A stretch of 64,000 nucleotides of DNA from Arbacia lixula (taxonomy: Eukaryota > Echinodermata > Echinoidea > Arbacioida > Arbaciidae). The notes beneath the pieces are model-generated. The model saw nothing but the letters and a program-made list of their open reading frames with translations. It had not been told where the DNA came from and ran no database searches. The DNA lies in assembly GCA_963669155.1 (NCBI GenBank), contig OZ022580.1, positions 19,181,736 through 19,245,735 of the forward strand, read 5' to 3'. The position numbers were made by a program, and so were the translations under genes. Shown one piece after another: positions 1 to 64,000 of the stretch. Position 1 is the stretch's first letter; the number at the start of each line of letters is the position of its first letter.

Positions 1-200
1 TAATATTGTAAGCCATAGGACACATGTTATCTTTAAAAGAAAACTACGAACGATGGATAGGCCTACATTTATATTAATTTAAGAGTAAACACTGATCAAA
101 TCACACGAATTGAAGTCTCATGAGCATCGATGTCTCATAAGAAAGTATGAGTGAGATATATCACTGTAGCTGTTATATGATGAAACGGACAAATATATAT

Positions 201-286
201 CTTAGTATATGATATTGATACTACACCATCGCAGGGGGAAACTACATCGATGTCTGGTAATGATGTAAATGCTGTTGCTTCGGTCT
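201..286 (-). pseudogene. Intronic relic of the 5' half of a HYR exon
   Basis: On the minus strand, CACAG is followed at 286 by a frame reading TEATAFTS, then SPCDGVVSISYTK. This aligns with the live exon: D/E-x-E-A-x-x-F-T at the start, then CD-x-VVS-x-S. A two-codon gap lies before the cysteine. The split codon G|AG keeps phase 1 as in the live exon. At DNA level ctgcgatg and tgtagtatca are shared with the live exon. Homology fades after about 201, and no 3' half or donor follows, so the relic is truncated. The frame stays open past the relic, to a TGA at 135-137. The same relic recurs in every intron. It is closest to a live HYR in the diverged copy at 62,691-62,768. Confidence 0.78.
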
Positions 287-638
287 CTGTGCGGTGATAT
301 CGGACACATATTTTTTTAAAGATAATTACGAACAATATATAGACCTATATTTACTTTTACATGAACCTAGAAGTAACAGTTTTTCGGGAGATTTTTACAT
401 ATCATTTATCACTACTTAGAACAGAAGGCTCATCGAAACTTGTGTAGTAAATAACCATTAAATCTAACAAGGTACAACAGTTCCTCAAACTTACGTAATC
501 TGTTCTTAAAGTTAAAGAAATGAATTTGAAATGATTATCCGTATTCTGCCGTTAAATCAAAACATGTTATACAGGAAAGCTTAAAAGCAAGTCAAGTAGA
601 CTGAGTATGGATCACTACCATGATTGCTCTTTACGAAC

Positions 639-717
639 CAGTAATGTTGACATTAGAATAATCTATTTCGTCCTTTCCGGCAGTGTCTTATGCACAACAT
701 TTGACTATAAAGACTTT
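639..717 (-). pseudogene. Intronic relic of the 3' half of a HYR exon, with donor site
   Basis: Twenty-six codons on the minus strand align without gaps to the last 26 codons of the live HYR exon. The relic reads KVFIVKCCA, a TAA stop, DTAGKDEIDYSNVNIT, and ends at the same ATTACTG|GTTCGTAA exon-donor junction. The V-x-C-x-A-x-D-x-AG pattern is the usual end of a HYR domain. The stop replaces one residue and no acceptor or 5' half precedes it. Directly upstream in the sense of transcription is ATAATCTTTAAAAA, which resembles sequence upstream of the other acceptors, so an internal deletion probably removed the acceptor and the first half. It recurs 173 bp below the lower end of every live exon. 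Confidence 0.75.
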
Positions 718-811
718 TTAAAGATTATGGTGGTACGGACATGTAATCTATACATGTTACACGAGTAAGCTTTACGAGTAATAAAGAGATACCACTCCAC
801 TTATTACGAAC

Positions 812-1051
812 CAGTAATGGTGACTTGGAATTCTTGTTCCGCGCTATTAGAGGAGTTGTCTACTGCGGTACAGACGACGTTTGTCACACCAAGAGGAAAG
901 GTACTTCCCGAGGCCGGATTGCAGGTCACGGTAGGGGAGGAATCACAGTTGTCCATAGCAGTGACGCTGAATGATACTACAGCATCGCAGGAGCCATCAT
1001 CCGTAACTGCTGAGATGTTTTGCATGGCTGTGAATACCGGTGCCTCGTTAT
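812..1051 (-). CDS. HYR exon 1: 80-residue hyalin repeat, phase 1-1
   Basis: The exon encodes one HYR (hyalin repeat, Pfam PF02494) domain, an Ig-like module of secreted and cell-surface adhesion proteins. It opens D-N-E-A-P-V-F-T, has cysteines at domain residues 22, 36, 44 and 61, carries DNC at 34-36 and P-A-S-G-S-T-F-P at 46-53, and ends F-x-V-T-I-T. There are two N-glycosylation sequons, N12-I-S and N66-S-S. The acceptor is ttacactcacag on the minus strand with a CTTAC branch-like motif about 17 nt before its AG; the donor is ACTG|GTTCGT. Both cuts are phase 1, so adjacent exons give V-T-I-T-D-N-E-A-P, the normal HYR-HYR junction. I chose these ends over the longer open frame (804-1085, starting MCPM), because the extra residues are not HYR-like. 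No start codon, signal peptide or stop of the parent gene is visible. Later entries give only what is particular to that unit and to the intron at its lower-coordinate side. Confidence 0.9.
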
Positions 1052-1880
1052 CTGTGAGTGTAATATTGTAAGCCATAGGACACATGTTATCTTTAAAAGA
1101 AAACTACGAACGATGGATAGGCCTACATTTATATTAATTTAAGAGTAAACACTGATCAAATCACACGAATTGAAGTCTCATGAGCATCGATGTCTCATAA
1201 GAAAGTATGAGTGAGATATATAACTGTAGCTGTTATATGATGAAACGGACAAATATATATCTTAGTATATGATATTGATACTACACCATCGCAGGGGGAA
1301 ACTACATCGATGTCTGGTAATGATGTAAATGCTGTTGCTTCGGTCTCTGTGCGGTGATATCGGACACATATTTTTTTAAAGATAATTACGAACAATATAT
1401 AGACCTATACTCACTTTTATATTAACCTAGGAGTAACGGTTTTTCGGGAGATTTTTACATATCATTTATCACTACTTAGAACAGAAGGCTCATCGAACAT
1501 GTCGAAACTTGTGTAGTAAATAACCATTAAATATAACAAGGTATAACAGTTCCTCAAACTTACGTAATCTGTTCTTAAAGTTAAAGAAATGAATTTGAAA
1601 TGATTATCCGTATTCTGCCGTTAAATCAAAACATGTTATACAGGAAAGCTTAAAAGCAAGTCAAGTAGACTGAGTATGGATCACTACCATGATTGCTCTT
1701 TACGAACCAGTAATGTTGACATTAGAATAATCTATTTCGTCCTTTCCGGCAGTGTCTTATGCACAACATTTGACTATAAAGACTTTTTAAAGATTATGGT
1801 GGTACGGACATCTAATCTATACATGTTACACGAGTAAGCTTTACCAGTAATAAAGAGATACCACTCCACTTATTACGAAC

Positions 1881-2120
1881 CAGTAATGGTGACTTGGAAT
1901 TCTTGTTCCGCGCTATTAGAGGAGTTGTCTACTGCGGTACAGACGACGTTTGTCACACCAAGAGGAAAGGTACTTCCCGAGGCCGGATTGCAGGTCACGG
2001 TAGGGGAGGAATCACAGTTGTCCATAGCAGTGACGCTGAATGATACTACAGCATCGCAGGAGCCATCATCCGTAACTGCTGAGATGTTTTGCATGGCTGT
2101 GAATACCGGTGCCTCGTTAT
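1881..2120 (-). CDS. HYR exon 2
   Basis: Same domain as exon 1. The intron below it (1052-1880, 829 bp) is the longest in the array, with an extra 9 bp (catgtcgaa) at 1498-1506. It is a mosaic: haplotype A on the left, haplotype B on the right. Confidence 0.9.
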
Positions 2121-2939
2121 CTGTGAGTGTAATATTGTAAGCCATAGGACACATGTTATCTTTAAAAGAAAACTACGAACGATGGATAGGCCTACATTTA
2201 TATTAATTTAAGAGTAAACACTGATCAAATCACACGAATTGAAGTCTCATGAGCATCGATGTCTCATAAGAAAGTATGAGTGAGATATATCACTGTAGCT
2301 GTTATATGATGAAACGGACAAATATATATCTTAGTATATGATATTGATACTACACCATCGCAGGGGGAAACTACATCGATGTCTGGTAATGATGTAAATG
2401 CTGTTGCTTCGGTCTCTGTGCGGTGATATCGGACACATATTTTTTTAAAGATAATTACGAACAATATATAGACCTATACTCACTTTTATATTAACCTAGG
2501 AGTAACGGTTTTTCGGGAGATTTTTACATATCATTTATCACTACTTAGAACAGAAGGCTCATCGAAACTTGTGTAGTAAATAACCATTGAATATTACATG
2601 GTATAACATTTCCTAAAACTTCGTAATCTCTTCTTAAAGTTAAAGAAATGAATTTGAAATGATTATCCATATTCTGCCGTTAAATCAAAACATGTTATAC
2701 AGGAAAGCTTAAAAGCAATTTAAGTACACTAAGTATGGATCACTACCATGATTGCTCTTTACGAACCAGTAATGTTGACATTAGAATAATCTATTTCGTC
2801 CTTTCCGGCAGTGTCTTATGCACAACATTTGACTATAAAGACTTTTTAAAGATTATGGTGGTACGGACATGTAATCTATACATGTTACACGAGTAAGCTT
2901 TACGAGTAATAAAGAGATACCACTCCACTTATTACGAAC

Positions 2940-3179
2940 CAGTAATGGTGACTTGGAATTCTTGTTCCGCGCTATTAGAGGAGTTGTCTACTGCGGTACA
3001 GACGACGTTTGTCACACCAAGAGGAAAGGTACTTCCCGAGGCCGGATTGCAGGTCACGGTAGGGGAGGAATCACAGTTGTCCATAGCAGTGACGCTGAAT
3101 GATACTACAGCATCGCAGGAGCCATCATCCGTAACTGCTGAGATGTTTTGCATGGCTGTGAATACCGGTGCCTCGTTAT
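2940..3179 (-). CDS. HYR exon 3
   Basis: Same domain as exon 1. The intron below (2121-2939) is a standard 819-bp haplotype A copy throughout, with cattgaatattacatgg and caatttaagtacactaag as its right-half markers. Confidence 0.9.
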
Positions 3180-3998
3180 CTGTGAGTGTAATATTGTAAG
3201 CCATAGGACACATGTTATCTTTAAAAGAAAACTACAACCGATGGATAGGCCTACATTTATATTAATTTAAGAGTAAACACTGATCAAATCACATGAATTG
3301 AAGTCTCATGAGCATCGATGTCTCATAAGAAAGTATGAGTGAGATATATCACTATAGCTGTTATATGATGAAACGGACAAATATATATCTTAGTATATGA
3401 TATTGATACTACACCATCGCAGGGGGAAACTACATCGATGTCTGGTAATGATGTAAATGCTGTTGCTTCGGTCTCTGTGCGGTGATATCGGACACATATT
3501 TTTTAAAGATAATTACGAACAATATATAGACCTATATTCACTTTTACATTAACCTAGGAGTAACGGTTTTTCGGGAGATTTTTACATATCATTTATCACT
3601 ACTTAGAACAGAAGGCTCATCGAAACTTGTGTAGTAAATAACCATTAAATATTACAAGGTATAACAGTTCCTCAAACTTACGTAATCTGTTCTTAAAGTT
3701 AAAGAAATGAATTTGAAATGATTATCCGTATTCTGCCGTTAAATCAAAACATGTTATACAGGAAAGCTTAAAAGCAAGTCAAGTAGACTGAGTATGGATC
3801 ACTACCATGATTGCTCTTTACGAACCAGTAATCTTGACATAAGAATAATCTATTTCGTCCTTTCCGGCAGTGTCTTATGCACAACATTTGACTATAAAGA
3901 CTTTTTAAAGATTATGGTGGTACGGACATGTAATCTATACATGTTACACGAGTAAGCTTTACGAGTAATAAAGAGATACCACTCCACTTATTACGAAC

Positions 3999-4238
3999 CA
4001 GTAATGGTGACTTGGAATTCTTGTTCCGCGCTATTAGAGGAGTTGTCTACTGCGGTACAGACGACGTTTGTCACACCAAGAGGAAAGGTACTTCCCGAGG
4101 CCGGATTGCAGGTCACGGTAGGGGAGGAATCACAGTTGTCCATAGCAGTGACGCTGAATGATACTACAGCATCGCAGGAGCCATCATCCGTAACTGCTGA
4201 GATGTTTTGCATGGCTGTGAATACCGGTGCCTCGTTAT
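3999..4238 (-). CDS. HYR exon 4
   Basis: Same domain. The intron below (3180-3998) is haplotype B throughout: actacaaccgatgg, cacatgaatt, cactatagc, six T before aaagataat, caagtcaagtagactgag. It also carries aatcttgacataag, shared only with the introns below exons 8 and 58. Confidence 0.9.
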
Positions 4239-5057
4239 CTGTGAGTGTAATATTGTAAGCCATAGGACACATGTTATCTTTAAAAGAAAACTACGAACGA
4301 TGGATAGGCCTACATTTATATTAATTTAAGAGTAAACACTGATCAAATCACACGAATTGAAGTCTCATGAGCATCGATGTCTCATAAGAAAGTATGAGTG
4401 AGATATATCACTGTAGCTGTTATATGATGAAACGGACAAATATATATCTTAGTATATGATATTGATACTACACCATCGCAGGGGGAAACTACATCGATGT
4501 CTGGTAATGATGTAAATGCTGTTGCTTCGGTCTCTGTGCGGTGATATCGGACACATATTTTTTTAAAGATAATTACGAACAATATATAGACCTATATTTA
4601 CTTTTACATGAACCTAGAAGTAACAGTTTTTCGGGAGATTTTTACATATCATTTATCACTACTTAGAACAGAAGGCTCATCGAAACTTGTGTAGTAAATA
4701 ACCATTGAATATTACATGGTATAACATTTCCTAAAACTTCGTAATCTCTTCTTAAAGTTAAAGAAATGAATTTGAAATGATTATCCATATTCTGCCGTTA
4801 AATCAAAACATGTTATACAGGAAAGCTTAAAAGCAAGTCAAGTAGACTGAGTATGGATCACTACCATGATTGCTCTTTACGAACCAGTAATGTTGACATT
4901 AGAATAATCTATTTCGTCCTTTCCGGCAGTGTCTTATGCACAACATTTGACTATAAAGACTTTTTAAAGATTATGGTGGTACGGACATCTAATCTATACA
5001 TGTTACACGAGTAAGCTTTACGAGTAATAAAGAGATACCACTCCACTTATTACAAAC

Positions 5058-5297
5058 CAGTAATGGTGACTTGGAATTCTTGTTCCGCGCTATTAGAGGA
5101 GTTGTCTACTGCGGTACAGACGACGTTTGTCACACCAAGAGGAAAGGTACTTCCCGAGGCCGGATTGCAGGTCACGGTAGGGGAGGAATCACAGTTGTCC
5201 ATAGCAGTGACGCTGAATGATACTACAGCATCGCAGGAGCCATCATCCGTAACTGCTGAGATGTTTTGCATGGCTGTGAATACCGGTGCCTCGTTAT
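5058..5297 (-). CDS. HYR exon 5, donor variant GTTTGT
   Basis: Same domain. A g-to-a change at 5054 turns the donor from GTTCGT into GTTTGT, shared only with exon 9. The intron below (4239-5057) has the rare atgaacctagaag middle and an A-type right half ending in the B marker caagtcaagtagactgag. Confidence 0.88.
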
Positions 5298-6116
5298 CTG
5301 TGAGTGTAATATTGTAAGCCATAGGACACATGTTATCTTTAAAAGAAAACTACAACCGATGGATAGGCCTACATTTATATTAATTTAAGAGTAAACACTG
5401 ATCAAATCACATGAATTGAAGTCTCATGAGCATCGATGTCTCATAAGAAAGTATGAGTGAGATATATCACTATAGCTGTTATATGATGAAACGGACAAAT
5501 ATATATCTTAGTATATGATATTGATACTACACCATCGCAGGGGGAAACTACATCGATGTCTGGTAATGATGTAAATGCTGTTGCTTCGGTCTCTGTGCGG
5601 TGATATCGGACACATATTTTTTAAAGATAATTACGAACAATATATAGACCTATATTCACTTTTACATTAACCTAGGAGTAACGGTTTTTCGGGAGATTTT
5701 TACATATCATTTATCACTACTTAGAACAGAAGGCTCATCGAAACTTGTGTAGTAAATAACCATTAAATATAACAAGGTATAACAGTTCCTCAAACTTACG
5801 TAATCTGTTCTTAAAGTTAAAGAAATGAATTTGAAATGATTATCCGTATTCTGCCGTTAAATCAAAACATGTTATACAGGAAAGCTTAAAAGCAAGTCAA
5901 GTAGACTGAGTATGGATCACTACCATGATTGCTCTTTACGAACCAGTAATGTTGACATTAGAATAATCTATTTCGTCCTTTCCGGCAGTGTCTTATGCAC
6001 AACATTTGACTATAAAGACTTTTTAAAGATTATGGTGGTACGGACATGTAATCTATACATGTTACACGAGTAAGCTTTACGAGTAATAAAGAGATACCAC
6101 TCCACTTATTACGAAC

Positions 6117-6356
6117 CAGTAATGGTGACTTGGAATTCTTGTTCCGCGCTATTAGAGGAGTTGTCTACTGCGGTACAGACGACGTTTGTCACACCAAGAG
6201 GAAAGGTACTTCCCGAGGCCGGATTGCAGGTCACGGTAGGGGAGGAATCACAGTTGTCCATAGCAGTGACGCTGAATGATACTACAGCATCGCAGGAGCC
6301 ATCATCCGTAACTGCTGAGATGTTTTGCATGGCTGTGAATACCGGTGCCTCGTTAT
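6117..6356 (-). CDS. HYR exon 6
   Basis: Same domain. The intron below (5298-6116) is haplotype B throughout. Confidence 0.9.
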
Positions 6357-7175
6357 CTGTGAGTGTAATATTGTAAGCCATAGGACACATGTTATCTTTA
6401 AAAGAAAACTACGAACGATGGATAGGCCTACATTTATATTAGTTTAAGAGTAAACACTGATCAAATCACACGAATTGAAGTCTCATGAGCATCGATGTCT
6501 CATAAGAAAGTATGAGTGAGATATATCACTGTAGCTGTTATATGATGAAACGGACAAATATATATCTTAGTATATGATATTGATACTACACCATCGCAGG
6601 GGGAAACTACATCGATGTCTGGTAATGATGTAAATGCTGTTGCTTCGGTCTCTGTGCGGTGATATCGGACACATATTTTTTTAAAGATAATTACGAACAA
6701 TATATAGACCTATACTCACTTTTATATTAACCTAGGAGTAACGGTTTTTCGGGAGATTTTTACATATCATTTATCACTACTTAGAACAGAAGGCTCATCG
6801 AAACTTGTGTAGTAAATAACCATTGAATATTACATGGTATAACATTTCCTAAAACTTCGTAATCTCTTCTTAAAGTTAAAGAAATGAATTTGAAATGATT
6901 ATCCATATTCTGCCGTTAAATCAAAACATGTTATACAGGAAAGCTTAAAAGCAATTTAAGTACACTAAGTATGGATCACTACCATGATTGCTCTTTACGA
7001 ACCAGTAATGTTGACATTAGAATAATCTATTTCGTCCTTTCCGGCAGTGTCTTATGCACAACATTTGACTATAAAGACTTTTTAAAGATTATGGTGGTAC
7101 GGACATCTAATCTATACATGTTACACGAGTAAGCTTTACGAGTAATAAAGAGATACCACTCCACTTATTACGAAC

Positions 7176-7415
7176 CAGTAATGGTGACTTGGAATTCTTG
7201 TTCCGCGCTATTAGAGGAGTTGTCTACTGCGGTACAGACGACGTTTGTCACACCAAGAGGAAAGGTACTTCCCGAGGCCGGATTGCAGGTCACGGTAGGG
7301 GAGGAATCACAGTTGTCCATAGCAGTGACGCTGAATGATACTACAGCATCGCAGGAGCCATCATCCGTAACTGCTGAGATGTTTTGCATGGCTGTGAATA
7401 CCGGTGCCTCGTTAT
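7176..7415 (-). CDS. HYR exon 7
   Basis: Same domain. The intron below (6357-7175) is haplotype A with one private change, tatattagtttaag near 6436-6449. Confidence 0.9.
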
Positions 7416-8232
7416 CTGTGAGTGTAATATTGTAAGCCATAGGACACATGTTATCTTTAAAAGAAAACTACAACCGATGGATAGGCCTACATTTATATTA
7501 ATTTAAGAGTGAACACTGATCAAATCACATGAATTGAAGTCTCATGAGCATCGATGTCTCATAAGAAAGTATGAGTGAGATATATCACTATAGCTGTTAT
7601 ATGATGAAACGGACAAATATATATCTTAGTATATGATATTGATACTACACCATCGCAGGGGGAAACTACATCGATGTCTGGTAATGATGTAAATGCTGTT
7701 GCTTCGGTCTCTGTGCGGTGATATCGGACACATATTTTTTAAAGATAATTACGAACAATATATAGACCTATATTCACTTTTACATTAACCTAGGAGTAAC
7801 GGTTTTTCGGGAGATTTTTACATATCATTTATCACTACTTAGAACAGAAGGCTCATCGAAACTTGTGTAGTAAATAACCATTAAATATTACAAGGTATAA
7901 CAGTTCCTCAAACTTACGTAATCTGTTCTTAAAGTTAAAGAAATGAATTTGAAATGATTATCCGTATTCTGCCGTTAAATCAAAACATGTTATACAGGAA
8001 AGCTTAAAAGCAAGTCAAGTAGACTGAGTATGGATCACTACCATGATTGCTCTTTACGAACCAGTAATCTTGACATAAGAATAATCTATTTCGTCCTTTC
8101 CGGCAGTGTCTTATGCACAACATTTGACTATAAAGACTTTTTAAAGATTATGGTGGTACGGACATAATCTATACATGTTACACGAGTAAGCTTTACGAGT
8201 AATAAAGAGATACCACTCCACTTATTACGAAC

Positions 8233-8472
8233 CAGTAATGGTGACTTGGAATTCTTGTTCCGCGCTATTAGAGGAGTTGTCTACTGCGGTACAGACGACG
8301 TTTGTCACACCAAGAGGAAAGGTACTTCCCGAGGCCGGATTGCAGGTCACGGTAGGGGAGGAATCACAGTTGTCCATAGCAGTGACGCTGAATGATACTA
8401 CAGCATCGCAGGAGCCATCATCCGTAACTGCTGAGATGTTTTGCATGGCTGTGAATACCGGTGCCTCGTTAT
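8233..8472 (-). CDS. HYR exon 8
   Basis: Same domain. The intron below (7416-8232, 817 bp) is haplotype B with aatcttgacataag, as below exon 4. A 2-bp deletion gives gacataatc near 8161, which explains the 1,057-bp spacing. Confidence 0.9.
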
Positions 8473-9291
8473 CTGTGAGTGTAATATTGTAAGCCATAGG
8501 ACACATGTTATCTTTAAAAGAAAACTACGAACGATGGATAGGCCTACATTTATATTAATTTAAGAGTAAACACTGATCAAATCACACGAATTGAAGTCTC
8601 ATGAGCATCGATGTCTCATAAGAAAGTATGAGTGAGATATATCACTGTAGCTGTTATATGATGAAACGGACAAATATATATCTTAGTATATGATATTGAT
8701 ACTACACCATCGCAGGGGGAAACTACATCGATGTCTGGTAATGATGTAAATGCTGTTGCTTCGGTCTCTGTGCGGTGATATCGGACACATATTTTTTTAA
8801 AGATAATTACGAACAATATATAGACCTATATTTACTTTTACATGAACCTAGAAGTAACAGTTTTTCGGGAGATTTTTACATATCATTTATCACTACTTAG
8901 AACAGAAGGCTCATCGAAACTTGTGTAGTAAATAACCATTGAATATTACATGGTATAACATTTCCTAAAACTTCGTAATCTCTTCTTAAAGTTAAAGAAA
9001 TGAATTTGAAATGATTATCCATATTCTGCCGTTAAATCAAAACATGTTATACAGGAAAGCTTAAAAGCAAGTCAAGTAGACTGAGTATGGATCACTACCA
9101 TGATTGCTCTTTACGAACCAGTAATGTTGACATTAGAATAATCTATTTCGTCCTTTCCGGCAGTGTCTTATGCACAACATTTGACTATAAAGACTTTTTA
9201 AAGATTATGGTGGTACGGACATCTAATCTATACATGTTACACGAGTAAGCTTTACGAGTAATAAAGAGATACCACTCCACTTATTACAAAC

Positions 9292-9531
9292 CAGTAATGG
9301 TGACTTGGAATTCTTGTTCCGCGCTATTAGAGGAGTTGTCTACTGCGGTACAGACGACGTTTGTCACACCAAGAGGAAAGGTACTTCCCGAGGCCGGATT
9401 GCAGGTCACGGTAGGGGAGGAATCACAGTTGTCCATAGCAGTGACGCTGAATGATACTACAGCATCGCAGGAGCCATCATCCGTAACTGCTGAGATGTTT
9501 TGCATGGCTGTGAATACCGGTGCCTCGTTAT
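9292..9531 (-). CDS. HYR exon 9, donor variant GTTTGT
   Basis: Same domain, with the GTTTGT donor of exon 5 (change at 9288). The intron below (8473-9291) matches the intron below exon 5, including atgaacctagaag. Exons 5 and 9 are 4,234 bp apart and are corresponding copies of a four-unit block. Confidence 0.88.
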
Positions 9532-10350
9532 CTGTGAGTGTAATATTGTAAGCCATAGGACACATGTTATCTTTAAAAGAAAACTACAACCGATGGATAG
9601 GCCTACATTTATATTAATTTAAGAGTAAACACTGATCAAATCACATGAATTGAAGTCTCATGAGCATCGATGTCTCATAAGAAAGTATGAGTGAGATATA
9701 TCACTATAGCTGTTATATGATGAAACGGACAAATATATATCTTAGTATATGATATTGATACTACACCATCGCAGGGGGAAACTACATCGATGTCTGGTAA
9801 TGATGTAAATGCTGTTGCTTCGGTCTCTGTGCGGTGATATCGGACACATATTTTTTAAAGATAATTACGAACAATATATAGACCTATATTCACTTTTACA
9901 TTAACCTAGGAGTAACGGTTTTTCGGGAGATTTTTACATATCATTTATCACTACTTAGAACAGAAGGCTCATCGAAACTTGTGTAGTAAATAACCATTAA
10001 ATATAACAAGGTATAACAGTTCCTCAAACTTACGTAATCTGTTCTTAAAGTTAAAGAAATGAATTTGAAATGATTATCCGTATTCTGCCGTTAAATCAAA
10101 ACATGTTATACAGGAAAGCTTAAAAGCAAGTCAAGTAGACTGAGTATGGATCACTACCATGATTGCTCTTTACGAACCAGTAATGTTGACATTAGAATAA
10201 TCTATTTCGTCCTTTCCGGCAGTGTCTTATGCACAACATTTGACTATAAAGACTTTTTAAAGATTATGGTGGTACGGACATCTAATCTATACATGTTACA
10301 CGAGTAAGCTTTACCAGTAATAAAGAGATACCACTCCACTTATTACGAAC

Positions 10351-10590
10351 CAGTAATGGTGACTTGGAATTCTTGTTCCGCGCTATTAGAGGAGTTGTCT
10401 ACTGCGGTACAGACGACGTTTGTCACACCAAGAGGAAAGGTACTTCCCGAGGCCGGATTGCAGGTCACGGTAGGGGAGGAATCACAGTTGTCCATAGCAG
10501 TGACGCTGAATGATACTACAGCATCGCAGGAGCCATCATCCGTAACTGCTGAGATGTTTTGCATGGCTGTGAATACCGGTGCCTCGTTAT
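10351..10590 (-). CDS. HYR exon 10
   Basis: Same domain. The intron below (9532-10350) is haplotype B, with gacatctaatc and tttaccagtaat near the exon. Confidence 0.9.
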
Positions 10591-11407
10591 CTGTGAGTGT
10601 AATATTGTAAGCCATAGGACACATGTTATCTTTAAAAGAAAACTACGAACGATGGATAGGCCTACATTTATATTAATTTAAGAGTAAACACTGATCAAAT
10701 CACACGAATTGAAGTCTCATGAGCATCGATGTCTCATAAGAAAGTATGAGTGAGATATATCACTGTAGCTGTTATATGATGAAACGGACAAATATATATC
10801 TTAGTATATGATATTGATACTACACCATCGCAGGGGGAAACTACATCGATGTCTGGTAATGATGTAAATGCTGTTGCTTCGGTCTCTGTGCGGTGATATC
10901 GGACACATATTTTTTTAAAGATAATTACGAACAATATATAGACCTATACTCACTTTTATATTAACCTAGGAGTAACGGTTTTTCGGGAGATTTTTACATA
11001 TCATTTATCACTACTTAGAACAGAAGGCTCATCGAAACTTGTGTAGTAAATAACCATTGAATATTACATGGTATAACATTTCCTAAAACTTCGTAATCTC
11101 TTCTTAAAGTTAAAGAAATGAATTTGAAATGATTATCCATATTCTGCCGTTAAATCAAAACATGTTATACAGGAAAGCTTAAAAGCAATTTAAGTACACT
11201 AAGTATGGATCACTACCATGATTGCTCTTTACGAACCAGTAATGTTGACATTAGAATAATCTATTTCGTCCTTTCCGGCAGTGTCTTATGCACAACATTT
11301 GACTATAAAGACTTTTTAAAGATTATGGTGGTACGGACATCTAATCTATACATGTTACACGAGTAAGCTTTACGAGTAATAAAGACTTTTTAAAGATTAT
11401 TACGAAC

Positions 11408-11647
11408 CAGTAATGGTGACTTGGAATTCTTGTTCCGCGCTATTAGAGGAGTTGTCTACTGCGGTACAGACGACGTTTGTCACACCAAGAGGAAAGGTAC
11501 TTCCCGAGGCCGGATTGCAGGTCACGGTAGGGGAGGAATCACAGTTGTCCATAGCAGTGACGCTGAATGATACTACAGCATCGCAGGAGCCATCATCCGT
11601 AACTGCTGAGATGTTTTGCATGGCTGTGAATACCGGTGCCTCGTTAT
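11408..11647 (-). CDS. HYR exon 11, with a replaced patch beside the donor
   Basis: Same domain. In the intron below (10591-11407, 817 bp, haplotype A) the usual agataccactccactta just past the donor is replaced by actttttaaagatta at about 11,385-11,399. That sequence normally occurs about 100 bp away in the same intron. The donor GTTCGTAATAA itself is intact. Confidence 0.9.
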
Positions 11648-12466
11648 CTGTGAGTGTAATATTGTAAGCCATAGGACACATGTTATCTTTAAAAGAAAAC
11701 TACAACCGATGGATAGGCCTACATTTATATTAATTTAAGAGTAAACACTGATCAAATCACATGAATTGAAGTCTCATGAGCATCGATGTCTCATAAGAAA
11801 GTATGAGTGAGATATATCACTATAGCTGTTATATGATGAAACGGACAAATATATATCTTAGTATATGATATTGATACTACACCATCGCAGGGGGAAACTA
11901 CATCGATGTCTGGTAATGATGTAAATGCTGTTGCTTCGGTCTCTGTGCGGTGATATCGGACACATATTTTTTAAAGATAATTACGAACAATATATAGACC
12001 TATATTCACTTTTACATTAACCTAGGAGTAACGGTTTTTCGGGAGATTTTTACATATCATTTATCACTACTTAGAACAGAAGGCTCATCGAAACTTGTGT
12101 AGTAAATAACCATTAAATATAACATGGTATAACAGTTCCTCAAACTTACGTAATCTGTTCTTAAAGTTAAAGAAATGAATTTGAAATGATTATCCGTATT
12201 CTGCCGTTAAATCAAAACATGTTATACAGGAAAGCTTAAAAGCAAGTCAAGTAGACTGAGTATGGATCACTACCATGATTGCTCTTTACGAACCAGTAAT
12301 GTTGACATTAGAATAATCTATTTCGTCCTTTCCGGCAGTGTCTTATGCACAACATTTGACTATAAAGACTTTTTAAAGATTATGGTGGTACGGACATCTA
12401 ATCTATACATGTTACACGAGTAAGCTTTACCAGTAATAAAGAGATACCACTCCACTTATTACGAAC

Positions 12467-12706
12467 CAGTAATGGTGACTTGGAATTCTTGTTCCGCGCT
12501 ATTAGAGGAGTTGTCTACTGCGGTACAGACGACGTTTGTCACACCAAGAGGAAAGGTACTTCCCGAGGCCGGATTGCAGGTCACGGTAGGGGAGGAATCA
12601 CAGTTGTCCATAGCAGTGACGCTGAATGATACTACAGCATCGCAGGAGCCATCATCCGTAACTGCTGAGATGTTTTGCATGGCTGTGAATACCGGTGCCT
12701 CGTTAT
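12467..12706 (-). CDS. HYR exon 12
   Basis: Same domain. The intron below (11648-12466) is haplotype B with a hybrid marker, aaatataacatgg, that combines B and A bases. Confidence 0.9.
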
Positions 12707-13525
12707 CTGTGAGTGTAATATTGTAAGCCATAGGACACATGTTATCTTTAAAAGAAAACTACGAACGATGGATAGGCCTACATTTATATTAATTTAAGAG
12801 TAAACACTGATCAAATCACACGAATTAAAGTCTCATGAGCATCGATGTCTCATAAGAAAGTATGAGTGAGATATATCACTGTAGCTGTTATATGATGAAA
12901 CGGACAAATATATATCTTAGTATATGATATTGATACTACACCATCGCAGGGGGAAACTACATCGATGTCTGGTAATGATGTAAATGCTGTTGCTTCGGTC
13001 TCTGTGCGGTGATATCGGACACATATTTTTTTAAAGATAATTACGAACAATATATAGACCTATACTCACTTTTATATTAACCTAGGAGTAACGGTTTTTC
13101 GGGAGATTTTTACATATCATTTATCACTACTTAGAACAGAAGGCTCATCGAAACTTGTGTAGTAAATAACCATTGAATATTACATGGTATAACATTTCCT
13201 AAAACTTCGTAATCTCTTCTTAAAGTTAAAGAAATGAATTTGAAATGATTATCCATATTCTGCCGTTAAATCAAAACATGTTATACAGGAAAGCTTAAAA
13301 GCAATTTAAGTACACTAAGTATGGATCACTACCATGATTGCTCTTTACGAACCAGTAATGTTGACATTAGAATAATCTATTTCGTCCTTTCCGGCAGTGT
13401 CTTATGCACAACATTTGACTATAAAGACTTTTTAAAGATTATGGTGGTACGGACATCTAATCTATACATGTTACACGAGTAAGCTTTACGAGTAATAAAG
13501 AGATACCACTCCACTTATTACGAAC

Positions 13526-13765
13526 CAGTAATGGTGACTTGGAATTCTTGTTCCGCGCTATTAGAGGAGTTGTCTACTGCGGTACAGACGACGTTTGTCA
13601 CACCAAGAGGAAAGGTACTTCCCGAGGCCGGATTGCAGGTCACGGTAGGGGAGGAATCACAGTTGTCCATAGCAGTGACGCTGAATGATACTACAGCATC
13701 GCAGGAGCCATCATCCGTAACTGCTGAGATGTTTTGCATGGCTGTGAATACCGGTGCCTCGTTAT
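13526..13765 (-). CDS. HYR exon 13
   Basis: Same domain. The intron below (12707-13525) is haplotype A with a private base, gaattaaagtc near 12,823-12,833. Confidence 0.9.
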
Positions 13766-14584
13766 CTGTGAGTGTAATATTGTAAGCCATAGGACACATG
13801 TTATCTTTAAAAGAAAACTACAACCGATGGATAGGCCTACATTTATATTAATTTAAGAGTAAACACTGATCAAATCACATGAATTGAAGTCTCATGAGCA
13901 TCGATGTCTCATAAGAAAGTATGAGTGAGATATATCACTATAGCTGTTATATGATGAAACGGACAAATATATATCTTAGTATATGATATTGATACTACAC
14001 CATCGCAGGGGGAAACTACATCGATGTCTGGTAATGATGTAAATGCTGTTGCTTCGGTCTCTGTGCGGTGATATCGGACACATATTTTTTAAAGATAATT
14101 ACGAACAATATATAGACCTATATTCACTTTTACATTAACCTAGGAGTAACGGTTTTTCGGGAGATTTTTACATATCATTTATCACTACTTAGAACAGAAG
14201 GCTCATCGAAACTTGTGTAGTAAATAACCATTAAATATAACAAGGTATAACAGTTCCTCAAACTTACGTAATCTGTTCTTAAAGTTAAAGAAATGAATTT
14301 GAAATGATTATCCGTATTCTGCCGTTAAATCAAAACATGTTATACAGGAAAGCTTAAAAGCAAGTCAAGTAGACTGAGTATGGATCACTACCATGATTGC
14401 TCTTTACGAACCAGTAATGTTGACATTAGAATAATCTATTTCGTCCTTTCCGGCAGTGTCTTATGCACAACATTTGACTATAAAGACTTTTTAAAGATTA
14501 TGGTGGTACGGACATGTAATCTATACATGTTACACGAGTAAGCTTTACCAGTAATAAAGAGATACCACTCCACTTATTACGAAC

Positions 14585-14824
14585 CAGTAATGGTGACTTG
14601 GAATTCTTGTTCCGCGCTATTAGAGGAGTTGTCTACTGCGGTACAGACGACGTTTGTCACACCAAGAGGAAAGGTACTTCCCGAGGCCGGATTGCAGGTC
14701 ACGGTAGGGGAGGAATCACAGTTGTCCATAGCAGTGACGCTGAATGATACTACAGCATCGCAGGAGCCATCATCCGTAACTGCTGAGATGTTTTGCATGG
14801 CTGTGAATACCGGTGCCTCGTTAT
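14585..14824 (-). CDS. HYR exon 14
   Basis: Same domain. The intron below (13766-14584) is haplotype B. It ends the stretch (exons 3-15) in which A and B introns alternate strictly. Confidence 0.9.
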
Positions 14825-15643
14825 CTGTGAGTGTAATATTGTAAGCCATAGGACACATGTTATCTTTAAAAGAAAACTACGAACGATGGATAGGCCTACA
14901 TTTATATTAATTTAAGAGTAAACACTGATCAAATCACACGAATTGAAGTCTCATGAGCATCGATGTCTCATAAGAAAGTATGAGTGAGATATATCACTGT
15001 AGCTGTTATATGATGAAACGGACAAATATATATCTTAGTATATGATATTGATACTACACCATCGCAGGGGGAAACTACATCGATGTCTGGTAATGATGTA
15101 AATGCTGTTGCTTCGGTCTCTGTGCGGTGATATCGGACACATATTTTTTTAAAGATTATTACGAACAATATATAGACCTATACTCACTTTTATATTAACC
15201 TAGGAGTAACGGTTTTTCGGGAGATTTTTACATATCATTTATCACTACTTAGAACAGAAGGCTCATCGAAACTTGTGTAGTAAATAACCATTGAATATTA
15301 CATGGTATAACATTTCCTAAAACTTCGTAATCTCTTCTTAAAGTTAAAGAAATGAATTTGAAATGATTATCCATATTCTGCCGTTAAATCAAAACATGTT
15401 ATACAGGAAAGCTTAAAAGCAATTTAAGTACACTAAGTATGGATCACTACCATGATTGCTCTTTACGAACCAGTAATGTTGACATTAGAATAATCTATTT
15501 CGTCCTTTCCGGCAGTGTCTTATGCACAACATTTGACTATAAAGACTTTTTAAAGATTGTGGTGGTACGGACAAGTAATCTATACATGTTACACGAGTAA
15601 GCTTTACCAGTAATAAAGAGATACCACTCCACTTATTACGAAC

Positions 15644-15883
15644 CAGTAATGGTGACTTGGAATTCTTGTTCCGCGCTATTAGAGGAGTTGTCTACTGCGG
15701 TACAGACGACGTTTGTCACACCAAGAGGAAAGGTACTTCCCGAGGCCGGATTGCAGGTCACGGTAGGGGAGGAATCACAGTTGTCCATAGCAGTGACGCT
15801 GAATGATACTACAGCATCGCAGGAGCCATCATCCGTAACTGCTGAGATGTTTTGCATGGCTGTGAATACCGGTGCCTCGTTAT
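15644..15883 (-). CDS. HYR exon 15
   Basis: Same domain. The intron below (14825-15643) is haplotype A with aaagattatt, gattgtggtgg and ggacaagtaatc. The last marker is shared only with the intron below exon 18. Confidence 0.9.
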
Positions 15884-16702
15884 CTGTGAGTGTAATATTG
15901 TAAGCCATAGGACACATGTTATCTTTAAAAGAAAACTACGAACGATGGATAGACCTACATTTATATTAATTTAAGAGTAAACACTGATCAAATCACACGA
16001 ATTGAAGTCTCATGAGCATCGATGTCTCATAAGAAAGTATGAGTGAGATATATCACTGTAGCTGTTATATGATGAAACGGACAAATATATATCTTAGTAT
16101 ATGATATTGATACTACACCATCGCAGGGGGAAACTACATCGATGTCTGGTAATGATGTAAATGCTGTTGCTTCGGTCTCTGTGCGGTGATATCGGACACA
16201 TATTTTTTTAAAGATAATTACGAACAATATATAGACCTATACTCACTTTTATATTAACCTAGGAGTAACGGTTTTTCGGGAGATTTTTACATATCATTTA
16301 TCACTACTTAGAACAGAAGGCTCATCGAAACTTGTGTAGTAAATAACCATTGAATATTACATGGTATAACATTTCCTAAAACTTCGTAATCTCTTCTTAA
16401 AGTTAAAGAAATGAATTTGAAATGATTATCCATATTCTGCCGTTAAATCAAAACATGTTATACAGGAAAGCTTAAAAGCAATTTAAGTACACTAAGTATG
16501 GATCACTACCATGATTGCTCTTTACGAACCAGTAATGTTGACATTAGAATAATCTATTTCGTCCTTTCCGGCAGTGTCTTATGCACAACATTTGACTATA
16601 AAGACTTTTTAAAGATTATGGTGGTACGGACATGTAATCTATACATGTTACACGAGTAAGCTTTACCAGTAATAAAGAGATACCACTCCACTTATTACGA
16701 AC

Positions 16703-16942
16703 CAGTAATGGTGACTTGGAATTCTTGTTCCGCGCTATTAGAGGAGTTGTCTACTGCGGTACAGACGACGTTTGTCACACCAAGAGGAAAGGTACTTCCC
16801 GAGGCCGGATTGCAGGTCACGGTAGGGGAGGAATCACAGTTGTCCATAGCAGTGACGCTGAATGATACTACAGCATCGCAGGAGCCATCATCCGTAACTG
16901 CTGAGATGTTTTGCATGGCTGTGAATACCGGTGCCTCGTTAT
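16703..16942 (-). CDS. HYR exon 16
   Basis: Same domain. The intron below (15884-16702) is haplotype A with gatagacctac in place of gataggcctac, as below exon 19. Confidence 0.9.
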
Positions 16943-17761
16943 CTGTGAGTGTAATATTGTAAGCCATAGGACACATGTTATCTTTAAAAGAAAACTACGA
17001 ACGATGGATAGGCCTACATTTATATTAATTTAAGAGTAAACACTGATCAAATCACATGAATTGAAGTCTCATGAGCATCGATGTCTCATAAGAAAGTATG
17101 AGTGAGATATATCACTATAGCTGTTATATGATGAAACGGACAAATATATATCTTAGTATATGATATTGATACTACACCATCGCAGGGGGAAACTACATCG
17201 ATGTCTGGTAATGATGTAAATGCTGTTGCTTCGGTCTCTGTGCGGTGATATCGGACACATATTTTTTAAAGATAATTACGAACAATATATAGACCTATAT
17301 TCACTTTTACATTAACCTAGGAGTAACGGTTTTTCGGGAGATTTTTACATATCATTTATCACTACTTAGAACAGAAGGCTCATCGAAACTTGTGTAGTAA
17401 ATAACCATTAAATATAACAAGGTATAACAGTTCCTCAAACTTACGTAATCTGTTCTTAAAGTTAAAGAAATGAATTTGAAATGATTATCCGTATTCTGCC
17501 GTTAAATCAAAACATGTTATACAGGAAAGCTTAAAAGCAAGTCAAGTAGACTGAGTATGGATCACTACCATGATTGCTCTTTACGAACCAGTAATGTTGA
17601 CATTAGAATAATCTATTTCGTCCTTTCCGGCAGTGTCTTATGCACAACATTTGACTATAAAGACTTTTTAAAGATTATGGTGGTACGGACATGTAATCTA
17701 TACATGTTACACGAGTAAGCTTTACCAGTAATAAAGAGATTCCACTCCACTTATTACGAAC

Positions 17762-18001
17762 CAGTAATGGTGACTTGGAATTCTTGTTCCGCGCTATTAG
17801 AGGAGTTGTCTACTGCGGTACAGACGACGTTTGTCACACCAAGAGGAAAGGTACTTCCCGAGGCCGGATTGCAGGTCACGGTAGGGGAGGAATCACAGTT
17901 GTCCATAGCAGTGACGCTGAATGATACTACAGCATCGCAGGAGCCATCATCCGTAACTGCTGAGATGTTTTGCATGGCTGTGAATACCGGTGCCTCGTTA
18001 T
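17762..18001 (-). CDS. HYR exon 17
   Basis: Same domain. The intron below (16943-17761) starts with A markers (actacgaacg) and turns to haplotype B by cacatgaatt. Private base: gagattccact near 17,737. Confidence 0.9.
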
Positions 18002-18820
18002 CTGTGAGTGTAATATTGTAAGCCATAGGACACATGTTATCTTTAAAAGAAAACTACGAACGATGGATAGGCCTACATTAATATTAATTTAAGAGTAAAC
18101 ACTGATCAAATCACACGAATTGAAGTCTCATGAGCATCGATGTCTCATAAGAAAGTATGAGTGAGATATATCACTGTAGCTGTTATATGATGAAACGGAC
18201 AAATATATATCTTAGTATATGATATTGATACTACACCATCGCAGGGGGAAACTACATCGATGTCTGGTAATGATGTAAATGCTGTTGCTTCGGTCTCTGT
18301 GCGGTGATATCGGACACATATTTTTTTAAAGATTATTACGAACAATATATAGACCTATACTCACTTTTATATTAACCTAGGAGTAACGGTTTTTCGGGAG
18401 ATTTTTACATATCATTTATCACTACTTAGAACAGAAGGCTCATCGAAACTTGTGTAGTAAATAACCATTGAATATTACATGGTATAACATTTCCTAAAAC
18501 TTCGTAATCTCTTCTTAAAGTTAAAGAAATGAATTTGAAATGATTATCCATATTCTGCCGTTAAATCAAAACATGTTATACAGGAAAGCTTAAAAGCAAT
18601 TTAAGTACACTAAGTATGGATCACTACCATGATTGCTCTTTACGAACCAGTAATGTTGACATTAGAATAATCTATTTCGTCCTTTCCGGCAGTGTCTTAT
18701 GCACAACATTTGACTATAAAGACTTTTTAAAGATTGTGGTGGTACGGACAAGTAATCTATACATGTTACACGAGTAAGCTTTACCAGTAATAAAGAGATA
18801 CCACTCCACTTATTACGAAC

Positions 18821-19060
18821 CAGTAATGGTGACTTGGAATTCTTGTTCCGCGCTATTAGAGGAGTTGTCTACTGCGGTACAGACGACGTTTGTCACACCA
18901 AGAGGAAAGGTACTTCCCGAGGCCGGATTGCAGGTCACGGTAGGGGAGGAATCACAGTTGTCCATAGCAGTGACGCTGAATGATACTACAGCATCGCAGG
19001 AGCCATCATCCGTAACTGCTGAGATGTTTTGCATGGCTGTGAATACCGGTGCCTCGTTAT
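18821..19060 (-). CDS. HYR exon 18
   Basis: Same domain. The intron below (18002-18820) repeats the one below exon 15, 3,177 bp away, including ggacaagtaatc. Private base: cattaatatt near 18,076. Confidence 0.9.
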
Positions 19061-19879
19061 CTGTGAGTGTAATATTGTAAGCCATAGGACACATGTTATC
19101 TTTAAAAGAAAACTACGAACGATGGATAGACCTACATTTATATTAATTTAAGAGTAAACACTGATCAAATCACACGAATTGAAGTCTCATGAGCATCGAT
19201 GTCTCATAAGAAAGTATGAGTGAGATATATCACTGTAGCTGTTATATGATGAAACGGACAAATATATATCTTAGTATATGATATTGATACTACACCATCG
19301 CAGGGGGAAACTACATCGATGTCTGGTAATGATGTAAATGCTGTTGCTTCGGTCTCTGTGCGGTGATATCGGACACATATTTTTTTAAAGATAATTACGA
19401 ACAATATATAGACCTATACTCACTTTTATATTAACCTAGGAGTAACGGTTTTTCGGGAGATTTTTACATATCATTTATCACTACTTAGAACAGAAGGCTC
19501 ATCGAAACTTGTGTAGTAAATAACCATTGAATATTACATGGTATAACATTTCCTAAAACTTCGTAATCTCTTCTTAAAGTTAAAGAAATGAATTTGAAAT
19601 GATTATCCATATTCTGCCGTTAAATCAAAACATGTTATACAGGAAAGCTTAAAAGCAATTTAAGTACACTAAGTATGGATCACTACCATGATTGCTCTTT
19701 ACGAACCAGTAATGTTGACATTAGAATAATCTATTTCGTCCTTTCCGGCAGTGTCTTATGCACAACATTTGACTATAAAGACTTTTTAAAGATTATGGTG
19801 GTACGGACATGTAATCTATACATGTTACACGAGTAAGCTTTACGAGTAATAAAGAGATACCACTCCACTTATTACGAAC

Positions 19880-20119
19880 CAGTAATGGTGACTTGGAATT
19901 CTTGTTCCGCGCTATTAGAGGAGTTGTCTACTGCGGTACAGACGACGTTTGTCACACCAAGAGGAAAGGTACTTCCCGAGGCCGGATTGCAGGTCACGGT
20001 AGGGGAGGAATCACAGTTGTCCATAGCAGTGACGCTGAATGATACTACAGCATCGCAGGAGCCATCATCCGTAACTGCTGAGATGTTTTGCATGGCTGTG
20101 AATACCGGTGCCTCGTTAT
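19880..20119 (-). CDS. HYR exon 19
   Basis: Same domain. The intron below (19061-19879) repeats the one below exon 16, including gatagacctac. Confidence 0.9.
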
Positions 20120-20938
20120 CTGTGAGTGTAATATTGTAAGCCATAGGACACATGTTATCTTTAAAAGAAAACTACAACCGATGGATAGACCTACATTTAT
20201 ATTAATTTAAGAGTAAACACTGATCAAATCACATGAATTGAAGTCTCATGAGCATCGATGTCTCATAAGAAAGTATTTGTGAGATATATCACTGTAGCTG
20301 TTATATGATGAAACGGACAAATATATATCTTAGTATATGATATTGATACTACACCATCGCAGGGGGAAACTACATCGATGTCTGGTAATGATGTAAATGC
20401 TGTTGCTTCGGTCTCTGTGCGGTGATATCGGACACATATTTTTTTAAAGATAATTACGAACAATATATAGACCTATACTCACTTTTATATTAACCTAGGA
20501 GTAACGGTTTTTCGGGAGATTTTTACATATCATTTATCACTACTTAGAACAGAAGGCTCATCGAAACTTGTGTAGTAAATAACCATTGAATATTACATGG
20601 TATAACATTTCCTAAAACTTCGTAATCTCTTCTTAAAGTTAAAGAAATGAATTTGAAATGATTATCCATATTCTGCCGTTAAATCAAAACATGTTATACA
20701 GGAAAGCTTAAAAGCAATTTAAGTACACTAAGTATGGATCACTACCATGATTGCTCTTTACGAACCAGTAATGTTGACATTAGAATAATCTATTTCGTCC
20801 TTTCCGGCAGTGTCTTATGCACAACATTTGACTATAAAGACTTTTTAAAGATTATGGTGGTACGGACATCTAATCTATACATGTTACACGAGTAAGCTTT
20901 ACGAGTAATAAAGAGATACCACTCCACTTATTACGAAC

Positions 20939-21178
20939 CAGTAATGGTGACTTGGAATTCTTGTTCCGCGCTATTAGAGGAGTTGTCTACTGCGGTACAG
21001 ACGACGTTTGTCACACCAAGAGGAAAGGTACTTCCCGAGGCCGGATTGCAGGTCACGGTAGGGGAGGAATCACAGTTGTCCATAGCAGTGACGCTGAATG
21101 ATACTACAGCATCGCAGGAGCCATCATCCGTAACTGCTGAGATGTTTTGCATGGCTGTGAATACCGGTGCCTCGTTAT
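20939..21178 (-). CDS. HYR exon 20
   Basis: Same domain. The intron below (20120-20938) is a hybrid: B markers up to agtatttgtgag (about 20,272), then A markers from cactgtagc onward. Confidence 0.9.
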
Positions 21179-21997
21179 CTGTGAGTGTAATATTGTAAGC
21201 CATAGGACACATGTTATCTTTAAAAGAAAACTACAACCGATGGATAGACCTACATTTATATTAATTTAAGAGTAAACACTGATCAAATCACATGAATTGA
21301 AGTCTCATGAGCATCGATGTCTCATAAGAAAGTATTTGTGAGATATATCACTATAGCTGTTATATGATGAAACGGACAAATATATATCTTAGTATATTAT
21401 ATTGATACTACACCATCGCAGGGGGAAACTACATCGATGTTTGGTAATGATGTAAATGCTGTTGCTTCGGTCTCTGTGCGGTGATATCGGACACATATTT
21501 TTTAAAGATAATTACGAACAATATATAGACCTATATTCACTTTTACATTAACCTAGGAGTAACGGTTTTTCGGGAGATTTTTACATATCATTTATCACTA
21601 CTTAGAACAGAAGGCTCATCGAAACTTGTGTAGTAAATAACCATTAAATATAACAAGGTATAACAGTTCCTCAAACTTACGTAATCTGTTCTTAAAGTTA
21701 AAGAAATGAATTTGAAATGATTATCCGTATTCTGCCGTTAAATCAAAACATGTTATACAGGAAAGCTTAAAAGCAAGTCAAGTAGACTGAGTATGGATCA
21801 CTACCATGATTGCTCTTTACGAACCAGTAATGTTGACATTAGAATAATCTATTTCGTCCTTTCCGGCAGTGTCTTATGCACAACATTTGACTATAAAGAC
21901 TTTTTAAAGATTATGGTGGTACGGACATGTAATCTATACATGTTACACGAGTAAGCTTTACGAGTAATAAAGAGATACCACTCCACTTATTACGAAC

Positions 21998-22237
21998 CAG
22001 TAATGGTGACTTGGAATTCTTGTTCCGCGCTATTAGAGGAGTTGTCTACTGCGGTACAGACGACGTTTGTCACACCAAGAGGAAAGGTACTTCCCGAGGC
22101 CGGATTGCAGGTCACGGTAGGGGAGGAATCACAGTTGTCCATAGCAGTGACGCTGAATGATACTACAGCATCGCAGGAGCCATCATCCGTAACTGCTGAG
22201 ATGTTTTGCATGGCTGTGAATACCGGTGCCTCGTTAT
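21998..22237 (-). CDS. HYR exon 21
   Basis: Same domain. The intron below (21179-21997) is a B sub-type with gatagacctac, agtatttgtg, atattatattg and atgtttggtaatg. The same sub-type recurs below exons 23, 35, 39, 44 and 55. Confidence 0.9.
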
Positions 22238-23056
22238 CTGTGAGTGTAATATTGTAAGCCATAGGACACATGTTATCTTTAAAAGAAAACTACGAACGAT
22301 GGATAGGCCTACATTTATATTAATTTAAGAGTAAACACTGATCAAATCACACGAATTGAAGTCTCATGAGCATCGATGTCTCATAAGAAAGTATTTGTGA
22401 GATATATCACTGTAGCTGTTATATGATGAAACGGACAAATATATATCTTAGTATATGATATTGATACTACACCATCGCAGGGGGAAACTACATCGATGTC
22501 TGGTAATGATGTAAATGCTGTTGCTTCGGTCTCTGTGCGGTGATATCGGACACATATTTTTTTAAAGATAATTACGAACAATATATAGACCTATACTCAC
22601 TTTTATATTAACCTAGGAGTAACGGTTTTTCGGGAGATTTTTACATATCATTTATCACTACTTAGAACAGAAGGCTCATCGAAACTTGTGTAGTAAATAA
22701 CCATTGAATATTACATGGTATAACATTTCCTAAAACTTCGTAATCTCTTCTTAAAGTTAAAGAAATGAATTTGAAATGATTATCCATATTCTGCCGTTAA
22801 ATCAAAACATGTTATACAGGAAAGCTTAAAAGCAATTTAAGTACACTAAGTATGGATCACTACCATGATTGCTCTTTACGAACCAGTAATGTTGACATTA
22901 GAATAATCTATTTCGTCCTTTCCGGCAGTGTCTTATGCACAACATTTGACTATAAAGACTTTTTAAAGATTATGGTGGTACGGACATGTAATCTATACAT
23001 GTTACACGAGTAAGCTTTACGAGTAATAAAGAGATACCACTCCACTTATTACGAAC

Positions 23057-23296
23057 CAGTAATGGTGACTTGGAATTCTTGTTCCGCGCTATTAGAGGAG
23101 TTGTCTACTGCGGTACAGACGACGTTTGTCACACCAAGAGGAAAGGTACTTCCCGAGGCCGGATTGCAGGTCACGGTAGGGGAGGAATCACAGTTGTCCA
23201 TAGCAGTGACGCTGAATGATACTACAGCATCGCAGGAGCCATCATCCGTAACTGCTGAGATGTTTTGCATGGCTGTGAATACCGGTGCCTCGTTAT
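23057..23296 (-). CDS. HYR exon 22
   Basis: Same domain. The intron below (22238-23056) is haplotype A except for agtatttgtg, which otherwise goes with B introns. Confidence 0.9.
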
Positions 23297-24115
23297 CTGT
23301 GAGTGTAATATTGTAAGCCATAGGACACATGTTATCTTTAAAAGAAAACTACAACCGATGGATAGACCTACATTTATATTAATTTAAGAGTAAACACTGA
23401 TCAAATCACATGAATTGAAGTCTCATGAGCATCGATGTCTCATAAGAAAGTATTTGTGAGATATATCACTATAGCTGTTATATGATGAAACGGACAAATA
23501 TATATCTTAGTATATTATATTGATACTACACCATCGCAGGGGGAAACTACATCGATGTTTGGTAATGATGTAAATGCTGTTGCTTCGGTCTCTGTGCGGT
23601 GATATCGGACACATATTTTTTAAAGATAATTACGAACAATATATAGACCTATATTCACTTTTACATTAACCTAGGAGTAACGGTTTTTCGGGAGATTTTT
23701 ACATATCATTTATCACTACTTAGAACAGAAGGCTCATCGAAACTTGTGTAGTAAATAACCATTAAATATAACAAGGTATAACAGTTCCTCAAACTTACGT
23801 AATCTGTTCTTAAAGTTAAAGAAATGAATTTGAAATGATTATCCGTATTCTGCCGTTAAATCAAAACATGTTATACAGGAAAGCTTAAAAGCAAGTCAAG
23901 TAGACTGAGTATGGATCACTACCATGATTGCTCTTTACGAACCAGTAATGTTGACATTAGAATAATCTATTTCGTCCTTTCCGGCAGTGTCTTATGCACA
24001 ACATTTGACTATAAAGACTTTTTAAAGATTATGGTGGTACGGACATGTAATCTATACATGTTACACGAGTAAGCTTTACGAGTAATAAAGAGATACCACT
24101 CCACTTATTACGAAC

Positions 24116-24355
24116 CAGTAATGGTGACTTGGAATTCTTGTTCCGCGCTATTAGAGGAGTTGTCTACTGCGGTACAGACGACGTTTGTCACACCAAGAGG
24201 AAAGGTACTTCCCGAGGCCGGATTGCAGGTCACGGTAGGGGAGGAATCACAGTTGTCCATAGCAGTGACGCTGAATGATACTACAGCATCGCAGGAGCCA
24301 TCATCCGTAACTGCTGAGATGTTTTGCATGGCTGTGAATACCGGTGCCTCGTTAT
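24116..24355 (-). CDS. HYR exon 23
   Basis: Same domain. The intron below (23297-24115) repeats the B sub-type found below exon 21, 2,118 bp away. Confidence 0.9.
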
Positions 24356-25174
24356 CTGTGAGTGTAATATTGTAAGCCATAGGACACATGTTATCTTTAA
24401 AAGAAAACTACGAACGATGGATAGGCCTACATTTATATTAATTTAAGAGTAAACACTGATCAAATCACACGAATTGAAGTCTCATGAGCATCGATGTCTC
24501 ATAAGAAAGTATGAGTGAGATATATCACTGTAGCTGTTATATGATGAAACGGACAAATATATATCTTAGTATATGATATTGATACTACACCATCGCAGGG
24601 GGAAACTACATCGATGTCTGGTAATGATGTAAATGCTGTTGCTTCGGTCTCTGTGCGGTGATATCGGACACATATTTTTTTAAAGATTATTACGAACAAT
24701 ATATAGACCTATACTCACTTTTATATTAACCTAGGAGTAACGGTTTTTCGGGAGATTTTTACATATCATTTATCACTACTTAGAACAGAAGGCTCATCGA
24801 AACTTGTGTAGTAAATAACCATTGAATATTACATGGTATAACATTTCCTAAGACTTCGTAATCTCTTCTTAAAGTTAAAGAAATGAATTTGAAATGATTA
24901 TCCATATTCTGCCGTTAAATCAAAACATGTTATACAGGAAAGCTTAAAAGCAATTTAAGTACACTAAGTATGGATCATTACCATGATTGCTCTTTACGAA
25001 CCAGTAATGTTGACATTAGAATAATCTATTTCGTCCTTTCCGGCAGTGTCTTATGCACAACATTTGACTATAAAGACTTTCTAAAGATTATGGTGGTACG
25101 GACATGTAATCTATACATGTTACACGAGTTAGCTTTACCAGTAATAAAGAGATACCACTCCACTTATTACGAAC

Positions 25175-25414
25175 CAGTAATGGTGACTTGGAATTCTTGT
25201 TCCGCGCTATTAGAGGAGTTGTCTACTGCGGTACAGACGACGTTTGTCACACCAAGAGGAAAGGTACTTCCCGAGGCCGGATTGCAGGTCACGGTAGGGG
25301 AGGAATCACAGTTGTCCATAGCAGTGACGCTGAATGATACTACAGCATCGCAGGAGCCATCATCCGTAACTGCTGAGATGTTTTGCATGGCTGTGAATAC
25401 CGGTGCCTCGTTAT
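25175..25414 (-). CDS. HYR exon 24
   Basis: Same domain. The intron below (24356-25174) is haplotype A with ggatcattacc and gagttagc, and private bases cctaagacttc and gactttctaaag. These remove plus-strand stops and leave a chance plus-strand frame at 24,970-25,434. Confidence 0.9.
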
Positions 25415-26232
25415 CTGTGAGTGTAATATTGTAAGCCATAGGACACATGTTATCTTTAAAAGAAAACTACGAACGATGGATAGGCCTACATTTATATTAA
25501 TTTAAGAGTAAACACTGATCAAATCACACGAATTGAAGTCTCATGAGCATCGATGTCTCATAAGAAAGTATGAGTGAGATATATCACTGTAGCTGTTATA
25601 TGATGAAACGGACAAATATATATCTTAGTATATGATATTGATACTACACCATCGCAGGGGGAAACTACATCGATGTCTGGTAATGATGTAAATGCTGTTG
25701 CTTCGGTCTCTGTGCGGTGATATCGGACACATAATTTTTAAAGATTATTACGAACAATATATAGACCTATACTCACTTTTATATTAACCTAGGAGTAACG
25801 GTTTTTCGGGAGATTTTTACATATCATTTATCACTACTTAGAACAAAAGGCTCATCGAAACTTGTGTAGTAAATAACCATTGAATATTACATGGTATAAC
25901 ATTTCCTAAAACTTCGTAATCTCTTCTTAAAGTTAAAGAAATGAATTTGAAATGATTATCCATATTCTGCCGTTAAATCAAAACATGTTATACAGGAAAG
26001 CTTAAAAGCAATTTAAGTACACTAAGTATGGATCACTACCATGATTGCTCTTTACGAACCAGTAATGTTGACATTAGAATAATCTATTTCGTCCTTTCCG
26101 GCAGTGTCTTATGCACAACATTTGACTATAAAGACTTTTTAAAGATTATGGTGGTACGGACATGTAATCTATACATGTTACACGAGTAAGCTTTACCAGT
26201 AATAAAGAGATACCACTCCACTTATTACGAAC

Positions 26233-26472
26233 CAGTAATGGTGACTTGGAATTCTTGTTCCGCGCTATTAGAGGAGTTGTCTACTGCGGTACAGACGACG
26301 TTTGTCACACCAAGAGGAAAGGTACTTCCCGAGGCCGGATTGCAGGTCACGGTAGGGGAGGAATCACAGTTGTCCATAGCAGTGACGCTGAATGATACTA
26401 CAGCATCGCAGGAGCCATCATCCGTAACTGCTGAGATGTTTTGCATGGCTGTGAATACCGGTGCCTCGTTAT
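26233..26472 (-). CDS. HYR exon 25
   Basis: Same domain. The intron below (25415-26232, 818 bp) is haplotype A with the shortened cataatttttaaagattat and a private gaacaaaagg, shared only with the intron below exon 26. Confidence 0.9.
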
Positions 26473-27290
26473 CTGTGAGTGTAATATTGTAAGCCATAGG
26501 ACACATGTTATCTTTAAAAGAAAACTACGAACGATGGATAGGCCTACATTTATATTAATTTAAGAGTAAACACTGATCAAATCACACGAATTGAAGTCTC
26601 ATGAGCATCGATGTCTCATAAGAAAGTATGAGTGAGATATATCACTGTAGCTGTTATATGATGAAACGGACAAATATATATCTTAGTATATGATATTGAT
26701 ACTACACCATCGCAGGGGGAAACTACATCGATGTCTGGTAATGATGTAAATGCTGTTGCTTCGGTCTCTGTGCGGTGATATCGGACACATAATTTTTAAA
26801 GATTATTACGAACAATATATAGACCTATACTCACTTTTATATTAACCTAGGAGTAACGGTTTTTCGGGAGATTTTTACATATCATTTATCACTACTTAGA
26901 ACAAAAGGCTCATCGAAACTTGTGTAGTAAATAACCATTGAATATTACATGGTATAACATTTCCTAAAACTTCGTAATCTCTTCTTAAAGTTAAAGAAAT
27001 GAATTTGAAATGATTATCCATATTCTGCCGTTAAATCAAAACATGTTATACAGGAAAGCTTAAAAGCAATTTAAGTACACTAAGTATGGATCACTACCAT
27101 GATTGCTCTTTACGAACCAGTAATGTTGACATTAGAATAATCTATTTCGTCCTTTCCGGCAGTGTCTTATGCACAACATTTGACTATAAAGACTTTTTAA
27201 AGATTATGGTGGTACGGACATGTAATCTATACATGTTACACGAGTAAGCTTTACCAGTAATAAAGAGATACCACTCCACTTATTACGAAC

Positions 27291-27530
27291 CAGTAATGGT
27301 GACTTGGAATTCTTGTTCCGCGCTATTAGAGGAGTTGTCTACTGCGGTACAGACGACGTTTGTCACACCAAGAGGAAAGGTACTTCCCGAGGCCGGATTG
27401 CAGGTCACGGTAGGGGAGGAATCACAGTTGTCCATAGCAGTGACGCTGAATGATACTACAGCATCGCAGGAGCCATCATCCGTAACTGCTGAGATGTTTT
27501 GCATGGCTGTGAATACCGGTGCCTCGTTAT
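27291..27530 (-). CDS. HYR exon 26
   Basis: Same domain. The intron below (26473-27290) carries both special markers of the intron below exon 25, so these two units look like a recent single-unit duplication. Confidence 0.9.
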
Positions 27531-28349
27531 CTGTGAGTGTAATATTGTAAGCCATAGGACACATGTTATCTTTAAAAGAAAACTACGAACGATGGATAGG
27601 CCTACATTTATATTAATTTAAGAGTAAACACTGATCAAATCACACGAATTGAAGTCTCATGAGCATCGATGTCTCATAAGAAAGTATGAGTGAGATATAT
27701 CACTGTAGCTGTTATATGATGAAACGGACAAATATATATCTTAGTATATGATATTGATACTACACCATCGCAGGGGGAAACTACATCGATGTCTGGTAAT
27801 GATGTAAATGCTGTTGCTTCGGTCTCTGTGCGGTGATATCGGACACATATTTTTTTAAAGATTATTACGAACAATATATAGACCTATACTCACTTTTATA
27901 TTAACCTAGGAGTAACGGTTTTTCGGGAGATTTTTACATATCATTTATCACTACTTAGAACAGAAGGCTCATCGAAACTTGTGTAGTAAATAACCATTGA
28001 ATATTACATGGTATAACATTTCCTAAAACTTCGTAATCTCTTCTTAAAGTTAAAGAAATGAATTTGAAATGATTATCCATATTCTGCCGTTAAATCAAAA
28101 CATGTTATACAGGAAAGCTTAAAAGCAATTTAAGTACACTAAGTATGGATCACTACCATGATTGCTCTTTACGAACCAGTAATGTTGACATTAGAATAAT
28201 CTATTTCGTCCTTTCCGGCAGTGTCTTATGCACAACATTTGACTATAAAGACTTTTTAAAGATTGTGGTGGTACGGACATGTAATCTATACATGTTACAC
28301 GAGTAAGCTTTACCAGTAATAAAGAGATACCACTCCACTTATTACGAAC

Positions 28350-28589
28350 CAGTAATGGTGACTTGGAATTCTTGTTCCGCGCTATTAGAGGAGTTGTCTA
28401 CTGCGGTACAGACGACGTTTGTCACACCAAGAGGAAAGGTACTTCCCGAGGCCGGATTGCAGGTCACGGTAGGGGAGGAATCACAGTTGTCCATAGCAGT
28501 GACGCTGAATGATACTACAGCATCGCAGGAGCCATCATCCGTAACTGCTGAGATGTTTTGCATGGCTGTGAATACCGGTGCCTCGTTAT
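28350..28589 (-). CDS. HYR exon 27
   Basis: Same domain. The intron below (27531-28349) is haplotype A with aaagattatt and gattgtggtgg. This type alternates with the cataattttt type from here to exon 32. Confidence 0.9.
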
Positions 28590-29407
28590 CTGTGAGTGTA
28601 ATATTGTAAGCCATAGGACACATGTTATCTTTAAAAGAAAACTACGAACGATGGATAGGCCTACATTTATATTAATTTAAGAGTAAACACTGATCAAATC
28701 ACACGAATTGAAGTCTCATGAGCATCGATGTCTCATAAGAAAGTATGAGTGAGATATATCACTGTAGCTGTTATATGATGAAACGGACAAATATATATCT
28801 TAGTATATGATATTGATACTACACCATCGCAGGGGGAAACTACATCGATGTCTGGTAATGATGTAAATGCTGTTGCTTCGGTCTCTGTGCGGTGATATCG
28901 GACACATAATTTTTAAAGATTATTACGAACAATTTATAGACCTATACTCACTTTTATATTAACCTAGGAGTAACGGTTTTTCGGGAGATTTTTACATATC
29001 ATTTATCACTACTTAGAACAGAAGGCTCATCGAAACTTGTGTAGTAAATAACCATTGAATATTACATGGTATAACATTTCCTAAAACTTCGTAATCTCTT
29101 CTTAAAGTTAAAGAAATGAATTTGAAATGATTATCCATATTCTGCCGTTAAATCAAAACATGTTATACAGGAAAGCTTAAAAGCAATTTAAGTACACTAA
29201 GTATGGATCACTACCATGATTGCTCTTTACGAACCAGTAATGTTGACATTAGAATAATCTATTTCGTCCTTTCCGGCAGTGTCTTATGCACAACATTTGA
29301 CTATAAAGACTTTTTAAAGATTATGGTGGTACGGACATGTAATCTATACATGTTACACGAGTAAGCTTTACCAGTAATAAAGAGATACCACTCCACTTAT
29401 TACGAAC

Positions 29408-29647
29408 CAGTAATGGTGACTTGGAATTCTTGTTCCGCGCTATTAGAGGAGTTGTCTACTGCGGTACAGACGACGTTTGTCACACCAAGAGGAAAGGTAC
29501 TTCCCGAGGCCGGATTGCAGGTCACGGTAGGGGAGGAATCACAGTTGTCCATAGCAGTGACGCTGAATGATACTACAGCATCGCAGGAGCCATCATCCGT
29601 AACTGCTGAGATGTTTTGCATGGCTGTGAATACCGGTGCCTCGTTAT
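29408..29647 (-). CDS. HYR exon 28
   Basis: Same domain. The intron below (28590-29407, 818 bp) is haplotype A with cataatttttaaag and a private caatttatag near 28,930. Confidence 0.9.
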
Positions 29648-30466
29648 CTGTGAGTGTAATATTGTAAGCCATAGGACACATGTTATCTTTAAAAGAAAAC
29701 TACGAACGATGGATAGGCCTACATTTATATTAATTTAAGAGTAAACACTGATCAAATCACACGAATTGAAGTCTCATGAGCATCGATGTCTCATAAGAAA
29801 GTATGAGTGAGATATATCACTGTAGCTGTTATATGATGAAACGGACAAATATATATCTTAGTATATGATATTGATACTACACCATCGCAGGGGGAAACTA
29901 CATCGATGTCTGGTAATGATGTAAATGCTGTTGCTTCGGTCTCTGTGCGGTGATATCGGACACATATTTTTTTAAAGATTATTACGAACAATATATAGAC
30001 CTATACTCACTTTTATATTAACCTAGGAGTAACGGTTTTTCGGGAGATTTTTACATATCATTTATCACTACTTAGAACAGAAGGCTCATCGAAACTTGTG
30101 TAGTAAATAACCATTGAATATTACATGGTATAACATTTCCTAAAACTTCGTAATCTCTTCTTAAAGTTAAAGAAATGAATTTGAAATGATTATCCATATT
30201 CTGCCGTTAAATCAAAACATGTTATACAGGAAAGCTTAAAAGCAATTTAAGTACACTAAGTATGGATCACTACCATGATTGCTCTTTACGAACCAGTAAT
30301 GTTGACATTAGAATAATCTATTTCGTCCTTTCCGGCAGTGTCTTATGCACAACATTTGACTATAAAGACTTTTTAAAGATTGTGGTGGTACGGACATGTA
30401 ATCTATACATGTTACACGAGTAAGCTTTACCAGTAATAAAGAGATACCACTCCACTTATTACGAAC

Positions 30467-30706
30467 CAGTAATGGTGACTTGGAATTCTTGTTCCGCGCT
30501 ATTAGAGGAGTTGTCTACTGCGGTACAGACGACGTTTGTCACACCAAGAGGAAAGGTACTTCCCGAGGCCGGATTGCAGGTCACGGTAGGGGAGGAATCA
30601 CAGTTGTCCATAGCAGTGACGCTGAATGATACTACAGCATCGCAGGAGCCATCATCCGTAACTGCTGAGATGTTTTGCATGGCTGTGAATACCGGTGCCT
30701 CGTTAT
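30467..30706 (-). CDS. HYR exon 29
   Basis: Same domain. The intron below (29648-30466) matches the one below exon 27, with gattgtggtgg. Confidence 0.9.
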
Positions 30707-31525
30707 CTGTGAGTGTAATATTGTAAGCCATAGGACACATGTTATCTTTAAAAGAAAACTACGAACGATGGATAGGCCTACATTTATATTAATTTAAGAG
30801 TAAACACTGATCAAATCACACGAATTGAAGTCTCATGAGCATCGATGTCTCATAAGAAAGTATGAGTGAGATATATCACTGTAGCTGTTATATGATGAAA
30901 CGGACAAATATATATCTTAGTATATGATATTGATACTACACCATCGCAGGGGGAAACTACATCGATGTCTGGTAATGATGTAAATGCTGTTGCTTCGGTC
31001 TCTGTGCGGTGATATCGGACACATAATTTTTTAAAGATTATTACGAACAATATATAGACCTATACTCACTTTTATATTAACCTAGGAGTAACGGTTTTTC
31101 GGGAGATTTTTACATATCATTTATCACTACTTAGAACAGAAGGCTCATCGAAACTTGTGTAGTAAATAACCATTGAATATTACATGGTATAACATTTCCT
31201 AAAACTTCGTAATCTCTTCTTAAAGTTAAAGAAATGAATTTGAAATGATTATCCATATTCTGCCGTTAAATCAAAACATGTTATACAGGAAAGCTTAAAA
31301 GCAATTTAAGTACACTAAGTATGGATCACTACCATGATTGCTCTTTACGAACCAGTAATGTTGACATTAGAATAATCTATTTCGTCCTTTCCGGCAGTGT
31401 CTTATGCACAACATTTGACTATAAAGACTTTTTAAAGATTATGGTGGTACGGACATGTAATCTATACATGTTACACGAGTAAGCTTTACCAGTAATAAAG
31501 AGATACCACTCCACTTATTACGAAC

Positions 31526-31765
31526 CAGTAATGGTGACTTGGAATTCTTGTTCCGCGCTATTAGAGGAGTTGTCTACTGCGGTACAGACGACGTTTGTCA
31601 CACCAAGAGGAAAGGTACTTCCCGAGGCCGGATTGCAGGTCACGGTAGGGGAGGAATCACAGTTGTCCATAGCAGTGACGCTGAATGATACTACAGCATC
31701 GCAGGAGCCATCATCCGTAACTGCTGAGATGTTTTGCATGGCTGTGAATACCGGTGCCTCGTTAT
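31526..31765 (-). CDS. HYR exon 30
   Basis: Same domain. The intron below (30707-31525) is the cataattttt type with one extra T, which restores the 819-bp length. Confidence 0.9.
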
Positions 31766-32584
31766 CTGTGAGTGTAATATTGTAAGCCATAGGACACATG
31801 TTATCTTTAAAAGAAAACTACGAACGATGGATAGGCCTACATTTATATTAATTTAAGAGTAAACACTGATCAAATCACACGAATTGAAGTCTCATGAGCA
31901 TCGATGTCTCATAAGAAAGTATGAGTGAGATATATCACTGTAGCTGTTATATGATGAAACGGACAAATATATATCTTAGTATATGATATTGATACTACAC
32001 CATCGCAGGGGGAAACTACATCGATGTCTGGTAATGATGTAAATGCTGTTGCTTCGGTCTCTGTGCGGTGATATCGGACACATATTTTTTTAAAGATTAT
32101 TACGAACAATATATAGACCTATACTCACTTTTATATTAACCTAGGAGTAACGGTTTTTCGGGAGATTTTTACATATCATTTATCACTACTTAGAACAGAA
32201 GGCTCATCGAAACTTGTGTAGTAAATAACCATTGAATATTACATGGTATAACATTTCCTAAAACTTCGTAATCTCTTCTTAAAGTTAAAGAAATGAATTT
32301 GAAATGATTATCCATATTCTGCCGTTAAATCAAAACATGTTATACAGGAAAGCTTAAAAGCAATTTAAGTACACTAAGTATGGATCACTACCATGATTGC
32401 TCTTTACGAACCAGTAATGTTGACATTAGAATAATCTATTTCGTCCTTTCCGGCAGTGTCTTATGCACAACATTTGACTATAAAGACTTTTTAAAGATTG
32501 TGGTGGTACGGACATGTAATCTATACATGTTACACGAGTAAGCTTTACCAGTAATAAAGAGATACCACTCCACTTATTACGAAC

Positions 32585-32824
32585 CAGTAATGGTGACTTG
32601 GAATTCTTGTTCCGCGCTATTAGAGGAGTTGTCTACTGCGGTACAGACGACGTTTGTCACACCAAGAGGAAAGGTACTTCCCGAGGCCGGATTGCAGGTC
32701 ACGGTAGGGGAGGAATCACAGTTGTCCATAGCAGTGACGCTGAATGATACTACAGCATCGCAGGAGCCATCATCCGTAACTGCTGAGATGTTTTGCATGG
32801 CTGTGAATACCGGTGCCTCGTTAT
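32585..32824 (-). CDS. HYR exon 31
   Basis: Same domain. The intron below (31766-32584) matches those below exons 27 and 29, with gattgtggtgg. Confidence 0.9.
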
Positions 32825-33642
32825 CTGTGAGTGTAATATTGTAAGCCATAGGACACATGTTATCTTTAAAAGAAAACTACGAACGATGGATAGACCTACA
32901 TTTATATTAATTTAAGAGTAAACACTGATCAAATCACACGAATTGAAGTCTCATGAGCATCGATGTCTCATAAGAAAGTATGAGTGAGATATATCACTGT
33001 AGCTGTTATATGATGAAACGGACAAATATATATCTTAGTATATGATATTGATACTACACCATCGCAGGGGGAAACTACATCGATGTCTGGTAATGATGTA
33101 AATGCTGTTGCTTCGGTCTCTGTGCGGTGATATCGGACACATAATTTTTAAAGATTATTACGAACAATATATAGACCTATACTCACTTTTATATTAACCT
33201 AGGAGTAACGGTTTTTCGGGAGATTTTTACATATCATTTATCACTACTTAGAACAGAAGGCTCATCGAAACTTGTGTAGTAAATAACCATTGAATATTAC
33301 ATGGTATAACATTTCCTAAAACTTCGTAATCTCTTCTTAAAGTTAAAGAAATGAATTTGAAATGATTATCCATATTCTGCCGTTAAATCAAAACATGTTA
33401 TACAGGAAAGCTTAAAAGCAATTTAAGTACACTAAGTATGGATCACTACCATGATTGCTCTTTACGAACCAGTAATGTTGACATTAGAATAATCTATTTC
33501 GTCCTTTCCGGCAGTGTCTTATGCACAACATTTGACTATAAAGACTTTTTAAAGATTATGGTGGTACGGACATGTAATCTATACATGTTACACGAGTAAG
33601 CTTTACCAGTAATAAAGAGATACCACTCCACTTATTACGAAC

Positions 33643-33882
33643 CAGTAATGGTGACTTGGAATTCTTGTTCCGCGCTATTAGAGGAGTTGTCTACTGCGGT
33701 ACAGACGACGTTTGTCACACCAAGAGGAAAGGTACTTCCCGAGGCCGGATTGCAGGTCACGGTAGGGGAGGAATCACAGTTGTCCATAGCAGTGACGCTG
33801 AATGATACTACAGCATCGCAGGAGCCATCATCCGTAACTGCTGAGATGTTTTGCATGGCTGTGAATACCGGTGCCTCGTTAT
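33643..33882 (-). CDS. HYR exon 32
   Basis: Same domain. The intron below (32825-33642, 818 bp) has cataattttt together with gatagacctac. The same combination is found below exon 52, 21,178 bp away. Confidence 0.9.
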
Positions 33883-34701
33883 CTGTGAGTGTAATATTGT
33901 AAGCCATAGGACACATGTTATCTTTAAAAGAAAACTACGAACGATGGATAGGCCTACATTTATATTAATTTAAGAGTAAACACTGATCAAATCACACGAA
34001 TTGAAGTCTCATGAGCATCGATGTCTCATAAGAAAGTATGAGTGAGATATATCACTGTAGCTGTTATATGATGAAACGGACAAATATATATCTTAGTATA
34101 TGATATTGATACTACACCATCGCAGGGGGAAACTACATCGATGTCTGGTAATGATGTAAATGCTGTTGCTTCGGTCTCTGTGCGGTGATATCGGACACAT
34201 ATTTTTTTAAAGATTATTACGAACAATATATAGACCTATACTCACTTTTATATTAACCTAGGAGTAACGGTTTTTCGGGAGATTTTTACATATCATTTAT
34301 CACTACTTAGAACAGAAGGCTCATCGAAACTTGTGTAGTAAATAACCATTGAATATTACATGGTATAACATTTCCTAAAACTTCGTAATCTCTTCTTAAA
34401 GTTAAAGAAATGAATTTGAAATGATTATCCATATTCTGCCGTTAAATCAAAACATGTTATACAGGAAAGCTTAAAAGCAATTTAAGTACACTAAGTATGG
34501 ATCACTACCATGATTGCTCTTTACGAACCAGTAATGTTGACATTAGAATAATCTATTTCGTCCTTTCCGGCAGTGTCTTATGCACAACATTTGACTATAA
34601 AGACTTTTTAAAGATTATGGTGGTACGGACATGTAATCTATACATGTTACACGAGTAAGCTTTACGAGTAATAAAGAGATACCACTCCACTTATTACGAA
34701 C

Positions 34702-34941
34702 CAGTAATGGTGACTTGGAATTCTTGTTCCGCGCTATTAGAGGAGTTGTCTACTGCGGTACAGACGACGTTTGTCACACCAAGAGGAAAGGTACTTCCCG
34801 AGGCCGGATTGCAGGTCACGGTAGGGGAGGAATCACAGTTGTCCATAGCAGTGACGCTGAATGATACTACAGCATCACAGGAGCCATCATCCGTAACTGC
34901 TGAGATGTTTTGCATGGCTGTGAATACCGGTGCCTCGTTAT
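34702..34941 (-). CDS. HYR exon 33, with a synonymous change
   Basis: Same domain. A g-to-a change in gcatcacagg at about 34,877 makes the codon of Cys22 TGT in place of TGC. Only exon 53 shares it. The intron below (33883-34701) is haplotype A with aaagattatt. Confidence 0.9.
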
Positions 34942-35760
34942 CTGTGAGTGTAATATTGTAAGCCATAGGACACATGTTATCTTTAAAAGAAAACTACGAA
35001 CGATGGATAGACCTACATTTATATTAATTTAAGAGTAAACACTGATCAAATCACACGAATTGAAGTCTCATGAGCATCGATGTCTCATAAGAAAGTATGA
35101 GTGAGATATATCACTGTAGCTGTTATATGATGAAACGGACAAATATATATCTTAGTATATGATATTGATACTACACCATCGCAGGGGGAAACTACATCGA
35201 TGTCTGGTAATGATGTAAATGCTGTTGCTTCGGTCTCTGTGCGGTGATATCGGACACATATTTTTTTAAAGATAATTACGAACAATATATAGACCTATAC
35301 TCACTTTTATATTAACCTAGGAGTAACGGTTTTTCGGGAGATTTTTACATATCATTTATCACTACTTAGAACAGAAGGCTCATCGAAACTTGTGTAGTAA
35401 ATAACCATTGAATATTACATGGTATAACATTTCCTAAAACTTCGTAATCTCTTCTTAAAGTTAAAGAAATGAATTTGAAATGATTATCCATATTCTGCCG
35501 TTAAATCAAAACATGTTATACAGGAAAGCTTAAAAGCAATTTAAGTACACTAAGTATGGATCACTACCATGATTGCTCTTTACGAACCAGTAATGTTGAC
35601 ATTAGAATAATCTATTTCGTCCTTTCCGGCAGTGTCTTATGCACAACATTTGACTATAAAGACTTTTTAAAGATTATGGTGGTACGGACATGTAATCTAT
35701 ACATGTTACACGAGTAAGCTTTACCAGTAATAAAGAGATACCACTCCACTTATTACGAAC

Positions 35761-36000
35761 CAGTAATGGTGACTTGGAATTCTTGTTCCGCGCTATTAGA
35801 GGAGTTGTCTACTGCGGTACAGACGACGTTTGTCACACCAAGAGGAAAGGTACTTCCCGAGGCCGGATTGCAGGTCACGGTAGGGGAGGAATCACAGTTG
35901 TCCATAGCAGTGACGCTGAATGATACTACAGCATCGCAGGAGCCATCATCCGTAACTGCTGAGATGTTTTGCATGGCTGTGAATACCGGTGCCTCGTTAT
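35761..36000 (-). CDS. HYR exon 34
   Basis: Same domain. The intron below (34942-35760) is haplotype A with gatagacctac and aaagataatt, as below exon 54. Confidence 0.9.
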
Positions 36001-36819
36001 CTGTGAGTGTAATATTGTAAGCCATAGGACACATGTTATCTTTAAAAGAAAACTACAACCGATGGATAGACCTACATTTATATTAATTTAAGAGTAAACA
36101 CTGATCAAATCACATGAATTGAAGTCTCATGAGCATCGATGTCTCATAAGAAAGTATTTGTGAGATATATCACTATAGCTGTTATATGATGAAACGGACA
36201 AATATATATCTTAGTATATTATATTGATACTACACTATCGCAGGGGGAAACTACATCGATGTTTGGTAATGATGTAAATGCTGTTGCTTCGGTCTCTGTG
36301 CGGTGATATCGGACACATATTTTTTAAAGATAATTACGAACAATATATAGACCTATATTCACTTTTACATTAACCTAGGAGTAACGGTTTTTCGGGAGAT
36401 TTTTACATATCATTTATCACTACTTAGAACAGAAGGCTCATCGAAACTTGTGTAGTAAATAACCATTAAATATAACAAGGTATAACAGTTCCTCAAACTT
36501 ACGTAATCTGTTCTTAAAGTTAAAGAAATGAATTTGAAATGATTATCCGTATTCTGCCGTTAAATCAAAACATGTTATACAGGAAAGCTTAAAAGCAAGT
36601 CAAGTAGACTGAGTATGGATCACTACCATGATTGCTCTTTACGAACCAGTAATGTTGACATTAGAATAATCTATTTCGTCCTTTCCGGCAGTGTCTTATG
36701 CACAACATTTGACTATAAAGACTTTTTAAAGATTATGGTGGTACGGACATCTAATCTATACATGTTACACGAGTAAGCTTTACCAGTAATAAAGAGATAC
36801 CACTCCACTTATTACGAAC

Positions 36820-37059
36820 CAGTAATGGTGACTTGGAATTCTTGTTCCGCGCTATTAGAGGAGTTGTCTACTGCGGTACAGACGACGTTTGTCACACCAA
36901 GAGGAAAGGTACTTCCCGAGGCCGGATTGCAGGTCACGGTAGGGGAGGAATCACAGTTGTCCATAGCAGTGACGCTGAATGATACTACAGCATCGCAGGA
37001 GCCATCATCCGTAACTGCTGAGATGTTTTGCATGGCTGTGAATACCGGTGCCTCGTTAT
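36820..37059 (-). CDS. HYR exon 35
   Basis: Same domain. The intron below (36001-36819) is the B sub-type of exon 21 plus cactatcgcag. That extra marker is otherwise found only below exons 44 and 55. Confidence 0.9.
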
Positions 37060-37878
37060 CTGTGAGTGTAATATTGTAAGCCATAGGACACATGTTATCT
37101 TTAAAAGAAAACTACGAACGATGGATAGGCCTACATTTATATTAATTTAAGAGTAAACACTGATCAAATCACACGAATTGAAGTCTCATGAGCATCGATG
37201 TCTCATAAGAAAGTATGAGTGAGATATATCACTGTAGCTGTTATATGATGAAACGGACAAATATATATCTTAGTATATGATATTGATACTACACCATCGC
37301 AGGGGGAAACTACATCGATGTCTGGTAATGATGTAAATGCTGTTGCTTCGGTCTCTGTGCGGTGATATCGGACACATATTTTTTTAAAGATTATTACGAA
37401 CAATATATAGACCTATACTCACTTTTATATTAACCTAGGAGTAACGGTTTTTCGGGAGATTTTTACATATCATTTATCACTACTTAGAACAGAAGGCTCA
37501 TCGAAACTTGTGTAGTAAATAACCATTGAATATTACATGGTATAACATTTCCTAAAACTTCGTAATCTCTTCTTAAAGTTAAAGAAATGAATTTGAAATG
37601 ATTATCCATATTCTGCCGTTAAATCAAAACATGTTATACAGGAAAGCTTAAAAGCAATTTAAGTACACTAAGTATGGATCATTACCATGATTGCTCTTTA
37701 CGAACCAGTAATGTTGACATTAGAATAATCTATTTCGTCCTTTCCGGCAGTGTCTTATGCACAACATTTGACTATAAAGACTTTTTAAAGATTATGGTGG
37801 TACGGACATGTAATCTATACATGTTACACGAGTTAGCTTTACCAGTAATAAAGAGATACCACTCCACTTATTACGAAC

Positions 37879-38118
37879 CAGTAATGGTGACTTGGAATTC
37901 TTGTTCCGCGCTATTAGAGGAGTTGTCTACTGCGGTACAGACGACGTTTGTCACACCAAGAGGAAAGGTACTTCCCGAGGCCGGATTGCAGGTCACGGTA
38001 GGGGAGGAATCACAGTTGTCCATAGCAGTGACGCTGAATGATACTACAGCATCGCAGGAGCCATCATCCGTAACTGCTGAGATGTTTTGCATGGCTGTGA
38101 ATACCGGTGCCTCGTTAT
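37879..38118 (-). CDS. HYR exon 36
   Basis: Same domain. The intron below (37060-37878) is haplotype A with ggatcattacc and gagttagc, as below exons 24, 37, 42 and 45. Confidence 0.9.
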
Positions 38119-38938
38119 CTGTGAGTGTAATATTGTAAGCCATAGGACACATGTTATCTTTAAAAGAAAACTACGAACGATGGATAGGCCTACATTTATA
38201 TTAATTTAAGAGTAAACACTGATCAAATCACACGAATTGAAGTCTCATGAGCATCGATGTCTCATAAGAAAGTATGAGTGAGATATATCACTGTAGCTGT
38301 TATATGATGAAACGGACAAATATATATCTTAGTATATGATATTGATACTACACCATCGCAGGGGGAAACTACATCGATGTCTGGTAATGATGTAAATGCA
38401 GTTGCTTCGGTCTCTGTGCGGTGATATCGAACACATATTTTTTTAAAGATAATTACGAACAATATATAGACCTATACTCACTTTTATATTAACCTAGGAG
38501 TAACGGTTTTTCGGGAGATTTTTACATATCATTTATCACTACTTAGAACAGAAGGCCTCATCGAAACTTGTGTAGTAAATAACCATTGAATATTACATGG
38601 TATAACATTTCCTAAAACTTCGTAATCTCTTCTTAAAGTTAAAGAAATGAATTTGAAATGATTATCCATATTCTGCCGTTAAATCAAAACATGTTATACA
38701 GGAAAGCTTAAAAGCAATTTAAGTACACTAAGTATGGATCATTACCATGATTGCTCTTTACGAACCAGTAATGTTGACATTAGAATAATCTATTTCGTCC
38801 TTTCCGGCAGTGTCTTATGCACAACATTTGACTATAAAGACTTTTTAAAGATTATGGTGGTACGGACATGTAATCTATACATGTTACACGAGTTAGCTTT
38901 ACCAGTAATAAAGAGATACCACTCCACTTATTACGAAC

Positions 38939-39178
38939 CAGTAATGGTGACTTGGAATTCTTGTTCCGCGCTATTAGAGGAGTTGTCTACTGCGGTACAG
39001 ACGACGTTTGTCACACCAAGAGGAAAGGTACTTCCCGAGGCCGGATTGCAGGTCACGGTAGGGGAGGAATCACAGTTGTCCATAGCAGTGACGCTGAATG
39101 ATACTACAGCATCGCAGGAGCCATCATCCGTAACTGCTGAGATGTTTTGCATGGCTGTGAATACCGGTGCCTCGTTAT
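38939..39178 (-). CDS. HYR exon 37
   Basis: Same domain. The intron below (38119-38938, 820 bp) adds atgcagttgc, atcgaacacat and a private 1-bp insertion (gaaggcctcatc near 38,557), together with ggatcattacc and gagttagc. Confidence 0.9.
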
Positions 39179-39997
39179 CTGTGAGTGTAATATTGTAAGC
39201 CATAGGACACATGTTATCTTTAAAAGAAAACTACGAACGATGGATAGGCCTACATTTATATTAATTTAAGAGTAAACACTGATCAAATCACACGAATTGA
39301 AGTCTCATGAGCATCGATGTCTCATAAGAAAGTATGAGTGAGATATATCACTGTAGCTGTTATATGATGAAACGGACAAATATATATCTTAGTATATGAT
39401 ATTGATACTACACCATCGCAGGGGGAAACTACATCGATGTCTGGTAATGATGTAAATGCAGTTGCTTCGGTCTCTGTGCGGTGATATCGAACACATATTT
39501 TTTTAAAGATAATTACGAACAATATATAGACCTATACTCACTTTTATATTAACCTAGGAGTAACGGTTTTTCGGGAGATTTTTACATATCATTTATCACT
39601 ACTTAGAACAGAAGGCTCATCGAAACTTGTGTAGTAAATAACCATTGAATATTACATGGTATAACATTTCCTAAAACTTCGTAATCTCTTCTTAAAGTTA
39701 AAGAAATGAATTTGAAATGATTATCCATATTCTGCCGTTAAATCAAAACATGTTATACAGGAAAGCTTAAAAGCAATTTAAGTACACTAAGTATGGATCA
39801 CTACCATGATTGCTCTTTACGAACCAGTAATGTTGACATTAGAATAATCTATTTCGTCCTTTCCGGCAGTGTCTTATGCACAACATTTGACTATAAAGAC
39901 TTTTTAAAGATTATGGTGGTACGGACATCTAATCTATACATGTTACACGAGTAAGCTTTACGAGTAATAAAGAGATACCACTCCACTTATTACGAAC

Positions 39998-40237
39998 CAG
40001 TAATGGTGACTTGGAATTCTTGTTCCGCGCTATTAGAGGAGTTGTCTACTGCGGTACAGACGACGTTTGTCACACCAAGAGGAAAGGTACTTCCCGAGGC
40101 CGGATTGCAGGTCACGGTAGGGGAGGAATCACAGTTGTCCATAGCAGTGACGCTGAATGATACTACAGCATCGCAGGAGCCATCATCCGTAACTGCTGAG
40201 ATGTTTTGCATGGCTGTGAATACCGGTGCCTCGTTAT
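39998..40237 (-). CDS. HYR exon 38
   Basis: Same domain. The intron below (39179-39997) is haplotype A with atgcagttgc and atcgaacacat, but it has the common ggatcactacc on its right. Confidence 0.9.
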
Positions 40238-41056
40238 CTGTGAGTGTAATATTGTAAGCCATAGGACACATGTTATCTTTAAAAGAAAACTACAACCGAT
40301 GGATAGACCTACATTTATATTAATTTAAGAGTAAACACTGATCAAATCACATGAATTGAAGTCTCATGAGCATCGATGTCTCATAAGAAAGTATTTGTGA
40401 GATATATCACTATAGCTGTTATATGATGAAACGGACAAATATATATCTTAGTATATTATATTGATACTACACCATCGCAGGGGGAAACTACATCGATGTT
40501 TGGTAATGATGTAAATGCTGTTGCTTCGGTCTCTGTGCGGTGATATCGGACACATATTTTTTAAAGATAATTACGAACAATATATAGACCTATATTCACT
40601 TTTACATTAACCTAGGAGTAACGGTTTTTCGGGAGATTTTTACATATCATTTATCACTACTAAGAACAGAAGGCTCATCGAAACTTGTGTAGTAAATAAC
40701 CATTAAATATAACAAGGTATAACAGTTCCTCAAACTTACGTAATCTGTTCTTAAAGTTAAAGAAATGAATTTGAAATGATTATCCGTATACTGCCGTTAA
40801 ATCAAAACATGTTATACAGGAAAGCTTAAAAGCAAGTCAAGTAGACTGAGTATGGATCACTACCATGATTGCTCTTTACGAACCAGTAATGTTGACATTA
40901 GAATAATCTATTTCGTCCTTTCCGGCAGTGTCTTATACACAACATTTGACTATAAAGACTTTTGAAAGATTATGGTGGTACGGACATCTAATCTATACAT
41001 GTTACACGAGCAAGCTTTACCAGTAATAAAGAGATACCACTCCACTTATTACGAAC

Positions 41057-41296
41057 CAGTAATGGTAACTTGGAATTCTTGTTCCGCGCTATTAGAGGAG
41101 CTGTCTACTGCGGTACAGACGACGTTTGTCACACCAAGAGGAAAGGTACTTCCCGAGGCCGGATTGCAGGTCACGGTAGGGGAGGAATCACAGTTGTCCA
41201 TAGCAGTGACGCTGAATGATACTACAGCATCGCAGGAGCCATCATCCGTAACTGCTGAGATGTTTTGCATGGCTGTGAATACCGGTGCCTCGTTAT
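41057..41296 (-). CDS. HYR exon 39, N66S variant that loses a sequon
   Basis: This is the most divergent exon inside the array. A change at 41,101 turns Asn66 into Ser, removing the N-S-S sequon. A second change at 41,067 is synonymous (Val77). The intron below (40238-41056) is the B sub-type with five more private bases (40,662, 40,790, 40,937, 40,964 and 41,011). The HYR frame, cysteines and splice sites are intact. Confidence 0.9.
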
Positions 41297-42116
41297 CTGT
41301 GAGTGTAATATTGTAAGCCATAGGACACATGTTATCTTTAAAAGAAAACTACGAACGATGGATAGGCCTACATTTATATTAATTTAAGAGTAAACACTGA
41401 TCAAATCACACGAATTGAAGTCTCATGAGCATCGATGTCTCATAAGAAAGTATGAGTGAGATATATCACTGTAGCTGTTATATGATGAAACGGACAAATA
41501 TATATCTTAGTATATGATATTGATACTACACCATCGCAGGGGGAAACTACATCGATGTCTGGTAATGATGTAAATGCAGTTGCTTCGGTCTCTGTGCGGT
41601 GATATCGGACACATATTTTTTTTAAAGATAATTACGAACAATATATAGACCTATACTTACTTTTATATTAACCTAGGAGTAACGGTTTTTCGGGAGATTT
41701 TTACATATCATTTATCACTACTTAGAACAGAAGGCTCATCGAAACTTGTGTAGTAAATAACCATTGAATATTACATGGTATAACATTTCCTAAAACTTCG
41801 TAATCTCTTCTTAAAGTTAAAGAAATGAATTTGAAATGATTATCCATATTCTGCCGTTAAATCAAAACATGTTATACAGGAAAGCTTAAAAGCAATTTAA
41901 GTACACTAAGTATGGATCACTACCATGATTGCTCTTTACGAACCAGTAATGTTGACATTAGAATAATCTATTTCGTCCTTTCCGGCAGTGTCTTATGCAC
42001 AACATTTGACTATAAAGACTTTTTAAAGATTATGGTGGTACGGACATCTAATCTATACATGTTACACGAGTAAGCTTTACGAGTAATAAAGAGATACCAC
42101 TCCACTTATTACGAAC

Positions 42117-42356
42117 CAGTAATGGTGACTTGGAATTCTTGTTCCGCGCTATTAGAGGAGTTGTCTACTGCGGTACAGACGACGTTTGTCACACCAAGAG
42201 GAAAGGTACTTCCCGAGGCCGGATTGCAGGTCACGGTAGGGGAGGAATCACAGTTGTCCATAGCAGTGACGCTGAATGATACTACAGCATCGCAGGAGCC
42301 ATCATCCGTAACTGCTGAGATGTTTTGCATGGCTGTGAATACCGGTGCCTCGTTAT
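42117..42356 (-). CDS. HYR exon 40
   Basis: Same domain. The intron below (41297-42116, 820 bp) is haplotype A with atgcagttgc, eight T before aaagataat, and a private tatacttactttt near 41,652. Confidence 0.9.
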
Positions 42357-43174
42357 CTGTGAGTGTAATATTGTAAGCCATAGGACACATGTTATCTTTA
42401 AAAGAAAACTACAACCGATGGATAGACCTACATTTATATTAATTTAAGAGTAAACACTGATCAAATCACATGAATTGAAGTCTCATGAGCATCGATGTCT
42501 CATAAGAAAGTATTTGTGAGATATATCACTATAGCTGTTATATGATGAAACGGACAAATATATATCTTAGTATATTATATTGATACTACACCATCGCAGG
42601 GGGAAACTACATCGATGTCTGGTAATGATGTAAATGCTGTTGCTTCGGTCTCTGTGCGGTGATATCGGACACATAATTTTTAAAGATTATTACGAACAAT
42701 ATATAGACCTATACTCACTTTTATATTAACCTAGGAGTAACGGTTTTTCGGGAGATTTTTACATATCATTTATCACTACTTAGAACAGAAGGCTCATCGA
42801 AACTTGTGTAGTAAATAACCATTGAATATTACATGGTATAACATTTCCTAAAACTTCGTAATCTCTTCTTAAAGTTAAAGAAATGAATTTGAAATGATTA
42901 TCCATATTCTGCCGTTAAATCAAAACATGTTATACAGGAAAGCTTAAAAGCAATTTAAGTACACTAAGTATGGATCACTACCATGATTGCTCTTTACGAA
43001 CCAGTAATGTTGACATTAGAATAATCTATTTCGTCCTTTCCGGCAGTGTCTTATGCACAACATTTGACTATAAAGACTTTTTAAAGATTATGGTGGTACG
43101 GACATGTAATCTATACATGTTACACGAGTAAGCTTTACCAGTAATAAAGAGATACCACTCCACTTATTACGAAC

Positions 43175-43414
43175 CAGTAATGGTGACTTGGAATTCTTGT
43201 TCCGCGCTATTAGAGGAGTTGTCTACTGCGGTACAGACGACGTTTGTCACACCAAGAGGAAAGGTACTTCCCGAGGCCGGATTGCAGGTCACGGTAGGGG
43301 AGGAATCACAGTTGTCCATAGCAGTGACGCTGAATGATACTACAGCATCGCAGGAGCCATCATCCGTAACTGCTGAGATGTTTTGCATGGCTGTGAATAC
43401 CGGTGCCTCGTTAT
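43175..43414 (-). CDS. HYR exon 41
   Basis: Same domain. The intron below (42357-43174, 818 bp) is a hybrid: the B sub-type up to atattatattg (about 42,581), then the A sub-type with cataatttttaaagattat. Confidence 0.9.
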
Positions 43415-44233
43415 CTGTGAGTGTAATATTGTAAGCCATAGGACACATGTTATCTTTAAAAGAAAACTACGAACGATGGATAGGCCTACATTTATATTAA
43501 TTTAAGAGTAAACACTGATCAAATCACACGAATTGAAGTCTCATGAGCATCGATGTCTCATAAGAAAGTATGAGTGAGATATATCACTGTAGCTGTTATA
43601 TGATGAAACGGACAAATATATATCTTAGTATATGATATTGATACTACACCATCGCAGGGGGAAACTACATCGATGTCTGGTAATGATGTAAATGCTGTTG
43701 CTTCGGTCTCTGTGCGGTGATATCGGACACATATTTTTTTAAAGATTATTACGAACAATATATAGACCTATACTCACTTTTATATTAACCTAGGAGTAAC
43801 GGTTTTTCGGGAGATTTTTACATATCATTTATCACTACTTAGAACAGAAGGCTCATCGAAACTTGTGTAGTAAATAACCATTGAATATTACATGGTATAA
43901 CATTTCCTAAAACTTCGTAATCTCTTCTTAAAGTTAAAGAAATGAATTTGAAATGATTATCCATATTCTGCCGTTAAATCAAAACATGTTATACAGGAAA
44001 GCTTAAAAGCAATTTAAGTACACTAAGTATGGATCATTACCATGATTGCTCTTTACGAACCAGTAATGTTGACATTAGAATAATCTATTTCGTCCTTTCC
44101 GGCAGTGTCTTATGCACAACATTTGACTATAAAGACTTTTTAAAGATTATGGTGGTACGGACATGTAATCTATACATGTTACACGAGTTAGCTTTACCAG
44201 TAATAAAGAGATACCACTCCACTTATTACGAAC

Positions 44234-44473
44234 CAGTAATGGTGACTTGGAATTCTTGTTCCGCGCTATTAGAGGAGTTGTCTACTGCGGTACAGACGAC
44301 GTTTGTCACACCAAGAGGAAAGGTACTTCCCGAGGCCGGATTGCAGGTCACGGTAGGGGAGGAATCACAGTTGTCCATAGCAGTGACGCTGAATGATACT
44401 ACAGCATCGCAGGAGCCATCATCCGTAACTGCTGAGATGTTTTGCATGGCTGTGAATACCGGTGCCTCGTTAT
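44234..44473 (-). CDS. HYR exon 42
   Basis: Same domain. The intron below (43415-44233) carries ggatcattacc and gagttagc and matches the one below exon 36, 6,355 bp away. Confidence 0.9.
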
Positions 44474-45292
44474 CTGTGAGTGTAATATTGTAAGCCATAG
44501 GACACATGTTATCTTTAAAAGAAAACTACGAACGATGGATAGGCCTACATTTATATTAATTTAAGAGTAAACACTGATCAAATCACACGAATTGAAGTCT
44601 CATGAGCATCGATGTCTCATAAGAAAGTATGAGTGAGATATATCACTGTAGCTGTTATATGATGAAACGGACAAATATATATCTTAGTATATGATATTGA
44701 TACTACACCATCGCAGGGGGAAACTACATCGATGTCTGGTAATGATGTAAATGCAGTTGCTTCGGTCTCTGTGCGGTGATATCGAACACATATTTTTTTA
44801 AAGATAATTACGAACAATATATAGACCTATACTCACTTTTATATTAACCTAGGAGTAACGGTTTTTCGGGAGATTTTTACATATCATTTATCACTACTTA
44901 GAACAGAAGGCTCATCGAAACTTGTGTAGTAAATAACCATTGAATATTACATGGTATAACATTTCCTAAAACTTCGTAATCTCTTCTTAAAGTTAAAGAA
45001 ATGAATTTGAAATGATTATCCATATTCTGCCGTTAAATCAAAACATGTTATACAGGAAAGCTTAAAAGCAATTTAAGTACACTAAGTATGGATCACTACC
45101 ATGATTGCTCTTTACGAACCAGTAATGTTGACATTAGAATAATCTATTTCGTCCTTTCCGGCAGTGTCTTATGCACAACATTTGACTATAAAGACTTTTT
45201 AAAGATTATGGTGGTACGGACATGTAATCTATACATGTTACACGAGTAAGCTTTACCAGTAATAAAGAGATACCACTCCACTTATTACGAAC

Positions 45293-45532
45293 CAGTAATG
45301 GTGACTTGGAATTCTTGTTCCGCGCTATTAGAGGAGTTGTCTACTGCGGTACAGACGACGTTTGTCACACCAAGAGGAAAGGTACTTCCCGAGGCCGGAT
45401 TGCAGGTCACGGTAGGGGAGGAATCACAGTTGTCCATAGCAGTGACGCTGAATGATACTACAGCATCGCAGGAGCCATCATCCGTAACTGCTGAGATGTT
45501 TTGCATGGCTGTGAATACCGGTGCCTCGTTAT
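45293..45532 (-). CDS. HYR exon 43
   Basis: Same domain. The intron below (44474-45292) has atgcagttgc and atcgaacacat with gacatgtaatc and accagtaat on its right. Confidence 0.9.
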
Positions 45533-46351
45533 CTGTGAGTGTAATATTGTAAGCCATAGGACACATGTTATCTTTAAAAGAAAACTACAACCGATGGATA
45601 GACCTACATTTATATTAATTTAAGAGTAAACACTGATCAAATCACATGAATTGAAGTCTCATGAGCATCGATGTCTCATAAGAAAGTATTTGTGAGATAT
45701 ATCACTATAGCTGTTATATGATGAAACGGACAAATATATATCTTAGTATATTATATTGATACTACACTATCGCAGGGGGAAACTACATCGATGTTTGGTA
45801 ATGATGTAAATGCTGTTGCTTCGGTCTCTGTGCGGTGATATCGGACACATATTTTTTAAAGATAATTACGAACAATATATAGACCTATATTCACTTTTAC
45901 ATTAACCTAGGAGTAACGGTTTTTCGGGAGATTTTTACATATCATTTATCACTACTTAGAACAGAAGGCTCATCGAAACTTGTGTAGTAAATAACCATTA
46001 AATATAACAAGGTATAACAGTTCCTCAAACTTACGTAATCTGTTCTTAAAGTTAAAGAAATGAATTTGAAATGATTATCCGTATTCTGCCGTTAAATCAA
46101 AACATGTTATACAGGAAAGCTTAAAAGCAAGTCAAGTAGACTGAGTATGGATCACTACCATGATTGCTCTTTACGAACCAGTAATGTTGACATTAGAATA
46201 ATCTATTTCGTCCTTTCCGGCAGTGTCTTATGCACAACATTTGACTATAAAGACTTTTTAAAGATTATGGTGGTACGGACATCTAATCTATACATGTTAC
46301 ACGAGTAAGCTTTACCAGTAATAAAGAGATACCACTCCACTTATTACGAAC

Positions 46352-46591
46352 CAGTAATGGTGACTTGGAATTCTTGTTCCGCGCTATTAGAGGAGTTGTC
46401 TACTGCGGTACAGACGACGTTTGTCACACCAAGAGGAAAGGTACTTCCCGAGGCCGGATTGCAGGTCACGGTAGGGGAGGAATCACAGTTGTCCATAGCA
46501 GTGACGCTGAATGATACTACAGCATCGCAGGAGCCATCATCCGTAACTGCTGAGATGTTTTGCATGGCTGTGAATACCGGTGCCTCGTTAT
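46352..46591 (-). CDS. HYR exon 44
   Basis: Same domain. The intron below (45533-46351) repeats the B sub-type with cactatcgcag found below exon 35, 9,532 bp away. Confidence 0.9.
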
Positions 46592-47410
46592 CTGTGAGTG
46601 TAATATTGTAAGCCATAGGACACATGTTATCTTTAAAAGAAAACTACGAACGATGGATAGGCCTACATTTATATTAATTTAAGAGTAAACACTGATCAAA
46701 TCACACGAATTGAAGTCTCATGAGCATCGATGTCTCATAAGAAAGTATGAGTGAGATATATCACTGTAGCTGTTATATGATGAAACGGACAAATATATAT
46801 CTTAGTATATGATATTGATACTACACCATCGCAGGGGGAAACTACATCGATGTCTGGTAATGATGTAAATGCTGTTGCTTCGGTCTCTGTGCGGTGATAT
46901 CGGACACATATTTTTTTAAAGATTATTACGAACAATATATAGACCTATACTCACTTTTATATTAACCTAGGAGTAACGGTTTTTCGGGAGATTTTTACAT
47001 ATCATTTATCACTACTTAGAACAGAAGGCTCATCGAAACTTGTGTAGTAAATAACCATTGAATATTACATGGTATAACATTTCCTAAAACTTCGTAATCT
47101 CTTCTTAAAGTTAAAGAAATGAATTTGAAATGATTATCCATATTCTGCCGTTAAATCAAAACATGTTATACAGGAAAGCTTAAAAGCAATTTAAGTACAC
47201 TAAGTATGGATCATTACCATGATTGCTCTTTACGAACCAGTAATGTTGACATTAGAATAATCTATTTCGTCCTTTCCGGCAGTGTCTTATGCACAACATT
47301 TGACTATAAAGACTTTTTAAAGATTATGGTGGTACGGACATGTAATCTATACATGTTACACGAGTTAGCTTTACCAGTAATAAAGAGATACCACTCCACT
47401 TATTACGAAC

Positions 47411-47650
47411 CAGTAATGGTGACTTGGAATTCTTGTTCCGCGCTATTAGAGGAGTTGTCTACTGCGGTACAGACGACGTTTGTCACACCAAGAGGAAAGG
47501 TACTTCCCGAGGCCGGATTGCAGGTCACGGTAGGGGAGGAATCACAGTTGTCCATAGCAGTGACGCTGAATGATACTACAGCATCGCAGGAGCCATCATC
47601 CGTAACTGCTGAGATGTTTTGCATGGCTGTGAATACCGGTGCCTCGTTAT
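47411..47650 (-). CDS. HYR exon 45
   Basis: Same domain. The intron below (46592-47410) repeats the ggatcattacc and gagttagc type found below exon 36, also 9,532 bp away. Confidence 0.9.
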
Positions 47651-48469
47651 CTGTGAGTGTAATATTGTAAGCCATAGGACACATGTTATCTTTAAAAGAA
47701 AACTACGAACGATGGATAGGCCTACATTTATATTAATTTAAGAGTAAACACTGATCAAATCACACGAATTGAAGTCTCATGAGCATCGATGTCTCATAAG
47801 AAAGTATGAGTGAGATATATCACTGTAGCTGTTATATGATGAAACGGACAAATATATATCTTAGTATATGATATTGATACTACACCATCGCAGGGGGAAA
47901 CTACATCGATGTCTGGTAATGATGTAAATGCAGTTGCTTCGGTCTCTGTGCGGTGATATCGAACACATATTTTTTTAAAGATAATTACGAACAATATATA
48001 GACCTATACTCACTTTTATATTAACCTAGGAGTAACGGTTTTTCGGGAGATTTTTACATATCATTTATCACTACTTAGAACAGAAGGCTCATCGAAACTT
48101 GTGTAGTAAATAACCATTGAATATTACATGGTATAACATTTCCTAAAACTTCGTAATCTCTTCTTAAAGTTAAAGAAATGAATTTGAAATGATTATCCAT
48201 ATTCTGCCGTTAAATCAAAACATGTTATACAGGAAAGCTTAAAAGCAATTTAAGTACACTAAGTATGGATCACTACCATGATTGCTCTTTACGAACCAGT
48301 AATGTTGACATTAGAATAATCTATTTCGTCCTTTCCGGCAGTGTCTTATGCACAACATTTGACTATAAAGACTTTTTAAAGATTATGGTGGTACGGACAT
48401 CTAATCTATACATGTTACACGAGTAAGCTTTACCAGTAATAAAGAGATACCACTCCACTTATTACGAAC

Positions 48470-48709
48470 CAGTAATGGTGACTTGGAATTCTTGTTCCGC
48501 GCTATTAGAGGAGTTGTCTACTGCGGTACAGACGACGTTTGTCACACCAAGAGGAAAGGTACTTCCCGAGGCCGGATTGCAGGTCACGGTAGGGGAGGAA
48601 TCACAGTTGTCCATAGCAGTGACGCTGAATGATACTACAGCATCGCAGGAGCCATCATCCGTAACTGCTGAGATGTTTTGCATGGCTGTGAATACCGGTG
48701 CCTCGTTAT
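48470..48709 (-). CDS. HYR exon 46
   Basis: Same domain. The intron below (47651-48469) has atgcagttgc and atcgaacacat with gacatctaatc on its right. Confidence 0.9.
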
Positions 48710-49528
48710 CTGTGAGTGTAATATTGTAAGCCATAGGACACATGTTATCTTTAAAAGAAAACTACAACCGATGGATAGACCTACATTTATATTAATTTAA
48801 GAGTAAACACTGATCAAATCACATGAATTGAAGTCTCATGAGCATCGATGTCTCATAAGAAAGTATTTGTGAGATATATCACTATAGCTGTTATATGATG
48901 AAACGGACAAATATATATCTTAGTATATGATATTGATACTACACCATCGCAGGGGGAAACTACATCGATGTCTGGTAATGATGTAAATGCTGTTGCTTCG
49001 GTCTCTGTGCGGTGATATCGGACACATATTTTTTTAAAGATTATTACGAACAATATATAGACCTATACTCACTTTTATATTAACCTAGGAGTAACGGTTT
49101 TTCGGGAGATTTTTACATATCATTTATCACTACTTAGAACAGAAGGCTCATCGAAACTTGTGTAGTAAATAACCATTGAATATTACATGGTATAACATTT
49201 CCTAAAACTTCGTAATCTCTTCTTAAAGTTAAAGAAATGAATTTGAAATGATTATCCATATTCTGCCGTTAAATCAAAACATGTTATACAGGAAAGCTTA
49301 AAAGCAATTTAAGTACACTAAGTATGGATCACTACCATGATTGCTCTTTACGAACCAGTAATGTTGACATTAGAATAATCTATTTCGTCCTTTCCGGCAG
49401 TGTCTTATGCACAACATTTGACTATAAAGACTTTTTAAAGATTGTGGTGGTACGGACATGTAATCTATACATGTTACACGAGTAAGCTTTACCAGTAATA
49501 AAGAGATACCACTCCACTTATTACGAAC

Positions 49529-49768
49529 CAGTAATGGTGACTTGGAATTCTTGTTCCGCGCTATTAGAGGAGTTGTCTACTGCGGTACAGACGACGTTTG
49601 TCACACCAAGAGGAAAGGTACTTCCCGAGGCCGGATTGCAGGTCACGGTAGGGGAGGAATCACAGTTGTCCATAGCAGTGACGCTGAATGATACTACAGC
49701 ATCGCAGGAGCCATCATCCGTAACTGCTGAGATGTTTTGCATGGCTGTGAATACCGGTGCCTCGTTAT
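49529..49768 (-). CDS. HYR exon 47
   Basis: Same domain. The intron below (48710-49528) is a hybrid. B markers run to cactatagc (about 48,886), then A markers run from atatgatattg onward, with gattgtggtgg. The switch marks the left end of the block copied from around exons 27-35. Confidence 0.9.
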
Positions 49769-50586
49769 CTGTGAGTGTAATATTGTAAGCCATAGGACAC
49801 ATGTTATCTTTAAAAGAAAACTACGAACGATGGATAGGCCTACATTTATATTAATTTAAGAGTAAACACTGATCAAATCACACGAATTGAAGTCTCATGA
49901 GCATCGATGTCTCATAAGAAAGTATGAGTGAGATATATCACTGTAGCTGTTATATGATGAAACGGACAAATATATATCTTAGTATATGATATTGATACTA
50001 CACCATCGCAGGGGGAAACTACATCGATGTCTGGTAATGATGTAAATGCTGTTGCTTCGGTCTCTGTGCGGTGATATCGGACACATAATTTTTAAAGATT
50101 ATTACGAACAATATATAGACCTATACTCACTTTTATATTAACCTAGGAGTAACGGTTTTTCGGGAGATTTTTACATATCATTTATCACTACTTAGAACAG
50201 AAGGCTCATCGAAACTTGTGTAGTAAATAACCATTGAATATTACATGGTATAACATTTCCTAAAACTTCGTAATCTCTTCTTAAAGTTAAAGAAATGAAT
50301 TTGAAATGATTATCCATATTCTGCCGTTAAATCAAAACATGTTATACAGGAAAGCTTAAAAGCAATTTAAGTACACTAAGTATGGATCACTACCATGATT
50401 GCTCTTTACGAACCAGTAATGTTGACATTAGAATAATCTATTTCGTCCTTTCCGGCAGTGTCTTATGCACAACATTTGACTATAAAGACTTTTTAAAGAT
50501 TATGGTGGTACGGACATGTAATCTATACATGTTACACGAGTAAGCTTTACCAGTAATAAAGAGATACCACTCCACTTATTACGAAC

Positions 50587-50826
50587 CAGTAATGGTGACT
50601 TGGAATTCTTGTTCCGCGCTATTAGAGGAGTTGTCTACTGCGGTACAGACGACGTTTGTCACACCAAGAGGAAAGGTACTTCCCGAGGCCGGATTGCAGG
50701 TCACGGTAGGGGAGGAATCACAGTTGTCCATAGCAGTGACGCTGAATGATACTACAGCATCGCAGGAGCCATCATCCGTAACTGCTGAGATGTTTTGCAT
50801 GGCTGTGAATACCGGTGCCTCGTTAT
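50587..50826 (-). CDS. HYR exon 48
   Basis: Same domain. The intron below (49769-50586, 818 bp) is the cataattttt type and corresponds to that of exon 28. Confidence 0.9.
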
Positions 50827-51645
50827 CTGTGAGTGTAATATTGTAAGCCATAGGACACATGTTATCTTTAAAAGAAAACTACGAACGATGGATAGGCCTA
50901 CATTTATATTAATTTAAGAGTAAACACTGATCAAATCACACGAATTGAAGTCTCATGAGCATCGATGTCTCATAAGAAAGTATGAGTGAGATATATCACT
51001 GTAGCTGTTATATGATGAAACGGACAAATATATATCTTAGTATATGATATTGATACTACACCATCGCAGGGGGAAACTACATCGATGTCTGGTAATGATG
51101 TAAATGCTGTTGCTTCGGTCTCTGTGCGGTGATATCGGACACATATTTTTTTAAAGATTATTACGAACAATATATAGACCTATACTCACTTTTATATTAA
51201 CCTAGGAGTAACGGTTTTTCGGGAGATTTTTACATATCATTTATCACTACTTAGAACAGAAGGCTCATCGAAACTTGTGTAGTAAATAACCATTGAATAT
51301 TACATGGTATAACATTTCCTAAAACTTCGTAATCTCTTCTTAAAGTTAAAGAAATGAATTTGAAATGATTATCCATATTCTGCCGTTAAATCAAAACATG
51401 TTATACAGGAAAGCTTAAAAGCAATTTAAGTACACTAAGTATGGATCACTACCATGATTGCTCTTTACGAACCAGTAATGTTGACATTAGAATAATCTAT
51501 TTCGTCCTTTCCGGCAGTGTCTTATGCACAACATTTGACTATAAAGACTTTTTAAAGATTGTGGTGGTACGGACATGTAATCTATACATGTTACACGAGT
51601 AAGCTTTACCAGTAATAAAGAGATACCACTCCACTTATTACGAAC

Positions 51646-51885
51646 CAGTAATGGTGACTTGGAATTCTTGTTCCGCGCTATTAGAGGAGTTGTCTACTGC
51701 GGTACAGACGACGTTTGTCACACCAAGAGGAAAGGTACTTCCCGAGGCCGGATTGCAGGTCACGGTAGGGGAGGAATCACAGTTGTCCATAGCAGTGACG
51801 CTGAATGATACTACAGCATCGCAGGAGCCATCATCCGTAACTGCTGAGATGTTTTGCATGGCTGTGAATACCGGTGCCTCGTTAT
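51646..51885 (-). CDS. HYR exon 49
   Basis: Same domain. The intron below (50827-51645) has gattgtggtgg and corresponds to that of exon 29. Confidence 0.9.
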
Positions 51886-52703
51886 CTGTGAGTGTAATAT
51901 TGTAAGCCATAGGACACATGTTATCTTTAAAAGAAAACTACGAACGATGGATAGGCCTACATTTATATTAATTTAAGAGTAAACACTGATCAAATCACAC
52001 GAATTGAAGTCTCATGAGCATCGATGTCTCATAAGAAAGTATGAGTGAGATATATCACTGTAGCTGTTATATGATGAAACGGACAAATATATATCTTAGT
52101 ATATGATATTGATACTACACCATCGCAGGGGGAAACTACATCGATGTCTGGTAATGATGTAAATGCTGTTGCTTCGGTCTCTGTGCGGTGATATCGGACA
52201 CATAATTTTTAAAGATTATTACGAACAATATATAGACCTATACTCACTTTTATATTAACCTAGGAGTAACGGTTTTTCGGGAGATTTTTACATATCATTT
52301 ATCACTACTTAGAACAGAAGGCTCATCGAAACTTGTGTAGTAAATAACCATTGAATATTACATGGTATAACATTTCCTAAAACTTCGTAATCTCTTCTTA
52401 AAGTTAAAGAAATGAATTTGAAATGATTATCCATATTCTGCCGTTAAATCAAAACATGTTATACAGGAAAGCTTAAAAGCAATTTAAGTACACTAAGTAT
52501 GGATCACTACCATGATTGCTCTTTACGAACCAGTAATGTTGACATTAGAATAATCTATTTCGTCCTTTCCGGCAGTGTCTTATGCACAACATTTGACTAT
52601 AAAGACTTTTTAAAGATTATGGTGGTACGGACATGTAATCTATACATGTTACACGAGTAAGCTTTACCAGTAATAAAGAGATACCACTCCACTTATTACG
52701 AAC

Positions 52704-52943
52704 CAGTAATGGTGACTTGGAATTCTTGTTCCGCGCTATTAGAGGAGTTGTCTACTGCGGTACAGACGACGTTTGTCACACCAAGAGGAAAGGTACTTCC
52801 CGAGGCCGGATTGCAGGTCACGGTAGGGGAGGAATCACAGTTGTCCATAGCAGTGACGCTGAATGATACTACAGCATCGCAGGAGCCATCATCCGTAACT
52901 GCTGAGATGTTTTGCATGGCTGTGAATACCGGTGCCTCGTTAT
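52704..52943 (-). CDS. HYR exon 50
   Basis: Same domain. The intron below (51886-52703, 818 bp) is the cataattttt type. It lacks the extra T of its counterpart below exon 30, which explains why the block offset changes by 1 bp here. Confidence 0.9.
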
Positions 52944-53762
52944 CTGTGAGTGTAATATTGTAAGCCATAGGACACATGTTATCTTTAAAAGAAAACTACG
53001 AACGATGGATAGGCCTACATTTATATTAATTTAAGAGTAAACACTGATCAAATCACACGAATTGAAGTCTCATGAGCATCGATGTCTCATAAGAAAGTAT
53101 GAGTGAGATATATCACTGTAGCTGTTATATGATGAAACGGACAAATATATATCTTAGTATATGATATTGATACTACACCATCGCAGGGGGAAACTACATC
53201 GATGTCTGGTAATGATGTAAATGCTGTTGCTTCGGTCTCTGTGCGGTGATATCGGACACATATTTTTTTAAAGATTATTACGAACAATATATAGACCTAT
53301 ACTCACTTTTATATTAACCTAGGAGTAACGGTTTTTCGGGAGATTTTTACATATCATTTATCACTACTTAGAACAGAAGGCTCATCGAAACTTGTGTAGT
53401 AAATAACCATTGAATATTACATGGTATAACATTTCCTAAAACTTCGTAATCTCTTCTTAAAGTTAAAGAAATGAATTTGAAATGATTATCCATATTCTGC
53501 CGTTAAATCAAAACATGTTATACAGGAAAGCTTAAAAACAATTTAAGTACACTAAGTATGGATCACTACCATGATTGCTCTTTACGAACCAGTAATGTTG
53601 ACATTAGAATAATCTATTTCGTCCTTTCCGGCAGTGTCTTATGCACAACATTTGACTATAAAGACTTTTTAAAGATTGTGGTGGTACGGACATGTAATCT
53701 ATACATGTTACACGAGTAAGCTTTACCAGTAATAAAGAGATACCACTCCACTTATTACGAAC

Positions 53763-54002
53763 CAGTAATGGTGACTTGGAATTCTTGTTCCGCGCTATTA
53801 GAGGAGTTGTCTACTGCGGTACAGACGACGTTTGTCACACCAAGAGGAAAGGTACTTCCCGAGGCCGGATTGCAGGTCACGGTAGGGGAGGAATCACAGT
53901 TGTCCATAGCAGTGACGCTGAATGATACTACAGCATCGCAGGAGCCATCATCCGTAACTGCTGAGATGTTTTGCATGGCTGTGAATACCGGTGCCTCGTT
54001 AT
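53763..54002 (-). CDS. HYR exon 51
   Basis: Same domain. The intron below (52944-53762) has gattgtggtgg, like exon 31, and a private cttaaaaacaattt near 53,537. Confidence 0.9.
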
Positions 54003-54820
54003 CTGTGAGTGTAATATTGTAAGCCATAGGACACATGTTATCTTTAAAAGAAAACTACGAACGATGGATAGACCTACATTTATATTAATTTAAGAGTAAA
54101 CACTGATCAAATCACACGAATTGAAGTCTCATGAGCATCGATGTCTCATAAGAAAGTATGAGTGAGATATATCACTGTAGCTGTTATATGATGAAACGGA
54201 CAAATATATATCTTAGTATATGATATTGATACTACACCATCGCAGGGGGAAACTACATCGATGTCTGGTAATGATGTAAATGCTGTTGCTTCGGTCTCTG
54301 TGCGGTGATATCGGACACATAATTTTTAAAGATTATTACGAACAATATATAGACCTATACTCACTTTTATATTAACCTAGGAGTAACGGTTTTTCGGGAG
54401 ATTTTTACATATCATTTATCACTACTTAGAACAGAAGGCTCATCGAAACTTGTGTAGTAAATAACCATTGAATATTACATGGTATAACATTTCCTAAAAC
54501 TTCGTAATCTCTTCTTAAAGTTAAAGAAATGAATTTGAAATGATTATCCATATTCTGCCGTTAAATCAAAACATGTTATACAGGAAAGCTTAAAAGCAAT
54601 TTAAGTACACTAAGTATGGATCACTACCATGATTGCTCTTTACGAACCAGTAATGTTGACATTAGAATAATCTATTTCGTCCTTTCCGGCAGTGTCTTAT
54701 GCACAACATTTGACTATAAAGACTTTTTAAAGATTATGGTGGTACGGACATGTAATCTATACATGTTACACGAGTAAGCTTTACCAGTAATAAAGAGATA
54801 CCACTCCACTTATTACGAAC

Positions 54821-55060
54821 CAGTAATGGTGACTTGGAATTCTTGTTCCGCGCTATTAGAGGAGTTGTCTACTGCGGTACAGACGACGTTTGTCACACCA
54901 AGAGGAAAGGTACTTCCCGAGGCCGGATTGCAGGTCACGGTAGGGGAGGAATCACAGTTGTCCATAGCAGTGACGCTGAATGATACTACAGCATCGCAGG
55001 AGCCATCATCCGTAACTGCTGAGATGTTTTGCATGGCTGTGAATACCGGTGCCTCGTTAT
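54821..55060 (-). CDS. HYR exon 52
   Basis: Same domain. The intron below (54003-54820, 818 bp) combines gatagacctac and cataattttt, as below exon 32. Confidence 0.9.
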
Positions 55061-55879
55061 CTGTGAGTGTAATATTGTAAGCCATAGGACACATGTTATC
55101 TTTAAAAGAAAACTACGAACGATGGATAGGCCTACATTTATATTAATTTAAGAGTAAACACTGATCAAATCACACGAATTGAAGTCTCATGAGCATCGAT
55201 GTCTCATAAGAAAGTATGAGTGAGATATATCACTGTAGCTGTTATATGATGAAACGGACAAATATATATCTTAGTATATGATATTGATACTACACCATCG
55301 CAGGGGGAAACTACATCGATGTCTGGTAATGATGTAAATGCTGTTGCTTCGGTCTCTGTGCGGTGATATCGGACACATATTTTTTTAAAGATTATTACGA
55401 ACAATATATAGACCTATACTCACTTTTATATTAACCTAGGAGTAACGGTTTTTCGGGAGATTTTTACATATCATTTATCACTACTTAGAACAGAAGGCTC
55501 ATCGAAACTTGTGTAGTAAATAACCATTGAATATTACATGGTATAACATTTCCTAAAACTTCGTAATCTCTTCTTAAAGTTAAAGAAATGAATTTGAAAT
55601 GATTATCCATATTCTGCCGTTAAATCAAAACATGTTATACAGGAAAGCTTAAAAGCAATTTAAGTACACTAAGTATGGATCACTACCATGATTGCTCTTT
55701 ACGAACCAGTAATGTTGACATTAGAATAATCTATTTCGTCCTTTCCGGCAGTGTCTTATGCACAACATTTGACTATAAAGACTTTTTAAAGATTATGGTG
55801 GTACGGACATGTAATCTATACATGTTACACGAGTAAGCTTTACGAGTAATACAGAGATACCACTCCACTTATTACGAAC

Positions 55880-56119
55880 CAGTAATGGTGACTTGGAATT
55901 CTTGTTCCGCGCTATTAGAGGAGTTGTCTACTGCGGTACAGACGACGTTTGTCACACCAAGAGGAAAGGTACTTCCCGAGGCCGGATTGCAGGTCACGGT
56001 AGGGGAGGAATCACAGTTGTCCATAGCAGTGACGCTGAATGATACTACAGCATCACAGGAGCCATCATCCGTAACTGCTGAGATGTTTTGCATGGCTGTG
56101 AATACCGGTGCCTCGTTAT
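55880..56119 (-). CDS. HYR exon 53, with a synonymous change
   Basis: Same domain, with the Cys22 TGT codon shared only with exon 33, 21,178 bp away. The intron below (55061-55879) also matches, apart from a private aatacagag near 55,851. Confidence 0.9.
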
Positions 56120-56938
56120 CTGTGAGTGTAATATTGTAAGCCATAGGACACATGTTATCTTTAAAAGAAAACTACGAACGATGGATAGACCTACATTTAT
56201 ATTAATTTAAGAGTAAACACTGATCAAATCACACGAATTGAAGTCTCATGAGCATCGATGTCTCATAAGAAAGTATGAGTGAGATATATCACTGTAGCTG
56301 TTATATGATGAAACGGACAAATATATATCTTAGTATATGATATTGATACTACACCATCGCAGGGGGAAACTACATCGATGTCTGGTAATGATGTAAATGC
56401 TGTTGCTTCGGTCTCTGTGCGGTGATATCGGACACATATTTTTTTAAAGATAATTACGAACAATATATAGACCTATACTCACTTTTATATTAACCTAGGA
56501 GTAACGGTTTTTCGGGAGATTTTTACATATCATTTATCACTACTTAGAACAGAAGGCTCATCGAAACTTGTGTAGTAAATAACCATTGAATATTACATGG
56601 TATAACATTTCCTAAAACTTCGTAATCTCTTCTTAAAGTTAAAGAAATGAATTTGAAATGATTATCCATATTCTGCCGTTAAATCAAAACATGTTATACA
56701 GGAAAGCTTAAAAGCAATTTAAGTACACTAAGTATGGATCACTACCATGATTGCTCTTTACGAACCAGTAATGTTGACATTAGAATAATCTATTTCGTCC
56801 TTTCCGGCAGTGTCTTATGCACAACATTTGACTATAAAGACTTTTTAAAGATTATGGTGGTACGGACATGTAATCTATACATGTTACACGAGTAAGCTTT
56901 ACCAGTAATAAAGAGATACCACTCCACTTATTACGAAC

Positions 56939-57178
56939 CAGTAATGGTGACTTGGAATTCTTGTTCCGCGCTATTAGAGGAGTTGTCTACTGCGGTACAG
57001 ACGACGTTTGTCACACCAAGAGGAAAGGTACTTCCCGAGGCCGGATTGCAGGTCACGGTAGGGGAGGAATCACAGTTGTCCATAGCAGTGACGCTGAATG
57101 ATACTACAGCATCGCAGGAGCCATCATCCGTAACTGCTGAGATGTTTTGCATGGCTGTGAATACCGGTGCCTCGTTAT
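56939..57178 (-). CDS. HYR exon 54
   Basis: Same domain. The intron below (56120-56938) has gatagacctac and aaagataatt and corresponds to that of exon 34. Confidence 0.9.
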
Positions 57179-57997
57179 CTGTGAGTGTAATATTGTAAGC
57201 CATAGGACACATGTTATCTTTAAAAGAAAACTACAACCGATGGATAGACCTACATTTATATTAATTTAAGAGTAAACACTGATCAAATCACATGAATTGA
57301 AGTCTCATGAGCATCGATGTCTCATAAGAAAGTATTTGTGAGATATATCACTATAGCTGTTATATGATGAAACGGACAAATATATATCTTAGTATATTAT
57401 ATTGATACTACACTATCGCAGGGGGAAACTACATCGATGTTTGGTAATGATGTAAATGCTGTTGCTTCGGTCTCTGTGCGGTGATATCGGACACATATTT
57501 TTTAAAGATAATTACGAACAATATATAGACCTATATTCACTTTTACATTAACCTAGGAGTAACGGTTTTTCGGGAGATTTTTACATATCATTTATCACTA
57601 CTTAGAACAGAAGGCTCATCGAAACTTGTGTAGTAAATAACCATTAAATATAACAAGGTATAACAGTTCCTCAAACTTACGTAATCTGTTCTTAAAGTTA
57701 AAGAAATGAATTTGAAATGATTATCCGTATTCTGCCGTTAAATCAAAACATGTTATACAGGAAAGCTTAAAAGCAAGTCAAGTAGACTGAGTATGGATCA
57801 CTACCATGATTGCTCTTTACGAACCAGTAATGTTGACATTAGAATAATCTATTTCGTCCTTTCCGGCAGTGTCTTATGCACAACATTTGACTATAAAGAC
57901 TTTTTAAAGATTATGGTGGTACGGACATCTAATCTATACATGTTACACGAGTAAGCTTTACGAGTAATAAAGAGATACCACTCCACTTATTACGAAC

Positions 57998-58237
57998 CAG
58001 TAATGGTGACTTGGAATTCTTGTTCCGCGCTATTAGAGGAGTTGTCTACTGCGGTACAGACGACGTTTGTCACACCAAGAGGAAAGGTACTTCCCGAGGC
58101 CGGATTGCAGGTCACGGTAGGGGAGGAATCACAGTTGTCCATAGCAGTGACGCTGAATGATACTACAGCATCGCAGGAGCCATCATCCGTAACTGCTGAG
58201 ATGTTTTGCATGGCTGTGAATACCGGTGCCTCGTTAT
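57998..58237 (-). CDS. HYR exon 55
   Basis: Same domain. The intron below (57179-57997) is the B sub-type with cactatcgcag, as below exon 35. It differs near the exon (acgagtaat in place of accagtaat), which marks the right end of the copied block. Confidence 0.9.
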
Positions 58238-59056
58238 CTGTGAGTGTAATATTGTAAGCCATAGGACACATGTTATCTTTAAAAGAAAACTACGAACGAT
58301 GGATAGGCCTACATTTATATTAATTTAAGAGTAAACACTGATCAAATCACACGAATTGAAGTCTCATGAGCATCGATGTCTCATAAGAAAGTATGAGTGA
58401 GATATATCACTGTAGCTGTTATATGATGAAACGGACAAATATATATCTTAGTATATGATATTGATACTACACCATCGCAGGGGGAAACTACATCGATGTC
58501 TGGTAATGATGTAAATGCTGTTGCTTCGGTCTCTGTGCGGTGATATCGGACACATATTTTTTTAAAGATTATTACGAACAATATATAGACCTATACTCAC
58601 TTTTATATTAACCTAGGAGTAACGGTTTTTCGGGAGATTTTTACATATCATTTATCACTACTTAGAACAGAAGGCTCATCGAAACTTGTGTAGTAAATAA
58701 CCATTGAATATTACATGGTATAACATTTCCTAAAACTTCGTAATCTCTTCTTAAAGTTAAAGAAATGAATTTGAAATGATTATCCATATTCTGCCGTTAA
58801 ATCAAAACATGTTATACAGGAAAGCTTAAAAGCAATTTAAGTACACTAAGTATGGATCACTACCATGATTGCTCTTTACGAACCAGTAATGTTGACATTA
58901 GAATAATCTATTTCGTCCTTTCCGGCAGTGTCTTATGCACAACATTTGACTATAAAGACTTTTTAAAGATTATGGTGGTACGGACATGTAATCTATACAT
59001 GTTACACGAGTAAGCTTTACCAGTAATAAAGAGATACCACTCCACTTATTACGAAC

Positions 59057-59296
59057 CAGTAATGGTGACTTGGAATTCTTGTTCCGCGCTATTAGAGGAG
59101 TTGTCTACTGCGGTACAGACGACGTTTGTCACACCAAGAGGAAAGGTACTTCCCGAGGCCGGATTGCAGGTCACGGTAGGGGAGGAATCACAGTTGTCCA
59201 TAGCAGTGACGCTGAATGATACTACAGCATCGCAGGAGCCATCATCCGTAACTGCTGAGATGTTTTGCATGGCTGTGAATACCGGTGCCTCGTTAT
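59057..59296 (-). CDS. HYR exon 56
   Basis: Same domain. The intron below (58238-59056) is haplotype A with aaagattatt. It lacks the ggatcattacc and gagttagc markers of exon 36, so the long duplication does not reach this unit. Confidence 0.9.
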
Positions 59297-60116
59297 CTGT
59301 GAGTGTAATATTGTAAGCCATAGGACACATGTTATCTTTAAAAGAAAACTACGAACGATGGATAGGCCTACATTTATATTAATTTAAGAGTAAACACTGA
59401 TCAAATCACACGAATTGAAGTCTCATGAGCATCGATGTCTCATAAGAAAGTATGAGTGAGATATATCACTGTAGCTGTTATATGATGAAACGGACAAATA
59501 TATATCTTAGTATATGATATTGATACTACACCATCGCAGGGGGAAACTACATCGATGTCTGGTAATGATGTAAATGCTGTTGCTTCGGTCTCTGTGCGGT
59601 GATATCGGACACATATTTTTTTAAAGATAATTACGAACAATATATAGACCTATACTCACTTTTATATTAACCTAGGAGTAACGGTTTTTCGGGAGATTTT
59701 TACATATCATTTATCACTACTTAGAACAGAAGGCTCATCGAAACTTGTGTAGTAAATAACTATTAAATATAACAAGGTATAACAGTTCCTCAAACTTACG
59801 TAATCTGTTCTTAAAGTTAAAGAAATGAATTTGAAATGATTATCCGTATTCTGCCGTTAAATCAAAACATGTTATACAGGAAAGCTTAAAAGCAAGTCAA
59901 GTAGACTGAGTATGGATCACTACCATGATTGCTCTTTACGAACCAGTAATGTTGACATTAGAATAATCTATTTCGTCCTTTCCGGCAGTGTCTTATGCAC
60001 AACATTTGACTATAAAGACTTTTTAAAGATTATGGTGGTACGGACATCTAATCTATACATGTTACACGAGTAAGCTTTACCAGTAATAAAGAGATACCAC
60101 TCCACTTATTACGAAC

Positions 60117-60356
60117 CAGTAATGGTGACTTGGAATTCTTGTTCCGCGCTATTAGAGGAGTTGTCTACTGCGGTACAGACGACGTTTGTCACACCAAGAG
60201 GAAAGGTACTTCCCGAGGCCGGATTGCAGGTCACGGTAGGGGAGGAATCACAGTTGTCCATAGCAGTGACGCTGAATGATACTACAGCATCGCAGGAGCC
60301 ATCATCCGTAACTGCTGAGATGTTTTGCATGGCTGTGAATACCGGTGCCTCGTTAT
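60117..60356 (-). CDS. HYR exon 57
   Basis: Same domain. The intron below (59297-60116, 820 bp) has an A left half and a B right half (taactattaaatataacaa), like the intron below exon 2 at the other end of the window. Confidence 0.9.
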
Positions 60357-61175
60357 CTGTGAGTGTAATATTGTAAGCCATAGGACACATGTTATCTTTA
60401 AAAGAAAACTACAACCGATGGATAGGCCTACATTTATATTAATTTAAGAGTAAACACTGATCAAATCACATGAATTGAAGTCTCATGAGCATCGATGTCT
60501 CATAAGAAAGTATGAGTGAGATATATCACAATAGCTGTTATATGATGAAACGGACAAATATATATCTTAGTATATGATATTGATACTACACCATCGCAGG
60601 GGGAAACTACATCGATGTCTGGTAATGATGTAAATGCTGTTGCTTCGGTCTCTGTGCGGTGATATCGGACACATATTTTTTAAAGATAATTACGAACAAT
60701 ATATAGACCTATATTCACTTTTACATTAACCTAGGAGTAACGGTTTTTCGGGAGATTTTTACATATCATTTATCACTACTTAGAACAGAAGGCTCATCGA
60801 AACTTGTGTAGTAAATAACCATTAAATATTACAAGGTATAACAGTTCCTCAAACTTACGTAATCTGTTCTTAAAGTTAAAGAAATGAATTTGAAATGATT
60901 ATCCGTATTCTGCCGTTAAATCAAAACATGTTATACAGGAAAGCTTAAAAGCAAGTCAAGTAGACTGAGTATGGATCACTACCATGATTGCTCTTTACGA
61001 ACCAGTAATCTTGACATAAGAATAATCTATTTCGTCCTTTCCGGCAGTGTCTTATGCACAACATTTGACTATAAAGACTTTTTAAAGATTATGGTGGTAC
61101 GGACATGTAATCTATACATGTTACACGAGTAAGCTTTACGAGTAATAAAGAGATACCACTCCACTTATTACGAAC

Positions 61176-61415
61176 CAGTAATGGTGACTTGGAATTCTTG
61201 TTCCGCGCTATTAGAGGAGTTGTCTACTGCGGTACAGACGACGTTTGTCACACCAAGAGGAAAGGTACTTCCCGAGGCCGGATTGCAGGTCACGGTAGGG
61301 GAGGAATCACAGTTGTCCATAGCAGTGACGCTGAATGATACTACAGCATCGCAGGAGCCATCATCCGTAACTGCTGAGATGTTTTGCATGGCTGTGAATA
61401 CCGGTGCCTCGTTAT
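61176..61415 (-). CDS. HYR exon 58
   Basis: Same domain. The intron below (60357-61175) is haplotype B with aatcttgacataag, as below exons 4 and 8, and a private cacaatagc near 60,530. Confidence 0.9.
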
Positions 61416-62234
61416 CTGTGAGTGTAATATTGTAAGCCATAGGACACATGTTATCTTTAAAAGAAAACTACGAACGATGGATAGGCCTACATTTATATTA
61501 ATTTAAGAGTAAACACTGATCAAATCACACGAATTGAAGTCTCATGAGCATCGATGTCTCATAAGAAAGTATGAGTGAGATATATCACTGTAGCTGTTAT
61601 ATGATGAAACGGACAAATATATATCTTAGTATATGATATTGATACTACACCATCGCAGGGGGAAACTACATCGATGTCTGGTAATGATGTAAATGCTGTT
61701 GCTTCGGTCTCTGTGCGGTGATATCGGACACATATTTTTTTAAAGATTATTACGAACAATATATAGACCTATACTCACTTTTATATTAACCTAGGAGTAA
61801 CGGTTTTTCGGGAGATTTTTACATATCATTTATCACTACTTAGAACAGAAGGCTCATCGAAACTTGTGTAGTAAATAACCATTGAATATTACATGGTATA
61901 ACATTTCCTAAAACTTCGTAATCTCTTCTTAAAGTTAAAGAAATGAATTTGAAATGATTATCCATATTCTGCCGTTAAATCAAAACATGTTATACAGGAA
62001 AGCTTAAAAGCAATTTAAGTACACTAAGTATGGATCACTACCATGATTGCTCTTTACGAACCAGTAATGTTGACATTAGAATAATCTATTTCGTCCTTTC
62101 CGGCAGTGTCTTATGCACAACATTTGACTATAAAGACTTTTTAAAGATTATGGTGGTACGGACATCTAATCTATACATGTTACACGAGTAAGCTTTACCA
62201 GTAATAAAGAGATACCACTCCACTTATTACGAAC

Positions 62235-62474
62235 CAGTAATGGTGACTTGGAATTCTTGTTCCGCGCTATTAGAGGAGTTGTCTACTGCGGTACAGACGA
62301 CGTTTGTCACACCAAGAGGAAAGGTACTTCCCGAGGCCGGATTGCAGGTCACGGTAGGGGAGGAATCACAGTTGTCCATAGCAGTGACGCTGAATGATAC
62401 TACAGCATCGCAGGAGCCATTATCCGTAACTGCTGAGATGTTTTGCATGGCTGTGAATACCGGTGCCTCGTCAT
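62235..62474 (-). CDS. HYR exon 59, transitional
   Basis: The domain differs from the array consensus at two residues, N2D and D19N, caused by changes at 62,472 and 62,421. Both bases are those of the diverged exon 60, so this exon is where the homogenised array meets its old edge. The intron below (61416-62234) is a normal haplotype A copy. Confidence 0.9.
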
Positions 62475-62690
62475 CTGTGAGTGTAATATTGTAAGCCATA
62501 GGACACATGTTATCTTTAAAAGAAAACTACGAACGATGGATAGGCCTACGTCTATATTAACCTAAGAGTACACATTGATCAAATCACAGAAATTGAACTC
62601 TCATGAGCATCGATGTCTCATAAGAAAGTGTGAGTAAAATATATCACTATAGTTGTAATATGATGAGACGGAACAATATGTATTTTAGTA

Positions 62691-62768
62691 TGTTATAGTG
62701 ATACTACAGCATCGCAGGGGAAACTACATCGATGTCTGGTAATGATGTAAATGCTGGTGCTTCAATCT
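62691..62768 (-). pseudogene. Diverged copy of the intronic 5'-half HYR relic
   Basis: After a CACAG-type acceptor (AG at 62,770-62,769) the frame reads E-I-E-A-P-A-F-T-S. The HYR proline, changed to Thr in the other units, is still present. Bases 62,699-62,718 match the live exon exactly for 20 bases (972-991 in exon 1). One G is missing from the ggggg run of other units, so the frame breaks and soon meets TAG. This copy is the clearest evidence that the relic was once a real HYR exon. Confidence 0.8.
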
Positions 62769-63120
62769 CTGTGTGGTGATATCGAAAATATTTTTTTAAA
62801 GATTATTACGAACAATATAAATAGACCTATATTCACTTTTACATTAACCTAGGAGTAACGTTTTTTCGGGAGAATTTTACCATATCATTGATCACTATAT
62901 GGAAAAGAAGGCTCATCAATCTTGTGTAGTAAATAACCATTAAATATTACAAGGTATAACAGTTCCTCAAACTTACTTAATCCCTTCTGAAAGGTAAAGA
63001 AATTAAATTGAAATGATTATCTATATTCAGCCGTTAAATTAAAATATGTTATACAGGAAAGCATAAAAGCAATTCAAGTAGATTGAGTTTGGATCACTAC
63101 ATTGATTGCTCTTTAGGAAC

Positions 63121-63199
63121 CAGTAATGTTGACATTAGAATAATCTATTCCGTCCTTTCCGGCAGTGTCTTATGGACAACATTTGACTATAAAGACTTT
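63121..63199 (-). pseudogene. Diverged copy of the intronic 3'-half HYR relic
   Basis: Same 26-codon relic as at 639-717, including the in-frame TAA, so the stop predates the amplification of the array. Its donor has decayed to GTTCCT, while the live exons keep GTTCGT. Confidence 0.72.
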
Positions 63200-63291
63200 T
63201 TAAAGATTATGGTAGTACGAATATCTAATCTACATGTTACTCGAGTAAGCTTTACCAGTAATAAAGAGATACCACTCCACTTATTACGAAC

Positions 63292-63531
63292 CAGTAATGG
63301 TGACTTGGAATTCTTGTTGAGCGCTATTAGAGGAGTTGTCTACTGCGGTACAGACGACGTTTGTCACACCAAGAGGAAAGGTACTTCCCGAGGCCGGATT
63401 GCAGGTCACGGTAGGGGAGGAATCACAGTTGTCCATAGCAGTGACAGTGAAAGTTACAGCAGCACTGCAATTGCCATTATCCGTAACTGCTGAGATGTTT
63501 TGTATGGCTGTGAATACCGGTGCCTCGTCAT
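63292..63531 (-). CDS. HYR exon 60, the most diverged and most 5' in the gene
   Basis: Open 240-bp phase 1-1 exon with acceptor cgcccacag and donor GTTCGT. Nine residues differ from the consensus: N2D, M10I, D19N, S21N, D23S, V25A, S27T, S29T and E72Q. All four cysteines remain, and an N-C-S sequon appears at 21-23. The differences cluster in the first part of the domain and at residue 72. Bases 63,321-63,445 are identical to the array consensus, synonymous sites included, although the introns on both sides are diverged. A gene-conversion tract from the array is likely. Transcription would enter the array through this exon. Confidence 0.9.
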
Positions 63532-63727
63532 CTGTGGGCGTAATATTGTAAACCATAGGACATAGGTTATCTTTAAAAGAAAACTACAAACGATGGATAG
63601 GCCTACATCTATATTAACCTAAGAGTAAAAATTGATCAAATCACATAAAATTGAAATCTCTTGAGCATCGACATCTCTTAAGAAAGTATGAGTGAGATAT
63701 ATCACTATAGTTGTTATATGGTGAGAC
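63532..63727 (-). other. Partial intron at the right edge of the array
   Basis: Diverged copy of the intron segment that lies upstream of each HYR acceptor, from taatattgtaaaccatagg to about gttatatggtgagac. It follows the unit order until about 63,727, just before the position of the 5'-half relic, and then stops matching. Confidence 0.85.
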
Positions 63728-64000
63728 TGCGAGCAGTGCGCGTTGCATTTCTTTCCAGCTGCTTTTTGCGTTTTCAGTGGGAAATTATTGAGCTCGCTAC
63801 GGGAACTCCCGCGGTGTTGCGGCCGAGGCGCAACTTGGAATTCCGTTGATTTGCCCAAGCTGCAGGAAATTAGCGGGCGTAAATTAGTGCATAATGCGTG
63901 TCGCGCATTTACCCGGAATGAACCGATATCGAGACAGACGGAAAAGGGTGACTATTTTTGTTCTGGTTTTGTTTTACAAAAGGGATATACAACAAATACA
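63728..64000. other. Unique flank of unknown nature
   Basis: No similarity to the repeat unit. It is visibly richer in GC and CpG (for example gcgcgttgc, cccgcggtg, ttgcggccgaggcg) up to about 63,930, then turns T- and A-rich (gttctggttttgttttac). I recognise no domain, RNA gene or known element. It could be ordinary intron of the parent gene or an inserted element whose other end is outside the window. A minus-strand open frame that crosses 63,727 joins it to repeat intron and is not a gene. Confidence 0.5.

What the first reader, a model, noticed from the sequence alone, without database searches (positions are those of the whole stretch)
1..63727. Sixty near-identical, in-frame HYR exons in one gene
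Sixty 240-bp phase 1-1 exons on the minus strand, one per period of about 1,059 bp, are all open and all keep the same splice borders, and the array runs off the left edge. If spliced together, the window alone gives at least 4,800 residues of almost identical HYR modules. Tandem HYR domains are known from sea-urchin hyalin, but such a long run with so little divergence is striking.
Basis: partly seen in the sequence, partly recalled or inferred. Interest (0 to 1): 0.85.

Follow-up and report, generated by a model that had tools for sequence, protein, structure and literature searches.

The report
Giant repeated-exon cell-surface protein gene
What looks like an animal gene carries at least 108 usable copies of one small adhesion-domain exon, 61 of them encoding exactly the same 80 residues, apparently forming the outer arm of a very large mucin-4-like membrane protein whose repeats are kept alike by recombination and selection.

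Summary
Sixty open, phase 1-1, 240-nt HYR exons (PF02494, E 2.9e-10) lie on the minus strand about 1,059 bp apart; 55 of 60 are identical in DNA and 57 of 60 in protein. In the 264 kb assembled around them, free of Ns, the array has 64 units within a run of 111 HYR exons, 108 with GT/AG borders intact.

They look like used exons, not satellite DNA. Exons vary less than introns in all three arrays tested. Mean dN/dS is 0.46. No stop lies inside 111 exon bodies.

Upstream is a signal-peptide exon in matching phase. Downstream on the same strand are NIDO and mucin-4-type C8-3 domains (each twice), VWD, many EGF-like matches, an S/T-rich exon and a transmembrane segment. Best reading: one ~176-kb gene for a type I membrane protein with an ~8,640-residue HYR arm. 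A duplicate lies about 310 kb away, start to start.

HYR arrays, mucin-4-like stems and homogenised tandem exons are each known; this combination and size I did not find described. Splicing is inferred: no RNA was available. New variant of a known kind.

The parts
1..63727 (-). Type-1 HYR array, period ~1,059 bp, 60 of its 64 units; the other 4 lie left of the window
63292..63531 (-). Unit 0 HYR exon (array edge, divergent: 16 nt differences in 10 codons, 9 amino-acid changes and 1 silent; mosaic with a 125-nt identical tract)
62235..62474 (-). Unit 1 HYR exon (2 nt differences, both shared with unit 0)
55880..56119 (-). Unit 7 HYR exon, one silent difference
41057..41296 (-). Unit 21 HYR exon, one amino-acid change (N66S) and one silent change
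34702..34941 (-). Unit 27 HYR exon, one silent difference (same as unit 7)
812..1051 (-). Leftmost complete HYR exon inside the window (unit 59), identical to the consensus
63118..63183 (-). Unit 0 copy of a piece resembling the 3' end of a HYR exon, in the intron (found in the consensus unit; alignment not above shuffles by itself)
   Evidence: position approximate
62698..62769 (-). Unit 0 copy of a remnant of the 5' end of a HYR exon, in the intron (found in the consensus unit; above all 300 shuffles)
   Evidence: position approximate
63728..64000 (-). Sequence upstream of the array unlike the unit, inferred intron between unit 0 and the upstream HYR exons outside the window

Best explanation
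The array is the coding core of one giant gene on the minus strand (C5:19250830 to about 19075128, ~176 kb). The inferred product is a type I membrane protein: signal peptide, about 108 HYR domains (~8,640 residues), then EGF, NIDO, AMOP-like, VWD, C8-3 (mucin-4 type) and Ig-like domains, some 36 EGF-like matches, a second NIDO/AMOP-like/VWD-like/C8-3/Ig/EGF-like block, a short S/T-rich mucin-like exon, a SEA-like piece, one transmembrane helix and a short tyrosine-bearing tail. Each HYR exon is symmetrical (phase 1-1), so units can be gained or lost without breaking the frame. Unequal crossing-over and gene conversion among units keep them alike, while purifying selection keeps exons and splice borders intact as introns drift. 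Functionally, the most likely reading is a long, acidic, potentially N-glycosylated adhesive arm (HYR beads on a string) held off the cell surface by a mucin-4-like stem, working in a surface coat or cell-cell/cell-matrix contact. Shown by computation: exon integrity, constraint, domain matches, phase compatibility at the first junctions, a duplicate locus. Inferred: joining into one transcript, membrane topology, adhesive function.
For: HYR match; confident all-beta model, mean pLDDT 91.6. 111 HYR exons, all minus strand, 110 of 240 nt and one of 249 nt; 110 of 111 with a GT at the in-phase donor and 109 of 111 with an AG acceptor. Signal peptide MAKMEYDGWVFALLIITGLGVCCA, 73 coding nt, phase 1, good donor, conserved in the duplicate; the only such candidate exon in 175.9 kb under the thresholds used. 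Constraint: main array 0 of 240 exon sites with common variants versus 32 of 819 in the intron, p 4e-4 treating sites as independent, p 0.006 with linked sites merged into 29 patterns. Type-2 array: diversity 0.028 in exons versus 0.136 in introns, gap columns 0 of 240 versus 43 of 484. Mean dN 0.215, dS 0.472 over 229 exon pairs. Stem: NIDO 7.5e-9 and 3.3e-7; VWD 5.1e-6, C8-3_MUC4 4.9e-7, EGF_CA 1.6e-7; second C8-3_MUC4 4e-8. Last HYR to stem: three successive junctions in phase 1 at best-scoring sites. Transmembrane helix and tail by eye. Duplicate locus with HYR array, signal-peptide exon and a NIDO match at a similar distance.
Against: No RNA or protein evidence. Donor GTTCGT is weak on a generic matrix, although 98 of 111 exons share it. 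Three of 111 exons have a broken splice site. In the main array constraint rests on few exon variants: a circular-shift test gives 60 of 1,059 positions as invariant, and synonymous sites (57.3) are too few to separate from the intron rate. In the duplicate, exon diversity is only about half the intron's and 22 of 30 exon changes alter the protein. AMOP is under its cut-off in the second block (E 0.019) and gave no hit in the first; second VWD is under cut-off (0.0013); SEA gave no hit. Inside NIDO/AMOP/VWD several junctions needed lower-scoring sites or stayed unresolved, and joined pieces were cut by hand. The region could hold two genes.
Confidence: 0.75

Rival explanations
1. Two adjacent genes: a secreted all-HYR protein (hyalin-like) ending near 19144.8k, followed by a separate mucin-4-like NIDO/VWD/EGF membrane gene on the same strand.
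For: Hyalin is described as made only of HYR modules (PMC3723904 passage). The HYR run stops sharply at 19144869 with the profile used.
Against: The last HYR exon ends in phase 1 with a good donor (7.6 bits) and the next candidate exon begins in the matching phase. An EGF-like match (own profile, 3.1e-5) lies about 0.6 kb after it. No second signal-peptide-like first exon was found in the 175.9 kb scanned, though that scan sees only phase-1 first exons. In the duplicate a NIDO match lies about 56 kb downstream of the last HYR match listed, against 54 kb here.
Confidence: 0.17
2. Coding satellite or pseudogene: a HYR exon and its intron amplified as satellite DNA, with no or only trivial expression.
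For: High unit identity, divergence at the array edge, exchange between units (224 of 496 site pairs show all four combinations), weak splice scores.
Against: Exon variation lies below intron variation in three arrays, mean dN/dS is 0.46, and no stop lies in 111 exon bodies. A signal peptide lies upstream and a transmembrane segment downstream.
Confidence: 0.05
3. Assembly artefact: the true array is much shorter and was inflated by the assembler.
For: Tandem arrays are error-prone; the two longest exact repeats found at lags over 1 kb are 3,303 and 2,536 bp.
Against: 46 distinct sequences among 59 units; no Ns in 264 kb, divergent edge units and a second array; a duplicate locus. Copy number could still be off, and could vary among individuals.
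Confidence: 0.05
4. The gene is real but most array exons are skipped or variably spliced, so the protein is a set of length isoforms rather than one giant molecule.
For: All exons are symmetrical, donors are weak and the introns near-identical, so exon skipping keeps the frame.
Against: Purifying selection on exons implies they are used. No direct test was possible.
Confidence: 0.25

Closest known systems
Sea-urchin hyalin (and other HYR clusters in this genome, e.g. C17:1.68-1.74 Mb)
   Same: Tandem HYR modules; extracellular adhesion role reported for hyalin (PMC3723904 and PMC9382459, passages seen).
   Different: Hyalin is described as exclusively HYR; here a membrane stem with EGF, NIDO, VWD, C8-3 and a transmembrane helix is inferred. 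The ten C17 domains seen all differ from each other (identical ones would have been merged there).
Egg bindin receptor proteins EBR1 and EBR1_5 (sea urchin)
   Same: Tandem HYR in a large surface or egg protein; EBR1_5 has seven HYR, a SEA and a transmembrane domain (PMC5521101 passage). EBR1 has CUB-TSP and HYR repeats (PMC8403831 passage).
   Different: About 108 HYR rather than 7; NIDO/VWD/C8-3/EGF stem; no TSP or CUB match in the pieces scanned.
Mucin-4-type proteins (NIDO-AMOP-VWD-C8-3-EGF-transmembrane; architecture recalled)
   Same: NIDO, VWD and the mucin-4-like C8-3 domain are matched; large N-terminal repeat region, membrane anchor.
   Different: The N-terminal repeat is a folded HYR domain exon array rather than an S/T-rich mucin repeat; the stem block appears twice.
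LPA kringle IV-2 exon repeat (human)
   Same: Tandem exon units of an extracellular domain with little reported variation and repeat types found in a high proportion of copies (PMC4378929 abstract).
   Different: Other domain; 5.6-kb unit, 1-40 copies per allele (PMC11462820, abstract start in a search listing).
Abalone VERL
   Same: Homogenised repeats 3-22 with independently evolving edge repeats 1 and 2 (PMC2704960 passages).
   Different: About 153-residue repeats, 22 of them; repeats 1-2 adjoin 3-22 without intervening introns. ZP type is recalled.
Argiope MaSp2 silk genes
   Same: Iterated exons with homogenised introns, some in an alternating pattern (PMC9779670 abstract and passages); the left end of this array also alternates two intron types.
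   Different: Silk repeats; alternation here is partial, and the two intron types were told apart at 15 chosen sites.

Membership tests
HYR domain (PF02494) | Profile match above the curated cut-off | tested here: met
   E 2.9e-10, 40.8 bits against 21.7, residues 2-80 on 2-81 of 81
HYR domain (PF02494) | Ig-like beta-sandwich fold | tested here: inconclusive
   All-beta model, mean pLDDT 91.6, six strands of 3+ residues; the structure-library search never ran
Hyalin | Protein made only of HYR modules | tested here: not met
   The inferred gene also has EGF, NIDO, VWD, C8-3 and transmembrane exons; rests on the single-gene model
[quoted passage not shown]
   needs antibody or expression data
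Mucin-4-like membrane proteins | NIDO domain | tested here: met
   E 7.5e-9, 36.3 bits against 25, on joined exon pieces; second copy 3.3e-7
Mucin-4-like membrane proteins | AMOP domain | tested here: inconclusive
   Second copy E 0.019, below cut-off; first copy no hit
Mucin-4-like membrane proteins | VWD domain followed by the C8-3_MUC4 domain | tested here: met
   VWD 5.1e-6 and C8-3_MUC4 4.9e-7, both over cut-off; second copy C8-3_MUC4 4e-8 over and VWD 0.0013 under cut-off
Mucin-4-like membrane proteins | Long N-terminal S/T-rich mucin tandem repeat | tested here: not met
   The N-terminal repeat is HYR; one S/T-rich frame (44% S/T) lies near the transmembrane helix
Mucin-4-like membrane proteins | Single transmembrane helix with a short tail | tested here: inconclusive
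   Read by eye only: GAIIGIALGTVGAVLVFMISCGCCMYMI at C5:19075426-19075343, then a basic stretch and a tail frame with a stop; no predictor was run
EBR1_5-like (HYR-SEA-transmembrane) | SEA domain | tested here: inconclusive
   SEA-like pieces by eye, no Pfam hit
Satellite DNA (non-coding) | No constraint on a reading frame | tested here: not met
Tandem exon arrays under concerted evolution | Interior units more alike than edge units, with exchange between units | tested here: met
   Unit 0 differs from unit 1 at 93 alignment columns, interior pairs differ at 13.9 on average; 224 of 496 pairs of common sites show all four combinations
Tandem exon arrays under concerted evolution | Copy number variable among individuals | not testable with these tools
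   one assembly only

The most novel reading that the evidence does not exclude
This is a satellite-like protein arm: one membrane gene in which a folded adhesion domain, not a mucin peptide, has become the homogenised tandem repeat on a mucin-4-type stem. It would give a protein of roughly 12,000 residues (my estimate, not a call result) whose first ~5,300 HYR residues contain no lysine or arginine, so trypsin proteomics would miss them. Copy number may vary widely between individuals as a heritable length polymorphism of the cell coat.
Probability: 0.4. Interest if true: 0.75.

Novelty: new variant of a known kind. Interest (0 to 1): 0.62.

Why it matters
It gives a clean natural system for asking how a cell keeps a hundred-odd near-identical exons in frame, spliced and homogenised: identical exons sit beside marked introns, so exchanges between units can be read. 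It joins two protein families (hyalin-type HYR arrays and mucin-4-type membrane stems) in one inferred gene. It also predicts a very large, acidic surface molecule (net charge about -1,057 over the HYR arm, 276 potential N-glycan sites) with a 5,337-residue stretch free of lysine and arginine. That would be nearly invisible to trypsin-based proteomics and hard for short-read annotation, so such proteins may be under-reported.

Tried and rejected
Tandem Repeats Finder found nothing, because its longest period is 500. The first translation was in the wrong frame through a prefixed base; the right one is. A donor at unit position 278 and an acceptor at 1022 score better than the exon borders, but the exon they would make contains the TAA TAA that follows the HYR frame, so it was rejected. 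Reading each unit as a separate small gene (99-residue frame) was rejected: no signal peptide by eye, and the variant-free stretch brackets an exon with its borders. Relatives in prokaryote contigs: 3 loci, 46-53% identity; viral contigs: one match over 17 residues, and none to an exact 28-base pattern; phages: none. No solved structure matched the HYR exon (best E 2.3) or the NIDO/AMOP stretch (best E 0.49) convincingly. Rfam gave nothing in window 56000-64000, the only part given. My own HYR profile is narrow (it scores the C17 domains weakly), so 111 is a lower bound. A first K/R comparison kept no rows because of a strict threshold; relaxed to E 0.01 and length 65 or more, 10 domains from eight C17 loci average 1.3 K+R each. 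I could not identify the species; a recalled similarity of genome size to the bat star Patiria miniata is only a lead (the taxonomy look-up, tests nothing). Whether C8-3_MUC4 accompanies other HYR arrays, and an AMOP search of the genome, stayed unanswered (tool busy). On re-checking I lowered the best explanation from 0.78 to 0.75 and raised the two-gene rival from 0.15 to 0.17, because several stem junctions were not resolved at best-scoring sites and the transmembrane helix was read by eye.
Full report
WHAT WAS CLAIMED AND WHETHER IT IS THERE. The window holds 60 HYR exons on the minus strand. Start-to-start spacing is 1,057-1,060 bp, with one of 1,069. In a 240-nt register 55 of 60 are identical and 5 sequences exist in all; 57 of 60 encode the same 80 residues. 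The domain matches HYR PF02494 at E 2.9e-10. A model built on 12 aligned sequences is all-beta with mean pLDDT 91.6; the comparison with a structure library never ran.

WHERE IT LIES. The window is C5:19181736-19245735 of a 607-Mb, 590-contig assembly. I fetched 200 kb around it and 40 kb of a second locus. The 264 kb around and including the window hold no N. The type-1 array has 64 units, 60 of them with the identical protein sequence, and one more identical domain lies just upstream. To the left follows a second array with a 721-724 bp main period and a different HYR type (25 exons, 20 distinct proteins), then older mixed exons. In all, 111 full HYR exons lie on the minus strand between 19144869 and 19248395, 110 of 240 nt and one of 249 nt; the profile scan of both strands gave 112 matches under 1e-3, the extra one a 23-residue piece.

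SPLICE BORDERS. Of 111 exons, 110 have a GT at the in-phase donor position (98 are G|GTTCGT) and 109 have an AG acceptor. One exon has lost its donor and two others their acceptor, leaving 108 usable. The donor scores weakly on a generic matrix whose frequencies I supplied from general knowledge (rank 9 of 75 in the unit). Because every exon is phase 1-1, a skipped exon does not break the frame.

IS IT CODING? In the main array (57 units, unit 2 to unit 58) exons have 3 variable sites of 240 and introns 71 of 819; sites with a common minor variant number 0 of 240 and 32 of 819 (p 4e-4). The longest stretch without a common variant is 332 bp, and it encloses the exon with about 55 bp on the acceptor side and 35 bp on the donor side. 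Because neighbouring variants are linked I also counted distinct patterns seen in two or more units: 1 of 29 falls in the exon, p 0.006. A circular-shift test is weaker: 60 of 1,059 window positions are as invariant, all overlapping the exon. Synonymous sites alone are too few to separate from the intron rate (57.3 sites). The other arrays add power. In the type-2 array (21 units; 3 of 24 units of unusual length dropped) diversity is 0.028 in exons and 0.136 in introns, gap columns 0 of 240 against 43 of 484, and 19 of 32 exon changes alter the protein. In the duplicate locus (26 units) diversity is 0.030 against 0.056; there 22 of 30 exon changes alter the protein, which argues against strong constraint at that locus. 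Over 229 of 300 random exon pairs with dS above 0.15, mean dN is 0.215 and dS 0.472. Parsimony on 67 distinct exons of both loci gives 532 changes, from which about 11 stops would be expected; none lies in codons 2-80 of the 111 exons here or in 29 exons of the duplicate, and two lie at the junction codon of the two exons with a lost acceptor (P of 2 or fewer 9e-4). Exchange between units inflates such a count, so the figure is rough.

HOW THE ARRAY STAYS UNIFORM. The 59 complete units comprise 46 distinct sequences. Two intron haplotypes exist and recombine: 224 of 496 pairs of common sites show all four combinations; towards the left end the two alternate (15 changes in 18 steps, two of the units concerned being mixed). 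The edge unit differs from its neighbour at 93 alignment columns, and its exon is a mosaic with a 125-nt identical tract. This is what unequal crossing-over plus gene conversion leave behind. The consensus unit also carries, in its intron, pieces resembling the end of one HYR exon and the start of another (local alignment scores 31 and 49; the best of 300 shuffles scored 38, so only the start piece is clear by itself).

THE REST OF THE GENE. Upstream, at 19250830-19250758, a short exon encodes MAKMEYDGWVFALLIITGLGVCCA and ends in phase 1 at a good donor; the duplicate keeps it with GTAAGT. A crude scan of 175.9 kb for such first exons found only this one (two ATGs of the same exon); it looks only for phase-1 first exons. 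Downstream on the same strand come an EGF-like match at 19144243 (own profile, 3.1e-5), a cysteine-rich exon at 19142394 without a Pfam hit, EGF_CA (1.6e-7), another EGF-like match at 19140809, NIDO (7.5e-9 on joined pieces), an AMOP-like exon without a Pfam hit, VWD (5.1e-6), C8-3_MUC4 (4.9e-7) and an Ig-like pair (7.7e-6). The junctions last HYR to cysteine-rich exon to EGF to NIDO agree in phase at the best-scoring sites; the two extra EGF-like matches were not put to that test, and inside NIDO, AMOP-like and VWD several junctions needed lower-scoring sites or stayed unresolved. An EGF profile made from 12 frames of this region gives 39 matches under 1e-3, all on the minus strand, 36 of them between 19126397 and 19095165; only two of those 36, plus one further frame, were put to Pfam. 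Then follow a second NIDO (3.3e-7), an AMOP-like piece (0.019, under cut-off), VWD (0.0013, under cut-off), C8-3_MUC4 (4e-8), an Ig-like domain (9.2e-8), an EGF-like piece with only weak hits, an S/T-rich frame, a SEA-like piece without a Pfam hit, a transmembrane-like helix at 19075426-19075343 and a tail frame that ends in a stop.

A DUPLICATE. About 310 kb away start to start, C5:18906-18936k carries 27 exons more than 90% identical to the type-1 exon; the consensus intron differs at 18 of 818 aligned sites from the main consensus. It has the same signal-peptide exon and a NIDO match at 18839840 that covers the same profile range as 19090456 here. So probably the whole gene, not just a satellite, was duplicated; the stem of the duplicate was not read.

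WHAT IT PROBABLY DOES. The HYR arm would have about 8,640 residues, net charge near -1,057 and 276 N-glycan sequons. The first 5,337 residues contain no lysine or arginine; by comparison 10 domains of the C17 cluster average 1.3 each, and some bacterial HYR domains also lack them. A long acidic arm on a mucin-4-like membrane stem fits a surface coat or adhesion role, as reported for hyalin (PMC3723904, PMC9382459, passages) and discussed for HYR-bearing egg receptors (PMC5521101, PMC8403831, passages). This is inference from family knowledge, and I cannot tell egg coat from epithelium.

WHAT IS KNOWN. Tandem HYR proteins, mucin-4-type stems (recalled) and homogenised exon arrays are each described. 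Literature searches for HYR domain with echinoderm, hyalin and tandem (none), hyalin repeat/HYR domain/sea urchin/tandem (30 of 1,957 listed), HYR/hyalin/module/immunoglobulin-like (20 of 23 listed), HYR domains with sea cucumber (none) and HYR/hyalin/echinoderm (three papers) showed no description of such a gene in the titles and abstract starts listed. The library lacks most subscription papers and all preprints, so this is weak evidence of novelty. The species is unknown to me; an echinoderm is likely from the wealth of HYR arrays (1,343 first-look candidates, of which 150 were scored), which is my inference.

Noticed in passing
C5:19159k-19177k (loci L013-L015): A second homogenised HYR exon array, type 2, main period 721-724 bp with two 530-bp and one 671-bp units, directly downstream of the type-1 array.
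   Followed up: yes
C5:18900k-18936k (L041-L044): Duplicate locus with its own HYR array; two units there are 1,165 bp long, and 22 of 30 exon changes alter the protein.
   Followed up: partly
C17:1.68-1.74 Mb, C6:4.94-5.13 Mb, C6:18.93-19.02 Mb, C11:7.16-7.18 Mb: Further HYR exon clusters in the same genome (lists capped at 150); C11 has a regular spacing near 741 bp.
   Followed up: no
window 1-63727, consensus unit: The intron carries pieces of HYR exons in the order end piece then start piece, so the 1,059-bp unit may have come from several smaller ancestral units.
   Followed up: partly
window about 1-15000 (units 45-58): Two intron haplotypes alternate almost unit by unit at the left end, reminiscent of the alternating introns reported for Argiope MaSp2 silk genes.
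   Followed up: partly
C5:19255k (L025): Frames that look by eye like reverse-transcriptase fragments of a LINE-type element, upstream of the gene.
   Followed up: no
C6:2311095-2311331: A third NIDO match covering the same profile range (100-184) as the two C5 loci, possibly another member of this stem family.
   Followed up: no
C5:19246370, 19152402, 19151704: Three HYR exons with a single broken splice site, apparently dying copies among 111.
   Followed up: partly
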